Source of the DNA: Oerskovia enterophila
Lineage (GTDB): Bacteria; Actinomycetota; Actinomycetes; Actinomycetales; Cellulomonadaceae
NCBI RefSeq assembly: GCF_001692445.1
Contig: NZ_MAQA01000035.1
Span: 1 to 54,318, forward strand
Direction of reading: 5' to 3'
Length of the DNA stretch: 54,318 nucleotides
Shown: positions 1 through 54,318 of the stretch, piece by piece
Layout of the letters: every line of letters starts with the position of its first letter
Numbering within the stretch: position 1 is the first letter of the stretch
Program-made: the position numbers and the translations under genes
The notes under the pieces: generated by a model
The model's input: only the letters and a program-made list of their open reading frames with translations
The model's database searches: none
What the model was told of the DNA's origin: nothing

Positions 1-136
1 GGTCTGCGGTGCGGCGGCCTGCGGGGCGGCCGACTGAGCGGCGCGGGCCTGCCGTGGCCCGGACGGTGGGTTCGGCAGCCGGGCTGCCGTTCGTCCGCTG
101 CGTCGGTTCGTTTTCGCCGTGACGGCCCGCGGTGCG

Positions 137-142
137 TAGGCT
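137..142 (+). promoter_or_regulatory. Possible -10 element upstream of the beta-PGM/GH65 pair
   Basis: A TAGGCT hexamer lies about 60 bases ahead of the first gene, in the position expected of a -10 box for a transcript starting near 149. No convincing -35 is visible. The rest of bases 1-202 holds only GC-rich sequence with no gene I can support. Confidence 0.35.
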
Positions 143-202
143 CGGAGAGTGGTGCCGAACTCGCGGCGCTCCCTCGTCCGTCCACTCTCCCGAAGGAGCG
201 CG

Positions 203-943
203 ATGCCCGCTCTGCACGCCGTCCTCTTCGACCTCGACGGGGTCCTGACCCCGACGGCCGAGGTCCACATGCGCGCCTGGGAGCGCTTGTTCGCGCCCCT
301 GTGCGTCGAGCGGGGGGTCGCGCCGTACACGTCGGCGGACTACTTCGCGCACATCGACGGCAAGCCGCGCTTCGACGGGGTCGCGACCTTCCTCGCCTCG
401 CGCGGGATCGAGCTGCCCCGGGGCACGATCGACGACGCGCCCGGCGAGGGCACGGTGTGCGCGCTGGGCAACAAGAAGAACGAGATCGTGAACCGCATGT
501 TCGTCGAGGAGGGCATCTCCCCGTACCCCGGCTCGATCGCCTTCCTCGACGCCGTGACGGCCGCCGGGGCCCAGGTCGCGGTGGTCTCGTCCTCGCGCAA
601 CGCGCCGTCGGTCCTGGCCGCGGCCGGGATCGCGGACCGTTTCGAGGTCGTCGTCGACGGCACGGTCGCGGCCGCGCACGGCCTCGACGGCAAGCCGTCG
701 CCCGCGACCTACGAGTACGCGGCCGAGCTGCTGGGCGTCCCCACGACCGCGGCGGTCGTCGTCGAGGACGCGATCTCGGGCGTCCAGGCCGGGGCGGCGG
801 GCGACTTCGGCCTCGTGCTCGGCGTGGACCGTGGGGTCGGGGCCGACGCCCTGACCGAGCACGGCGCGGACCTGGTCGTGAGCGACCTGGGCGAGCTCGA
901 CGCGACGGTCCTCGACCGCCCGGCCCGCGAGGAGGTCCGCTGA
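203..943 (+). CDS. pgmB: HAD-family beta-phosphoglucomutase
   Basis: Cytoplasmic HAD-superfamily phosphomutase of 246 aa, predicted to turn beta-glucose 1-phosphate into glucose 6-phosphate. The N-terminus carries the nucleophile motif FDLDGVLT (DxD type) followed by a helical cap region, and later motifs VVSSSRNAP (motif II), DGKPSP and VVEDAISGVQAG (motif III and the acidic metal site). I chose the ATG at 203 because an AAGGAG box sits five bases before it; an in-frame GTG at 149 just after a TAGGCT box is a less likely leaderless start. The stop codon overlaps the next start by one base (TGATG). Translational coupling to a GH65 gene is the classic pairing in which an inverting phosphorylase makes beta-glucose 1-phosphate and this enzyme consumes it. 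Substrate is inferred from this partner. Confidence 0.85.
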   Translation: MPALHAVLFDLDGVLTPTAEVHMRAWERLFAPLCVERGVAPYTSADYFAHIDGKPRFDGVATFLASRGIELPRGTIDDAPGEGTVCALGNKKNEIVNRMFVEEGISPYPGSIAFLDAVTAAGAQVAVVSSSRNAPSVLAAAGIADRFEVVVDGTVAAAHGLDGKPSPATYEYAAELLGVPTTAAVVVEDAISGVQAGAAGDFGLVLGVDRGVGADALTEHGADLVVSDLGELDATVLDRPAREEVR

Positions 944-3420
944 TGGGCGGGTTCGAGCACGGGTTCGACGGCACGATCGACCGCAGCCGTTTCCCGGCCG
1001 ACCCGTGGAAGCTCACCGAGAGCCGGTACGCCGCGCACGACCTCGGGGTGACCGAGACGCTGTTCTCGGTCGCCAACGGGTACCTCGGCATGCGCGGGAA
1101 CGTCGAGGAGGGCCGCGAGTCCCACACGCAGGGGACCTTCATCAACGGTTTCCACGAGACCTGGCGCATCCACCACGCCGAGGAGGCCTACGGTTTCGCC
1201 GAGGTCGGGCAGACGATCGTCAACGTCCCCGACGTCAAGATCATCCGCCTCTACGTCGACGACGAGCCGCTCCTGCTGCCCGTCGCCGACCTGATCACCT
1301 ACGACCGTTCGCTCGACATGGCCGACGGCGTGCTGCGCCGTGAGCTCCTGTGGCGCACGCCGTCGGGCAAGCGCGTGCTCGTGAAGTCCGAGCGCATGGT
1401 CTCGTTCGTCGAGCGGCACCTGGCCGTGCTCACGTTCGAGGTCACCATGCTCGACGACCCGGCGCCCATCGCGATCTCGTCCCAGATCCTCAACCGGCAG
1501 GACGGGCAGGACGAGTACCACGTCCCCTCCGCCGCGATGGGGCAGGGATTCGACCCGCGCAAGGCCAACCAGTTCACCGACCGCGTGCTCCAGCCGCAGG
1601 CGCAGTGGGGCGACGACCAGCGCCTCGTGCTCTCCTACCGCTGCACCAACTCGGGCATGACCCTCGCGGTCGCCGCGGACGACGACCTGGCGACCGAGAA
1701 CTCGTACGACGTGCGTACCCAGGTGGACGAGGACCTGGCCAAGCACGTCTACCGGATCCAGGCCGAGCCGGGCAAGCCCGTGCGTCTGACCAAGACCGTG
1801 GCCTACCACACGTCCCGCGGCGTGCCCGCGATCGAGCTGATCGACCGCTGCCGTCGCACGCTCGACCGCGTGCGCGAGGAGGGCATCGCGTTCCAGCACG
1901 CCGAGCAGCGCGAGTGGCTCGACGAGTTCTGGGCGCGCTCGGACGTCGAGATCCCCGGGCAGCCCGAGGTGCAGCAGGCCGTGCGCTGGAACATCTTCCA
2001 GCTCGCCCAGGCCACGGCCCGTGCCGAGGGCAACGGCGTGCCCGCCAAGGGGCTCACGGGCTCCGGGTACGGCGGGCACTACTTCTGGGACACCGAGATC
2101 TACGTGCTCCCGTTCCTGACGTACACGAGCCCGCGGTACGCGCGCAACGCGCTGCGCTTCCGCTACCAGATGCTCGACGCCGCCCGCCGCCGCGCGGGCC
2201 AGCTCTCGCAGCAGGGCGCGCTGTTCCCGTGGCGGACCATCAACGGCGAGGAGGCCTCGGCGTACTACGCCGCGGGCACCGCGCAGTACCACATCGACGC
2301 CGACGTGACCTATGCCGTCATGCAGTACGTGCGGGCCTCGGGCGACCTCGACTTCCTCGAGCGCGAGGGCGTCGACATCCTCGTCGAGACCGCGCGGATG
2401 TGGGCCGACCTGGGGTTCTGGCGGGCCAACGGCGACGACTACTTCCACATCCACGGGGTCACGGGACCCGACGAGTACACGACGGTCGTCAACGACAACC
2501 TCTTCACCAACGTCATGGCCCGCTTCAACCTGCGGGTCGCGGCCGAGACGCTCGAGACCATGCGGCGCGACGCCCCGCACGAGTACCAGCGGCTCGCGAT
2601 CCGGCTCGGGGTGAGCGAGGAGGAGACCGCCGAGTGGCAGCGCGCGGCCAAGCACATGTCGATCCCGTTCGCCGAGCACCTGGGCATCCACCCGCAGGAC
2701 TCGCACTTCCTCGAGCGCGAGATCTGGGACCTCGCGGCGACCCCCGCGGACAAGCGACCCCTGCTGCTGCACTACCACCCGCTCGTGATCTACCGCTACC
2801 AGGTCCTCAAGCAGGCCGACGTGGTGCTCGCGCTGTTCCTCCAGGGGGCAGAGTTCACACCCGAGGAGAAGCTCGCCGACTTCGAGTACTACGACCCGTT
2901 GACCACGGGCGACTCGACCCTGTCGGGCGTCGTCCAGTCGATCATCGCGGCCGAGGTCGGGTACCACGAGCTCGCGCTCGAGTACTTCACCTCGTCGCTG
3001 CTCGTCGACCTCGAGAACCGGCACGCGAACGCGGCCGACGGCGTGCACGTCGCCTCGGCGGGCGGCACCTGGTCGGCGCTCGCGTTCGGGTTCGGCGGGA
3101 TGCGCGACGACTGCGGGCGCATCAGCTTCGACCCGCGCCTGCCCCAGGAGTGGGAGTCCCTGACGTTCCGGGTCACGCTGCGCGGCTCCCGGCTCAAGGT
3201 CACGGTCACGGTCGACGCGATCGAGCTCGTGTGCGAGACGGGTGAGGGAGCGGACGTGCTCGTGCGGGGCGAGGCCGTGCACGTCGGTGCGGGCGAGACC
3301 GTCACGGTCGCGCTCGACGGCCAGGGGCCCGTGCTCCACGGCACCCCGAGCCTGCGCGACCTGACGGGCAACCGCCGCGAGGACGGGACGCTCATCACGG
3401 CCCAGGTGCCGCACTCGTAG
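943..3420 (+). CDS. Glycoside hydrolase family 65 phosphorylase (maltose/trehalose/kojibiose phosphorylase type)
   Basis: Predicted 825-aa cytoplasmic GH65 enzyme that cleaves an alpha-glucosyl disaccharide with inorganic phosphate, releasing beta-glucose 1-phosphate. It shows the GH65 layout: N-terminal beta-sandwich (about 1-300), (alpha/alpha)6 barrel (about 350-720) and a C-terminal beta-rich tail. Barrel signatures include GYGGHYFWDTEIYVLPF and HGVTGPDEYTTVVNDN; the Glu of GPDEY (residue about 511) matches the general acid of maltose phosphorylase. The start at 943 overlaps the beta-phosphoglucomutase stop, so the two are co-translated. Which disaccharide is used (maltose, trehalose, kojibiose, nigerose) cannot be read from sequence by eye. 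It could feed glucose units from starch or trehalose into glycolysis. Confidence 0.9.
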   Translation: MGGFEHGFDGTIDRSRFPADPWKLTESRYAAHDLGVTETLFSVANGYLGMRGNVEEGRESHTQGTFINGFHETWRIHHAEEAYGFAEVGQTIVNVPDVKIIRLYVDDEPLLLPVADLITYDRSLDMADGVLRRELLWRTPSGKRVLVKSERMVSFVERHLAVLTFEVTMLDDPAPIAISSQILNRQDGQDEYHVPSAAMGQGFDPRKANQFTDRVLQPQAQWGDDQRLVLSYRCTNSGMTLAVAADDDLATENSYDVRTQVDEDLAKHVYRIQAEPGKPVRLTKTVAYHTSRGVPAIELIDRCRRTLDRVREEGIAFQHAEQREWLDEFWARSDVEIPGQPEVQQAVRWNIFQLAQATARAEGNGVPAKGLTGSGYGGHYFWDTEIYVLPFLTYTSPRYARNALRFRYQMLDAARRRAGQLSQQGALFPWRTINGEEASAYYAAGTAQYHIDADVTYAVMQYVRASGDLDFLEREGVDILVETARMWADLGFWRANGDDYFHIHGVTGPDEYTTVVNDNLFTNVMARFNLRVAAETLETMRRDAPHEYQRLAIRLGVSEEETAEWQRAAKHMSIPFAEHLGIHPQDSHFLEREIWDLAATPADKRPLLLHYHPLVIYRYQVLKQADVVLALFLQGAEFTPEEKLADFEYYDPLTTGDSTLSGVVQSIIAAEVGYHELALEYFTSSLLVDLENRHANAADGVHVASAGGTWSALAFGFGGMRDDCGRISFDPRLPQEWESLTFRVTLRGSRLKVTVTVDAIELVCETGEGADVLVRGEAVHVGAGETVTVALDGQGPVLHGTPSLRDLTGNRREDGTLITAQVPHS

Positions 3421-3458
3421 CGCGGGTCGGCCGGCGCGGCCGTCACCGACCGCCCGTA

Positions 3459-3502
3459 GACGCCGAGAGGGCGGGTCCACCTGGACCCGCCCTCTCGGCG
3501 TC
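3459..3502. terminator. Bidirectional terminator hairpin
   Basis: A perfect 21-bp inverted repeat (arms 3459-3479 and 3482-3502, two-base apex) lies between the convergent GH65 and peptidase genes. No U-tract is obvious, as is common in high-GC actinobacteria. It probably ends transcription from both sides. Confidence 0.85.
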
Positions 3503-3514
3503 GGTGCTCGGACG

Positions 3515-5710
3515 TCAGCCGAGCTGCTCCCGCAGGAAGCGGTAGTGGATCGCGGCCATGTGCGCGGCCTGCGCGTTGTTGGCCGCGCCGCCGTGCCCGC
3601 CCTCGACGTTCTCGTAGTACGTCACGTCCTTGCCGGCCGCGAGCATCTTCGCGGCGAGCTTGCGCGCGTGCCCGGGGTGCACGCGGTCGTCCTTGGTCGA
3701 CGTCGTGAAGAGCACGGGCGGGTACTCGCGCTCGGCGTCGAACAGGTGGTACGGCGAGAACGTCCTGATGAACTCCCACTGCGCGGGGTCGTCGGGGTCG
3801 CCGTACTCGGCGGCCCAGGACGCACCCGCGAGCAGGTGCGTGTAGCGCAGCATGTCGAGCAGCGGGACGCCCACGATCACGGCGCCGAAGAGCTCGGGGT
3901 ACTGGGTGAGCATGTTGCCCGCCAGGAGCCCGCCGTTGCTGCGTCCTTCCATGCCCAGGTGCTCGGGGGTCGTGATCCCGCGGGCGACGAGGTCGCGCGC
4001 GACGGCCGCGAAGTCCTCGTACGCCTTGTGGCGCTTGGCCTTGAGGGCCGCCTGGTGCCAGGCCGGTCCGTACTCGCCGCCGCCGCGGATGTTCGCGACG
4101 ACGTAGACGCCGCCGTCCGCGAGCCAGGCGCGGCCCAGCGTCCCGGAGTAGCCCGGGGTCAGGGAGACCTCGAAGCCGCCGTACCCGTAGAGCAGCGTGG
4201 GGGCCGCACCCGGGCGCGCACCGGTCGCGGCGGTTGCACCGTCAGCGGCCTCGGGGGCGCCGGTCGAGCCCGCACCGACCCCGGGCCGGACGAGGTCCTC
4301 GCGCCCGACGACGAAGTACGGGACGCGCGTGCCGTCGTCGGACACCGCGAAGTGCTGGTCGATGACCAGGCCCTGCGCGTCGAAGAACGCGGGACTCGAC
4401 TTGAGGACCTCGGGGGCGGTGCCCGCGCCCACGCTCAGGAGCGAGAGCGTCGAGGGCGTGAGGTAGTCGGTCGTGACGAGCCAGACGTCATCGCTCTCCT
4501 CGGAGTCGACCGCGCCCACGACGACGGTGCCGATGGTCGGCAGGCCGGGCAGCTCGCTGCGAGCCCAGGGGACGTCCGGGCCCTCGGCGGGAGGCGGCGG
4601 GGTCAGCACGTGCAGGCGGTTCTTGACGTCCTCGAGGACGTTGACCACGAGGTGGTGCGCGGTCCACGTGGCGCCTGCGAGCGACGTGGAGGGCGTGGGC
4701 TCGAACAGGACCGTGAAGCCGCGGGCCCCTGCGAGGAAGTCCTCGAAGCGCGTCGCGAGCAGCGAGCCGGCCAGGTAGGTGGCGCCGTCGACCGTCCAGT
4801 CGTCGCGGAGCTCGACGAGCATCCACTCGCGCTTGACGCCGACCTCGGCCGAGCGCGGGACGTCGATCTTGACGAGCTTCTCGTCAGGGGTGCTCGCGTC
4901 CTGGACGAGGTACGTCTCGCTGTCGTAGAAGGCGATCGAGCGTCCCACGAAGTCGCGCTCGAAGCCGGGGGAGTGCGTGCGCCAGCCCATGATGTACATG
5001 TCCTCGGGCTCACCCTCGTACACGACGGTCGCCTCGGTCACGGGCGTGCCGCGGTGCCAGCGCTTGACGATCCGCGGGTATCCCGACGGGGTCATGGAGC
5101 CGGGGCCGAAGTCGGTGTAGACGTAGACCGTGTCCGCGTCGATCCAGCCGAGCCCGCCCTTGGACTCCTCGCGCAGGAACCCGCCGTCCTCGGGGGAGAC
5201 GAAGGTCTTGGTCACGAGGTCGAACTCGCGCGTGACGTCGGCGTCGGAGCCGCCGGGGGACAGGTCGATCAGGGCGTGGCGCCACTCCTGGCCGGGCTCG
5301 GGCCGCAGCACGCTCGCGCCGTGCCAGACCCAGCTCTGGTCCTCGGCCTCACCCAGCGCGTCGAGGTCGAGCACGAGGTCCCACGCGGGGTGGTCGGTGC
5401 GGTAGGAGTCGAGCGTCGTGCGGCGCCAGACGCCTCGCTCGTGCTGGGCGTCGCGCCAGAAGTTGTAGTAGTGCTCGCCGATCCGGGACACGTCGGGGAT
5501 CTTGTCGTCGGAGTCGAGGACCTCGCGGATCGCCTGCTCGGTCGCGGCGAACTCGGTCGTGGCCTCGATGGTCGCGGCGGTCTCGGCGTTGCGGCCCTGG
5601 ACCCAGGTCATGGCCTCGCGGCCCTCGACCTCCTCGAGCCACAGGTACGGGTCGTGCGGCGTGGTCGGCTGTGCGGTGGGCGTGTCGGTCACGGCGTTCT
5701 CAGCACTCAT
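3515..5710 (-). CDS. Prolyl oligopeptidase (S9A family serine peptidase)
   Basis: 731-aa cytoplasmic peptidase predicted to cut short peptides after proline. Residues about 20-430 form the beta-propeller gate; the C-terminal alpha/beta-hydrolase domain holds the triad: Ser591 in GRSNGG, Asp in TKDDRVHPGHA and His in EGGHGGAAN. The usual family motif is GGSNGG, so the Gly-to-Arg change at its second residue is a mild variant. An Ala/Gly/Thr-rich insert sits between the propeller and the GYGGFE segment that begins the hydrolase domain. No signal peptide is present. The ATG at 5710 follows a TAGGGT -10 box by six bases, so the mRNA is probably leaderless. The gene stands alone, convergent with the GH65 gene. 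Confidence 0.92.
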   Translation of the reverse strand: MSAENAVTDTPTAQPTTPHDPYLWLEEVEGREAMTWVQGRNAETAATIEATTEFAATEQAIREVLDSDDKIPDVSRIGEHYYNFWRDAQHERGVWRRTTLDSYRTDHPAWDLVLDLDALGEAEDQSWVWHGASVLRPEPGQEWRHALIDLSPGGSDADVTREFDLVTKTFVSPEDGGFLREESKGGLGWIDADTVYVYTDFGPGSMTPSGYPRIVKRWHRGTPVTEATVVYEGEPEDMYIMGWRTHSPGFERDFVGRSIAFYDSETYLVQDASTPDEKLVKIDVPRSAEVGVKREWMLVELRDDWTVDGATYLAGSLLATRFEDFLAGARGFTVLFEPTPSTSLAGATWTAHHLVVNVLEDVKNRLHVLTPPPPAEGPDVPWARSELPGLPTIGTVVVGAVDSEESDDVWLVTTDYLTPSTLSLLSVGAGTAPEVLKSSPAFFDAQGLVIDQHFAVSDDGTRVPYFVVGREDLVRPGVGAGSTGAPEAADGATAATGARPGAAPTLLYGYGGFEVSLTPGYSGTLGRAWLADGGVYVVANIRGGGEYGPAWHQAALKAKRHKAYEDFAAVARDLVARGITTPEHLGMEGRSNGGLLAGNMLTQYPELFGAVIVGVPLLDMLRYTHLLAGASWAAEYGDPDDPAQWEFIRTFSPYHLFDAEREYPPVLFTTSTKDDRVHPGHARKLAAKMLAAGKDVTYYENVEGGHGGAANNAQAAHMAAIHYRFLREQLG

Positions 5711-5716
5711 GCCAAC

Positions 5717-5722
5717 ACCCTA
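5717..5722 (-). promoter_or_regulatory. -10 box of a leaderless promoter for the prolyl oligopeptidase
   Basis: On the minus strand TAGGGT is followed by six bases and then the ATG at 5710. No Shine-Dalgarno sequence precedes the start. This fits leaderless initiation, seen repeatedly in this window. Confidence 0.6.
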
Positions 5723-5823
5723 GGTGACCGGTCCGACGGGTCGTCCCGGCAGGGACGACCCGACAGGGGGCGGTGACTGTGGCCCGTGCCACATCCATCG
5801 AGGCCTCTTGCATCTATCCGTAC

Positions 5824-5843
5824 CTTGTGAAAGTATTCACAAG
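5824..5843. promoter_or_regulatory. Rex (redox-sensing repressor) operator upstream of adhE
   Basis: A perfect palindrome, CTTGTGAA-AGTA-TTCACAAG, lies 56 bases before the adhE start. It matches the known Rex consensus TTGTGAA-N4-TTCACAA. Rex releases DNA when NADH/NAD+ rises, so adhE should be induced under oxygen limitation. The site also lies within the divergent promoter region of the peptidase gene but about 100 bases from its start. Confidence 0.88.
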
Positions 5844-5899
5844 CAAGGGAAAGACACCACGCAGACCCGGCCGCTCGGGTCACTGGAGGAGCTACCAAC

Positions 5900-8593
5900 G
5901 TGAGCAGCACGAGCAAGGCCCTCGCCGGAGTCACCGAGATCGACGCCCTCGTCGACCGGGGCCTCAAGGCGCTCAAGCAGTACGACGCCTTCACCCAGGA
6001 GGACATCGACCGCATCGTGAAGAAGGCGTCCGTCGCGGCCCTCCACGAGCACGGCCGCCTCGCGCAGCTCGCGGTCGAGGAGACCGGGCGCGGAGTCTTC
6101 GAGGACAAGGCCACCAAGAACATCTTCGCGTGCGAGCACGTGCCGAACTCGATGGCCAACCTCAAGACGGTCGGCGTGATCGGCCGCGACGACCTCACGG
6201 GCATCGTCGAGATCGCCGAGCCGGTCGGCGTGGTCGCGGGCATCACCCCGGTGACGAACCCGACCTCGACCGCGATCTTCAAGGCCCTCATCGCGCTCAA
6301 GACGCGCAACCCCATCATCTTCGCGTTCCACCCCAGCGCCCAGAAGTGCTCGGTCGCCGCAGCCCGCATCGTGCGGGACGCCGCGGTCGCCGAGGGCGCC
6401 CCCGTGGACTGCATCCAGTGGGTCGAGCAGCCCTCGCTCGAGGCCACCTCGGCGCTCATGAACAACGACGGCGTCTCGCTCATCCTCGCCACGGGCGGCA
6501 ACGCGATGGTCCGCGCGGCATACTCGGCGGGCAAGCCCGCCCTGGGCGTCGGCGCGGGCAACGTCCCGGCCTACATCGAGAAGAGCGCCAAGCTCGGCCG
6601 CGCGGTCAACGACGTGGTCCTGTCCAAGGGCTTCGACAACGGCATGGTGTGCGCCTCGGAGCAGGCCGTCATCCTCGACACCGAGATCTACGACGAGGCC
6701 CTGGCCGAGTTCGCCCACATGCACGCCTACCTCGCGACCCCCGAGGAGAAGGCCAAGCTCGAGCGCTTCATCTTCGGCGTCGAGGCCGGCGGCGCGAACT
6801 GCGCGGGCGCCAAGCTCAACGCCTCGATCGTGGGCAAGAGCCCCCAGTGGATCGCCGAGCAGGCCGGCTTCACCGTCCCGGACGGCACCTCGATCATCCT
6901 CGCCGAGTGCGCCGAGGTCGGCCCCGCCGAGCCCCTGACGCGCGAGAAGCTCAGCCCCGTCCTCGCGGTGCTGCGCGCCCAGTCGACCGACCACGGCATC
7001 TCGCTCGCCGAGCAGATGGTCGAGTTCGACGGCCTGGGTCACTCGGGTGCGATCCACACCGAGGACAAGGACATCGCGGAGGAGTTCGGCCAGCGCGTCA
7101 AGGCCGTGCGCATCCTGTGGAACCAGCCGTCGGCCCTCGGCGGCATCGGCGACATCTACAACGCGCTGATCCCGTCGCTGACCCTCGGGTGCGGCTCGTA
7201 CGGGCACAACTCGGTGTCGAACAACGTGTCGGCGGTCAACCTCATCAACGTCAAGCGGATCGGACGCCGGAACAACAACATGCAGTGGTTCAAGATCCCG
7301 CCGAAGACCTACTTCGAGCCGAACTCGATCCAGTACCTGGCCCAGATGCCCGACGTCGAGCGCGTCACCATCGTCACGGACAAGGTCATGAGCCAGATCG
7401 GGATCGTGGACAAGGTCCTCGACGTCCTGGGTCGCCGCCCCAACAAGGTCTCGATCCAGATCATGGACCAGGTCGAGCCCGAGCCGAGCGTCGAGACGGT
7501 CGAGAAGGGCGCGGAGATGATGCGCGACTTCAAGCCCGACACGATCGTCGCGATCGGCGGCGGGTCGCCCATGGACGCGGCCAAGGTCATGTGGCTCAAG
7601 TACGAGCACCCGGAGATGGCGTTCTCGGACCTGCGCGAGAAGTTCTTCGACGTCCGCAAGCGCGCGTTCAAGTTCCCCACGCTCGGTGACCTGGCCAAGC
7701 TGGTCTGCATCCCGACCTCGTCGGGCACGGGCTCGGAGGTCACGCCGTTCGCGGTCATCACGGACCACGCGACCGGGTACAAGTACCCCCTCGCCGACTA
7801 CGCGCTGACCCCGTCGGTCGCGATCATCGACCCGGTCCTGACCGCGACCATGCCGGCCAAGCTCGCGGCCGACTCGGGCTTCGACGCCCTGACGCACGCG
7901 ACCGAGGCCTACGTGTCGGTCTACGCGAACGACTTCACGGACGGCCTGGCGCTGCACGCGATCAAGCTGGTCTTCGAGCACATCGAGGCCTCGGTCACGC
8001 AGGGGGCGGCAGCCCCCGAGGCCCGCGAGAAGATGCACAACGCGGCCACGATCGCGGGCATGGCGTTCGGCAGCGCGTTCCTCGGGATCGTCCACGCGAT
8101 GGCCCACACGGTCGGCTCGTCGTTCGGCCTGGTCCACGGCCGCACGAACGCGATCTTCCTGCCGCACGCGATCCGCTACAACGGGCAGATCCCGACCAAG
8201 GTCACGGGCTGGCCCAAGGCCGAGAAGTACATCGCGCACGAGCGCTACCAGCAGATCGCCAAGCACCTGGGGCTGCCGGCCTCGACGCCCGAGCAGGCCG
8301 TCGAGTCGTACGCCCGGGCCGTGGAGGAGCTGCGGGCTAAGGTCGGGATCGAGCACTCGTTCAAGGAGCAGGGTGTCTCGGAGCGCGAGTTCATCGGGGG
8401 GCTCGACGCCCTGGCGATGCGGGCCTACGAGGACCAGTGCGCCCCGGCCAACCCTCGCCTGCCGATGCTCGAGGACATGAAGGACATCATGGTCGCGGCC
8501 TACTACGGCACCAGCCGCGAAGAGGTCCGTGCCGAGCGCAAGGCCACCGAGGAGGCGCTCGCGCTCGCCGCGGCCGCCGAGACCTCGGAGTGA
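5900..8593 (+). CDS. adhE: Bifunctional acetaldehyde-CoA/alcohol dehydrogenase
   Basis: 897-aa fermentative enzyme reducing acetyl-CoA to acetaldehyde and then ethanol, regenerating two NAD+. The N-terminal aldehyde dehydrogenase half (about 1-450) has the catalytic Cys251 in NGMVCASEQAV. The C-terminal iron-dependent alcohol dehydrogenase half (about 460-880) has GGGSPMDAAK for NAD binding and metal-binding blocks containing DSGFDALTHATEAY and GIVHAMAHTVG...LVHGRTNA. Length matches full AdhE (about 870-900). The start is GTG at 5900, eight bases after GGAGGAG. The palindrome 56 bases upstream predicts Rex control. Presence of adhE implies the host can ferment. Two GC hairpins follow the gene. 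Confidence 0.97.
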   Translation: MSSTSKALAGVTEIDALVDRGLKALKQYDAFTQEDIDRIVKKASVAALHEHGRLAQLAVEETGRGVFEDKATKNIFACEHVPNSMANLKTVGVIGRDDLTGIVEIAEPVGVVAGITPVTNPTSTAIFKALIALKTRNPIIFAFHPSAQKCSVAAARIVRDAAVAEGAPVDCIQWVEQPSLEATSALMNNDGVSLILATGGNAMVRAAYSAGKPALGVGAGNVPAYIEKSAKLGRAVNDVVLSKGFDNGMVCASEQAVILDTEIYDEALAEFAHMHAYLATPEEKAKLERFIFGVEAGGANCAGAKLNASIVGKSPQWIAEQAGFTVPDGTSIILAECAEVGPAEPLTREKLSPVLAVLRAQSTDHGISLAEQMVEFDGLGHSGAIHTEDKDIAEEFGQRVKAVRILWNQPSALGGIGDIYNALIPSLTLGCGSYGHNSVSNNVSAVNLINVKRIGRRNNNMQWFKIPPKTYFEPNSIQYLAQMPDVERVTIVTDKVMSQIGIVDKVLDVLGRRPNKVSIQIMDQVEPEPSVETVEKGAEMMRDFKPDTIVAIGGGSPMDAAKVMWLKYEHPEMAFSDLREKFFDVRKRAFKFPTLGDLAKLVCIPTSSGTGSEVTPFAVITDHATGYKYPLADYALTPSVAIIDPVLTATMPAKLAADSGFDALTHATEAYVSVYANDFTDGLALHAIKLVFEHIEASVTQGAAAPEAREKMHNAATIAGMAFGSAFLGIVHAMAHTVGSSFGLVHGRTNAIFLPHAIRYNGQIPTKVTGWPKAEKYIAHERYQQIAKHLGLPASTPEQAVESYARAVEELRAKVGIEHSFKEQGVSEREFIGGLDALAMRAYEDQCAPANPRLPMLEDMKDIMVAAYYGTSREEVRAERKATEEALALAAAAETSE

Positions 8594-11458
<2,865 letters not shown>

Positions 11459-11473
11459 CGGCCCGGGATGCGT

Positions 11474-11522
11474 CGAGGTAGAGGTTCCCGGCCCTCTCCC
11501 TCGACGGGAGGCCTCTACCTCG
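11474..11522. terminator. Terminator between ligA and the convergent DapA-like gene
   Basis: 11-bp perfect arms at 11474-11484 and 11512-11522 with a 27-base loop. The right arm overlaps the last codons of the minus-strand DapA-like gene, so it could serve both directions. Confidence 0.6.
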
Positions 11523-12510
11523 GGGCGCCCGTGGTGCTCGGTCCGGCGGAGTCCGGCTCCGTGGTCCCGGGCCTCGCGACCGGCCGGCGCGCCAGCGCGG
11601 TCCGCAGGCCCCCGGTCTGCTCGTGCGGAGTCGCCAGGAGTGGTCCGCGAGGAGGTCCGGTCGGCACGCCCAGCAGCTCGGCCAGCGCGTGGAGTCCTGC
11701 CACGGGGCGCAGCCGCCCGAGCTCGCGGGCCAGGGCGAGGAGCCACGAGCGCTCGGCGACCGCGTCGAGGGGACGACCCTCGACGTGCGCCCGGCGCAGT
11801 CTGACGTACTCGGCGGGCACGAGGGCCGCGACCCCGGTGTGCCAGGCGTCGCTCGCCGGCAGGGTGGTGAAGGCCCCCTCGGTCATCGCGAGGTCCCCGC
11901 TCAGCCCGACCGCGAACGCCTCGTCGTCGACCGCGGCCCGGACCGCGTCCAGGCGGGCGCTCACGCCCTCCCTCCCGGCCGGGTCCTTGAGTCCCCGGAG
12001 CCGGGCGTGGCGCGCCAGGTGGGACAGGACCTCGGGGGTCGCGTCGTACCCGCTCTGAGCAGGCCGGTTGTAGAAGCACACGGGCAGGTCCGTCTCGGCG
12101 GCCACGGCCTCGAACAGGGCCACGACCTCGTCGTCGACCAGCGGGACGTACGAGAAGGGCGTGAGCACGAGCCCGTCGGCACCGCCCGCCTGCGCGGCGA
12201 CCGCGTTCCGTACTGCTCCGGCGGTCGACGCGGCCGCGATCGCGACGTGCACCGGGACCCGGCTCCCCGAGCAGCCCGGCCCGGCGTCGCGTGCGGCCCC
12301 GACGGCCGTGCCCACCACCGCGGCGCGCTCCTCGGGGGAGAGCGACGTGCCCGCACCCGACGACGCGAGGAGAGTGACGCCGTCGACCCCTGCGCGTACC
12401 GCGCCCGCCACGAGGCCCGCCAGGGCACCCAGGTCCGGGTCGCCCGAGCCCTGCTCCAGGGGAGTGATCGGATAGGCGAGCAGCCCGCTGAAGGGCGACG
12501 GCACGGTCAT
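11515..12510 (-). CDS. DapA/NAL-family aldolase-like protein
   Basis: 331-aa TIM-barrel protein of the dihydrodipicolinate synthase/N-acetylneuraminate lyase family, which uses a Schiff-base lysine for aldol chemistry on keto acids. Lys175 in LRGLKDPAG and the Tyr in CFYNRP match the catalytic pair. The substrate-binding loop that reads GTTGE in true DapA is here LLASSGAGTSLSPEE, so lysine biosynthesis is unlikely; a keto-acid/sugar-acid lyase is more plausible. The C-terminus carries an extra Pro/Ala/Thr-rich tail. ATG at 12510 is used since upstream sequence lacks coding character; no clear ribosome site. It is divergent from the MetE-like gene with an 81-base gap. Confidence 0.8.
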   Translation of the reverse strand: MTVPSPFSGLLAYPITPLEQGSGDPDLGALAGLVAGAVRAGVDGVTLLASSGAGTSLSPEERAAVVGTAVGAARDAGPGCSGSRVPVHVAIAAASTAGAVRNAVAAQAGGADGLVLTPFSYVPLVDDEVVALFEAVAAETDLPVCFYNRPAQSGYDATPEVLSHLARHARLRGLKDPAGREGVSARLDAVRAAVDDEAFAVGLSGDLAMTEGAFTTLPASDAWHTGVAALVPAEYVRLRRAHVEGRPLDAVAERSWLLALARELGRLRPVAGLHALAELLGVPTGPPRGPLLATPHEQTGGLRTALARRPVARPGTTEPDSAGPSTTGAPR

Positions 12511-12578
12511 CTGCGCGATGCTGCCACACGAGCGGGCCCGAGGGATGAACGTCCTGCCGTCCGATCGTTGCCCGCGCC

Positions 12579-12584
12579 TACGAT
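12579..12584 (+). promoter_or_regulatory. -10 box of a leaderless promoter for the MetE-like gene
   Basis: TACGAT, a good actinobacterial -10, lies exactly seven bases before the ATG at 12592, placing the transcript start on the start codon. Confidence 0.65.
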
Positions 12585-12591
12585 GGCGACC

Positions 12592-13701
12592 ATGACCCAG
12601 GACCTGATCCCTGACCTCGTCGCGCCCGCCGACACCTCGACGCTCGTGCGTGGCGCCCACCTCGTGGGCTCCGTGAACCTCCCCACCGCCGAGGACACGT
12701 TCCGCACCGTCGCCGCGCACGCGGGCACCCACCTCCGGCGGATCCCCGACGGCGAGGTCGGCGAGAGGTTCCACTGGATCCTGTTCCAGGGCGCGCGCTT
12801 CGAGGCCGTGCCCGGCCTGGCGCGCCTCCCGATCGACCCCGTGATCGTCGCCGGGTTCGACGTGCGCCCGCACGTGCTCGACGGCTCGGTCGCTCCGGGA
12901 GACCTGACGTTCGGCGAGCTGGGCTACGCGGCGGCCGCGACGTCCTCGTACGCGGACTTCGCGCGACTGCGCGACGAGGGCGTCATCCCGGTCGGGACCC
13001 GCTTCCAGGTCTGCCTGCCCACGCCGCTCGCCCCCGTCGTGGCGTTCGCCGTGCCCGACGCGCGTGCGGCCGTCCACACGGCCTACGAGGCGGCGATGCT
13101 GCGCGAGATCGAGGCGATCGTCGCGGCCGTCCCCGCCGAGGACCTGGCGATCCAGCTCGACCTCGCGAGCGAGTTCGCGCTCGTCGAGGGCGCGAACCTC
13201 GGGGCCGGACCCGCGCAGGCGTGGTTCGCGGTCGACTCCGACGAGGTGCTCGCCGGGTGCGTCGCGCGCGCGGCCCGTGTGGCCTCCGCGGTCCCGGCGG
13301 GCGCCGAGCTCGGGTTCCACCTCTGCTACGGCGACGTGGCCGAGAAGCACTTCGTCGAGCCCGCCGACGCGCGCCGGCTCGTCGAGGTCGCGAACGGGCT
13401 CGCCACGACCGTGACCCGCGAGATCGACTGGTTCCACCTGCCCGTGCCGATCGAGCGCGACGACGTCGAGTACGTCGCGCCGCTCGCCGACCTCGCGATC
13501 GACCCGGCGACCGAGCTCTACCTGGGTGTGGTCCACCACGAGGACGGCCAGGAGGGCGCGCTGCGCCGCCTCGCAGCCGCGGCGCAGGTCCTGGGCGAGC
13601 GCGAGATCGGCGTCGGGACCGAGTGCGGGTTCGGGCGCGGCCCGAGCGAGCGCACCGCGCCCCTGCTCGAGCTGCACGCCGCGGTCGCGCGCGCCTGGTA
13701 G
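12592..13701 (+). CDS. MetE/UROD-like TIM-barrel zinc protein of unknown substrate
   Basis: 369-aa cytoplasmic protein resembling only the C-terminal catalytic barrel of cobalamin-independent methionine synthase. His243 and Cys245 (FHLCYGD) and Cys345 (TECGFGR) are spaced like the zinc ligands of MetE; the expected Glu ligand lies between them but I cannot assign it. The MetE N-terminal half and its folate-binding residues are absent. An N-terminal SVNLP...RRIPDGEVGER block marks a distinct subfamily. Starts: ATG at 12592 is leaderless after TACGAT; ATG at 12583 is inside the -10 box. Possible roles include methyl or thiol transfer to a small molecule. It sits back to back with the DapA-like gene, suggesting a shared but unknown pathway. 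Confidence 0.72.
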   Translation: MTQDLIPDLVAPADTSTLVRGAHLVGSVNLPTAEDTFRTVAAHAGTHLRRIPDGEVGERFHWILFQGARFEAVPGLARLPIDPVIVAGFDVRPHVLDGSVAPGDLTFGELGYAAAATSSYADFARLRDEGVIPVGTRFQVCLPTPLAPVVAFAVPDARAAVHTAYEAAMLREIEAIVAAVPAEDLAIQLDLASEFALVEGANLGAGPAQAWFAVDSDEVLAGCVARAARVASAVPAGAELGFHLCYGDVAEKHFVEPADARRLVEVANGLATTVTREIDWFHLPVPIERDDVEYVAPLADLAIDPATELYLGVVHHEDGQEGALRRLAAAAQVLGEREIGVGTECGFGRGPSERTAPLLELHAAVARAW

Positions 13702-13775
13702 GTCGCGACCGGTTCGGCCACGCGCCCGGGCGCACCCGCACGGCCAGGGTGCGCTCCGGCGTCGGGCAGGACGCA

Positions 13776-13813
13776 CGAACGGTCGGCAGCCCGGAAGGGG
13801 TGCCGACCGTTCG
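13776..13813. terminator. Bidirectional terminator
   Basis: 13-bp perfect stem (13776-13788 with 13801-13813), 12-base loop, between the convergent MetE-like and ThuA genes. Confidence 0.8.
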
Positions 13814-13839
13814 CGTCGGTGCTCAGGAGAGGCGGCGCC

Positions 13840-14505
13840 TCACCGGCTGGCCCACAGCAGGCCGCGCTCGATCACGGTGCGCAGGTCCGGGCTCTCGAGG
13901 TCCGAGAGCTGGTGACCCGGCGCGCACACGAAGATCTTGCCCGCGCCCCACTGCCGGGTCCAGATCGAGGGCGACACCACGGGCGAGCGCCACGGCGAGT
14001 CGGCCGTGGGCTGGATCGTCGTGGTCGCGAGGACCTCGTTGAGCGAGTCCGCGAGCACCCAGTACTGCTCGGAGTTCAGGTGGAACGGGCCGAGCCCGGC
14101 CACGAGCGGATGGTCCGCGTGCTCGGGCAGGACCTCCACGGTGTGCTCGACCAGGTCGCCGGGGTGGGCGGCGAACTGCCCACCGAGCATCTGCAGGTAG
14201 TCCGTGGCCATGCGGAACGAGTCGATGATCCCGCCGTGCCAGCCGGCGAGACCGGCGCCGTTGGTCACCGCCTCGCGCAGACCACGCATCTCGTCGGGCA
14301 GGATCTCGCCCATGGTCCAGGACTGGACGATCAGGTCGACGCCCGCCATGTACCCGGCGTCGGCATAGACCTCGAGCGAGGACTCGACGTCGACGTCGAA
14401 GCCCGACTCCTCGAGGAAAGGGAGGAAGAGGTCGGTGCTCTCCTCGGGGGAGTGGCCTGGCCATCCTCCCCGGACGATCAGGGCCCGACGGTCCGGCACG
14501 CTCAT
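13840..14505 (-). CDS. Cytoplasmic single-domain ThuA protein
   Basis: 221-aa protein of the ThuA family (type-I glutamine-amidotransferase-like fold). Rhizobial ThuA works with the dehydrogenase ThuB in use of trehalose and other disaccharides through 3-keto derivatives. There is no signal peptide, in contrast to the three secreted giants that start with the same domain. Visible segments are LIVRGGWPGHSPEES, LIVQSWTMGEI, LAGWHGGIIDSF and DHPLVAGLGPFHL. The ATG at 14505 follows a GGAGGA box by about four bases. The gene is 17 bases downstream of the ROK regulator, so the two form an operon. I infer that it acts on an imported keto-sugar conjugate; the exact reaction is unproven. Confidence 0.85.
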   Translation of the reverse strand: MSVPDRRALIVRGGWPGHSPEESTDLFLPFLEESGFDVDVESSLEVYADAGYMAGVDLIVQSWTMGEILPDEMRGLREAVTNGAGLAGWHGGIIDSFRMATDYLQMLGGQFAAHPGDLVEHTVEVLPEHADHPLVAGLGPFHLNSEQYWVLADSLNEVLATTTIQPTADSPWRSPVVSPSIWTRQWGAGKIFVCAPGHQLSDLESPDLRTVIERGLLWASR

Positions 14506-14522
14506 GAGTCCTCCGTTGGCGC

Positions 14523-15710
14523 TCACGCGATCAGGGCATCGATCGCTGCGGGAGACAGTACGTGATCGATCGCCATGGCGCTTGCACCGAGCACGCCCGC
14601 CTGCCCGCGAGCCTGCGACGTGACGATGCGCAGGTGCTGCGTGGCGAGGGGGAGCGAGCGCTGGTAGACGATCTCGCGGATGCCCGCGATCAGGTGCTCC
14701 CCGGCCTCCGCGATGATGCCGCCGACCACGATCATGGAGGGGTTGAGCAGGCTCACGCACGCCGCCAGGACGGCCCCGATGTCGCGACCGGCCTGACGGA
14801 CGGCGTGGCTCGCCATGAGGTCGCCGCCGCGCACGAGCGTGACGACGTCGCCGCTGTTGAGGGCCTCGAGGCCCTCCTTCTTCAGCGCGCCGGCGATCGC
14901 CTGGCCGCTCGCGACGGCCTCGAGGCAGCCGATGTTGCCGCACCGGCAGGGCGTGTCGGTCGCGTTGGGGACGGCGATGTGGCCGATGTCGCCCGCGGCC
15001 CCCTGGGCGCCGCGGCGGAGCTCGCCGTCCGAGATGACGCCCGCGCCGATGCCCGTGGCGACCTTGACGAAGAGCATGTCGCTGACCGTGGGCCACGCCG
15101 TGCGGTGCTCGCCGAGCGCCATGATGTTGACGTCGTTGTCCACGAGGACCGAGGCGTCGAAGGTCTTGCCCAGGATCGCGGGGACGTCGACGTCGTCCCA
15201 CGCGGGCATGATGGGCGGGTTGATGGGCCGACCGGTCGAGTGCTCGACCGGGCCGGGCAGGCCGACGCCGACGCTCACGAGGTCCTTGAGGTCGCGTCCT
15301 GCCGCGGCGATGAGCTTCTCGCCCGTCTCCGCGACCCAGGCGAGGACCGTCTCCGGTCCCTCGGAGATCGACAGGGGTGCGTCGATCTCTGCGAGGACGT
15401 TCGAGGCGAGGTCCGTGACCGCGAGGCGCGCGTGCGTCGCGCCGAGGTCCACCGCGAGGACGATCCGTGCACCGGGGCTGAAGGCGAAGGTCACCGGGGG
15501 GCGCCCACCGGTCGAGCTCGCCTCGCCCGCGGGCGCGATGAGCCCCGAGGCCATCAGCAGGTCGATGCGGGCGGCGATCGTGGACCGCGCCTGCCCGGTG
15601 ATCGCTGCGAGGTCAGCCCGTGTCCGGGGTTGGCCGTCGCGGAGCAGCTGGAACATGTCCCCGGCGCCTGTGGGGCGTGGGGCGAACTTCAGCAGTTCCT
15701 CGGTGGGCAC
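14523..15710 (-). CDS. ROK-family transcriptional repressor
   Basis: 395-aa sugar-responsive regulator. Residues about 15-75 form a MarR-like winged helix (TRADLAAITGQARSTIAARI); residues about 85-390 form the ROK sugar-binding fold with VDLGATHARLAV, a DNDVN segment, GDIGHIAV and the zinc motif CRCGNIGCLE near residue 255. NagC, Mlc and XylR are known members that bind a sugar or sugar phosphate and leave DNA. It is divergent from the ABC transporter at 16074 and co-directional with thuA. A CTTnTG-N12-CAnAAG motif at 15776 overlaps the -35 of its own predicted promoter, and copies of the motif sit on both transporter promoters, so it is the likely local regulator and autoregulator. Confidence 0.92.
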   Translation of the reverse strand: MPTEELLKFAPRPTGAGDMFQLLRDGQPRTRADLAAITGQARSTIAARIDLLMASGLIAPAGEASSTGGRPPVTFAFSPGARIVLAVDLGATHARLAVTDLASNVLAEIDAPLSISEGPETVLAWVAETGEKLIAAAGRDLKDLVSVGVGLPGPVEHSTGRPINPPIMPAWDDVDVPAILGKTFDASVLVDNDVNIMALGEHRTAWPTVSDMLFVKVATGIGAGVISDGELRRGAQGAAGDIGHIAVPNATDTPCRCGNIGCLEAVASGQAIAGALKKEGLEALNSGDVVTLVRGGDLMASHAVRQAGRDIGAVLAACVSLLNPSMIVVGGIIAEAGEHLIAGIREIVYQRSLPLATQHLRIVTSQARGQAGVLGASAMAIDHVLSPAAIDALIA

Positions 15711-15756
15711 GATGTATCACGGAGCCTCTCGTTACTACGCAGTGGTGGCGCTCTCT

Positions 15757-15786
15757 AGCGTACTGCGATCTTCGGCTTTTGCTTGA
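15757..15786 (-). promoter_or_regulatory. Putative promoter of the ROK-thuA operon
   Basis: On the minus strand TCAAGC (15786-15781) and TACGCT (15762-15757) are separated by 18 bases, about 47 bases upstream of the ROK start. The -35 lies inside the 24-bp operator, which would give autoregulation. Confidence 0.45.
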
Positions 15787-15811
15787 CGATCGACAGAAGC
15801 CGACCTAGCGT
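15776..15811 (+). promoter_or_regulatory. Operator O1 with a right-facing promoter (P1)
   Basis: Palindrome-like arms CTTTTG (15776-15781) and CAGAAG (15794-15799) with 12 bases between. TTGACG at 15783, a 17-base spacer and TAGCGT at 15806 form a right-facing promoter in the same register as P2 and P3. A transcript from P1 would carry a leader of about 255 bases, beginning with a hairpin at 15819-15840 (GCCGCGGC twice). The rest of the 363-base gap 15711-16073 shows no gene. Confidence 0.7.
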
Positions 15812-16030
15812 GTGGTTTGCCGCGGCAGCGACGCCGCGGCGGACGGAGTCTCGCACCTCCACCTGTCAGTAGCGTGAGAACCCCGACATTCTGCCCTTGT
15901 TGCCTCTCCTGATCGACTCGTCCCGGCCTGCTCGCGCGGCCGGACGTGAGTCAGAGTCTCGGCCGGCGCGCCGCGTCCCCGCGCCCACTTTTGCTGGTCA
16001 CGGGTCGGTAACGAAGCAAAAGATCGAGAC

Positions 16031-16066
16031 CTTCTGATTGACGCTCGTCAAAAGGTCGGCTAGTTT
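16031..16066 (+). promoter_or_regulatory. Operator O2 and leaderless promoter P2 of operon A
   Basis: Arms CTTCTG (16031-16036) and CAAAAG (16049-16054). TTGACG at 16038, 17-base spacer, TAGTTT at 16061; the ATG at 16074 follows seven bases later. Extra CTTTTGC (15988-15994) and GCAAAAG (16016-16022) half-site-like copies lie upstream. Predicted ROK binding would block -35 recognition. Confidence 0.8.
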
Positions 16067-16073
16067 CTCTCAC

Positions 16074-17600
16074 ATGGTCAACGCAGACCCTCAGCCCACC
16101 AGGCCGCTCCTGCAGATGCGGAGCATCGTCAAGCAGTTTCCCGGCGCCCGAGCACTCGACGGCGTCGATCTCGACATCCTCCCCGGAGAGGTGCACTGCC
16201 TCCTCGGGCAGAACGGTGCCGGCAAGTCGACCCTCATCAAGGTGCTCGCCGGTGCACACCAGCCCAACGAGGGGCAGATCCTCATCGACGGGGAGCCCGT
16301 CACCATCCCTCACCCCGTCGCCGCGCTCAAGCTCGGCGTCGCCACCATGTACCAGGAGCTCGACGTCGTCGACGGTCTGACCGTCGCCGAGAACATCTAC
16401 CTGGGGCACGAGCTGTCGACCGTCGGCTTCTCCAACCGGCGCCTCGTCGCCAAGAACACCCGCGCGCTCATGAAGCGGCTCGGGCACCCCGAGATCTCGC
16501 CCCACCGCGAGGTGGGGGAGCTGTCCGCCGCGGGCAAGCAGATCGTGTCCATGGCCCGTGCCCTCTCGCACGACGCTCGGGTCATCGTCATGGACGAGCC
16601 CTCCGCGGTGCTCGACAGCGAAGAGGTCGAGAACCTCTTCCGCGTGGTCCAGGAGCTCACGTCCAGCGGCGTCGCGATCGTCTACATCTCGCACCGGCTC
16701 GAGGAGATCCGGCAGATCGGCGACCGGATCACCGTCCTCAAGGACGGGCGCACGGTCGCTCAGAACCTCCAGGTCGCGCAGACGCCCACCGCCGAGCTCA
16801 TCAAGCTCATGACGGGCCGCGCGGTCGACAACGTCTTCCCGGCCCGCGAGCCGGTCGCCGAGGAGGCCGAGGTGCTGCTCGCGGTCGAGTCGCTCGGCCT
16901 CAAGGGCGAGTTCTCGGACGTTTCCTTCGAGGTGCGTGCGGGCGAGGTCGTCGGCTTCGCCGGTCTCGTCGGCTCGGGCCGCTCCGAGATCCTCGAGACC
17001 GTCTACGGCGCGCGCCGCCCGACCGAGGGGACCGTCACGGTCGGGGGCGCGAAGCTCCGGGCCGGATCGGTCGCCGCGGCGGTCGACGCAGGCATCGGCC
17101 TGTGCCCCGAGGAGCGCAAGAGCCAGGGGCTCCTCCTCGACGAGCCCGTGTACCGCAACATCACGCTCTCGACGTTCGGGCGCTTCGCCAAGAGCGGGTT
17201 CCTCGACGAGCAGGCCGAGAGGTCGGCCGCGCAGGAGCAGGCGGTCGCGCTCGACCTGCGGCCCGCCGGGGTCGAGCGGCACGCGCGGACGCTGTCCGGC
17301 GGGAACCAGCAGAAGGCGCTCCTGGCGCGCTGGCTCGTCCGCGGCTGCCGCGTCCTGCTGCTCGACGAGCCCACCCGTGGCGTCGACGTCGGGGCGCGCG
17401 CCGAGATCTACACGCTCATCCGCGACCTCGCGGCCTCGGGGGCTGCGGTCCTCGTGGTCTCGAGCGAGATCGACGAGGTGCTCGGTCTGTCAGACCGCGT
17501 CCTCGTGATCTCGGAGGGCCGCGTCGTCCACCAGGGACCAGCAGATTCGATCGACGAGCACGGTGTGCTCGACCTCGTCATGGAAGGAAGTGCCGCGTGA
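16074..17600 (+). CDS. Sugar ABC transporter, duplicated ATP-binding subunit (RbsA/XylG/MglA type)
   Basis: 508-aa energy-coupling subunit with two nucleotide-binding domains, powering uptake of a monosaccharide-like solute. The first domain has Walker A GQNGAGKST, Walker B VIVMDEPSA; the second has the relaxed Walker A GLVGSGRSE, signature LSGGNQQK and Walker B LLLDEPTRG. The unequal halves are normal for CUT2 transporters. Start ATG 16074 is leaderless, seven bases after TAGTTT. The GTG start of the permease overlaps the stop (GTGA). Gene order ATPase-permease-binding protein-dehydrogenase suggests import followed by oxidation. Substrate not deducible from sequence alone; context favours a keto sugar or pentose-like compound. 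Confidence 0.94.
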   Translation: MVNADPQPTRPLLQMRSIVKQFPGARALDGVDLDILPGEVHCLLGQNGAGKSTLIKVLAGAHQPNEGQILIDGEPVTIPHPVAALKLGVATMYQELDVVDGLTVAENIYLGHELSTVGFSNRRLVAKNTRALMKRLGHPEISPHREVGELSAAGKQIVSMARALSHDARVIVMDEPSAVLDSEEVENLFRVVQELTSSGVAIVYISHRLEEIRQIGDRITVLKDGRTVAQNLQVAQTPTAELIKLMTGRAVDNVFPAREPVAEEAEVLLAVESLGLKGEFSDVSFEVRAGEVVGFAGLVGSGRSEILETVYGARRPTEGTVTVGGAKLRAGSVAAAVDAGIGLCPEERKSQGLLLDEPVYRNITLSTFGRFAKSGFLDEQAERSAAQEQAVALDLRPAGVERHARTLSGGNQQKALLARWLVRGCRVLLLDEPTRGVDVGARAEIYTLIRDLAASGAAVLVVSSEIDEVLGLSDRVLVISEGRVVHQGPADSIDEHGVLDLVMEGSAA

Positions 17601-18649
17601 GCGAGCAGGAGGTGTCCACCGCAACCGTCGTGGACGGGTCGGCGCACGCCGGGAGCTCCGGTTCATCCGGTCCCGCGTCGGCGCGCCGGAATTTGTTCAA
17701 TGGATCGATGGGTCGGAACATCGGCCTGGTCCTCGCCCTCGTGGCGCTCTGCATCGTCGGCTACGTCACGGCCGGAGAGCGGTTCGCGAGCATCGACAAC
17801 GTCCTGACGATCCTCCGCATGGCCGCCGTGATCGGCGTCCTGAGCATCGGCATGACCTTCGTCATCACGGCAGGGGGCATCGACCTCTCGGTCGGCTCCG
17901 TCATGGGCCTGTCGACCGTCTGGGCCAGCACGCTCGCGACCCAGACCATGGCTGCCGACACCCACTGGATCGTCATGGTCGGCACGGCCCTCGCGGTCGG
18001 TACGGTCTGCGGTCTCGTCAACGGCGTCCTCATCGCCTACGGCAAGGTCGTCGCCTTCATGGCGACCCTCGCCATGATGGTCGGCGCCCGAGGGCTCGCC
18101 GAGATGATCTCCAACCGGCAGACCCAGATCGTCACGGTCAAGCCCTTCCTCACCTTCTTCCGCGCCGACTTCATCGGGATCCCGGTCCTCGTGTGGATGT
18201 TCGTCGTGGTCGCGGTCGCGGGGTGGATCCTCCTCAACCGCACGACGTTCGGCCGACGCACCATCGCGGTCGGCGGCAACCCCGAGGCCGCGCGCCTCGC
18301 GGGCATCAAGGTCAAGCGTCACCTCATGTACCTCTACTGCCTCGTGGGCTTCACGGCCGGCATCGCCGCGGTCATGATGCTCGGCCGCACCACGGCCGGT
18401 TCCTCGACGAACGGCCTGTTCTACGAGCTCGACGTCATCGCGGCCGTCGTCGTCGGCGGGACGCTCCTCGTGGGCGGCCGCGGCACGATCGTCGGCACGG
18501 TGTTCGGCGTCCTGATCTTCATGACGCTGACCAACATCTTCACGCTGAACAACATGTCGACCTCGGCGCAGAACGTGGCGAAGGGCGTGATCATCGTGGT
18601 CGCCGTGCTCCTCCAGCAGCGCTTCGCGTCGCGCACCAGATCCGACTAG
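17597..18649 (+). CDS. Sugar ABC transporter permease (RbsC-like)
   Basis: 350-aa integral membrane protein of the CUT2/branched-chain permease fold, with about eight to ten hydrophobic spans and the family signature ITAGGIDLSVGSVMGL and GGRGTIVGTVFGVLI. A Ser/Gly-rich cytoplasmic N-terminus of about 35 residues precedes the first span. The GTG at 17597 overlaps the ATPase stop by three bases, so it is translationally coupled. As only one permease gene is present, it should act as a homodimer, unlike operon B which encodes two different permeases. Confidence 0.93.
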   Translation: MSEQEVSTATVVDGSAHAGSSGSSGPASARRNLFNGSMGRNIGLVLALVALCIVGYVTAGERFASIDNVLTILRMAAVIGVLSIGMTFVITAGGIDLSVGSVMGLSTVWASTLATQTMAADTHWIVMVGTALAVGTVCGLVNGVLIAYGKVVAFMATLAMMVGARGLAEMISNRQTQIVTVKPFLTFFRADFIGIPVLVWMFVVVAVAGWILLNRTTFGRRTIAVGGNPEAARLAGIKVKRHLMYLYCLVGFTAGIAAVMMLGRTTAGSSTNGLFYELDVIAAVVVGGTLLVGGRGTIVGTVFGVLIFMTLTNIFTLNNMSTSAQNVAKGVIIVVAVLLQQRFASRTRSD

Positions 18650-18688
18650 CCCCGCCGTCGGGACTTCTCGAACCGCACCACCGCACGA

Positions 18689-18709
18689 CGGCCCCGCCCC
18701 GCGGGGCCG
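18689..18709 (+). other. Intercistronic GC hairpin before the binding-protein gene
   Basis: 9-bp perfect stem and three-base loop (18689-18697 with 18701-18709) in the 124-base gap between permease and binding protein. Such hairpins often set higher mRNA stability for the binding protein. Confidence 0.55.
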
Positions 18710-18773
18710 GACCCCCAGCACGTCCAGCACGTCCCAACCAGCACCAGCAGGACCAGAATCAAGGGAGATCCTC

Positions 18774-19838
18774 ATGTCCGCTCGTACCCGTACCCCGATG
18801 CCACGCCGCCTGGCCCTCGCGACCGTCGCGCTCACCTCGGTCGCGCTGTTCGCCTCGGCCTGCACCTCGAACACGCCGGCCCCCGCGGAGACCAGCGCCG
18901 CTGCCGTCGCCCCGGGCGCGTCGTCGGACAACGACGCCTCGGGCGAGAAGGTCGTCATCGGCTTCTCGGCGCCCGCCGCCGACCACGGCTGGATGGGTGC
19001 CATCACCAAGGCCGCCCAGGCCGAGGCCGCCAAGTACGACGACGTCGACCTCAAGGTCGCCGAGGGCACCAACGACGTCAACCTCCAGATCAGCCAGATC
19101 GAGACGTTCATCAACGACGGCGTCGACGCGATCGTCATCCTCCCGTTCGACGGCGCGGCACTCACCGAGGTCGCGACCCAGGCCATGGAGGCCGGCATCA
19201 CGGTCATCAACGTCGACCGCGAGTTCTCGAGCCCGTTCGCGGCCCGCTCGACGGTCCTCGGCGACAACTACGGCATGGGCGTGAGCGCCGGCACCTACAT
19301 CTGCGAGCAGCTGGGCGACAACAAGGACGCGGTCGTCGCGGAGATCGCCGGGATCGACTCGCTGCCCCTGACCCAGGACCGCAGCAAGGGCTTCGCCGAC
19401 GCGCTCGAGGGCTGCGGGCTCGAGGTCAACAACCGCGTCGCGGCAGACTTCACGGTCCAGGGCGGCGAGCAGGCCGCTGCCAACCTGCTCCAGGCCGCAC
19501 CCAAGATCGACGCGATCTGGAACCACGACGACGACCAGGGCGTCGGCGTCCTCGCGGCGATCGACAACGCGGGCCGTGACGAGTTCTTCATGGTCGGCGG
19601 CGCCGGCTCGGCGAACGTCATGCGCTCGATCGAGGCCGACGACACCGTCCTCAAGGCGACGGTCATCTACCCCTCGACCCAGGCGGCCGACGGCATCAAG
19701 CTGGCCCGTCTGATCGAGCACGGCAAGTCGATGAGCGACCTCGCCTCGATCGGCGTGCCGCGTCAGATCCAGCTCTTCGCGCCGGTCGTGACCAAGGACA
19801 ACGTCGACGAGTACCTGCCGTCGGCCTTCGAGTCCTGA
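18774..19838 (+). CDS. Sugar-binding lipoprotein of operon A ABC transporter
   Basis: 354-aa periplasmic-binding-protein type I (RbsB-like, Peripla_BP_4) lipoprotein. The signal peptide ends in a lipobox with Cys30 (FASAC), anchoring it outside the membrane; a Ser/Ala/Pro linker follows to about residue 55. The body shows VVIGFSAPAADHGWMGAI, FINDGVDAIVILPFDG, ITVINVDREF and IWNHDDDQGVGVLAAI, typical of ribose/xylose/rhamnose-binding proteins. It receives the solute and hands it to the permease at 17597. RBS GGGAG lies upstream of the ATG at 18774. The HDDDQG segment replaces the more usual ND of ribose binders, so specificity may differ. Confidence 0.92.
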   Translation: MSARTRTPMPRRLALATVALTSVALFASACTSNTPAPAETSAAAVAPGASSDNDASGEKVVIGFSAPAADHGWMGAITKAAQAEAAKYDDVDLKVAEGTNDVNLQISQIETFINDGVDAIVILPFDGAALTEVATQAMEAGITVINVDREFSSPFAARSTVLGDNYGMGVSAGTYICEQLGDNKDAVVAEIAGIDSLPLTQDRSKGFADALEGCGLEVNNRVAADFTVQGGEQAAANLLQAAPKIDAIWNHDDDQGVGVLAAIDNAGRDEFFMVGGAGSANVMRSIEADDTVLKATVIYPSTQAADGIKLARLIEHGKSMSDLASIGVPRQIQLFAPVVTKDNVDEYLPSAFES

Positions 19839-19853
19839 GCACGACCCACCCCT

Positions 19854-19903
19854 GACGTCGCCGGCGGGGCGCAGCGCCCCGGCGGGCGCCCCGCCGCGAC
19901 GTC
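19854..19903 (+). other. Strong hairpin between binding protein and dehydrogenase
   Basis: Arms 19854-19860 plus 19862-19872 pair with 19886-19896 plus 19897-19903 (18 pairs, one bulge). It may partly terminate or stabilise the upstream mRNA so that the binding protein is made in excess over the dehydrogenase. Confidence 0.65.
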
Positions 19904-19926
19904 CACCACGAAAGGAAGTGCCTGAG

Positions 19927-21102
19927 ATGGCAGAAAACGGTCACCCGACCCTCGGGATCGGCATGGTCGGGTACTCGTTCATGGGGGCTGCCCACTCGCA
20001 GGGATGGCGCACCGCACCGCGGTTCTTCGACCTGCCGCTCGCGCCCGAGATGCGCGTGCTGGCCGGCCGCAACGCCGCAGCCGTCACGGCGGCTGCGCAC
20101 AAGCTCGGCTGGGACGACGTCGAGACGGACTGGCGCAAGCTCGTGGCGCGCGACGACGTCGACCTGGTCGACATCTGCACACCCGGCGACACGCACGCCG
20201 AGATCGCGATCGCGGCCCTCGAGGCGGGCAAGCACGTCCTGTGCGAGAAGCCGCTGGCCAACACGGTCGCCGAGGCCGAGCTCATGGTCGCGGCCGCCGA
20301 GGCCGCCGCCGCGCGTGGCGTGCTCTCCACGGTGGGCTTCACCTACCGTCGGGTCCCCGCGGTCCAGCTCGCCCGCCAGCTCGTGGCGGACGGCAGGATC
20401 GGCACGATCCGCCACGTGCGCGCCCAGTACCTCCAGGACTGGATCGCCGACGAGAACGTGCCGCTCTCGTGGCGCCTCGACAAGACCAAGGCCGGCTCGG
20501 GTGCCCTGGGCGACATCGGCGCACACATCATCGACCTCGCGCAGTTCATCACGGGCGAGTCGATCACGGGGGTCTCGGGCATCCTCGAGACGTTCGTCGA
20601 CGAGCGTCCGATCGCCACGGACTTCTCGGGCCTGTCCGGCACGGGCGGCACCGAGAAGGGCCCCGTCACGGTCGACGACGCCGCGGTCTTCCTCGCGCGG
20701 TTGACGGGCGGCGGGCTCGGCGTCTTCGAGGCCACCCGTTTCGCCTACGGCCGCAAGAACGCGATCCGCCTCGAGATCAACGGATCGCGCGGGTCGGTCG
20801 CGTTCGACTTCGAGGACATGAACGTCCTCCACTTCTTCGACGCCTCGGACGACGCGCAGGTCGCGGGCTTCCGACGCATCGTCGTGACCGAGCCGCAGCA
20901 CGCGTACATCGCGAGCTGGTGGCCCGCCGGTCACGGGCTCGGGTACGAGCACGCGTTCACGCACCAGGCCGTCGACCTCGTGCGCGACGTCGCGGCCGGT
21001 ACTCAGCCCACCCCGTCCTTCGCCGACGGCCTGGCCGTCCAGCGAATCCTCGAAGCCGTCGAGCGCAGCGCTGCGTCCGACAGCGACTGGCAGCAGATCT
21101 GA
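19927..21102 (+). CDS. Gfo/Idh/MocA family NAD(P)-dependent sugar dehydrogenase
   Basis: 391-aa cytoplasmic oxidoreductase. The N-terminal Rossmann fold has GIGMVGYSFMG; the catalytic Lys lies in CEKPL and the conserved Asp/His pair in GDIGAHIIDLAQF of the C-terminal alpha/beta domain. Characterised relatives oxidise inositol or glucosides; the rhizobial ThuB and several glycoside C3-dehydrogenases are in this family. ATG 19927 has AAAGGA about ten bases before; GTG 19918 is an alternative within the ribosome site. It is the last small gene of operon A and is followed by the first giant ThuA protein. I infer oxidation of an imported glycoside or reduction of a keto sugar. Confidence 0.9.
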   Translation: MAENGHPTLGIGMVGYSFMGAAHSQGWRTAPRFFDLPLAPEMRVLAGRNAAAVTAAAHKLGWDDVETDWRKLVARDDVDLVDICTPGDTHAEIAIAALEAGKHVLCEKPLANTVAEAELMVAAAEAAAARGVLSTVGFTYRRVPAVQLARQLVADGRIGTIRHVRAQYLQDWIADENVPLSWRLDKTKAGSGALGDIGAHIIDLAQFITGESITGVSGILETFVDERPIATDFSGLSGTGGTEKGPVTVDDAAVFLARLTGGGLGVFEATRFAYGRKNAIRLEINGSRGSVAFDFEDMNVLHFFDASDDAQVAGFRRIVVTEPQHAYIASWWPAGHGLGYEHAFTHQAVDLVRDVAAGTQPTPSFADGLAVQRILEAVERSAASDSDWQQI

Positions 21103-21266
21103 GAGGAGGTCCTCGACCCGCCACGAGCGGGGGCCACGCGCCGACGCGCGACGTGGTGCACGGTGCCCGGCGGAGCAGGTCCGCCACCGGTGACGACGGG
21201 TCACGGCCGAAGCCGTCGACACCCCGGAGCGCAGCACCCTTGTCCCATCATCACAAGGAGTCCTAG

Positions 21267-24200
21267 GTGAGAAACGTGCTCTGGAGAGCCCCGCGCGCAA
21301 CGATGCGCACGGTCGCGGCCGTCGCCGCTACCGCGGTGGCGCTCCCACTGTCCATGGCGACCGGGGCGGCGGCGTTCGCTGCCACCCCCGGTGCCGCCCA
21401 GTCCGCCACCACGTCCGTCGTGGTGCCCCAGGAGGCCGCCGCGGCCCCCTTCGACGCGCTGATCTTCTCCAAGACCGCCGGGTTCCGGCACGACGCGATC
21501 CCGGCAGGCATCGCCGCGATCGAGAAGCTCGGGACCGAGAACGGCTTCACGGTCGACGTCACCGAGGACGCGGCCGCCTTCAACGACGAGAACCTCGCGC
21601 AGTACGAGGTCGTGATCTGGCTCTCGACGACCGGGGACGTGCTCAACACCGAGCAGCAGGCCTCGTTCGAGCGGTACATCGCGAACGGCGGCGGCTACGC
21701 CGGCGTGCACGCGGCGTCCGACACCGAGTACGACTGGTCCTGGTACGGCGGCCTCGTGGGCGCCTACTTCTCGGGGCACCCGCAGAACCAGGACGCCACG
21801 ATCAAGGTCGAGGACGGCGTCCACCCCTCGACCGCTCACCTGCCGTCCCGCTGGGACCGCCACGACGAGTGGTACAACTTCCGCACGAGCCCGCGCGACA
21901 CGGTCCACGTGCTCGCGAGCCTCGACGAGACCTCCTACGACGCGGGCAGCGCGAAGATGGGTTCGGACCACCCGATCGCGTGGTGCCAGACCTACGAGGG
22001 CGGCCGCTCCTGGTACACCGGTGGCGGGCACACCCAGGCCAGCTACACCGAGCCCGGATTCGTCGAGCACCTGCTGGGCGGCATCCAGACCGCAGCGGGC
22101 GTCGTCGACTCGGACTGCAACGCGACCCAGAGCGCGAGCTTCGAGCGCGTCGCGCTCGACGAGGACACGAGCAACCCCATGATGCTCGACGTCGCGCCCG
22201 ACGGCACGGTGTTCTACGCCGAGCGTGACGGACGGGTCCGTCGCATCGACCACGACGCCAACGTCACGACGACGGCGCTCACCCTCAACGTGACGCAGGC
22301 CAACGAGGACGGGCTGCTGGGCCTGGTGCTCGACCCGGACTTCGCGACGAACGGCTGGCTCTACGCCTACTGGTCGCCCGCGAACGTAGGGTCGGACGGC
22401 CCGCACAACCGGATCTCGCGCTACACCTACGACACCGCGTCGAGGACGTTCGACCCCACGAGCGAGAAGAAGCTCCTGACCGTGACCACGCAGCGCGACA
22501 CGTGCTGCCACGCGGGCGGAGACATGATCTTCGACGAGGACGGCAACCTGATCCTCGCGACGGGCGACAACACCAACCCGTTCGAGTCCGGCGGCTTCAC
22601 GCCGACCGACGAGCGTCCCGGCCGCAAGAACTTCGACGCCCAGGGCTCCTCGGCGAACTCGAACGACCTGCGTGGCAAGGTCCTGCGCATCACGCCCGAG
22701 GACGACGGCACGTACTCGATCCCCGAGGGCAACATGTTCGCCCCGGGCACGGACAAGACGCGGCCCGAGATCTACGCCATGGGCTTCCGCAACCCGTTCC
22801 GCATCGGTATCGACAACGCGTCCGGGAACGTCCTGGTCGGCGACTACGGTCCTGACTCGGGTGCGGCCGACCCCGCTCGCGGTCCTCGCGGCGCGGTCGA
22901 GTGGAACGTCGTGAGCGAGCCGGGCTTCTACGGCTGGCCGTACTGCACGGGCGCCAACACGTCGTACGTCGACTACAACTTCGCGACCGGCCAGTCCGGT
23001 GCGTCGTTCGACTGCGCGGCAGGCACGACCAACGACTCGCCCAACAACACGGGCATCCAGAAGCTCCCGGCCGCCATCGCCGCCGAGATCTGGTACACCG
23101 GCGCGGCCAACCCGCAGTTCCCCGAGATCGGCGGTGGCGGTGCGCCCATGGGCGGCCCGGTCTACGAGTTCGACCCCGAGCTCGACTCCGACGTGAAGTG
23201 GCCCGCGTACTGGGACGGCAAGGCGCTGTTCGGCGAGTGGAACCACGGCACGATGTTCTCGATCCAGCTCGACGGCGAGAAGCGTGACCAGATCGTCGAC
23301 ATCAACCGGATCATGCCGGGCGTGCTCGACCCGTCCAACGGGTTCGACCGTCCGATGGACTTCGACTTCGGGCCCGACGGCGCGCTGTACGTGATCGACT
23401 GGGGCTCCGGCTTCGGCGGCAACAACGACTCGAGCGCGGTCTACAAGGTCAACTACGTCCAGGGCGACCCCTCGCCGATCGCTCACGCCCGTGCGGACGT
23501 GACGAGCGGTGCGGCCCCCCTGACGGTCCAGTTCTCCTCCGAGGGGACGCGTCACCCGTCGGGCGACCCGATCGCCCTCCAGTGGACGTTCGGCGACGGC
23601 TCCGCGCCCTCGACCGAGGCGAACCCGACCCACACCTACACCGAGAACGGCTCCTACACCGCCCAGCTCACCGCGACCGACAGCAACGGCAAGTTCGCCG
23701 TCGCCAACGTCACGGTGGTCGTCGGCAACCAGGCGCCCACGGTGAAGATCGAGTTCCCGGACAACGGCGGGTTCTTCGAGTGGGGCGACCAGGTCCGCTA
23801 CCGGATCACGGTCGAGGACCCCGACGGCGACGTCGACTGCTCGTCGGTCGCGCTGCGCACCTCGCTCGGACACGACTCGCACGCTCACCCCATGGAGGAG
23901 CTGTACGGCTGCGAGGGGGTCCTCCAGACCGCCCGCGACGAGGGTCACGGCATCGAGTCGAACATCTTCTGGGTCATCGAGGGCTCCTACACCGACGACG
24001 GCGGCGAGGCCGGCGTGCCCCTCACGGGCAACGCGCTCCAGGTGCTCCAGCCCAAGCGCGTCCAGTCGGAGTTCTACACCTCGACGGGTCGCGAGACCTC
24101 GATCGGGACCAGCGGCACCCCCGGCGTCCAGAAGGAGACCACCTCGGACTCCGCGGGCGGCGGTCAGAACCTGGGCTACATCGAGCCCGGTGACTGGTGG

Positions 24201-26789
24201 GCCCACGAGCCCGTGAGCCTGACGAACGTCGAGGCCATCAGCCTGCGCGTCGCCTCGCCCAACGCGAACGGCGTGGTCTCGCTGCGCTGGGACGCGCCGG
24301 ACGGCCCCGAGGTCGGACGGATCACCGTGCCGAACACGGGGGACTGGCAGGTCTACCGCGACGTCTCGACGCCGCTCACGAACGTGCCGGAAGGCAGCGG
24401 GACGCTCTACTTCGTCCTGCTCTCGGGCGGCATCAACGTCAACTGGATGGACATCGACGGCCGCGGCGTCACGGACAACATCCGTCCCGACGTCGAGCTC
24501 GACGTGCCCACCCTGGTCGGCTCGGCCCCGCTGACGGTCACCGCGACCGCGACGGGCTCCGACCCCGACGGCGAGGCCTCCGACCTGGTCTACGCGTGGG
24601 ACGACGGGCTGGGCGGCGGGTTCGTCGACGGCGGCCCCGAGTTCTCGCACACGTACACCGCGGCGGGCACCTACCGTCTGCAGGTCCGCGTGACCGACGC
24701 GGGCGGCGCCTACACGGTCAAGTACGTGAACATCAAGGTCAACGAGTCCGGTCCGGTCATGTGCTTCTCGGGCCGCTCGGACGACTTCACGGGCACCGCG
24801 GTGGACGAGGACCGCTGGTCCACGATCATCCGTCGGGACCAGAAGCTCGCGGTCGCGGACGGTCACCTGGTGATCCCCGCGAGCAAGGCGGACTTCTACG
24901 GCCAGGGCGAGGGACCGGTGTCCAACATCGTCCTGCAGGACCTGCCCTCGGGTCCGTGGACGGCGACCACCAAGGTCACCTTCCCGGCACGCGCGCAGTA
25001 CCAGCAGGCCGGACTGCTCCTGTGGGGCGACGGGGACAACTACGCCAAGATGGTCATCCAGGGCCGCGGGACCGGGGCCAACCCGAACTCGCGCGTCTTC
25101 CAGTTCATCCGCGAGGAGAACGGCGCGCCGAACGAGGTCGCGGCGTCCAACGTGAACATCACGACGGACTTCCCGGACACGTTCTACGTGCGCTACACGA
25201 GCGACGGGTCGAACCTGCGGGCGTACTACTCGGCCGACGGCCTGGACTTCACGGCCATGTCGGAGACCAAGTCGCTGCACGGGCTCGTGAACCCGAAGAT
25301 CGGGCTCGTCGCGTTCGCGAACGACGGTTCCGTCCCGGACGTGGTCGACGCGAAGTTCGACTGGTTCCACATCACGCCGGACGACACGGCCACCGCGGCC
25401 GGGCCGGACGACGAGTTCGAGGGCACGTCGCTCGACGGCTGCCGCTGGAGCTCCGTGGTTCGTCCTGACGCGTCGGGCCTCCGGGTGGCCGGTGGCAAGC
25501 TCGAGATCGACACGACCCCGACGGACATCTTCGGTACGGGCAACACCGACGTGCCGAACATCGTCCTGCAGGACCAGCCGGCAGGTGACTGGACCGTCGA
25601 GACCAAGGTCGACGGCTCGACGTTCGACCAGCAGTACCAGCAGGGTGGTCTGATCCTCTACGGCGACGACGACAACTACGTCAAGCTGGACTTCATCACG
25701 AAGAACCAGCCCGGCGCGGCGATCGACCGCGGGATCGAGATGCGCAGCGAGGCCGGCTCGACCGTCCTCAACCCGCAGCCCAACGTCAACAGCCTGACGC
25801 AGGGTGTCTGGTGGCTGCGCATGGCCAAGGTGGGCACGACCTACACGGGTTCGTACAGCGCCGACGGCGTGACCTGGACCGAGATCACCCAGAAGGTGAC
25901 CAACCCCGGTCTGGCGGACGCGAAGATCGGTCTCTACGCCCTCGGGGCGGGCCAGAAGGCCTCCGCGACCGCGACGTTCGAGTACTTCCGCGTCGTGGGA
26001 CCCCAGGCCGAGCCGCTCACGGTGAGCGGGTCGCTCGACCCGGCCTCGCCGTCGGGCGCGAACGGCTGGTGGACCGGTCCGGTGACCGTCACGGTCGCCA
26101 CCACGGGCGGTGCGGCGGGCCAGCAGGTCTACCGCGAGTACCAGCTCGACGGCGGCGCGTGGGCGGAGTACACGGCCCCCGTGGTCGTGGACGCACCGGG
26201 TGAGCACACGATCAAGGTGCGGGCCTCGGCCGGCACCGAGAACGTGACGGGCGCCGACGTGGCGGTCAAGATCGACGGCGACGGACCGACCGCGGCGGCG
26301 ACGCTGCGCGAGGACCGCACGGTGGAGATCACGGCCACGGACGACGTCTCGGGGATCGCGTCGGTCGAGTACTCGCTCGACGGCACGACCTGGGTCGCGT
26401 ACGAGGCACCGGTCGCCGTCGGCGACGCCGCGGCGACCCTCGCCTACCGGGCCACGGACGCGGCCGGGAACGTCACGGCCTCCTCGCTCGAGGTGCCGGC
26501 AGGTGAGCTGGTCCCCGCGACCGTCACGGCCGCACCGAAGTGCGTGGCGAACCGGGTGACGCTCGGCGTCACCGCGGTCAACACGGGCGACGCCCCGGTC
26601 ACGATCGTGGTGCGCTCGGCCTACGGCACCAAGACCTTCACGGGCGTGGCGGCGGGCAAGTCCGCCCACCAGTCGTTCGCGACCCGTGCAGCGTCGATCG
26701 AAGCCGGTCAGGTCACCGTCACGGTGACCGACGCCGAGGGGAGGACCAGCACGTACACGATCGACCACGCCGCGGCGAGCTGCGGCTGA
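21267..26789 (+). CDS. Giant secreted ThuA / quinoprotein sugar dehydrogenase / PKD / CBM6 protein (giant 1)
   Basis: 1840-aa exported protein. Order seen: signal peptide (1-40); ThuA (about 60-285, with FSKTAGFRHDAIPAG and YAGVHAASD); six-bladed glucose/sorbosone-dehydrogenase-type propeller (about 290-730), whose candidate catalytic His415 follows vicinal Cys413-Cys414 (CCHAGG); PKD (735-820); a module with LGHDSHAHP and conserved Cys pair (820-920); CBM6-like (930-1070, GYIEPGDWWAHE); PKD (1075-1160); two concanavalin-like GH43-C-terminal modules (1165-1375, 1380-1585); OmpL47/Ig-like repeats (1585-1745); a conserved 88-aa C-terminal domain ending AASCG. No LPxTG anchor or membrane tail. 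GTG 21267 follows AAGGAG by six bases. Predicted to bind and chemically modify extracellular glycans or glycosides; the propeller cofactor (PQQ) and reaction are inferred. Confidence 0.88.
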   Translation: MRNVLWRAPRATMRTVAAVAATAVALPLSMATGAAAFAATPGAAQSATTSVVVPQEAAAAPFDALIFSKTAGFRHDAIPAGIAAIEKLGTENGFTVDVTEDAAAFNDENLAQYEVVIWLSTTGDVLNTEQQASFERYIANGGGYAGVHAASDTEYDWSWYGGLVGAYFSGHPQNQDATIKVEDGVHPSTAHLPSRWDRHDEWYNFRTSPRDTVHVLASLDETSYDAGSAKMGSDHPIAWCQTYEGGRSWYTGGGHTQASYTEPGFVEHLLGGIQTAAGVVDSDCNATQSASFERVALDEDTSNPMMLDVAPDGTVFYAERDGRVRRIDHDANVTTTALTLNVTQANEDGLLGLVLDPDFATNGWLYAYWSPANVGSDGPHNRISRYTYDTASRTFDPTSEKKLLTVTTQRDTCCHAGGDMIFDEDGNLILATGDNTNPFESGGFTPTDERPGRKNFDAQGSSANSNDLRGKVLRITPEDDGTYSIPEGNMFAPGTDKTRPEIYAMGFRNPFRIGIDNASGNVLVGDYGPDSGAADPARGPRGAVEWNVVSEPGFYGWPYCTGANTSYVDYNFATGQSGASFDCAAGTTNDSPNNTGIQKLPAAIAAEIWYTGAANPQFPEIGGGGAPMGGPVYEFDPELDSDVKWPAYWDGKALFGEWNHGTMFSIQLDGEKRDQIVDINRIMPGVLDPSNGFDRPMDFDFGPDGALYVIDWGSGFGGNNDSSAVYKVNYVQGDPSPIAHARADVTSGAAPLTVQFSSEGTRHPSGDPIALQWTFGDGSAPSTEANPTHTYTENGSYTAQLTATDSNGKFAVANVTVVVGNQAPTVKIEFPDNGGFFEWGDQVRYRITVEDPDGDVDCSSVALRTSLGHDSHAHPMEELYGCEGVLQTARDEGHGIESNIFWVIEGSYTDDGGEAGVPLTGNALQVLQPKRVQSEFYTSTGRETSIGTSGTPGVQKETTSDSAGGGQNLGYIEPGDWWAHEPVSLTNVEAISLRVASPNANGVVSLRWDAPDGPEVGRITVPNTGDWQVYRDVSTPLTNVPEGSGTLYFVLLSGGINVNWMDIDGRGVTDNIRPDVELDVPTLVGSAPLTVTATATGSDPDGEASDLVYAWDDGLGGGFVDGGPEFSHTYTAAGTYRLQVRVTDAGGAYTVKYVNIKVNESGPVMCFSGRSDDFTGTAVDEDRWSTIIRRDQKLAVADGHLVIPASKADFYGQGEGPVSNIVLQDLPSGPWTATTKVTFPARAQYQQAGLLLWGDGDNYAKMVIQGRGTGANPNSRVFQFIREENGAPNEVAASNVNITTDFPDTFYVRYTSDGSNLRAYYSADGLDFTAMSETKSLHGLVNPKIGLVAFANDGSVPDVVDAKFDWFHITPDDTATAAGPDDEFEGTSLDGCRWSSVVRPDASGLRVAGGKLEIDTTPTDIFGTGNTDVPNIVLQDQPAGDWTVETKVDGSTFDQQYQQGGLILYGDDDNYVKLDFITKNQPGAAIDRGIEMRSEAGSTVLNPQPNVNSLTQGVWWLRMAKVGTTYTGSYSADGVTWTEITQKVTNPGLADAKIGLYALGAGQKASATATFEYFRVVGPQAEPLTVSGSLDPASPSGANGWWTGPVTVTVATTGGAAGQQVYREYQLDGGAWAEYTAPVVVDAPGEHTIKVRASAGTENVTGADVAVKIDGDGPTAAATLREDRTVEITATDDVSGIASVEYSLDGTTWVAYEAPVAVGDAAATLAYRATDAAGNVTASSLEVPAGELVPATVTAAPKCVANRVTLGVTAVNTGDAPVTIVVRSAYGTKTFTGVAAGKSAHQSFATRAASIEAGQVTVTVTDAEGRTSTYTIDHAAASCG

Positions 26790-26798
26790 CCGATCACC

Positions 26799-26828
26799 GG
26801 TGGGGCCGCGGTGAACCGCGGCCCCACC
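26799..26828 (+). terminator. Terminator after giant 1
   Basis: 13-bp perfect stem (26799-26811 with 26816-26828), TGAA loop, nine bases after the stop. Confidence 0.85.
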
Positions 26829-27112
26829 GCCCCTGACGGGCGGGCTGAGGAGCCTCGACCGACGTGTGGCGTCGACGACCCTTCGGCCGGGACGTCGGCA
26901 CCATGGCCGAGGCTCGTCAGCACGTCTGGCACTTCCGCGTCGACGACGAGGAGGTGCCGGCTCCCGGCACCGGAACCCGGTGCTCCGGCTGGTGCCGGGA
27001 GCCACCTACCGTACGACCAGCACCACCCGCAGGACCAGCACCACCGCGCGGCCCGCCGGGCCGCGCAGCCCGACGCACGACCCCTTTCTTTCACGACGAG
27101 GTGATGAGCGAC
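26829..27112 (+). other. Gene-free gap with two more hairpins
   Basis: Contains a 13-bp inverted repeat (26959-26971 with 26991-27003), a 9-bp hairpin with three-base loop (27046-27054 with 27058-27066) resembling the one before the operon A binding protein, and a tandem 13-base repeat GACCAGCACCACC (27015, 27033). An open frame through this area has no coding character. Confidence 0.5.
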
Positions 27113-27751
27113 ATGACTCAGCAGGCGAACCGGAGCTCCGGTCCCGACCGGACGCGTACCCCACGCCCCCGCCCCTTCTCGCACGCGCTGCGTGCGGTCC
27201 TGGCAGGGGCCGTCCTGCTGCTCGCCTCGGTGCTCGGCGCAGCCCCCGCGAGCGCCCACGGCGGGGAGATCATCCTGTCGATCGGCGGCGACGGTGCCGG
27301 CGGGGTGTCGGTCAACGTGACGTACAAGACCGACGGGCACCCCGTCGAGGAGATCGTCGACGTCATGGTCACCGCGGTCTCCGCGGAGGGCACCGAGGTC
27401 GGCCCGATCCAGCTCTCCTCGGCCTCCGAGGGCGTCGGCTGGTACACGTCCGCCCCGGACGTCCTGGGCGAGGGCAACTGGACCGTGACCGCGACGACCA
27501 CGACGCCCGTGGCGACGACCGCGACGACGCAGATCGACGTGGTCCCCCCGGCGGCCCCGCCCGCTCCCGCGGAGGACGCCGGTCCGGAGGCGGACGCCGC
27601 CGGCCAGGGCGACGAGGCCTCGGCGACGAGCGAGGACGACGGGACCGGTGTCCCGACGACCGCGATCGTCGTCGGTGCGGTCGTGCTGCTCGCCGCCGCC
27701 GGAGCCGTGCTGGTGCTCCGCCGTCGGGCCACGGCTGCCGAGCGCCCCTGA
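27113..27751 (+). CDS. Exported membrane-anchored Ig-like protein (possible CopC/YtkA-type)
   Basis: 212-aa protein of unknown function. Signal peptide to about residue 50 ends ASA with His as the next residue; then a beta-rich domain of about 100 aa ([42 protein letters not shown]), an acidic Pro/Ala linker, one transmembrane span ([20 protein letters not shown]) and an Arg-rich cytoplasmic tip, so the domain is displayed outside. A mature N-terminal His is typical of copper-binding CopC or LPMO-like proteins, but here only a hint. ATG 27113 is favoured because GAGGTG lies nine bases before it; ATG 27104 is alternative. It lies between giant 1 and an isomerase gene, so it may help the secreted dehydrogenase, for example as electron or metal partner. 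Confidence 0.65.
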
Positions 27752-27866
27752 ACCCAGGCGCGGCGGTGACCACCGAGCACGCCGCGCCACAGCCCACCAC
27801 AGCGCACCCGGGTGCACGCCGCACCAGGGCGCACCCGCAGCACGACGGAACGAAGGAGACACCGAC

Positions 27867-28871
27867 ATGGCACGACCGATCACCCTCTTCACCGGCCAGT
27901 GGGCCGACCTGCCCTTCGAGGAGGTCGTACGCCTCGCGTCCGGCTGGGGCTACGACGGTCTGGAGATCGCCTGCTGGGGCGACCACCTGGACCCCTGGCG
28001 CTGGGACGACGACGAGTACGTCGCGGGCAAGCTCGCGCTGCTCGAGGCGCACGGGCTCAAGGTCTACGCCATCTCGAACCACCTCAAGGGACAGGCGGTG
28101 TGCGACGACCCGATCGACCAGCGTCACCGCGACATCCTCTCGGACCGGGTGTGGGGCGACGGCGACCCCGAGGGCGTGCGTCAGCGCGCGGCCGAGGAGA
28201 TGAAGAACACGGCGCGTCTCGCGGCGAAGCTGGGCGTCAAGACGGTCGTCGGCTTCACGGGGTCTTCGATCTGGAAGTACGTGGCGATGTTCCCGCCGGC
28301 GTCGCAGGCCATGATCGACGCGGGCTACCAGGACTTCGCGGACCGCTGGAACCCGATCCTCGACGTGTTCGACGAGGTCGGGGTCCGCTTCGCGCACGAG
28401 GTCCACCCGAGCGAGATCGCGTACGACTACTGGACGACGGTCCGCACGCTCGAGGCGATCGGCCACCGCGAGGCCTTCGGCCTGAACTGGGACCCGAGCC
28501 ACATGGTCTGGCAGGACCTGGACCCGGTCGGGTTCCTCTGGGACTTCCAGGACCGGATCTACCACGTGGACTGCAAGGACACCAAGAAGCGCATGCACAA
28601 CGGCCGCAACGGCCGTCTGGGCTCCCACCTGGCCTGGGCCGACCCGCGTCGTGGGTGGGACTTCATCTCGACGGGCCACGGGGACGTCCCGTGGGAGGAC
28701 AGCTTCCGGATGCTCAACAGCATCGGGTACGACGGTCCGATCTCGGTCGAGTGGGAGGACGCGGGCATGGACCGCCTCGTGGGCGCGCCCGAGGCCCTGG
28801 CGTTCGTCAAGCAGTACGCGTTCGAGGCTCCCGACGCTGCGTTCGACGCGGCGTTCTCGACCAAGGAGTAG
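27867..28871 (+). CDS. Sugar phosphate isomerase/epimerase-like TIM barrel (AP endonuclease 2 fold)
   Basis: 334-aa cytoplasmic metal-dependent TIM barrel. Candidate metal ligands lie in [34 protein letters not shown] and [10 protein letters not shown]. The family includes inositol and ketose isomerases as well as the large subunit of C-glycoside deglycosidases, which act on 3-keto glycosides. No small deglycosidase subunit is found next to it. ATG 27867 with GAAGGAG eight bases upstream. Probable last gene of operon A; a strong hairpin follows. I infer it acts on a keto sugar made by the Gfo/Idh/MocA enzymes. Confidence 0.85.
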
Positions 28872-28905
28872 GCGGGAGCAGGCAGGAGCAGGCAGCACGC
28901 GAGCA

Positions 28906-28946
28906 CCGGAAGGGCGTCCTCCCCACCAGGGAGGGCGCCCTTCCGG
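28906..28946 (+). terminator. Terminator ending operon A
   Basis: 11-bp outer stem (28906-28916 with 28936-28946) and 6-bp inner stem (28918-28923 with 28929-28934). It isolates operon A from the P3 promoter. Confidence 0.8.
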
Positions 28947-29081
28947 CGTGCCCGGGACGAGGCCCGGCAACCGGGCAGGGCAGGTCCGAGCACGCTGTGC
29001 GTCACGGTTCCACCGCACGACAGTAGGCCTCGGCAATTGTTTAACCGATGGAGTTACCTAACGGTGACATCTAACATTCGG

Positions 29082-29117
29082 CTTTTGCTTGACGCTCGAC
29101 ATAAGTCGCCCTACGGT
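29082..29117 (+). promoter_or_regulatory. Operator O3 and leaderless promoter P3 of operon B
   Basis: Arms CTTTTG (29082-29087) and CATAAG (29100-29105). TTGACG at 29089, 17-base spacer, TACGGT at 29112; ATG 29125 follows by seven bases. The stretch from 29077 is almost identical to that from 15771 over about 36 bases. An AT-richer zone lies just upstream (29030-29080). Confidence 0.85.
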
Positions 29118-29124
29118 ATGGGAC

Positions 29125-30387
29125 ATGCGAGCCGAAGAAGTCGCGCGGGACCACGGGGCTGTCAGCGCCCCCACCACCAGGACGGAGCCGTCCTCCCTGA
29201 ACGGCCGTGCCGTCGTGGACGCCGCGACCACCCCAGTTCTTGTCCACCCCGCGAGCGACCTGCTCCCGAGCCGACTGCCCGCCGCGGGCTACCGCGCAGG
29301 GATCATCGGGACCGGGTTCATCGGCGAGGTCCACGCCCGCGCGATCCGCACGGCCGGGGGAGACCTCGTCTCGGTCGCCGGCATCGACGCACCGGGGGCG
29401 CGAGAGGCCGCCGCCGACCTCGGGGCGCTGGGGTACGCGGCCACGTCGCAGGAGCTCATCGACGACCCGGACATCGACGTGGTGCACATCTGCACCCCCA
29501 ACTTCCTGCACGTCCCGCTCGCCACGGCAGCGCTGGCCGCGGGCAAGCACGTGGTGTGCGAGAAGCCCCTCGCGATGGACCTCGAGGGCGCGGTAGCGCT
29601 CGCCGGTCTCGCCGAGGAGGCCGCAGCCGCGGACGGCCGCGTCGCCGTCGTGCCCTTCGCCTACCGCTTCCACCCCATGGTCCGCGAGGCTCGCGCCCGG
29701 GTCCGCAGCGGCGCGGTCGGCACCATCAGCCTCGTGCACGGCTCCTACCTCCAGGACTGGCTCCTACGGGCCAGCGACGACAACTGGCGCGTCGACCCCG
29801 CGCTCGGCGGCGCGAGCCGCGCGTTCGGGGACATCGGCTCGCACTTCTGCGACCTCCTCGAGTTCACGACGGGCCAGCGCATCGTGCGGCTCGTCGCGCA
29901 GACCGCGACGATCAACGCCGAGCGCACGGGCGCCGACGGGCGCCCCGCCGCGGTCCGCACCGAGGACGCCGTGACCCTGCAGTACGAGACCGACGGCGGG
30001 GCGCTCGGCTCGGCGGTCATCAGCCAGGTCTCGGCCGGCCGCAAGAACCGGCTCTTCCTCGAGATCTCGGGCTCCGAGTCGACGCTCGCGTTCGACCAGG
30101 AGGGTCCCGAGACCCTCTGGGAGGGGCGCCGGGACACGAGCCGCCTGCTCATCCGCAACCCCGAGGCCCTCTCGCCCGAGGCTGCCCGCTACTCCCGGCT
30201 CCCCGCGGGACACCCGCAGGGTTACCAGGACTGCTTCAACGCCCTCGTCGGCGACACCGCGGCGGCCATCAACGGGCAGACGCCCGACGGGCTGCCCACG
30301 TTCGCCGACGGGCTCCGGGCCGCGCACCTCGCCGAGGCCGTCGCCCGATCCGCACGCACCGGCACCTGGGTGGAGGTAGGAGCATGA
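29125..30387 (+). CDS. Gfo/Idh/MocA family sugar dehydrogenase, first gene of operon B
   Basis: 420-aa cytoplasmic NAD(P)-dependent oxidoreductase. After an unusual 55-residue Ser/Thr/Ala-rich N-terminal extension the Rossmann motif GIIGTGFIGEVHA appears, then VCEKPLAMD with the catalytic Lys and GDIGSHFCDLLEF with the Asp/His pair. The start is set by the P3 promoter: the ATG at 29125 lies seven bases after TACGGT, so the extension is expected to be translated; an upstream in-frame start at 29089 would lie inside the operator. The stop overlaps the ABC ATPase start (ATGA). Paralogue of the enzyme at 19927 but quite divergent, suggesting a second substrate or the reverse reaction. Confidence 0.9.
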   Translation: MRAEEVARDHGAVSAPTTRTEPSSLNGRAVVDAATTPVLVHPASDLLPSRLPAAGYRAGIIGTGFIGEVHARAIRTAGGDLVSVAGIDAPGAREAAADLGALGYAATSQELIDDPDIDVVHICTPNFLHVPLATAALAAGKHVVCEKPLAMDLEGAVALAGLAEEAAAADGRVAVVPFAYRFHPMVREARARVRSGAVGTISLVHGSYLQDWLLRASDDNWRVDPALGGASRAFGDIGSHFCDLLEFTTGQRIVRLVAQTATINAERTGADGRPAAVRTEDAVTLQYETDGGALGSAVISQVSAGRKNRLFLEISGSESTLAFDQEGPETLWEGRRDTSRLLIRNPEALSPEAARYSRLPAGHPQGYQDCFNALVGDTAAAINGQTPDGLPTFADGLRAAHLAEAVARSARTGTWVEVGA

Positions 30388-32042
30388 CCGCATCGACGGC
30401 AGCGGGAGGCGCGAGCGCCACGGGCGCGCCCATCCTGCAGCTGCGGGGCATCGGCAAGGTCTTCTTCGGCAACTCGGTCCTGCGCGGCATCGACCTCGAC
30501 GTGCGGCCCGGTGAGGTCCACGCGCTCGTCGGGGAGAACGGCGCCGGCAAGTCCACGCTCATGAAGATCATCGCCGGGGTCCACAAGCCCGACTCGGGCA
30601 CCATGGAGCTCGACGGGAAGCCCGTCGCGTTCGCCTCGCCGCTCGCGGCCCAGGCCGCCGGCGTCTCGACCGTCTTCCAGGAGTTCAACCTCCTGCCCGA
30701 GCGCACGGTCGCCGAGAACGTCTACCTCGGCCGGGAGCCCCGCCGGCTCGGGATCGTCGACGCCGGGCGCATGGCCCGCGACACCGACGCCCTGCTCGCG
30801 GACCTCGGCCTGCACGGCCTCGCGTCCTGGATGCGGGTCGGCTCGCTGTCCGTGGCCGAGCAGCAGATCGTGGAGATCGTCAAGGCCGTCTCCTGCGACG
30901 CGCGCATCATCTCGATGGACGAGCCCACGGCCGCGCTCGCCGACCAGGAGGTCGAGCTCCTCTACGCGCTCGTCGAGCAGCTGAGGGCGCGTGGCGTCGC
31001 GATCCTCTACGTCTCGCACCGGCTCAAGGAGATCTTCGACCTCTGCGACACCATCACGGTGCTCAAGGACGGCGACTTCGTGCTGACGACCGCGACGGCC
31101 GACATCACCCCGGACCGCCTGGTGCGGACCATGGTCGGGCGCGAGTTCGCGGGCTACTACCCGGACAAGGACCCCGGCACGGTGCCCGGCGCGGTCAAGC
31201 TCGCGCTCGAGGGTGCGGGCAACACCCAGGTCGACGGGATCGACCTCGAGGTCCGTGCGGGCGAGATCGTCGCGCTCGCGGGCCTCCAGGGCAGCGGCCG
31301 CACCGAGATCGCGCACGGCGTGTTCGGCGTCGCCCCCTTCACGCGCGGCACGATCCTGCTCGACGGCAAGCCCGTCACGGTCTCCTCGGCCCGCGAGGCG
31401 GTCCGCAAGGGCCTGGCGCTCGTGACCGAGGACCGCAAGGCCGAGGGGCTCGCGCTCGAGCAGTCGATCTCCGCGAACGCACGGCTCGTGCTCGACTCCG
31501 TGACCCCGGGGTCCTCCGACCGCCGCGCCAAGGCGATCCCCGGCATCCTCTCGTCGCTCGACCTGGTCTCGCGCTCCAAGGACGCCGAGGTGCAGTACCT
31601 CTCGGGTGGCAACCAGCAGAAGGTCGTCCTCGCCAAGTGGCTCGTGACCGACCCCTCGGTGATCGTGCTCGACGAGCCCACGCGAGGGATCGACGTCGGC
31701 GCCAAGCGTGCGGTCTACGACCTCATGCGGACCCTCACGGCTCGCGGGGTCGCGATCCTGCTCATCTCCTCGGAGCTCCCCGAGGTCGTCGCCATGGCCG
31801 ACCGCATCCTCGTGATGCGCGACGGCCGCCTGGCCGGGGAGCTTCCCGCGGGCAGCGACGAGGAGACCATCATGGCGATGGCCACCGGGGCGGGGGACAC
31901 CTCGGAGCACGTCGAGGTCGACCTCTCCGCCCTCGACGTACCCGTGGGCAACGCAGCCCGCGCACCCCAGTCCGTGCTGCCCGGCGGCGAGCCAGCCTCC
32001 CCCCGGCACGCGCAGCGCGACACCACCCAGGAGGACCAATGA
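30384..32042 (+). CDS. Sugar ABC transporter, duplicated ATP-binding subunit of operon B
   Basis: 552-aa ATPase with two nucleotide-binding domains: Walker A GENGAGKST and Walker B IISMDEPTA in the first, relaxed GLQGSGRTE, signature LSGGNQQK and Walker B IVLDEPTRG in the second. A hydrophilic C-terminal tail of about 45 residues after the second domain is longer than in the operon A paralogue. ATG 30384 overlaps the dehydrogenase stop, and its own stop overlaps the first permease (both ATGA). It energises the heteromeric permease pair that follows. Confidence 0.94.
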   Translation: MTASTAAGGASATGAPILQLRGIGKVFFGNSVLRGIDLDVRPGEVHALVGENGAGKSTLMKIIAGVHKPDSGTMELDGKPVAFASPLAAQAAGVSTVFQEFNLLPERTVAENVYLGREPRRLGIVDAGRMARDTDALLADLGLHGLASWMRVGSLSVAEQQIVEIVKAVSCDARIISMDEPTAALADQEVELLYALVEQLRARGVAILYVSHRLKEIFDLCDTITVLKDGDFVLTTATADITPDRLVRTMVGREFAGYYPDKDPGTVPGAVKLALEGAGNTQVDGIDLEVRAGEIVALAGLQGSGRTEIAHGVFGVAPFTRGTILLDGKPVTVSSAREAVRKGLALVTEDRKAEGLALEQSISANARLVLDSVTPGSSDRRAKAIPGILSSLDLVSRSKDAEVQYLSGGNQQKVVLAKWLVTDPSVIVLDEPTRGIDVGAKRAVYDLMRTLTARGVAILLISSELPEVVAMADRILVMRDGRLAGELPAGSDEETIMAMATGAGDTSEHVEVDLSALDVPVGNAARAPQSVLPGGEPASPRHAQRDTTQEDQ

Positions 32043-33184
32043 GCACCGCGGTGAGCACCGCCTCGCCCTCGACGGGGAGCGCGAAGTCGACCTCCGGCCC
32101 GCGCCGGCGCCGGCTCGGCTCGACGGGGATCGTCTACCTCGCCCTCGTCGGGATCCTCGTGATCTCGGCAGGACTGGTCGCGGCCCAGGGCGGCAACTTC
32201 TTCAGCCAGGGCAACCTGTTCTACCTGCTGTCGCAGACGAGCCTGCTGGGCTTCGTCGCGATCGGGCAGACGTTCGTGATCCTCTGCAAGTCGCTCGACC
32301 TGTCGGTCGGCTACGTCGTGGCCTGGTCGTCGCTCGTCGCCGCCACGACCATGGCCGGTGACCCGTCGCGCATCTGGCTCGGCGTGGTCGCGGCCCTCGC
32401 GGTCGCCGCGGGAGTCGGCCTGGTCAACGGCCTGGTGATCTCCAAGCTCCGCGTGAACTCGTTCATCGCGACGCTCGGCGTCGGCCTCATCATCAAGGGC
32501 TACCTCGACACCCAGTACAAGGGCCCGTCGGGCGAGATCCCCAAGGCGTTCCAGTCCTTCGGCTACACGCGCATCGGCCCGGTGCCGATCTCGGTCATCG
32601 TGCTCGCGGTCGTCATGGTGCTCGGTGTGGTCCTGCTGACCCGCACCCGCCCCGGCTATCACATGTTCGCGGTCGGCGGGAACATCGACGTCGCCCGGCT
32701 CTCGGGCATCCGCACCGACCGGTCGATCATCCTGGCCCACGTCCTGTGCTCGCTGTGCGCGGGCGTCGCCGGTCTCCTCATCGCGGCTCGCTTCGGCACG
32801 GGCAACGCGCTGGTCTACACCTACGGCTACGACCTCAACTCGATCGCGGCCGTCGTGCTCGGCGGGACCCTGCTCATGGGTGGGCGCGGCTCGATCATGG
32901 GCACGATCGCGGGTGTCCTGATCCTCGCCTCGCTCGACACGGTGTTCAACGTCCTCGACGTCAGCCCGTTCTTCAAGGACGTCCTGCGCGGCGCGATCAT
33001 CATCGCCGCGGTCGCGATGTACGCCCGTCGTCAGATCGACCCCGCGAGCAGCAGGGCGAGGTTCCGGGCACTGGCCCAGTCCGTCCGTCCTGGCGGCGCG
33101 CGGGGCGGGCAGGCCCCTCCGGGCTCCACGTCCACGTCCGCCCCGTCCACGTCCACCTCGTCCGGCAAGGAGGCCACCCGATGA
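32039..33184 (+). CDS. Sugar ABC transporter permease 1 of operon B
   Basis: 381-aa CUT2 permease with about eight to ten spans; signature ILCKSLDLSVGYVVAW, with Cys-Lys-Ser where most relatives have TGGI, and GGRGSIMGTIAGVLI. A Ser/Thr/Pro-rich cytoplasmic tail closes the protein. Start overlaps the ATPase stop. Presumed partner is the permease at 33181, so the channel would be a heterodimer as in YtfT/YjfF systems. Confidence 0.92.
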   Translation: MSTAVSTASPSTGSAKSTSGPRRRRLGSTGIVYLALVGILVISAGLVAAQGGNFFSQGNLFYLLSQTSLLGFVAIGQTFVILCKSLDLSVGYVVAWSSLVAATTMAGDPSRIWLGVVAALAVAAGVGLVNGLVISKLRVNSFIATLGVGLIIKGYLDTQYKGPSGEIPKAFQSFGYTRIGPVPISVIVLAVVMVLGVVLLTRTRPGYHMFAVGGNIDVARLSGIRTDRSIILAHVLCSLCAGVAGLLIAARFGTGNALVYTYGYDLNSIAAVVLGGTLLMGGRGSIMGTIAGVLILASLDTVFNVLDVSPFFKDVLRGAIIIAAVAMYARRQIDPASSRARFRALAQSVRPGGARGGQAPPGSTSTSAPSTSTSSGKEATR

Positions 33185-34302
33185 GCGCGAGCACGTCCGC
33201 GACCACGCCGAGCGGCACCGGCGCGTCCGGCGCACCGCAGCCGGGGTCTTCGCCCAGCGGCTTCTCCCGCCTGGTGCAGCGCGCCACGTCGGGCAGCTCC
33301 TGGACCGTCTACGCCCTGCTGATCGTCGTCTTCGTCGCGATCCTCGTGATGAACCCGTCGTTCGGCGAGCCCATGTCGCTCATGGCCTTCCTCAAGAAGG
33401 CGGCGCCGCTGATCGTCCTGGCGATCGGCCAGTACTTCGTGATCGTCTCCGGGGAGTTCGACCTCTCGGTGGGCTCGCTCGTGGGGGCGCAGGTCGTCAT
33501 CGCGGCCAAGCTCATCGACGGCGAGGAGTCCATGACCTGGCCCGTGATCGGGTTGATGGTCCTCTTCGGCCTGGGGATCGGGCTGATCAACGGTCTGATC
33601 GTCACGTTGCTCAAGGTCCCGTCGTTCATCACGACGCTCGGCATGATGCTCGTCCTCTACGGGGCGATCCGCCTCTGGACCGGTGGGGCACCCACGGGCT
33701 CCCTGACCGAGGGCTTCCGCCAGTGGGGGCGCGGCGGGTTCCCGGACACGCCCGGTCAGTTCCAGGTGCCGTACGCGGTGCTCATCACGCTCGTCCTCGG
33801 CGTCGTCGCCGTGATCGTCATGCGTCGCCCGTACGGTCGCACGCTGGTCGCGACCGGCGACAACGACGTGGCGGCCTCCTACTCGGGCGCCTCGGTCTGG
33901 TGGGTGCGCACGCGTGCCTTCCTGTTCTCGGGCTTCATGGCCACGGTCGCGGGCATCCTCATCGGCGGCTACGCCGGTGTGACGGCCCAGGTCGGCGAGG
34001 GGCTCGAGTTCATGGCGATCACGGCGGTCGTCCTGGGCGGCGTGGTGCTGGGTGGCGGCCGTGGGTCGGTCGTCGCGGCCATGGCCGGCGCGCTGACCCT
34101 CGAGGCGCTGTTCACGCTCTTCAACCAGCTCAGCCTGCCGTCGACGATCCGCCCCGCGGTCCAGGGCGTGATCATCATCGCGGCCGTGGCCTATGCCGCG
34201 ATGCCGCGCAAGTCCAAGGCAGCGTCTCCGAGCGCCCCGACCACCCCGGCAGGGGTCCCCGAACCCACCGTCCCCAAGGAGCCCCAGCCAGCAGCGCCCT
34301 AG
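33181..34302 (+). CDS. Sugar ABC transporter permease 2 of operon B
   Basis: 373-aa CUT2 permease; signature IVSGEFDLSVGSLVGA and GGGRGSVVAAMAGALT. An N-terminal Ser/Gly/Pro-rich segment (about 35 aa) and a Pro/Ala-rich tail flank the membrane part. ATG 33181 overlaps the previous stop (ATGA) and has AAGGAGG upstream. The Glu-Phe in place of Gly-Ile in the signature and the different core sequence show it is not a recent duplicate of permease 1. Confidence 0.92.
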   Translation: MSASTSATTPSGTGASGAPQPGSSPSGFSRLVQRATSGSSWTVYALLIVVFVAILVMNPSFGEPMSLMAFLKKAAPLIVLAIGQYFVIVSGEFDLSVGSLVGAQVVIAAKLIDGEESMTWPVIGLMVLFGLGIGLINGLIVTLLKVPSFITTLGMMLVLYGAIRLWTGGAPTGSLTEGFRQWGRGGFPDTPGQFQVPYAVLITLVLGVVAVIVMRRPYGRTLVATGDNDVAASYSGASVWWVRTRAFLFSGFMATVAGILIGGYAGVTAQVGEGLEFMAITAVVLGGVVLGGGRGSVVAAMAGALTLEALFTLFNQLSLPSTIRPAVQGVIIIAAVAYAAMPRKSKAASPSAPTTPAGVPEPTVPKEPQPAAP

Positions 34303-34348
34303 TCCTCCGGTCACCCCCCGGAACGCCACACAGATCCGTCCCCGACAG

Positions 34349-34371
34349 GCCGTCGCACCCGCTGCGACGGC
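34349..34371 (+). other. Intercistronic hairpin before the operon B binding protein
   Basis: 9-bp perfect stem, five-base loop (34349-34357 with 34363-34371). Same position relative to the binding-protein gene as the hairpin in operon A. Confidence 0.6.
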
Positions 34372-34408
34372 AGGACAAAGAAGTCTCTCGATCATCAGGA
34401 GAAGGAAC

Positions 34409-35635
34409 ATGCGACGCTCTCGAGTTCTCATGGCAGGGGCCGCGACCGCGGCACTGCTGTTCACCGCTGCGTGCACCACCGACGCGCCCGCCGACACCCC
34501 GGACGCGGGTGCCGCGGCCACCGAGGAGTCCACGGAGGAGTCCAACGAGTCCGGTGCGAACAGCCAGTGGTTCGTGCAGGCCGACTACGAGCGCCAGCTC
34601 GCGCAGCGCTCGGCGGTCCCCGAGGGCCCGGCCGACCAGCCGTGGCTGCAGGCGATCGACCCCGAGTTCGTGGACACCGCGCAGTACGCGAAGGAGGGGG
34701 GCAAGAAGCTCTGCTTCTCCAACGCCTCGGTCTCCAACCCGTGGCGTGTCACGGGGTTCATCACGATGCAGCAGCAGGTCGAGGTCCTCAAGGCCTCGGG
34801 CGAGATCTCGGAGTTCCGCGTCTCGGACGCGGCCGACGACGACAACAAGCAGATCTCCGACATCCAGGCGTTCGTCGAGGCCGGTGACTGCGACGCGATC
34901 ATCATCTCGCCCTCGACCACCGCGACCCTGACCCCGGCGGTCGAGGCGGCGTGCGAGAGCGGCAAGCCCGTGATCGTGTTCGACCGCGGCGTGAACTCCG
35001 ACTGCATGGTCACCTACATCCACCCGATCGGTGGCTACGCCTACGGCGCCGACGGCGCCGAGTTCCTCGTCGAGAACCTCGAGCCCGGCTCGAAGGTCCT
35101 CGCGCTGCGCATCCTCCCCGGTGTCGACGTGCTCGAGAACCGTTGGGCCGCCGCGGACAAGATCTTCTCCGACAGCGAGATCGAGGTCGTGGGCCAGGAG
35201 TTCACCGGTGGTGACGGCGCCAAGATCAAGGACATCGTGACGCAGTACCTGCAGCGCGGTGACGTGGACGGCATCTGGATGGACGCCGGTGACGGCGCCG
35301 TCGCGGCGGTCGAGGCGTTCGAGGACGCCGGCAAGCCCTACCCCGTGTTCATGGGCGAGGACGAGCTGAGCTTCATGCGCAAGTGGCAGGAGACGGACAT
35401 GACCGCCCTGGGTGCGGTGTACTCCAACTTCCAGTGGCGCACCCCGATCCTCGCAGCCCAGAAGATCTGGAACGGCGAGCAGGTCCCGGCCGAGTGGGTC
35501 CTGCCGCAGTCGCCCATCACGGGCGAGGACCTGGACGCCTACCTCGAGGCCAACAAGGACATGCCGTCGCTGCACTACGCCAAGTTCGGTGGCGAGGACC
35601 TGCCCGGCTACCCCGAGGCCTGGACCGACCGCTGA
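34409..35635 (+). CDS. Sugar-binding lipoprotein of operon B ABC transporter
   Basis: 408-aa Peripla_BP_4-type lipoprotein. Lipobox with Cys22 (FTAAC), then a Thr/Glu/Ser-rich linker. Compared with RbsB-like proteins it has an extra segment of about 60 residues (WFVQADYERQLAQR...) before the first beta strand KLCFSNASVSNPWRV. Later blocks IQAFVEAGDCDAIIISPS, PVIVFDRGVNSDCMVTY and GIWMDAGDGAVAAVEAF are typical. Several Cys could form disulfides. ATG 34409 follows AGGAGAAGGA. It differs strongly from the operon A binding protein, so the two transporters likely take different ligands, one of which may be larger. Confidence 0.9.
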   Translation: MRRSRVLMAGAATAALLFTAACTTDAPADTPDAGAAATEESTEESNESGANSQWFVQADYERQLAQRSAVPEGPADQPWLQAIDPEFVDTAQYAKEGGKKLCFSNASVSNPWRVTGFITMQQQVEVLKASGEISEFRVSDAADDDNKQISDIQAFVEAGDCDAIIISPSTTATLTPAVEAACESGKPVIVFDRGVNSDCMVTYIHPIGGYAYGADGAEFLVENLEPGSKVLALRILPGVDVLENRWAAADKIFSDSEIEVVGQEFTGGDGAKIKDIVTQYLQRGDVDGIWMDAGDGAVAAVEAFEDAGKPYPVFMGEDELSFMRKWQETDMTALGAVYSNFQWRTPILAAQKIWNGEQVPAEWVLPQSPITGEDLDAYLEANKDMPSLHYAKFGGEDLPGYPEAWTDR

Positions 35636-35676
35636 CCCCAGCGACGGCCCGACCGCACCACGGGTAGCCCGCGGCT

Positions 35677-35703
35677 CGGCCCCTCGACCAGCTCGAGGGG
35701 CCG
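35677..35703 (+). terminator. Hairpin after the operon B binding protein
   Basis: 11-bp perfect stem (35677-35687 with 35693-35703), five-base loop. Could be a partial terminator or a stabiliser, since the isomerase downstream has no obvious promoter of its own. Confidence 0.6.
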
Positions 35704-35742
35704 GCACGGCCCACCCGAGCACGACCCGCACGTCCCACCCAC

Positions 35743-35799
35743 GGTGCCCGACGACGCAGCCCGCCCTCCGCGCGAGGGCGAGCTCCGGCGTCGGGCACC
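35743..35799 (+). repeat. Nested inverted repeat upstream of the epimerase gene
   Basis: Outer 11-bp arms 35743-35753 and 35789-35799 enclose an inner 7-bp hairpin 35762-35768 with 35774-35780. Only 34 bases before the GTG start. Possible second terminator or an RNA structure affecting the epimerase. Confidence 0.5.
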
Positions 35800-35832
35800 C
35801 GGGTGACGCACCCACCGACGAAAGAGAGCAAC

Positions 35833-36696
35833 GTGGCTCGCACGCGCCCCCTCGGGGTCAACACCTGGGTGTGGACCTCACCCCTGACCGACGGCTCCCT
35901 CCGCGAGATCGCACCGCGCGTCGCCGGGTGGGGATTCGACGTCCTCGAGCTGCCCGTCGAGGACGTGACCGACTGGAACCCGCAGCAGGCCGCGCGAGTC
36001 CTCGCGGACAACGGCCTCGGGGCGTCGGTGTCCCTCGTCATGGGCCCCGGCCGCGAGCTCGTCGCGGCCGACGCCGGCACGGTCCGCCGGACCCAGGACT
36101 ACCTGCGCCAGGTGATCGACATGGCGGCCACCGTGGGCTCGGGCGTGATCGGCGGACCCGCGTACGCGTCCGTCGGGCGCACCTGGCGGCTGACCCCCGC
36201 CCAGCGCGAGGCGGCCAACGCCGGGCTGGTCGAGCACCTCGCCCCCGTCGTCGACCACGCGATGGCCGCGGGCGTACGGATCGGCCTCGAGCCGCTCAAC
36301 CGCTACGAGACGAGCCTCGTCAACACGGTCGACCAGGGGCTCGCGGTCGTCGCGCCGCTGCCGTCGGCCGGGATCGGGCTGATGCTCGACATCTACCACA
36401 TGAACATCGAGGAGACGGACCTGGCGGCCGCAGTGACGCGCGCCGGGGACCGGATCGCGCACGTGCAGGTCTGCGGCAACGACCGCGGGGCCCCCGGCAG
36501 CGACCACCTCGACTGGCACGCGTTCCTCGGCGCGCTCGACGCCACGGGCTACGACGGCTCCCTGTGCATCGAGTCGTTCACCGCCGACAACGCGACCATC
36601 GCGACGGCCGCCTCGATCTGGCGTCCGCTCGCCCCCACCCAGGACGCCATCGCTGTCGATGGCCTGGACTTCCTGAAGGGACTGATGCGCGGCTGA
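35833..36696 (+). CDS. Ketose 3-epimerase-type TIM barrel (D-tagatose/D-allulose 3-epimerase family)
   Basis: 287-aa cytoplasmic metal-dependent epimerase-like protein. The four metal ligands of allulose/tagatose 3-epimerases are recognisable: Glu in IGLEPLNRYE, Asp in MLDIYHMNIEE, His in RIAHVQVCGNDRG and Glu in GSLCIESFTADN. The DIYHMNIEE and EPLNRYE strings are hallmarks of this subfamily. GTG 35833 is preceded by AAAGAGAG. Placed after a sugar importer and next to ThuA/DUF1080 giants, it is suited to handling epimers at C3, for example products of a 3-keto sugar. The biochemical class is well supported; the substrate is not. Confidence 0.85.
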   Translation: MARTRPLGVNTWVWTSPLTDGSLREIAPRVAGWGFDVLELPVEDVTDWNPQQAARVLADNGLGASVSLVMGPGRELVAADAGTVRRTQDYLRQVIDMAATVGSGVIGGPAYASVGRTWRLTPAQREAANAGLVEHLAPVVDHAMAAGVRIGLEPLNRYETSLVNTVDQGLAVVAPLPSAGIGLMLDIYHMNIEETDLAAAVTRAGDRIAHVQVCGNDRGAPGSDHLDWHAFLGALDATGYDGSLCIESFTADNATIATAASIWRPLAPTQDAIAVDGLDFLKGLMRG

Positions 36697-36824
36697 TCGA
36701 TCGGTAGGAACACCGACGGCGCCGGCACGCCGTGGGACGACGTATCTCTTCACAGCACGTGCGCCCCGTTCACCGACGAACAGGGCACGCAAACCACGTG
36801 CCGACTGCCCTGGAGGCAAGACAC

Positions 36825-39800
36825 ATGAAGGCTGCGCGACTTCCCCTGCGGGGAAGAGCCGTCGCGGCGCTGACCATCGGAGCACTGGCGTTCACCCTCG
36901 CGCCCGTGACCATGGCAGCTGCCCACGACGGACCACACGAACCCGGTGACGACCGCAAGGTCCTCATCTTCACCAAGACGACCCAGTTCCGGCACTCCGA
37001 GGCGATCACGCAGGGCACCCCGGTGCTCGAGGCCGCGTTCGCCGACGTCGGCATCGCGTCCGACCACACCGAGGACTCCTCGGTGTTCACCGACGCGGGC
37101 CTGGCGGAGTACGACGCGCTGGTGATGTTCCAGACGTCGGGCGACCCGTGGAACGCCGACCAGAAGGCCGCGCTCGAGCGCTACCAGCAGGCCGGCGGCG
37201 GCATCGTCGCGATCCACAACGCGACCGACATGCGCGGGAACTACGGCTGGTGGGACGACATGATCGGGGCGCTCATGCCCGGTCACGCGGCCACGGGCAA
37301 CAGCCCCGGCCTGCCCGGCACGGTCCGCGTCGAGGACCGCGTCCACCCCTCGACCAGCCACCTCGACCAGCGCTGGAACCGCGCGGACGAGTGGTACAAC
37401 TACTCGGCCAACGTCCGCGGCAGCGCGCACGTGCTCGCCACGATGGACGAGTCGACCTACGACGCCGGCGGCAACAAGATGGGCGCCGACCACCCGATCT
37501 CGTGGTGCAAGCCCTACGACGGCGGCCGCGCCTGGATGACCGGCATGGGCCACTTCGGTGCGCACTTCACCGGTGAGCCGGACCTGGTCCAGCACATCGT
37601 GGGCGGCGTCCAGTGGGCGTCCGGCCAGGTCGCGGGCGACTGCGGCGGCACCGACTGGGGCCAGTTCGAGAAGGTCGCGCTCGACACGAACACGAGCGCA
37701 CCGTTCGGCATGGACGTCGCTCCCGACGGCCGCGTGTTCTTCACCGAGCTCGTGCGCGGTCAGATCCGCGTCTACGACCCGCGCACCCAGAACACCTCGA
37801 CCGCGATCACCATCCCCGTGTACTCCGGTGGTGAGGACGGCCTGCTGGGCATCGCGCTCGACAAGGACTTCGCGACCAACGGGTACCTGTACCAGTACTA
37901 CTCGCCGGCCAGCGCCAACGACTCCGACCCGGCGAACTTCTTCAACCGGATCTCGCGCTTCACCGTGACCGACGGCGGTCCCGGTGGCACCGTGATCGAC
38001 CCGGCGTCGGAGAAGGTCCTCATCGAGGTCCCGGCCGGGCGTCTGCCCGACGAGCCGGGCCACACCGGTGGCAGCCTGATCTTCGACGACCGCACCGGTG
38101 ACCTGTACATCGGCGTGGGCGACGACGTGAACCCGCACTCCGAGCCCTCGGGCGGCTACGCGCCGATCTCCGAGCGCCCGGGGCAGCAGCACGACGCCCG
38201 CGCGACGTCGGCCAACACCAACGACCTGCGCGGCAAGGTGCTCCGCATCCACCCCGAGGCCGACGGCACGTACACGATCCCCGAGGGCAACCTGTTCGCC
38301 CCGGGCACCGAGAAGACGCTGCCCGAGATCTACGCCATGGGCTTCCGCAACCCGTTCCGGTTCACGATCGACCCCGCCACGGGCAACCTCGGCGTGGCCG
38401 ACTACTCGCCCGACAACGGTTCCGACAACCTCGCGAACCGCGGCCCTGCGGGCATCGCCGAGTGGAACTACATCCAGGAGCCGGGCTTCTTCGGCTGGCC
38501 CCTGTGCATGGGCAAGAACGAGCCCTTCCGCGACGTCGACTACCGCACCAACCCGGTCACGGTCGGCGCCTTCTTCGACTGCGCCAACCCGGTCAACGAC
38601 TCGATCCTCAACACGGGTCTGACGCAGCTCCCGCCGGCCCAGCCCGCGGACATGTACTACGGCTACCAGCGCACCTCGGCCCCCGGCGTCATCAACGCCG
38701 GTGGCGGTCTCGCACCCATGGGTGGTCCGTTCTACAGCTACGACGCCGACCTCGTGTCGGACACCAAGTTCCCGGAGTACTACGACGGCAAGCCCTTCTT
38801 CTACGAGTGGGCACGCAACAAGATGTACTCGATCGACCTCAAGGACGCGACGCCCAAGGGTGCCGCGGTCGAGAAGGTCAACCCCTTCCTGTCGAACGAG
38901 CAGTTCCTCGCTCCGATCGACTCGACGTTCGGCCCCGAGGGTGCGCTCTACGTGCTCGACTGGGGCGGCGGCTTCGGCCGTGACAACCCGAACTCGGGCC
39001 TGCACCGCATCGACTACATCTCCGGTTCGCGCTCCCCGGTCGCCAAGCCGGCCGCCACGCCGGACTCGGGCACGGCTCCGCTGACCGTCACGTTCGACGG
39101 CTCGGCGAGCACCGACCCCGAGAACGAGGCGCTCACGTACGCGTGGGACTTCGACGGTGACGGCACGACGGACTCGACCGAGGCCAAGCCGACCCACACC
39201 TACACCGAGAACGGCGTGTTCGACGCCCGTCTAACGGTCAAGGACCCCTCGGGCAAGGTCGGCACCGCCACGGCGCCGATCACGGTGGGCAACACGCGCC
39301 CCGAGGTCGACTTCAACCTCCCGCCGACCGGGTCGTTCTTCGACTTCGGCGACCGGATCGACTGGGACGTCTCGGTCACCGACGCCGAGGACACCTCGAT
39401 CGTCGACGAGAACGTCATCATCCAGCCGGCGCTGGGCCACGACGCTCACGCGCACCCGTCCGAGCCGCTCTACGGAACGACGGGCTCGGTCGAGACCGGC
39501 CTCGGTGGCGGGCACGGCGAGGACATGAACGTCTTCTACGTGCTCGACGCCCGCTACACCGACGGTGGCGGCGAGGGCGGCGTGCCCGCGCTCACCGGCT
39601 CCGACACGACCCTCGTGTTCGGCAAGAAGCGTGAGGCCGAGTTCCAGACGGCGTCGCAGGGCACGACCCAGCTCCCGAGCCGTGACGTCGAGGGCGGCGG
39701 GTCCGTCATCACGGGCAAGGACGGGGCATGGTCCTCGTACGACCCGTTCAACCTCCACCAGATCAGCGCGCTGTCGCTGCGTGTCTCGGCAGCCCAGGCG

Positions 39801-42800
39801 GGCACCGTCGAGCTGCGTCGTGACGCTCCCGACGGCGAGCTCCTCGCCACGGCCTCCGTCCCGGAGACCGGCCTGGGGACGTTCACCGACGTGCGTGTCG
39901 ACGTCGCCGACCCGGGGGAGAGCTTCACCCTGTACGTCGTGTTCCCCGGTGCGGGCGAGCGTCGCCTGAACTTCATCGAGGCGCACGGCAAGGGCATCTC
40001 GGCCACGACCCGTCCCGAGGTCGTCGTGACTGCTCCTGAGGCGGGCGTCCAGCTCGAGCAGGGCGAGATCACGGTCTCGGCGGACGCGACGGATGCCGAG
40101 AACACGGTCACGCAGGTCGAGTTCTTCGTCAACGGCCAGTCGATCGGCACGGACACGTCCGCGCCGTACTCCACGACCTGGACCGTCTCCGCGGACAACT
40201 ACTACAAGCTGACCGCGGTCGCCACCAACGACAAGGGCCTCACCACGAAGTCCCGCATCGTCATGGCGCAGGTCGGCGACCTGTTCGCCGGCATGAAGAC
40301 CTTCACCAACGCGAACGGCACGTTCGAGCAGCTCTCCGAGGGCAAGTACCTCGTGAGCTCCGCGGGTGCCAACATGTGGCAGGGCACCGACGAGTACTCG
40401 GCCATCTACAAGGAGGCCGGTGCGGACGAGAAGTGGTCCGCGACGGTCAAGGTCAACAGCCAGGGCAACACCAACGGGTCCGCCAAGGCGGGTCTCATCG
40501 TCCGCAACGACGTGACGCAGCCTGGCAAGTCACCGGGCTACGCGGCCCTGGGCATCCGTCCGAACGGCGGCTTCGAGTGGCTGCGCGGCAACGCCGCGGG
40601 GCAGCTCGTGACGTCGTCGGCAGCGAGCTCGTCGAGCTACCCCGCGTGGATGCGGATCGAGCGCGACGGCGACCTGTACACGGCGTCGTGGAGCAAGGAC
40701 GGCGAGAACTTCACCCAGATCGGTGACCCGGTGTCCCTGCCGGGTGCCGAGGCGGTCCAGGACATCGGCATGTTCGTGACGGCGCACAGCTCCGCCACGA
40801 GCGCGGTCGAGTTCCAGGACTTCTCGTTCGACGACGACCCGGTCGACCCGACCGAGCCTGGTACCGGCACCCCGCCGCAGTGCGCGGCGCAGAAGTCGGA
40901 CGAGTTCGACGCCGCGTCGATCAACACCGGTCGCTGGACCGTGGTGCGCACCGCACCCGGGAAGTCGCTCACGGTCGCGGACGGCAAGGCGGTCCTGCCC
41001 GTCGTCCAGGGTGACATCGACGGTGCCGTCCCGGGCCCGATCAGCTACCTGGGTCAGCCGGCACCTGCCGGGGCGTGGGAGATCCAGACCAAGGTCGAGG
41101 TCCCGCTCGCACGGCACTGGCAGCACGCGGGTCTCCTCGTGCACGTGAACGACAACGAGTACACCAAGTTCGCGTTCACGAAGAACCAGAGCGGGGCTCG
41201 TTTCCTCGAGTTCCAGACCGAGACCGGTGGGAACCGGACGTGGCACGGCCAGACGGACGTCGCGGCGAACTTCCCGTCGTCGGTCTACCTCAAGCTGACC
41301 TCGACGGGCACGGCCATCACGGCCGCGTACTCGGCGGACGGTCAGACGTGGACCGCGATCGCGGGCTCTGCCCCGGTCAAGGCGAACGCGACCTTCGGCA
41401 TGGTTGCCGCAGGCGACACGGGCACGGCCGACTCGGTCGCGCTGTTCGACTGGTTCAAGGTCACGCCGGACTCGACGGACGACGGCACGCGTGAGCCGTC
41501 CGACGAGTTCGAGGGCACCGCCCTCGACGGCTGCCGCTGGAACAACGTGGTCCGCTACGACGCCTCGAAGGTCGAGGTCGCCGGCGGCGAGCTGCGCATC
41601 ACCACCCAGCCGGGTGACATCAACAACAACAACCCGGTCAGCCCGCGCAACTTCGTGCTCCAGGCGGCCCCCGAGGGCGACTGGGTCGCGGAGACCCGCT
41701 TCAAGGCTCCGCTGCTGCACCGGTGGCAGTACGCGGGTCTGATGGCGTATGGCGACGACGACAACTACGTCAAGCTCGACGTGGTCGCCAAGAACCAGCC
41801 GGGTACCGCCCTGAACCTGGGTGCGGAGCTCGCGTCGGAGAAGAACGCGGCCTCGAGCGGCGGCAACCGCCAGCTCGAGATCGCCGACACGACCGAGTCC
41901 GGCTACTGGTACCTGCGCATGGAGAAGGTGGGCAACACCTACCAGGGCTGGGTCAGCGACGGCGGGGTCAACTGGACGTCCCTCGGGGCGCCCGTCACGA
42001 ACGACGCCGCGCTGACGTCCTTCGGTCTCGTGGCCATCGGCCCCGAGCAGGAGGTCCCGGTCACGGTGGCGTTCGACTGGTTCCACGTCACCACGGGTGA
42101 CGAGGACACGCAGGCGCCGGTCGTGACCGTCGCCCAGGACCCGGCAGCCGGCGCGTCCGGCTGGAACACCGGGGCCGTGACGGTCTCCGCGACGGCCACC
42201 GACGACGTCTCCCAGACGCCGTCGATCGAGGTCAAGGTCGCCGACGGCGACTGGGCCCCGTACACGGCCGGCGTGGCGCTCACGACGGACGGGGAGCACA
42301 CGCTCGCCTTCCGGGCGTCCGACGAGGCGGGCAACGTCTCCGAGGAGGTCGCTCACGTGGTCAAGATCGACACCACGGTGCCGACGGCCACGGCCGAGCT
42401 CGCCGAGCGCACGGTGACCCTCGCGGGTGCCGACGCCGGTTCGGGCGTCGAGCGGGTCGAGTACCGCCTCGCCGACACGGCCGAGGGCGAGTGGCTCACG
42501 TACGGCGAGCCGGTCGTGGTCGGGGACGGGGCCGTCGAGGTCTCGTACCGCGCGGTCGACGTCGCCGGGAACGTGAGCGAGCCGCTCACCCTCTCGGTGC
42601 CCGCAGTCGAGGGCGGGGTCTCGGCCGAGGTCGTGGCCAAGACCCAGTGCACCGCGGGCAAGGTGCTCGTCAACGTGCGGGTCGTCAACACCGACGACGC
42701 GCCCGCGACGATCAAGGTGAGCACGCCGTTCGGGACGAAGACCTTCACGGGTGTCGCTCCGGGCAAGTCCGCGTCGCAGACGTTCAGCTCGCGTCTGGGG

Positions 42801-42893
42801 GCGATCGAGGCGGGTTCCGTCACGGTCACCACGACGATCGGGGACCGGACGTCGACGTACACGGTCGACTACGCGGCTGCTTCCTGCAGCTGA
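36825..42893 (+). CDS. Giant secreted ThuA / quinoprotein sugar dehydrogenase / PKD protein (giant 2)
   Basis: 2022-aa exported protein, the largest in the window. Order seen: signal peptide (1-33, giving a His-rich mature end HDGPH); ThuA (about 42-265, FTKTTQFRHSEAI); sugar-dehydrogenase propeller (270-725) with candidate catalytic His413 in EPGHTGGSL but without the vicinal cysteines of giants 1 and 3; PKD (735-815); the LGHDAHAHP module (815-925); CBM6-like region (935-1065); bacterial Ig-like (1065-1150); a DUF1349-like module (1150-1340); two concanavalin-like modules (1350-1550, 1555-1765); two OmpL47-type repeats (1770-1930); the conserved C-terminal domain (1933-2022, ending AASCS). 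ATG 36825 follows TGGAGG by eight bases. It lies 128 bases after the epimerase and may be the last gene of operon B. Confidence 0.87.
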   Translation: MKAARLPLRGRAVAALTIGALAFTLAPVTMAAAHDGPHEPGDDRKVLIFTKTTQFRHSEAITQGTPVLEAAFADVGIASDHTEDSSVFTDAGLAEYDALVMFQTSGDPWNADQKAALERYQQAGGGIVAIHNATDMRGNYGWWDDMIGALMPGHAATGNSPGLPGTVRVEDRVHPSTSHLDQRWNRADEWYNYSANVRGSAHVLATMDESTYDAGGNKMGADHPISWCKPYDGGRAWMTGMGHFGAHFTGEPDLVQHIVGGVQWASGQVAGDCGGTDWGQFEKVALDTNTSAPFGMDVAPDGRVFFTELVRGQIRVYDPRTQNTSTAITIPVYSGGEDGLLGIALDKDFATNGYLYQYYSPASANDSDPANFFNRISRFTVTDGGPGGTVIDPASEKVLIEVPAGRLPDEPGHTGGSLIFDDRTGDLYIGVGDDVNPHSEPSGGYAPISERPGQQHDARATSANTNDLRGKVLRIHPEADGTYTIPEGNLFAPGTEKTLPEIYAMGFRNPFRFTIDPATGNLGVADYSPDNGSDNLANRGPAGIAEWNYIQEPGFFGWPLCMGKNEPFRDVDYRTNPVTVGAFFDCANPVNDSILNTGLTQLPPAQPADMYYGYQRTSAPGVINAGGGLAPMGGPFYSYDADLVSDTKFPEYYDGKPFFYEWARNKMYSIDLKDATPKGAAVEKVNPFLSNEQFLAPIDSTFGPEGALYVLDWGGGFGRDNPNSGLHRIDYISGSRSPVAKPAATPDSGTAPLTVTFDGSASTDPENEALTYAWDFDGDGTTDSTEAKPTHTYTENGVFDARLTVKDPSGKVGTATAPITVGNTRPEVDFNLPPTGSFFDFGDRIDWDVSVTDAEDTSIVDENVIIQPALGHDAHAHPSEPLYGTTGSVETGLGGGHGEDMNVFYVLDARYTDGGGEGGVPALTGSDTTLVFGKKREAEFQTASQGTTQLPSRDVEGGGSVITGKDGAWSSYDPFNLHQISALSLRVSAAQAGTVELRRDAPDGELLATASVPETGLGTFTDVRVDVADPGESFTLYVVFPGAGERRLNFIEAHGKGISATTRPEVVVTAPEAGVQLEQGEITVSADATDAENTVTQVEFFVNGQSIGTDTSAPYSTTWTVSADNYYKLTAVATNDKGLTTKSRIVMAQVGDLFAGMKTFTNANGTFEQLSEGKYLVSSAGANMWQGTDEYSAIYKEAGADEKWSATVKVNSQGNTNGSAKAGLIVRNDVTQPGKSPGYAALGIRPNGGFEWLRGNAAGQLVTSSAASSSSYPAWMRIERDGDLYTASWSKDGENFTQIGDPVSLPGAEAVQDIGMFVTAHSSATSAVEFQDFSFDDDPVDPTEPGTGTPPQCAAQKSDEFDAASINTGRWTVVRTAPGKSLTVADGKAVLPVVQGDIDGAVPGPISYLGQPAPAGAWEIQTKVEVPLARHWQHAGLLVHVNDNEYTKFAFTKNQSGARFLEFQTETGGNRTWHGQTDVAANFPSSVYLKLTSTGTAITAAYSADGQTWTAIAGSAPVKANATFGMVAAGDTGTADSVALFDWFKVTPDSTDDGTREPSDEFEGTALDGCRWNNVVRYDASKVEVAGGELRITTQPGDINNNNPVSPRNFVLQAAPEGDWVAETRFKAPLLHRWQYAGLMAYGDDDNYVKLDVVAKNQPGTALNLGAELASEKNAASSGGNRQLEIADTTESGYWYLRMEKVGNTYQGWVSDGGVNWTSLGAPVTNDAALTSFGLVAIGPEQEVPVTVAFDWFHVTTGDEDTQAPVVTVAQDPAAGASGWNTGAVTVSATATDDVSQTPSIEVKVADGDWAPYTAGVALTTDGEHTLAFRASDEAGNVSEEVAHVVKIDTTVPTATAELAERTVTLAGADAGSGVERVEYRLADTAEGEWLTYGEPVVVGDGAVEVSYRAVDVAGNVSEPLTLSVPAVEGGVSAEVVAKTQCTAGKVLVNVRVVNTDDAPATIKVSTPFGTKTFTGVAPGKSASQTFSSRLGAIEAGSVTVTTTIGDRTSTYTVDYAAASCS

Positions 42894-42902
42894 TGCACGA
42901 AC

Positions 42903-42936
42903 GGCAGGCGTCGCCCCCTCGGGGGCGGCGCCTGCC
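42903..42936 (+). terminator. Terminator after giant 2
   Basis: 16-pair hairpin with one T-G wobble (42903-42918 with 42921-42936), two-base apex, nine bases after the stop. Confidence 0.85.
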
Positions 42937-43103
42937 GCGCACGTCGTCCCGCCCGTGACGGCCCGACGGCGTACGGCTCTGACAGCGCTTCCCCGCCCGG
43001 TCTCCCGGCAGGCCTCTTCCGTACACCCGCATCAACCTCCGTCTTCGTGCCGGGCGCCCGCGCCGGCACGAACCTCCCGCCCCCGACAGACAGGAACCGA
43101 CCC

Positions 43104-43910
43104 GTGGCGCAGAAGACCGCAGCACGACGCAGCAAGGCGGACCTCGCAGCCCGGTCGGCGACCGCTCGGGGAGCGGGACCCCGGTCCGGGGACGGTGCCG
43201 GCCGTCCCCAGCAGCGGCCACCGGAGCGCGCGAGCGCCCGGTGGCCGTGGAACCTCTCGCGCGCTCGTCTCGCGTGGCTCGTGGTCGCCGCGGTCGCGGT
43301 GGTCGCCCTGGTCGTCGTGGCGGTCGTCTGGGCCGTGACGCGAGGGCCCGACGACGGAGCGTCCGGCGCGTACGCCGTCGACCCCGCGCGCGTGGCCGAG
43401 CTCGAGGCCGCCGAGGTGGTGCGCGACGCCGAGAACCTGGGCGTCGTGACCGACTTCGCGGTCTCCGCCCAGGAGAGGCTCGTGCCGACCATGCACGAGC
43501 TGTCCGTGGCGCTGCCGCTCGACGGCGCGCCCGGGACCCCGGCGACCCCTGAGCAGCTCGCCGCGTGGCGGGACCAGCTCGCGGCCCTGACGGCCGAGGC
43601 CGAGGCCCTCCCGACGGGCGCGTCGGGGTACAACGTCACGCGCAACGGGCTGGGCGTCTCGATCGCGCTGCTGGGTGACGCGCTCGACACGCTCGAGCTC
43701 GCCGAGGGGTCGGCCGAGCCGGCCCGGGCGCAGCTCCTGGCGCTCGCGGCCGACCTGCGCCTGCGCGCCGCGGACACCTGGAGCATGGCCGCGACCCAGC
43801 TCGACGACCTGAGCGTCGCCGCAGACCAGGGGCACGTCCACGTGTTCCTCCCGCTCCACCCGGACGACGCAGGCGACGGCGCCGCGAGCCTGGGGGAGAG
43901 CGACCACTAG
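43104..43910 (+). CDS. Single-span membrane protein of unknown function
   Basis: 268-aa protein with a positively charged N-terminus (about 50 residues), one transmembrane span (about 57-78, LVVAAVAVVALVVVAVVWAV) and an external Ala/Leu/Glu-rich domain of about 190 residues, mostly helical in character (VARVAELEAAEVVRD-like heptads, LRLRAADTWSMAATQLDDL). I do not recognise a family. GTG 43104 has AGGAA upstream. It sits between giants 2 and 3 and has its own strong downstream hairpin. It may be an adaptor at the cell surface for the secreted enzymes, but this is only positional inference. Confidence 0.6.
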   Translation: MAQKTAARRSKADLAARSATARGAGPRSGDGAGRPQQRPPERASARWPWNLSRARLAWLVVAAVAVVALVVVAVVWAVTRGPDDGASGAYAVDPARVAELEAAEVVRDAENLGVVTDFAVSAQERLVPTMHELSVALPLDGAPGTPATPEQLAAWRDQLAALTAEAEALPTGASGYNVTRNGLGVSIALLGDALDTLELAEGSAEPARAQLLALAADLRLRAADTWSMAATQLDDLSVAADQGHVHVFLPLHPDDAGDGAASLGESDH

Positions 43911-43913
43911 ACC

Positions 43914-43961
43914 GGTGCCCGCCGGGACCACCTGCGGGTGGGCCGAGTCCCGGCGGGCACC
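43914..43961 (+). terminator. Long hairpin between the membrane protein and giant 3
   Basis: 14-bp perfect outer arms (43914-43927 with 43948-43961) with an inner 5-bp stem (43928-43932 with 43937-43941). Probably a terminator; giant 3 would then use a promoter in 43962-44050, where I could not identify a clear -35/-10 pair. Confidence 0.7.
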
Positions 43962-44060
43962 CAGGAGCACCGCGCGCACGAGGAGGTGAGGACGGACGCA
44001 GTACCGGTGGACGGCCTGGCCGCCGCCGAGGACGACGATCGACTTTCAAAGGAGAAAGCT

Positions 44061-47000
44061 GTGACCGTACGACACCGAAGGAGACGGGCAGGGGTGAGCG
44101 CGCTCCTGGCGCTGACCCTCGCTGCCCCGACCCTGGCCCTGACGGCGACACCCGCCGCCGCCCACGACGAGTTCTCCGTGCTCGTCTTCTCCAAGACCGC
44201 CGGGTTCCGGCACGACGCGATCCCGGCCGGGATCGCGACCATCAAGCAGCTCGGCGTGGACAACCACTTCGCCGTGACCGCGACCGAGGACGCGGGGGCG
44301 TTCACCGAGGAGAACCTCGCGGGCTACGACGCCGTCGTCTGGCTCTCGACGACCGGCGACGTGCTCAACGGCGAGCAGCAGGCCGCGTTCGAGGCCTACA
44401 TCGCGGACGGCGGCGGCTACGCGGGCGTGCACGCCGCGTCCGACACCGAGTACGACTGGCCCTGGTACGGCGAGCTCGTGGGCGCGTACTTCTCGGCCCA
44501 CCCGCAGAACCAGACCGCGAACGTCGTGGTCGCGGACAAGGACCACCCCTCGACCGCGCACCTGCCGGCGACGTGGGAGCGGTACGACGAGTGGTACAAC
44601 TTCCGCGAGAACCCGCGCGGGGACGTGCACGTGCTCGCGACCCTCGACGAGGCGACGTACTCGCCGGGCGGTGGCGCGATGGGTGCAGACCACCCGACGG
44701 CCTGGTGCCAGGACGTGGCCGGCGGCCGCTCCTGGTACACGGGGGGTGGCCACACGCAGGAGTCCTACAGCGACCCGGCGTTCGTCCAGCACCTCCTGGG
44801 CGGGATCCAGACCGCCGCGGGCGCGGTCGAGGCCGAGTGCGGCGCGACGGTCGAGAGCTCGTACGAGCAGATCACGCTCGCGAAGGGCGCCGAGAAGACC
44901 GGCGAGCCGATCGCGCTCGCGGTCCTGCCCGAGGGCGACGTCCTGCACACCTCGCGCGACGGCCGGGTCTGGTACACGACTGCGGACGCGACGACCTCGC
45001 TCGCGGGCACCATCCCGGTGTACTCGCACGACGAGGACGGCCTCCAGGGGGTCGCGATCGACCCGGACTTCGCCGAGAACCGCTGGGTCTACCTCTACTA
45101 CGCCCCCCGGCTCAACACGCCTGCGGGCGACGCCCCGGAGTACGGGACGGGCCCCGAGTCGTTCGAGGCCTTCGACGGCTACAACCAGCTCTCGCGCTTC
45201 ACGCTCACCGACCAGAACACGATCGACCTGGCGAGCGAGAAGAAGATCCTCGAGGTCGAGGCCTCGCGCGGCACGTGCTGCCACGCGGGCGGTGAGATCG
45301 ACTTCGACGCAGAGGGCAACCTCTACCTGTCGACGGGGGACGACACGAACCCGTTCGCCTCGGACGGCTACACGCCGATCGACGAGCGGGCGACGCGCAA
45401 CCCGGCCTACGACGCGCAGCGCTCGTCGGGCAACACCAACGACCTGCGGGGCAAGCTCCTGCGCATCACCATGAAGGACGACGGGACGTACACGGTCCCG
45501 GAGGGCAACCTCTTCGCTCCCGGGACGGACAAGACCCGCCCCGAGATCTACGCGATGGGCTTCCGCAACCCCTTCCGGTTCTCGGTCGACAAGGCCACGG
45601 GCTACGTGCACCTCGGTGACTACGGGCCCGACGCGGGCGGGGCGAACCCGAACCGCGGCCCCGGTGGGTCGGTCGAGTTCAACGTCATCACCGAGCCCGG
45701 CAACTACGGCTGGCCGTACTGCGTGGGGGACAACGTCCCCTACGTCGACTACGACTTCGCGACGGGCACCTCGGGCGCGGCGTTCGACTGCAGCGCTCCC
45801 AAGAACACGAGCCCGAACAACACGGGTCTCGTGGACCTGCCGCCGGCCATCGCCGCCTGGCAGCCCTACGACGGCGGCAACGTCCCGGCCTTCGGCTCGG
45901 GCGGCGAGTCGCCCATGGGCGCCGTGGTCTACAACTACGACCCCGAGCTCGTCTCGGAGACCAAGTTCCCGCAGTACTACGACGGCAAGCCCCTGCTGTA
46001 CGAGTGGGAGCGGCGCTGGATCAAGGAGGCCGTGCTCAACGAGGACGGCAGCCCTGCCGGCTTCGCCCCGGCGCTGACCGGGCTGAACATCCGTCGGCCC
46101 ATGAACCTCGAGTTCGGCCCGGACGGCTCGCTGTACGTGCTCGACTACGGCAGCGGCTACTTCGGCGGCGCCGCGGACTCCGCGGTCTACCGCATCGACT
46201 ACGTCAAGGGCTCACGGTCCCCGGTCGCCGAGATCGAGGCGTCGGTGACCAACGGTGGCGTGCCGCTCGAGGTCGTCCTCGACGGATCGGCCTCCCAGCA
46301 CCCCGAGAACCTGCCGCTCACGTACGCGTGGGACGTGGACTCGGACGGCACGGTCGACTCGACCGAGCCCGTCGTGACGCACACGTACACCGCCAAGGGC
46401 CAGTACACGGCCCGTCTCACGGTCACGGCCCCCGACGGCAAGACGGGCGTCGCGACCACCACGATCACGGTCGGCAACACCGCCCCCGTGGTGACGCTCG
46501 ACCTGCCGCAGGACGGGCAGTTCTTCGACTTCGGCGACCAGGTGCCGTTCACGGTCACGGTCACGGACGCCGAGGACGGGACAGAGGTCGACTGTGACAA
46601 CGTCGTCGTCGAGTACATCCTCGGCCACGACAACCACGGGCACCCGCTCTCGAGCGCGACCGGTTGCGAGGGCGTCCTCACGACCGTCAAGGACGAGGGC
46701 CACGGTCTCGACGCCAACATCTTCGGGGTCGTCAACGCGACGTACACCGACGGCGGAGCCGAGGGCGTGCCCTCGTTGACCGGCGACGACGAGGCCGTCC
46801 TGCACACGCGGACCAAGCAGGCCGAGTACTTCACGGCCCAGCAGGGTGTCCAGGTCGTCGACAAGGCCGCGGCCGAGGGCGCCAAGCAGCTCGGCTACAT
46901 CGCCCCGGGCGACTGGTTCGCGTTCGACCGGATGAACCTCAAGGACATCACGGGCATCTCGGCGCGCTACACGTCGGGCAACGCGGGCGGCCTGATCGAC

Positions 47001-49613
47001 GTCCGCGTCGGAGCGGCGGACGGTCCGCTCCTCGGGACCATCACGATGGGCTCGACGGGCAGCTGGGAGACGCACGCGTCGTCCGACGTCGTGCCGATCA
47101 CGGACCCGGGTGGCACGAACACGTTGTTCTTCGTCGCGCGCTCGGCGTCGGGGGCCACGGGAGACATGTTCGACGTCGACTCGCTCCACTTCGCGGGCAA
47201 GGGGGCGGCGAACAACGTGGCGCCGAGGCTCACCGCGGTCACGGGCACGCCCACCACGGGCGACGCCCCGCTCGACGTGACCTTCACGGCCACGGCGACC
47301 GACGCGGACGGCGACGACCTCACCTACGCGTGGGACTTCGGCGACGGCGGCACCGGGACCGGAGCGCAGGTCGCGCACACCTACACGACCGGTGGCGCGT
47401 TCACGGCCAAGGTGACCGTGACCGACCCGGCCGGCGCCTCGGCGTCGGGCACCGTGAAGGTGACCACGTTCGGTGCGCTCGAGTGCACCGAGCCCGACCC
47501 GCAGCGCGGGCCCGAGGACGAGTTCCTCGGCGCGTCGATCGACGCGTGCCGCTGGGACGTCCACAACTACCGCCCGGACCTCGCCGAGGTGCGCGACGGC
47601 AAGTGGGTCGTCACCACGACCGACGACGACTTCTACGGCACGGCGAACTCGCCCGTGCCCAACATCGTCACGACCGACCAGCCGGGCGACACCTGGACCG
47701 TGGAGACGTCGTTCACGGCGCCGCTCGTCCGGTCGGCCCAGCAGGGCGGTGTCATCGTCTACCTCGACGAGAAGAACTACGTGAAGCTCGACGTGGTCGG
47801 CAACGACGACGGCTCGGTGCGCGCAGAGCTGCGCAGCGAGGTCGGGGACGTCACGCAGAACCCGCAGCCGGGGATCGACAACCTCGCCAAGCCGGTCTAC
47901 GGCGAGTACCAGCTGCGGCTGTCCCGTGCCGGTGACACGTTCACGGGCCAGGTCTCGGTCGACAACGGCCAGACCTGGGCAGTGCTGCCGGGCGGCGTGA
48001 AGAACCCGGCGGCCCAGGACGCCGGGGTCGGTGTCTTCGCGCTCGGCAAGCTCGCGGGCGCGGCGCAGATCGACGTCGCGTTCGACTATGTGCGTCTCGT
48101 GGACGGCACCACGCCGCCCACGTGCGAGGGCACGACGGCGAGCGACACGTTCGAGGGCACCGAGCTCGACGCGTGCCGCTGGTACGTCGTCAACCCCGAC
48201 GCGTCCAAGCTCGCGGTGAGCGACGGCGCGCTGCGCCTGACCACCACGGACGACGACGTGTTCGGCGCGACCAACTCGACCGTGCCGAACATCCTGCGCA
48301 ACAAGATCGCCACGGGTGACCGGTGGACGGTCGAGACGACCATCACGTCCGACCTCACGCAGAACTACCACCAGGGCGGCCTCATGGTCTTCAAGGACCA
48401 GGCCAACTACGTCAAGGTGGGCGTGATCCACAACGGGGCGGCTGCCGGGACCGTGGGCTTCGAGGCACGCAGCGAGAAGGGCGACGTGGTCCAGGACCCG
48501 CAGCCCGGCGTGTCCGACCTGCCGCGCGAGGCCGACAAGACCTACCACGTGCGCCTGACGCGCGACCAGGACACCTTCACGGGCTCCTGGTCGCTCGACG
48601 GCGTCACCTGGACGGACCTCGCACCGGTCACGAACGACACGCTCGCAGGGATCGCGCCGGGGCCGTTCGCGCTCGGCAAGAACCAGACGGCTCCCACGAC
48701 GGTCGCGTTCAGCGACGTCACGTTCGTCGAGGACGAGCCCGAGGTCTGCGAGCCGGCCACGCCCGCGGAGGGCTACCGCATGCTCTTCGACGGCACGGCC
48801 GAGTCGCTCGCCGGCTGGAAGATGGCCGGGCCGGGCGGGTTCGAGCTCCAGGAGGACTGCTCCATGCTGTCCACCGGGGGCATGGGCCTGCTCTGGTACC
48901 CCGAGGAGCTCGAGGCCTACAGCCTCACGCTCGACTGGAAGATGGCCGGGGACGACAACTCGGGCGTCTTCGTCGGGTTCCCCGACCCGGGCAACGACCC
49001 GTGGGTCGCGGTCAACCAGGGTTACGAGATCCAGATCGACGCGACGGACGCCGACGACCGCACGACCGGTGCGATCTACACGTTCCAGAGCGCCGACCTC
49101 GCGGCCCGCGACGCCGTCCTCAAGGCGCCGGGGGAGTGGAACTCGTACGAGATCACGGTCGAGGGGCAGCGGATCCGGGTCTTCCTCAACGGGACCCTGA
49201 TCAACGACTTCACCTCGACCGAACCGTCGCGCGACCTGTCGTCCGGCTACATCGGGCTGCAGAACCACGGCAACGGTGACGACGTCTCGTTCCGCAACGT
49301 CCAGGTCAAGGACCTGACGGCCGAGCCGGAGCCCGAGGTCGAGGTCACCACGACGGTCAGGTCCCAGTGCGTGGGGCGGACCGCCAACGTCTCGGTCCGT
49401 GTGGTCAACGACGAGGACGTCCCCGCGGACATCGTCGTCACGACGCCGTTCGGCACCAAGACCTTCCTCGGCGTCGCGCCGGGGAAGTCCGCGCACCAGT
49501 CCTTCAGCGCGCGTGCCGGCGCGGTGGAGGCAGGGGTCGCACAGGTCACCGCGACGGCCGGGGGTCGGACGACGACCTTCGACGTCGCCTACGGGGCCAC
49601 GAGCTGCGGGTGA
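44061..49613 (+). CDS. Giant secreted ThuA / quinoprotein sugar dehydrogenase / DUF1080 protein (giant 3)
   Basis: 1850-aa exported protein. Order seen: signal peptide (1-32, AAA then His); ThuA (about 35-260); sugar-dehydrogenase propeller (265-716) with vicinal Cys406-Cys407 before candidate catalytic His408 (CCHAGG); PKD (722-805); the LGHDNHGHP module (807-905); CBM6-like (915-1053, GYIAPGDWFAFD); PKD (1055-1135); two concanavalin-like modules (1145-1350, 1355-1560); DUF1080 (1570-1752, YRMLFDGTAESLAGWK, FQSADLAARDAV), now described as a 3-keto-disaccharide hydrolase domain; the shared C-terminal domain (1762-1850, ending ATSCG). GTG 44061 follows AAAGGAG by six bases. It uniquely unites an oxidising module and a candidate 3-keto-glycoside-cleaving module on one chain. 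Convergent with the acetyltransferase across a strong terminator. Confidence 0.88.
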   Translation: MTVRHRRRRAGVSALLALTLAAPTLALTATPAAAHDEFSVLVFSKTAGFRHDAIPAGIATIKQLGVDNHFAVTATEDAGAFTEENLAGYDAVVWLSTTGDVLNGEQQAAFEAYIADGGGYAGVHAASDTEYDWPWYGELVGAYFSAHPQNQTANVVVADKDHPSTAHLPATWERYDEWYNFRENPRGDVHVLATLDEATYSPGGGAMGADHPTAWCQDVAGGRSWYTGGGHTQESYSDPAFVQHLLGGIQTAAGAVEAECGATVESSYEQITLAKGAEKTGEPIALAVLPEGDVLHTSRDGRVWYTTADATTSLAGTIPVYSHDEDGLQGVAIDPDFAENRWVYLYYAPRLNTPAGDAPEYGTGPESFEAFDGYNQLSRFTLTDQNTIDLASEKKILEVEASRGTCCHAGGEIDFDAEGNLYLSTGDDTNPFASDGYTPIDERATRNPAYDAQRSSGNTNDLRGKLLRITMKDDGTYTVPEGNLFAPGTDKTRPEIYAMGFRNPFRFSVDKATGYVHLGDYGPDAGGANPNRGPGGSVEFNVITEPGNYGWPYCVGDNVPYVDYDFATGTSGAAFDCSAPKNTSPNNTGLVDLPPAIAAWQPYDGGNVPAFGSGGESPMGAVVYNYDPELVSETKFPQYYDGKPLLYEWERRWIKEAVLNEDGSPAGFAPALTGLNIRRPMNLEFGPDGSLYVLDYGSGYFGGAADSAVYRIDYVKGSRSPVAEIEASVTNGGVPLEVVLDGSASQHPENLPLTYAWDVDSDGTVDSTEPVVTHTYTAKGQYTARLTVTAPDGKTGVATTTITVGNTAPVVTLDLPQDGQFFDFGDQVPFTVTVTDAEDGTEVDCDNVVVEYILGHDNHGHPLSSATGCEGVLTTVKDEGHGLDANIFGVVNATYTDGGAEGVPSLTGDDEAVLHTRTKQAEYFTAQQGVQVVDKAAAEGAKQLGYIAPGDWFAFDRMNLKDITGISARYTSGNAGGLIDVRVGAADGPLLGTITMGSTGSWETHASSDVVPITDPGGTNTLFFVARSASGATGDMFDVDSLHFAGKGAANNVAPRLTAVTGTPTTGDAPLDVTFTATATDADGDDLTYAWDFGDGGTGTGAQVAHTYTTGGAFTAKVTVTDPAGASASGTVKVTTFGALECTEPDPQRGPEDEFLGASIDACRWDVHNYRPDLAEVRDGKWVVTTTDDDFYGTANSPVPNIVTTDQPGDTWTVETSFTAPLVRSAQQGGVIVYLDEKNYVKLDVVGNDDGSVRAELRSEVGDVTQNPQPGIDNLAKPVYGEYQLRLSRAGDTFTGQVSVDNGQTWAVLPGGVKNPAAQDAGVGVFALGKLAGAAQIDVAFDYVRLVDGTTPPTCEGTTASDTFEGTELDACRWYVVNPDASKLAVSDGALRLTTTDDDVFGATNSTVPNILRNKIATGDRWTVETTITSDLTQNYHQGGLMVFKDQANYVKVGVIHNGAAAGTVGFEARSEKGDVVQDPQPGVSDLPREADKTYHVRLTRDQDTFTGSWSLDGVTWTDLAPVTNDTLAGIAPGPFALGKNQTAPTTVAFSDVTFVEDEPEVCEPATPAEGYRMLFDGTAESLAGWKMAGPGGFELQEDCSMLSTGGMGLLWYPEELEAYSLTLDWKMAGDDNSGVFVGFPDPGNDPWVAVNQGYEIQIDATDADDRTTGAIYTFQSADLAARDAVLKAPGEWNSYEITVEGQRIRVFLNGTLINDFTSTEPSRDLSSGYIGLQNHGNGDDVSFRNVQVKDLTAEPEPEVEVTTTVRSQCVGRTANVSVRVVNDEDVPADIVVTTPFGTKTFLGVAPGKSAHQSFSARAGAVEAGVAQVTATAGGRTTTFDVAYGATSCG

Positions 49614-49690
49614 CCGGGTGACCGGTCGATCGCCCGGACCGTCGAGAGAGTGACGGGCGGCGTCGCCGACCGGTCGACCGCAGCAGCGGG

Positions 49691-49720
49691 CGGGGCGGGA
49701 TCCTTCGGGGTCCCGCCCCG
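49691..49720. terminator. Very stable terminator with UUCG loop
   Basis: 13-pair stem (49691-49703 with 49708-49720, one T-G wobble) capped by a cUUCGg tetraloop, between giant 3 and the convergent acetyltransferase. Confidence 0.88.
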
Positions 49721-49811
49721 TCCGTCGTCCGGCACGCGTGCGGGGGCGCGGCACTGCCCGGTGCCCGACGGCGTCGCCCACCTCGGTGCGCGACGCGCGC
49801 CGCGCGGTGGC

Positions 49812-50441
49812 TCAGCCGAGCGGGCGGACCATCACGACGTCGTCGTGCGACTCGCCGCCCACGACGTAGGTCCGCGAGCCCGCGACCGCGAAGCCGTGCT
49901 TGCGGTAGAAGGCCTGCGCCCGGGCATTCTCGCCGTTGGTGCCGAGCCACACCGCGCGGTCCGCGACGAGACCCGGTGCCGCGTCGAGCGCGGCCCGCAT
50001 GAGGTCGCTCGCGACCCGCGTGCCCTGGGAATCGGGGTGCACGTAGATCTTGGAGAGCTCGACCGTGGGCTCGTCGCCGACGACCGCCACGATGTCCTGG
50101 TCGTCGGGCACGCCGCGCACGAGCAGGGCGTAGCCGACGAGACGGGAGTCCGAGGCGCTGTCGGCGCGTCCTGTGCTGCTGCCGTCGGGACTGCCGTCGG
50201 AGCTGTCGCCGGTGTCGGTGCCGGTACCGGTGCTGGGGACGCTGACCTCGGCCAGGAGCAGCGCGTGGTCGGCGCTCTTCGCCCAGGCCACGAAGCGTGC
50301 CGGGGAGAGCTGGGTCCGGATGTGCTCGGCGACGGCCGCGGGGTCGGAACCGGGCGGGCACGCGAGGGGGAAGGTGATCGCGGCCAGCGCCGCGAGGCGC
50401 TCGGCGTCGTCGGGGGTCGCGAGGCGCAGGGAGGTCGTCAC
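49812..50441 (-). CDS. GNAT-family N-acetyltransferase
   Basis: 209-aa cytoplasmic acetyltransferase using acetyl-CoA. GNAT motif A is visible as VELSKIYVHPDSQGTRVASDLMRAA and motif B as ARAQAFYRKHGFAVAGS. A Thr/Gly/Ser/Asp-rich insert of about 30 residues lies between beta strands 2 and 4 and is probably a disordered loop. The GTG at 50441 follows TAGATT by seven bases on the minus strand, so the message is probably leaderless. Acceptor unknown. Confidence 0.87.
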   Translation of the reverse strand: MTTSLRLATPDDAERLAALAAITFPLACPPGSDPAAVAEHIRTQLSPARFVAWAKSADHALLLAEVSVPSTGTGTDTGDSSDGSPDGSSTGRADSASDSRLVGYALLVRGVPDDQDIVAVVGDEPTVELSKIYVHPDSQGTRVASDLMRAALDAAPGLVADRAVWLGTNGENARAQAFYRKHGFAVAGSRTYVVGGESHDDVVMVRPLG

Positions 50442-50448
50442 CCGCGGC

Positions 50449-50454
50449 AATCTA
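50449..50454 (-). promoter_or_regulatory. -10 box of a leaderless promoter for the acetyltransferase
   Basis: TAGATT on the minus strand, seven bases before the GTG start at 50441. Confidence 0.65.
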
Positions 50455-50539
50455 CCCGGGCGCACCGACGAGCGGGAGGTGCGCTCCGCCGTCGGGCCTG
50501 CGCGCTGCGCGCGCCCCACGCCCGCAGCGCTGCCGTCCG

Positions 50540-50568
50540 TTGACACCTCGCCCCGCACGGAGGACGGT
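50540..50568 (+). promoter_or_regulatory. Putative promoter of the DUF1059 gene
   Basis: TTGACA at 50540, 17-base spacer, GACGGT at 50563. The -35 is consensus; the -10 is weak. The gene start is about 90 bases further on with a good ribosome site. Confidence 0.45.
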
Positions 50569-50660
50569 GGAAGCACCGGAGACGTCGCCCGCCCAGCCCA
50601 CGGACGCCGCCCCGCCCGGAGCCCCGACGACGGGACCCGCGTGAGGGGAGGTGAGAACAC

Positions 50661-50852
50661 ATGAGGAAGATGGTCGACTGCCGGACCACGCCCAGCGTGA
50701 TCAACTGCACGCTGACGATCGTCGGCGAGGAGGAGGAAGTCCTCGACGCCGCGTACGACCACATGGTCAGCAAGCACGGACACGAACCCACGCCCCAGCT
50801 GCGTGAGGAGATCCGCGCCGACCTGGTCGACGCAGAACCCTCGATGGCCTGA
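50661..50852 (+). CDS. DUF1059-family small protein
   Basis: 63-aa cytoplasmic protein. It has the DUF1059 pattern: an early Cys (VDCRTTP), a short strand with a second Cys (INCTLTIVG), the acidic EEEEVLDAAYDHMVSKHG helix and a C-terminal helix. GGGAGGTGAG lies eight to nine bases before ATG 50661. Family function is unknown. It stands alone between the acetyltransferase and pxpA. Confidence 0.8.
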   Translation: MRKMVDCRTTPSVINCTLTIVGEEEEVLDAAYDHMVSKHGHEPTPQLREEIRADLVDAEPSMA

Positions 50853-51020
50853 GGACACCTCCCGGCGCAAGGACGAGGGCCACCGGGGCCGGACGAACCC
50901 GGGGCACAGCCGGTCGTGACCACGAAGGTCACGGCCGACAGCCGTGCTCAGGACCCCGCAGGTCGTCCGAGGCCCGCGGGACACCCGTCGAGGACCCTGC
51001 TGGGCGCACGCGTTCTCGGC

Positions 51021-51026
51021 GATGAT
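51021..51026 (+). promoter_or_regulatory. -10-like box of a leaderless pxpA promoter
   Basis: GATGAT followed by GGGGAC and ATG 51033, the same 12-base context as at ligA. No Shine-Dalgarno sequence is present. Confidence 0.45.
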
Positions 51027-51032
51027 GGGGAC

Positions 51033-51818
51033 ATGGCACACCTCACGGCGCCCGACGCGCGCCGCATCGACCTCAACGCGGACCTGGGCGAGGGGTTCGG
51101 GCCGTGGGCGCTCGCGGACGACGACGCCCTGCTCGACCTCGTGACCAGCGCGAACGTCGCGTGCGGGTTCCATGCGGGGGACCCGACGATCATGCGCACC
51201 GTGACGCGCGCCGCCGTCGAGCGGGGCGTGAGCATCGGTGCGCACGTCGCGTACCGCGACCTCGCGGGCTTCGGGCGCCGCTTCCTCGCCGTGGCCCCCG
51301 CGGAGCTGACTGCCGACGTCGTGTACCAGCTCGGTGCTCTCGACGCGTTCGCGCGCCTGGCCGGGGACCGGGTCCGGTACGTCAAGCCGCACGGCGCGCT
51401 CTACAACGCGATCGTCCGGCACGAGGAGCAGGCGCGCGCCGTCGTGGAAGCAGTCGCGGGCTACGACCCGACGCTCCCGGTCGTCGGGATGTCCGGCTCG
51501 GCGGTGCTGCGGCTCGCCCGGGAAGCGGGGCTGCCCGTGGTGCACGAGGTCTTCGCCGATCGTGGCTACGCGCCCGACGGGTCGCTCGTGCCGAGGGGCA
51601 CCCCGGGCGCGGTCCTGCACGACCCGGTCGAGGTCGCCGAGCGCGCGCTGCGCCTCGTGACCGAGGGCGTGGTGGTGGCGGCCGACGGCAGCGAGATCAC
51701 GGTCGAGGCCGACTCGGTGTGCATCCACTCCGACACCCCCGGCGCGGTCGCGCTCCTGACCGAGGTGCGCCGGACGCTCGAGGCGAGCGGCGTCGTCGTG
51801 CAGCGGTTCGGCGGATGA
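51033..51818 (+). CDS. pxpA: 5-oxoprolinase subunit A (LamB/YcsF family)
   Basis: 261-aa subunit of the prokaryotic ATP-dependent 5-oxoprolinase that opens damaged glutamate (pyroglutamate) back to glutamate. Signatures: IDLNADLGEGFGPW near the start, SANVACGFHAGDP, GAHVAYRDLAGFGRR, VKPHGALYN and FADRGYAPDG. Length matches PxpA (about 250). The start ATG 51033 is preferred over the upstream frame because of the leaderless box and the family N-terminus. Its stop overlaps the pxpBC start (ATGA), so the subunits are co-translated. Confidence 0.95.
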   Translation: MAHLTAPDARRIDLNADLGEGFGPWALADDDALLDLVTSANVACGFHAGDPTIMRTVTRAAVERGVSIGAHVAYRDLAGFGRRFLAVAPAELTADVVYQLGALDAFARLAGDRVRYVKPHGALYNAIVRHEEQARAVVEAVAGYDPTLPVVGMSGSAVLRLAREAGLPVVHEVFADRGYAPDGSLVPRGTPGAVLHDPVEVAERALRLVTEGVVVAADGSEITVEADSVCIHSDTPGAVALLTEVRRTLEASGVVVQRFGG

Positions 51819-53731
51819 GCAGGCCGACCGGCGCCGGTGGGTCGCGGCTCGGTGGCACGCCGGCGGACCGTGCGGGGGAGACCGCGACGAACGGAGCGAC
51901 CACGAGTGGCACGACGGACGGGACGAGCCGGTTGCCGGTGCGCCCCTACGGCGACCGGGCGCTCATGGTCGACCTGCCCGGGCTCGACGAGGTCCACGCG
52001 CTCGCCGCCGCGCTGCGGGCGCGGCACGTGGAGGGCGTCGCGGACGTCGTGCCCGCGGCGCGCACGGTCCTCGTGCTGCTCGACGACGCGGCGACCACCG
52101 CGGACCTGGGCCGCGTCGAGGGTGAGGTCCGGGCGGCCTGGGCCGCGGTCGCCCGACGCGCGGACGGGGGAGCGGGCGTCGCCTCGCACGCCGGTGCGCC
52201 GGGCGGCGTGGCGCCGGGGGAGGACGTGGGCCCGGGAGAGGCGGCGGTCGTCGAGATCCCCGTCGTCTACGACGGGGACGACCTGCCCGACGTCGCCGCG
52301 TGGGCCGGCCTGTCGGTCGCCGAGGTCGTCGCACGCCACACGGGACGCGAGTACGTCGTCGCGTTCGGCGGCTTCATGCCGGGCTTCGGGTACCTGAGCC
52401 AGGTGGACCCGGCCATCGCCGCACCCCGCCTCGCGACGCCCAGGACGCGCGTGCCCGCGGGGTCGGTCGCGCTCGCGGGGGACCTCACGGCGGTCTACCC
52501 GCGTGCGACGCCGGGCGGTTGGCGCCTGCTCGGGCGGACGGACGTCGAGCTCTTCGACGTCGACCGCGACCCGCCCGCGCTGCTCACCGCGGGCACGAGG
52601 GTGCGGTTCCGTGCGGTCGAGCGGCTGCACGACGACGAGCCCGGCGCTGCGTCCGAGGGGGACGGGATCAGGGTCGGTGGTGACGACGGTGATGACGGTG
52701 ACGGGCTGGTGCGGGGCCGTGATCACCTCGGTGTCGGTGTCGTCCGTGCCGGGGCCGGTGGCCTGGGGCGATCCCTCCAGGACGCACCCGTGCACGGCAG
52801 TCCCGGCGCCGCCGAGCGGACCGCCCCGGTCGGGCACCACGAGCCGCGCGGTGTCGAGGTCCTCGCTCCCGGGCTCCTCACGCTGATCGAGGACGGGGGA
52901 CGCCCGGGGTGGTCCGCCGCCGGCGTCGGGCGGTCGGGCGCCGCGGACCGGGGCGCCCTCCGCCTGGTGAACCGGCTGCTCGCGAACGACGAGTCGGCGG
53001 CCGTGCTCGAGGTGACGCTCGGTGGGCTCGCCGTGCGGTTCCACGAACGGGCGACGTTCGCCCTCGCGGGAGCGCCGGCGCCCGCGACGCTCGACGGCAC
53101 CCCGGTCGGGATGCAGGCGCTCCTCCGCGCGCGGCCCGGATCGGTACTGAGGCTGGGCTTCCCCGTCCGTGGAACGCGTACGTACGTCGGTGTGCGTGGC
53201 GGGTTCGCCGCGTCTGCGGTGCTCGGGTCGCGCTCGTACGACGTCCTTGCCGAGCTCGGCCCGGCCCCGCTGCGCGCGGGTGACCTCGTGGCGATCGGGC
53301 CGCGGCCCTCCGCCCTGCCGGTCGTCGACCTGGTGCCCGTGGGACTCGTGCCCTCGGCGACGAGCGACGTGGGGGTCGCCCTGGAAGTGCGTGCGGGGCT
53401 GCGTTCCGACTGGTTCGGCGGCGACGCCTGGGCCGCGCTGCTGGCGGGCGAGTTCGAGGTCTCGAACGCGAGCAACCGCGTGGGGCTGCGCCTCTCGGGC
53501 CCGACGATCCACCGTCGCGGCGGTGAGCTGCCGAGCGAGGGACTCGTGCCCGGCGCGATCCAGGTCCCGCCCGACGGGAACCCCGTGCTGTTCCTGCGGG
53601 ACCATCCCGTCACGGGCGGCTACCCGGTCATCGCGGTGGTCGCTGCGGACGCTCTCGACACCGCGGCGCAGCTCCGGCCTGGGGACAAGGTCTCGTTCCG
53701 GTCCGCGCGATCGGCGCCGTCCGGTCCGTGA
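51815..53731 (+). CDS. pxpBC: Fused 5-oxoprolinase subunits B and C
   Basis: 638-aa fusion of PxpB (KipI-like, about 40-275; FGGFMPGFGYL, RTRVPAGSVALAGD, PGGWRLLGRT) and PxpC (KipA/biotin-carboxylase-like domain, about 345-632; LLTLIEDGGRPGW, GRSGAADRGALRLVN, DHPVTGGYPVIA). A Gly/Asp-rich linker of about 65 residues joins them, and about 38 low-complexity residues precede PxpB. Subunits are separate genes in Bacillus and E. coli but fusions are known. With PxpA it completes the enzyme. ATG 51815 overlaps the pxpA stop. Confidence 0.93.
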   Translation: MSRPTGAGGSRLGGTPADRAGETATNGATTSGTTDGTSRLPVRPYGDRALMVDLPGLDEVHALAAALRARHVEGVADVVPAARTVLVLLDDAATTADLGRVEGEVRAAWAAVARRADGGAGVASHAGAPGGVAPGEDVGPGEAAVVEIPVVYDGDDLPDVAAWAGLSVAEVVARHTGREYVVAFGGFMPGFGYLSQVDPAIAAPRLATPRTRVPAGSVALAGDLTAVYPRATPGGWRLLGRTDVELFDVDRDPPALLTAGTRVRFRAVERLHDDEPGAASEGDGIRVGGDDGDDGDGLVRGRDHLGVGVVRAGAGGLGRSLQDAPVHGSPGAAERTAPVGHHEPRGVEVLAPGLLTLIEDGGRPGWSAAGVGRSGAADRGALRLVNRLLANDESAAVLEVTLGGLAVRFHERATFALAGAPAPATLDGTPVGMQALLRARPGSVLRLGFPVRGTRTYVGVRGGFAASAVLGSRSYDVLAELGPAPLRAGDLVAIGPRPSALPVVDLVPVGLVPSATSDVGVALEVRAGLRSDWFGGDAWAALLAGEFEVSNASNRVGLRLSGPTIHRRGGELPSEGLVPGAIQVPPDGNPVLFLRDHPVTGGYPVIAVVAADALDTAAQLRPGDKVSFRSARSAPSGP

Positions 53732-53836
53732 TGCAGGCGGGCCGGCCGTGAGCCACCGGCGCCGCGGATGCTCGTCCCTGCGTGCCGCCCGCCCGGAGCA
53801 GGGGGAGGGGGCGACGGGGTGCCGAGCCGGACGGAG

Positions 53837-53866
53837 TTGACGGAGCCGAGGCGCACCACGTAATGT
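53837..53866 (+). promoter_or_regulatory. First putative rRNA-operon promoter
   Basis: TTGACG at 53837, 18-base spacer, TAATGT at 53861. No coding start with a ribosome site follows, so it probably feeds the rRNA leader. Confidence 0.6.
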
Positions 53867-53965
53867 TCTCGAAGTCAGCCCGGCAGGGAGGAACAGACAC
53901 CACTGCGAAGCTCCTCGGAGCCGCCGCGAAGTGGCTGGAACCCCCGGGTGACCACCCTGAAGATC

Positions 53966-53996
53966 TTGACGAGGCACTCGTGCGTCGCTCGATGAT
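53966..53996 (+). promoter_or_regulatory. Second possible rRNA-operon promoter
   Basis: TTGACG at 53966 and GATGAT at 53991 with a 19-base spacer. Weaker than its neighbours. Confidence 0.35.
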
Positions 53997-54044
53997 CGCC
54001 TGGGAGGTCGGCTCAGGTAGATCTTCTTCACCGGAAACGGTGGG

Positions 54045-54073
54045 TTGAGAAGCCGGAAAGAGTCTGGTAGATT
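54045..54073 (+). promoter_or_regulatory. Main putative rRNA-operon promoter
   Basis: TTGAGA at 54045, 17-base spacer, TAGATT at 54068, near consensus. It lies about 55 bases before the leader box. Confidence 0.75.
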
Positions 54074-54318
54074 AGAGAAGTTGCCCCGAGTGAAGTCCTG
54101 GAAACGGGTTGGAGTCGGTGCGTGTCGGTTGCTTGAGAACTCAACAGTGTGCTTGATAGTTAATGCCAATTGTCCTGCATGGGCGCATGGTGTGCACCTT
54201 CGGTGTGTGTTGTGTGTTCGTGTTGAGACTTCTTATTTGGTATGAATTGAAAACGTCATGTTTTCGGTTTGTAGCCATGATTATGGACCTTCGGGTCCGC
54301 TTCGTATGGTTGTTAGCC
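54074..54318 (+). promoter_or_regulatory. Leader of an rRNA operon (16S begins beyond the window)
   Basis: The base composition turns clearly AT-richer from about 54100. TTGCTTGAGAACTCAACAG at 54129-54147 resembles the boxA/antitermination leader found before actinobacterial 16S genes. A short hairpin GGACC-TTCG-GGTCC lies at 54285-54298. No 16S 5' sequence (AGAGTTTGATC) is reached, so the rRNA gene itself is outside. Confidence 0.75.

Follow-up and report, generated by a model that had tools for sequence, protein, structure and literature searches.

Gene content of the cluster

The window is a stretch of 54,318 nucleotides from Oerskovia enterophila, and between 13.84 and 49.61 kb it contains a gene cluster that is conserved in relatives. 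The cluster splits into two modules, A and B, which are also found apart from each other in relatives, and comprises the following features:

13840..14505, minus strand: cytoplasmic ThuA-domain protein, 221 aa, without signal peptide (Pfam PF06283, 1.1e-42)
14523..15710, minus strand: ROK-family regulator (Pfam ROK, 2.2e-60), with palindromes in the divergent promoter region
15776..15799, no strand: operator-like palindrome copy 1, CTTTTGCTTGACGATCGACAGAAG (pattern match)
16031..16054, no strand: operator-like palindrome copy 2, CTTCTGATTGACGCTCGTCAAAAG (pattern match)
16074..17600, plus strand: module A importer, tandem ABC ATPase (Pfam ABC_tran, two stretches)
17597..18649, plus strand: module A importer, permease (Pfam BPD_transp_2, 6.7e-38)
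18774..19838, plus strand: module A importer, sugar-binding protein (Pfam Peripla_BP_4, 5.9e-41)
19918..21102, plus strand: Gfo1, levoglucosan-dehydrogenase-like Gfo/Idh/MocA oxidoreductase (PDB 4h3v, 2.2e-191, then 6a3f, 6.2e-93)
21267..26789, plus strand: giant 1, secreted, ThuA-GSDH propeller-PKD-CBM6-PKD-GH43_C2/DUF1349-Big_7-C-terminal module (Pfam)
27113..27751, plus strand: small protein, N-terminus signal-like, membrane segment at the C-terminus (8 of the 78 giant loci carry homologues)
27867..28871, plus strand: TIM1, AP_endonuc_2 barrel (Pfam 9.1e-41; PDB 2zds, 2.7e-169; 8ro4, 9.5e-35)
29082..29105, no strand: operator-like palindrome copy 3, CTTTTGCTTGACGCTCGACATAAG, upstream of module B
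29125..30387, plus strand: Gfo2, second Gfo/Idh/MocA oxidoreductase, 37% identical to Gfo1
30384..32042, plus strand: module B importer, tandem ABC ATPase (Pfam ABC_tran, two stretches)
32039..33184, plus strand: module B importer, permease 1 (Pfam BPD_transp_2)
33181..34302, plus strand: module B importer, permease 2 (Pfam BPD_transp_2)
34409..35635, plus strand: module B importer, sugar-binding protein (Pfam Peripla_BP_4)
35833..36696, plus strand: TIM2, AP_endonuc_2 barrel of the ketose 3-epimerase group (PDB 7erm, 6.7e-37)
36825..42893, plus strand: giant 2, secreted, ThuA-GSDH-PKD-CBM6-Big_7-GH43_C2/DUF1349-Ig-C-terminal module (Pfam)
43104..43910, plus strand: small protein with N-terminal anchor (5 of the 78 giant loci carry homologues)
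44061..49613, plus strand: giant 3, secreted, ThuA-GSDH-PKD-CBM6-PKD-DUF1349-DUF1080-C-terminal module (Pfam)
about 48774-49310, plus strand: DUF1080 domain of giant 3 (residues 1613-1791 of the 43938 frame)

Every item named in the inventory of the sequence-only reading was recovered by Pfam on the called genes. Each of the two importers combines a tandem ABC ATPase, one or two BPD_transp_2 permeases and a Peripla_BP_4 protein, and neither small protein matched any Pfam or NCBIfam family. The claim that no classical glycoside hydrolase is present also stands: in the genes scanned between 13840 and 49613, Pfam gave zero matches to catalytic glycoside hydrolase families. The GH43_C2 matches in the cluster are lectin-like accessory domains.

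The earlier description of a "self-contained island" is right as to a real gene cluster and too strong otherwise, the two modules being separable. Since no tRNA was found, the G+C of the cluster is similar to that of the flanks, and integrase-type domains had zero matches among the scanned genes (Pfam), "island" is read here as gene cluster.

Intracellular enzymes

Among the characterised enzymes matched, the nearest to Gfo1 is levoglucosan 3-dehydrogenase (LgdA). The LgdA-type family NCBIfam NF052479 was the best family for both Gfo1 and Gfo2, with scores of 370 and 155 bits, respectively, below its cut-off of 650 bits. PDB 6a3f is levoglucosan dehydrogenase, and the PDB title reads putative dehydrogenase.

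TIM1 is probably a 2-hydroxy-3-keto-glucal hydratase, judging from its match to 8ro4, which bears that label in the PDB (E 9.5e-35 over about 305 residues). TIM2 also matches the 3-keto-D-glucoside 4-epimerase 6wn6 (6.4e-17) and may be an eliminase or epimerase of 3-keto sugars, an ordinary epimerase being possible as well. The locus carries two PF01261 barrels, as Lgd-type loci do, with predicted eliminase and hydratase roles. Of the 76 genomes with homologues of both the cytoplasmic ThuA protein and Gfo1, 32 have the two genes no more than 10 kb apart.

The oxidative 3-keto route put forward in the sequence-only reading is the best reading of these intracellular genes, given the relation of Gfo1 to levoglucosan 3-dehydrogenase, the TIM1/8ro4 match and the gene pairing. 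By family relations, they resemble the known route of oxidation, elimination, hydration and reduction.

Comparison with known systems

Rhizobial ThuA/ThuB-type clusters bring together ROK, Gfo/Idh/MocA, ThuA and ABC importer genes. The S. meliloti locus likewise has all four, and its ThuA protein, encoded beside the Gfo/Idh/MocA and ROK genes, is 43% identical to the cytoplasmic ThuA described here. On the other hand, its Gfo protein is about 27-29% identical over partial length only, its importer is annotated as a different class, and the locus has no giants.

DUF1080 proteins of the Bacteroides BT2157 type are reportedly described as 3-keto-disaccharide hydrolases in a Nature paper of 2024. 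In giant 3 the DUF1080/3keto-disac_hyd domain (PF06439) scored 138.7 bits (cut-off 26.8; 3e-40), with a predicted activity; it occurs here as a terminal domain of a single giant, unlike the BT2157-type enzymes, with which it shares the domain and, as far as the available part of the source goes, 3-keto chemistry (PMC9007349). A Caulobacter DUF1080 protein is predicted there to be periplasmic (PMC9007349).

Four-enzyme routes of B. smithii and A. tumefaciens offer a precedent for the chemistry, as far as the sources available in part describe them. The levoglucosan pathway LgdA-LgdB1-LgdB2-LgdC likewise comprises two Gfo/Idh/MocA enzymes, two PF01261 barrels and an ABC importer, with ROK or LacI regulators nearby; in the available parts of its descriptions it has neither ThuA nor secreted giants (PMC7676230, PMC10066097). 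A further difference is that Gfo1 and Gfo2 fall below the LGDH family cut-off. The A. tumefaciens operon GlycDH-AtOGE-AtHYD-Gfo, which performs oxidation, elimination, hydration and reduction, also pairs a Gfo enzyme with two TIM barrels, but its oxidation is done by a flavoenzyme; giants and a ROK operator are absent from the available portion of the article, and "ThuA" occurs zero times in the main text (PMC10628242).

Regulator and palindrome

The palindrome is a 24-bp site with three matches in the window and none in 100 shuffles, the pattern having been built from these same copies. Two copies lie in the divergent region between the ROK and importer genes, and one lies upstream of Gfo2. 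The ROK protein is the probable owner of this operator-like site, to which it would bind. Because the palindrome sits upstream of both modules, a single ROK regulon is suggested.

The palindrome occurs at corresponding places in Oerskovia and Cellulosimicrobium and, with up to two mismatches, in 25 of 169 loci (the loci overlap), also including Promicromonospora, Isoptericola, Nocardiopsis and others. At the same tolerance it was not found in several module-bearing loci, including L049, L069, L156, L158, L164, L165, L177 and L178.

Conservation of the cluster

The sequence-only reading treated these genes as a functional unit, and the synteny search agrees with it, as they occur together and in synteny in related genomes. 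In a sample of 198 genomes of the order, 18 with and 180 without giants, TIM1 was present in 18/18 giant-bearing genomes versus 91/180 of the others, being common in the order anyway (109/198); the Fisher tests on such associations ignore phylogeny. In 13 of the 18, no more than 20 kb separated a giant from TIM1. TIM1 and Gfo1 were at most 10 kb apart in 90 of the 98 genomes having both, and of the 15 genomes with a TIM2 homologue, 12 had it no farther than 10 kb from TIM1. TIM1 was also found in 30/30 giant-bearing genomes of a second set, drawn from a collection of loci, with at least one genome (Serinibacter) apparently shared with the order sample and a base rate known for the order only.

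Secreted giants

As judged by eye, giants 1-3 start with basic residues followed by hydrophobic ones and a site of the A-x-A type. Their ThuA domains (PF06283) scored 147 to 275 bits against a cut-off of 33.4.

A giant-like protein was purified from Cellulosimicrobium cellulans F16 in 2015. This Xyl_S (M768_06655) is secreted, about 200 kDa in size, and acts as a beta-xylosidase/beta-glucosidase without belonging to any known hydrolase family. It was identified by native purification and mass spectrometry, and the available part of the report describes it by itself, as a protein of a hemicellulase complex that may represent a new family of hydrolases (PMC4562250). Giants 1 and 3 resemble it in size and in the order of the first five domains, ThuA-GSDH-PKD-CBM6-PKD, and differ in having DUF1349/GH43_C2, which the 2015 domain list, as available, lacks. 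That Xyl_S is an orthologue of giant 1 or giant 3 is our inference from its size, species and domains; the F16 sequence did not enter into it. In C. cellulans PW the cluster recurs with its gene order unchanged and contains all of that strain's ThuA ORFs longer than 1,600 aa, three in number; DUF1080 was not matched in the PW giant 3. The earlier statement that no actinobacterial system of this kind was described therefore needs a narrower form: searches of open-licence PMC papers found no description of the whole gene set, but the F16 protein was already known (PMC4562250), and the accessible text on it mentions neither a gene cluster nor an operator nor a connection with 3-keto chemistry.

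On the taxane substrate the reported activity was 0.026 umol/min/mg for the isolated F16 fragment and 0.030 for the whole complex, and the kcat 0.061 versus 13.2 per s, in the part of the article available (PMC4562250). As the fragment is no faster per mg than the complex, a contaminating hydrolase may possibly lie behind the F16 activity.

Propellers without a ThuA domain were also found. A nearby TIM barrel of the exported kind occurred in 11 of 13 ThuA-less propeller loci versus 4 of 86 ThuA-propeller sources, and all four of the latter also contain a ThuA-less propeller. The barrels near ThuA-less propellers mostly have export-like N-termini; for one ThuA-less propeller, in L049, no barrel was found in the sequence part examined. 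In L177 and L178 the order is ROK-importer-Gfo1-exported barrel-propeller-TIM1, with the ThuA giant replaced. From this complementarity, therefore, the ThuA domain probably performs the job of the exported barrel.

Proposed function

We propose, with the case evenly balanced, that the cluster is one ROK-controlled regulon for the use of beta-linked plant glycosides or oligosaccharides by redox-assisted elimination instead of classical hydrolysis, and we see in it a novel form of the 3-keto glycoside route. Outside the cell, the secreted giants would bind glycans via CBM6 and lectin-like domains and cut them by the ThuA domain and its paired beta-propeller, GSDH-related and non-canonical for PQQ. 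The ThuA domain would fill the place of the exported barrel, the propeller would provide the oxidation, and the two importers would take up mono- or disaccharide-sized products.

Such a regulon would make ThuA, whose function is poorly defined, and the orphan Xyl_S glycosidase activity on taxane testable parts of one pathway, and would carry the 3-keto glycoside route over to multi-domain proteins that Gram-positive soil bacteria secrete. The defined palindrome would be a handle for seeking regulon members in other genomes.

A more specific form, which we think unlikely, is that the ThuA domain of the giants acts as a 3-keto-glycoside lyase and is fused to a PQQ-less propeller that oxidises C3 transiently or with another oxidant. 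We know of no case in which the ThuA fold carries out that lyase reaction. If true, each giant would be a self-contained extracellular machine for oxidation and elimination, a non-hydrolytic alternative to secreted hydrolase complexes in several actinobacterial orders.

The giants could instead be glycosidases of ordinary mechanism, from an undescribed hydrolase family, that release free sugars, with the Gfo, TIM and ThuA proteins forming a separate, merely co-regulated salvage of anhydro- or keto-sugars. We consider this possible, if somewhat on the unlikely side. It would suit the F16 activity, reported with no mention of a redox cofactor in the available text (PMC4562250), the lack of canonical PQQ ligands in the propeller, the likeness of the importers to monosaccharide types, and the 63 of 78 giant loci with zero Gfo or TIM homologues in flanks of up to 10 kb, a view limited by the 21 loci shorter than 20 kb. 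It fits poorly with the ThuA domain being complementary to an exported barrel of the 3-keto elimination/hydration class, with the palindrome common to the modules, and with DUF1080 domains on giants or their neighbours in 8/78 loci.

Gfo/Idh/MocA and AP_endonuc_2 proteins with this importer type are a pattern of inositol or allose clusters. A catabolic cluster for inositol or a rare monosaccharide (IolG/IolE/epimerase-like), with the giants as unrelated neighbours, would match this pattern and the weak similarity of TIM1 to IolE (46 bits). We regard it as very improbable: scores stay below the IolG/IolE family cut-offs (46 vs 290 bits; 111 vs 355 bits), the IolB, IolC and IolD families were unmatched among the scanned genes (Pfam), and synteny and palindrome tie the giants to the cluster.

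Relation of the propeller to PQQ enzymes

The GSDH domain is above the Pfam cut-off in all three giants, and the equivalents of His144, Arg228 and Asn229, presumably functional positions in sGDH, are conserved in 24/24 sequences. The equivalents of Lys377 and Arg408 (sGDH numbering), which we take to be PQQ ligands, are missing from 24/24 ThuA-propellers and 13/13 ThuA-less propellers (37 in total), whereas E. coli Asd retains both. TIGR03606 gave 78, 52 and 47 bits on the giants, far below its cut-off of 434, and pqqE was above cut-off in none of 20 genomes (the own genome and 19 giant-bearing ones), a count without positive control, as the 14 control genomes also gave none. The PQQ chemistry expected of the giants in the sequence-only reading is not supported by these results, and PQQ glucose-dehydrogenase-like giants that use scavenged PQQ to oxidise glycans at C3 (or C1) are very improbable despite the GSDH match and the three conserved positions. 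Apart from the propellers, nothing recognisable as an extracellular C3 oxidase was seen in the cluster. A vicinal Cys-Cys pair lies ahead of the conserved His of the propeller.

Gene content and organization

In the 4.65 Mb genome of Oerskovia enterophila, the window comprises positions 1–54318 of contig C35. Pfam scans confirmed the gene inventory that the sequence-only reading had given for the cluster (13.84–49.61 kb), which is organized as follows:

Left end of the cluster, minus strand: cytoplasmic ThuA and the ROK-family regulator gene (ROK)
Module A, plus strand, in order: tandem ATPase, permease, binding protein, the Gfo/Idh/MocA oxidoreductase Gfo1, giant 1, small membrane protein and the AP_endonuc_2 TIM barrel TIM1
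Module B, plus strand, in order: the second oxidoreductase Gfo2, tandem ATPase, two permeases, binding protein, the second barrel TIM2, giant 2, small anchored protein and giant 3
21267–26789, plus strand: giant 1
36825–42893, plus strand: giant 2
44061–49613, plus strand: giant 3

The three giants, which are large proteins predicted to be secreted, have in common ThuA, GSDH-type propeller, PKD, CBM6 and lectin-like GH43_C2/DUF1349 domains in Pfam, and giant 3 carries DUF1080 as an extra domain. Among the cluster genes, the Pfam scans gave no hit to a catalytic hydrolase family. The cytoplasmic ThuA had no match among PDB sequences up to E 0.01, and the PDB matches of the giant 1 ThuA domain were the uncharacterised 4jqs and 4e5v. 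No match to the rhizobial ThuA/ThuB reference was obtained at the expected pSymB coordinates, and a different S. meliloti locus was taken as the reference for the rhizobial ThuA comparison. In alignment A5, the sixth row (a slice of locus L171) was in the wrong frame, and the list of invariant columns was left out.

Two small membrane-associated proteins of no known family (27113–27751 and 43104–43910) occur beside giants in several genera (8/78 and 5/78 loci, respectively). Outside the cluster, a GH65-family gene (301–3420, Pfam) sits close to the left edge of the window, and a long ORF (11623–13701) with no Pfam match has cluster-adjoining homologues in Oerskovia and C. arenosum. A reading as a mobile island found no support in G+C, tRNA and scanned-gene checks of the window, and a reading as an inositol cluster was rejected, the NCBIfam family cut-offs not being reached.

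Intracellular enzymes

For the interior of the cell, the 3-keto route suggested by the sequence-only reading stands as the best-supported one, through the relatives of Gfo1, TIM1 and TIM2. The best PDB match of Gfo1 was the uncharacterised 4h3v (2.2e-191), followed by levoglucosan dehydrogenase 6a3f (6.2e-93), with which it has the stretch YLQDW...SWR...GDI..H in common. In NCBIfam, levoglucosan dehydrogenase ranked first for both Gfo1 and Gfo2, under the cut-off in both cases. The motifs CEKP and GDI..H were read by eye in both enzymes; Glu and His are the proposed catalytic residues of LgdA in the available part of its description (PMC10066097). TIM1 matched PDB 8ro4, named as a 2-hydroxy-3-keto-glucal hydratase (9.5e-35). 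TIM2 groups, judging by PDB comparison, with the ketose 3-epimerases, and could act as an epimerase or, like the short LgdB1, as an eliminase. B. smithii and A. tumefaciens draw on this same toolkit in their four-step routes, as given in the portions of the sources available.

The propeller and PQQ

The giants had also been proposed as PQQ-dependent oxidases, and this part of the route found no support and should be dropped, since the Lys377 and Arg408 ligands are absent and no pqqE scored over the cut-off. In the alignment with sGDH, whose residues named here have the roles that we assume for them, the equivalents of His144, Arg228 and Asn229 were retained in 24/24 propeller sequences. Those of Lys377 and Arg408 were substituted in all 24 ThuA-propellers and all 13 ThuA-less relatives, and both are kept in E. 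coli Asd. Arg occupies the Arg406 position in 17 of the 24 ThuA-propellers and in 0/13 ThuA-less ones, and the Gln246 position in 24/24 sequences. A vicinal Cys-Cys precedes the conserved His in 22/24 ThuA-propellers and 13/13 ThuA-less propellers; vicinal disulfides occur in other quinoprotein folds. Against TIGR03606 the three giants scored 78, 52 and 47 bits (cut-off 434). No pqqE above the cut-off was found in the O. enterophila genome or in 19 giant-bearing genomes, and control genomes likewise gave none. The propeller of the giants is not a canonical PQQ enzyme.

Conservation and linkage

The nearest named relatives of the giant 1 ThuA-propeller are those of Oerskovia douganii (96%) and O. 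turbata (95%). Among 78 ThuA-propeller loci, 21 of which are shorter than 20 kb so that some flanks are cut, best matches within flanks of up to 10 kb were found to Gfo1 in 12, TIM1 in 10, Gfo2 in 4 and TIM2 in 3; at least one Gfo or TIM homologue was present in 15/78 and none in 63/78. Both modules, in the order of the window and with all three giants, are present in C. cellulans PW; C. arenosum has the same minus giant 3 in the stretch fetched. Within the fetched flanks, module A without module B was observed in Promicromonospora (4 loci), Isoptericola and Herbidospora, and module B with a giant in Nocardiopsis. Locus L158 presents module B and TIM1 with no giant in the stretch fetched. As some genomes are arranged in this way, the intracellular part is separable from the giants.

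A sample of 198 genomes of the order contained TIM1 in 109, Gfo1 in 98, cytoplasmic ThuA in 77, TIM2 in 15 and full ThuA-propellers in 18 (both ThuA and GSDH halves required; 5 partial-only genomes of 23 left out). TIM1 lies within 10 kb of Gfo1 in 90 of the 98 genomes having both and within 10 kb of TIM2 in 12/15 genomes, and cytoplasmic ThuA within 10 kb of Gfo1 in 32 of the 76 having both. A giant is located within 20 kb of TIM1 in 13/18 giant genomes. TIM1 was present in 18/18 giant genomes vs 91/180 others (Fisher p 1.6e-5, phylogeny uncorrected). It was also found in 30/30 giant-bearing genomes chosen from named ThuA-propeller loci, most of them outside the order, one of which (Serinibacter) seemingly also belongs to the 198-genome sample.

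A shared palindrome

Comparison of intergenic regions revealed a 24-bp operator-like palindrome. Including flanking bases and allowing up to 3 mismatches, it has 3 copies in the window, two in the region separating ROK from the first importer gene and one upstream of Gfo2, and 0 in 100 shuffles. Since the pattern was drawn from the window copies, its conservation in relatives is an independent test. In O. douganii, O. turbata and C. cellulans it is present at the matching three places. Two sites are clear in C. arenosum, and in Nocardiopsis a single one lies between ROK and Gfo2. A relaxed form (up to 2 mismatches) gave a site in 25/169 fetched loci, several of which overlap, and 0 in single-base shuffles. 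In Serinibacter, a copy with 1 mismatch lies some 0.2 kb upstream of where the giant gene probably starts, and in Promicromonospora L010 it precedes the gene for a PA14-CBM-DUF1080 protein, with similar positions in L011, L013 and L014. Counting against a single regulon under this palindrome, no site was found at up to 2 mismatches in the module-bearing loci L049, L069, L156, L158, L164 and L165. We infer that the ROK protein binds the palindrome.

Exchange of ThuA for an exported barrel

A second regulon-like locus of the same genome (contig C41, 33.8–38.7 kb; L173:3799–8656) encodes a second propeller giant, GSDH-PKD-CBM6 without ThuA, with the palindrome (1 mismatch) upstream and a TIM barrel directly downstream. 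The barrel starts with a twin-arginine stretch (Pfam TAT_signal 20.4 bits, under the cut-off of 22.7), and its nearest solved relatives are 8tcd/8tcr and 8tcs, which we take to be structures from 2024 work on 3-keto glycans.

Places with the propeller half only numbered 19, some of which may be giants cut off at contig ends, and 13 were examined (12 fetched and that of C41). No ThuA match was found in the 12 fetched loci. With the C41 barrel as single query and a coverage limit of 35% (50% in the wider search), 10/12 had a barrel of this type, and in 7/12 the palindrome lies some 0.5 kb ahead of the propeller domain that was matched. Tat- or Sec-like N-termini were seen by eye ahead of the barrel in 9 of the 10 barrel-positive loci; in L184, barrels are seemingly embedded within a larger protein. 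The wider search used five query proteins, with which four positive loci and that of C41 matched themselves. At 50% coverage, it detected the exported-type barrel in 11/13 ThuA-less loci, C41 included, vs 4/86 ThuA-propeller sources, which contain many close relatives and overlap (C. cellulans, C. arenosum and Nocardiopsis were fetched twice). These four are Promicromonospora loci, each with a second propeller lacking a ThuA match. In Herbidospora L057 and L058, a second propeller is followed by separate matches to ThuA and DUF1080 with no barrel, and the part of L049 fetched has a ThuA-less propeller with neither barrel nor separate ThuA/DUF1080. In L177 and L178 the exchange occurs inside module A (ROK, importer, Gfo1, exported barrel, ThuA-less propeller, TIM1); the palindrome (up to 2 mismatches) was not found in these two loci.

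On the simplest reading of these arrangements, ThuA and the exported barrel would serve the propeller in an equal role. It is barrels of this class that act as eliminases and hydratases in 3-keto routes, and the extracellular part of the proposed route gains support from this exchange.

Reported activity and function of the cluster

Among open-licence papers, no literature specific to ThuA giants was found beyond one report (PMC4562250). There, in the part available, C. cellulans F16 secretes M768_06655, a ThuA-GSDH-PKD-CBM6-PKD protein of about 200 kDa, whose 118–130 kDa fragment, minus about 500 C-terminal residues, was active on pNP-beta-Xyl, pNP-beta-Glc and a taxane xyloside; no hydrolase family fitted, and its authors could not assign the catalytic domain. 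That 2015 domain list is without DUF1349/GH43_C2, whereas these domains were matched in the giants here. ThuA ORFs longer than 1,600 aa number just three in C. cellulans PW, all of them giants of this cluster, with two PKD stretches each in giants 1 and 3 and one in giant 2. As PW has only three such ORFs and those with two PKD stretches are 1 and 3, M768_06655 is probably, from size, species and domains, an orthologue of giant 1 or 3, with the missing DUF1349/GH43_C2 domains as a caution.

We infer every enzymatic role assigned in the cluster, and consider the chances evenly balanced that the whole cluster is one ROK-controlled regulon for redox-assisted elimination of glycosides. It is possible, if doubtful, that the giants are instead ordinary-mechanism glycosidases of an undescribed family and the intracellular genes a co-regulated separate salvage route. 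The per-mg taxane rates from F16 (isolated fragment 0.026 vs complex 0.030 umol/min/mg, in the part of PMC4562250 available), together with the palindrome-free loci, slightly lowered redox-assisted elimination and raised this alternative. Contamination in the fragment is also a possibility, because on the taxane its rate per mg did not exceed that of the complex and its kcat was much smaller (0.061 vs 13.2 per s for the complex; same source and part).

A C-terminal module

The giants end in an 84-residue module (26535–26786, 42642–42890 and 49362–49610), for which no Pfam family over the cut-off and no NCBIfam match was found. Besides the three giants, 27 further ORFs of the genome carry it, and in 30/30 it ends 0–9 residues short of the stop codon. 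Among the 11 carriers scanned, a GH43, GH92, GH20 or arabinofuranosidase domain was matched in 6, and the other 5 comprise one ThuA-GSDH protein, one MGH1-like GH and 3 without a catalytic family. Matches numbered 49 in C. cellulans PW, 18 in O. douganii, 12 in O. turbata and 0 in Nocardiopsis. The module is a candidate assembly or surface module for the 'hemicellulosome' without cohesins that has been reported from C. cellulans F16. A fourth ThuA-GSDH-PKD-CBM6 protein of 1304 aa, also with this module, is encoded outside the cluster on contig C1 (L171:6376–10287).
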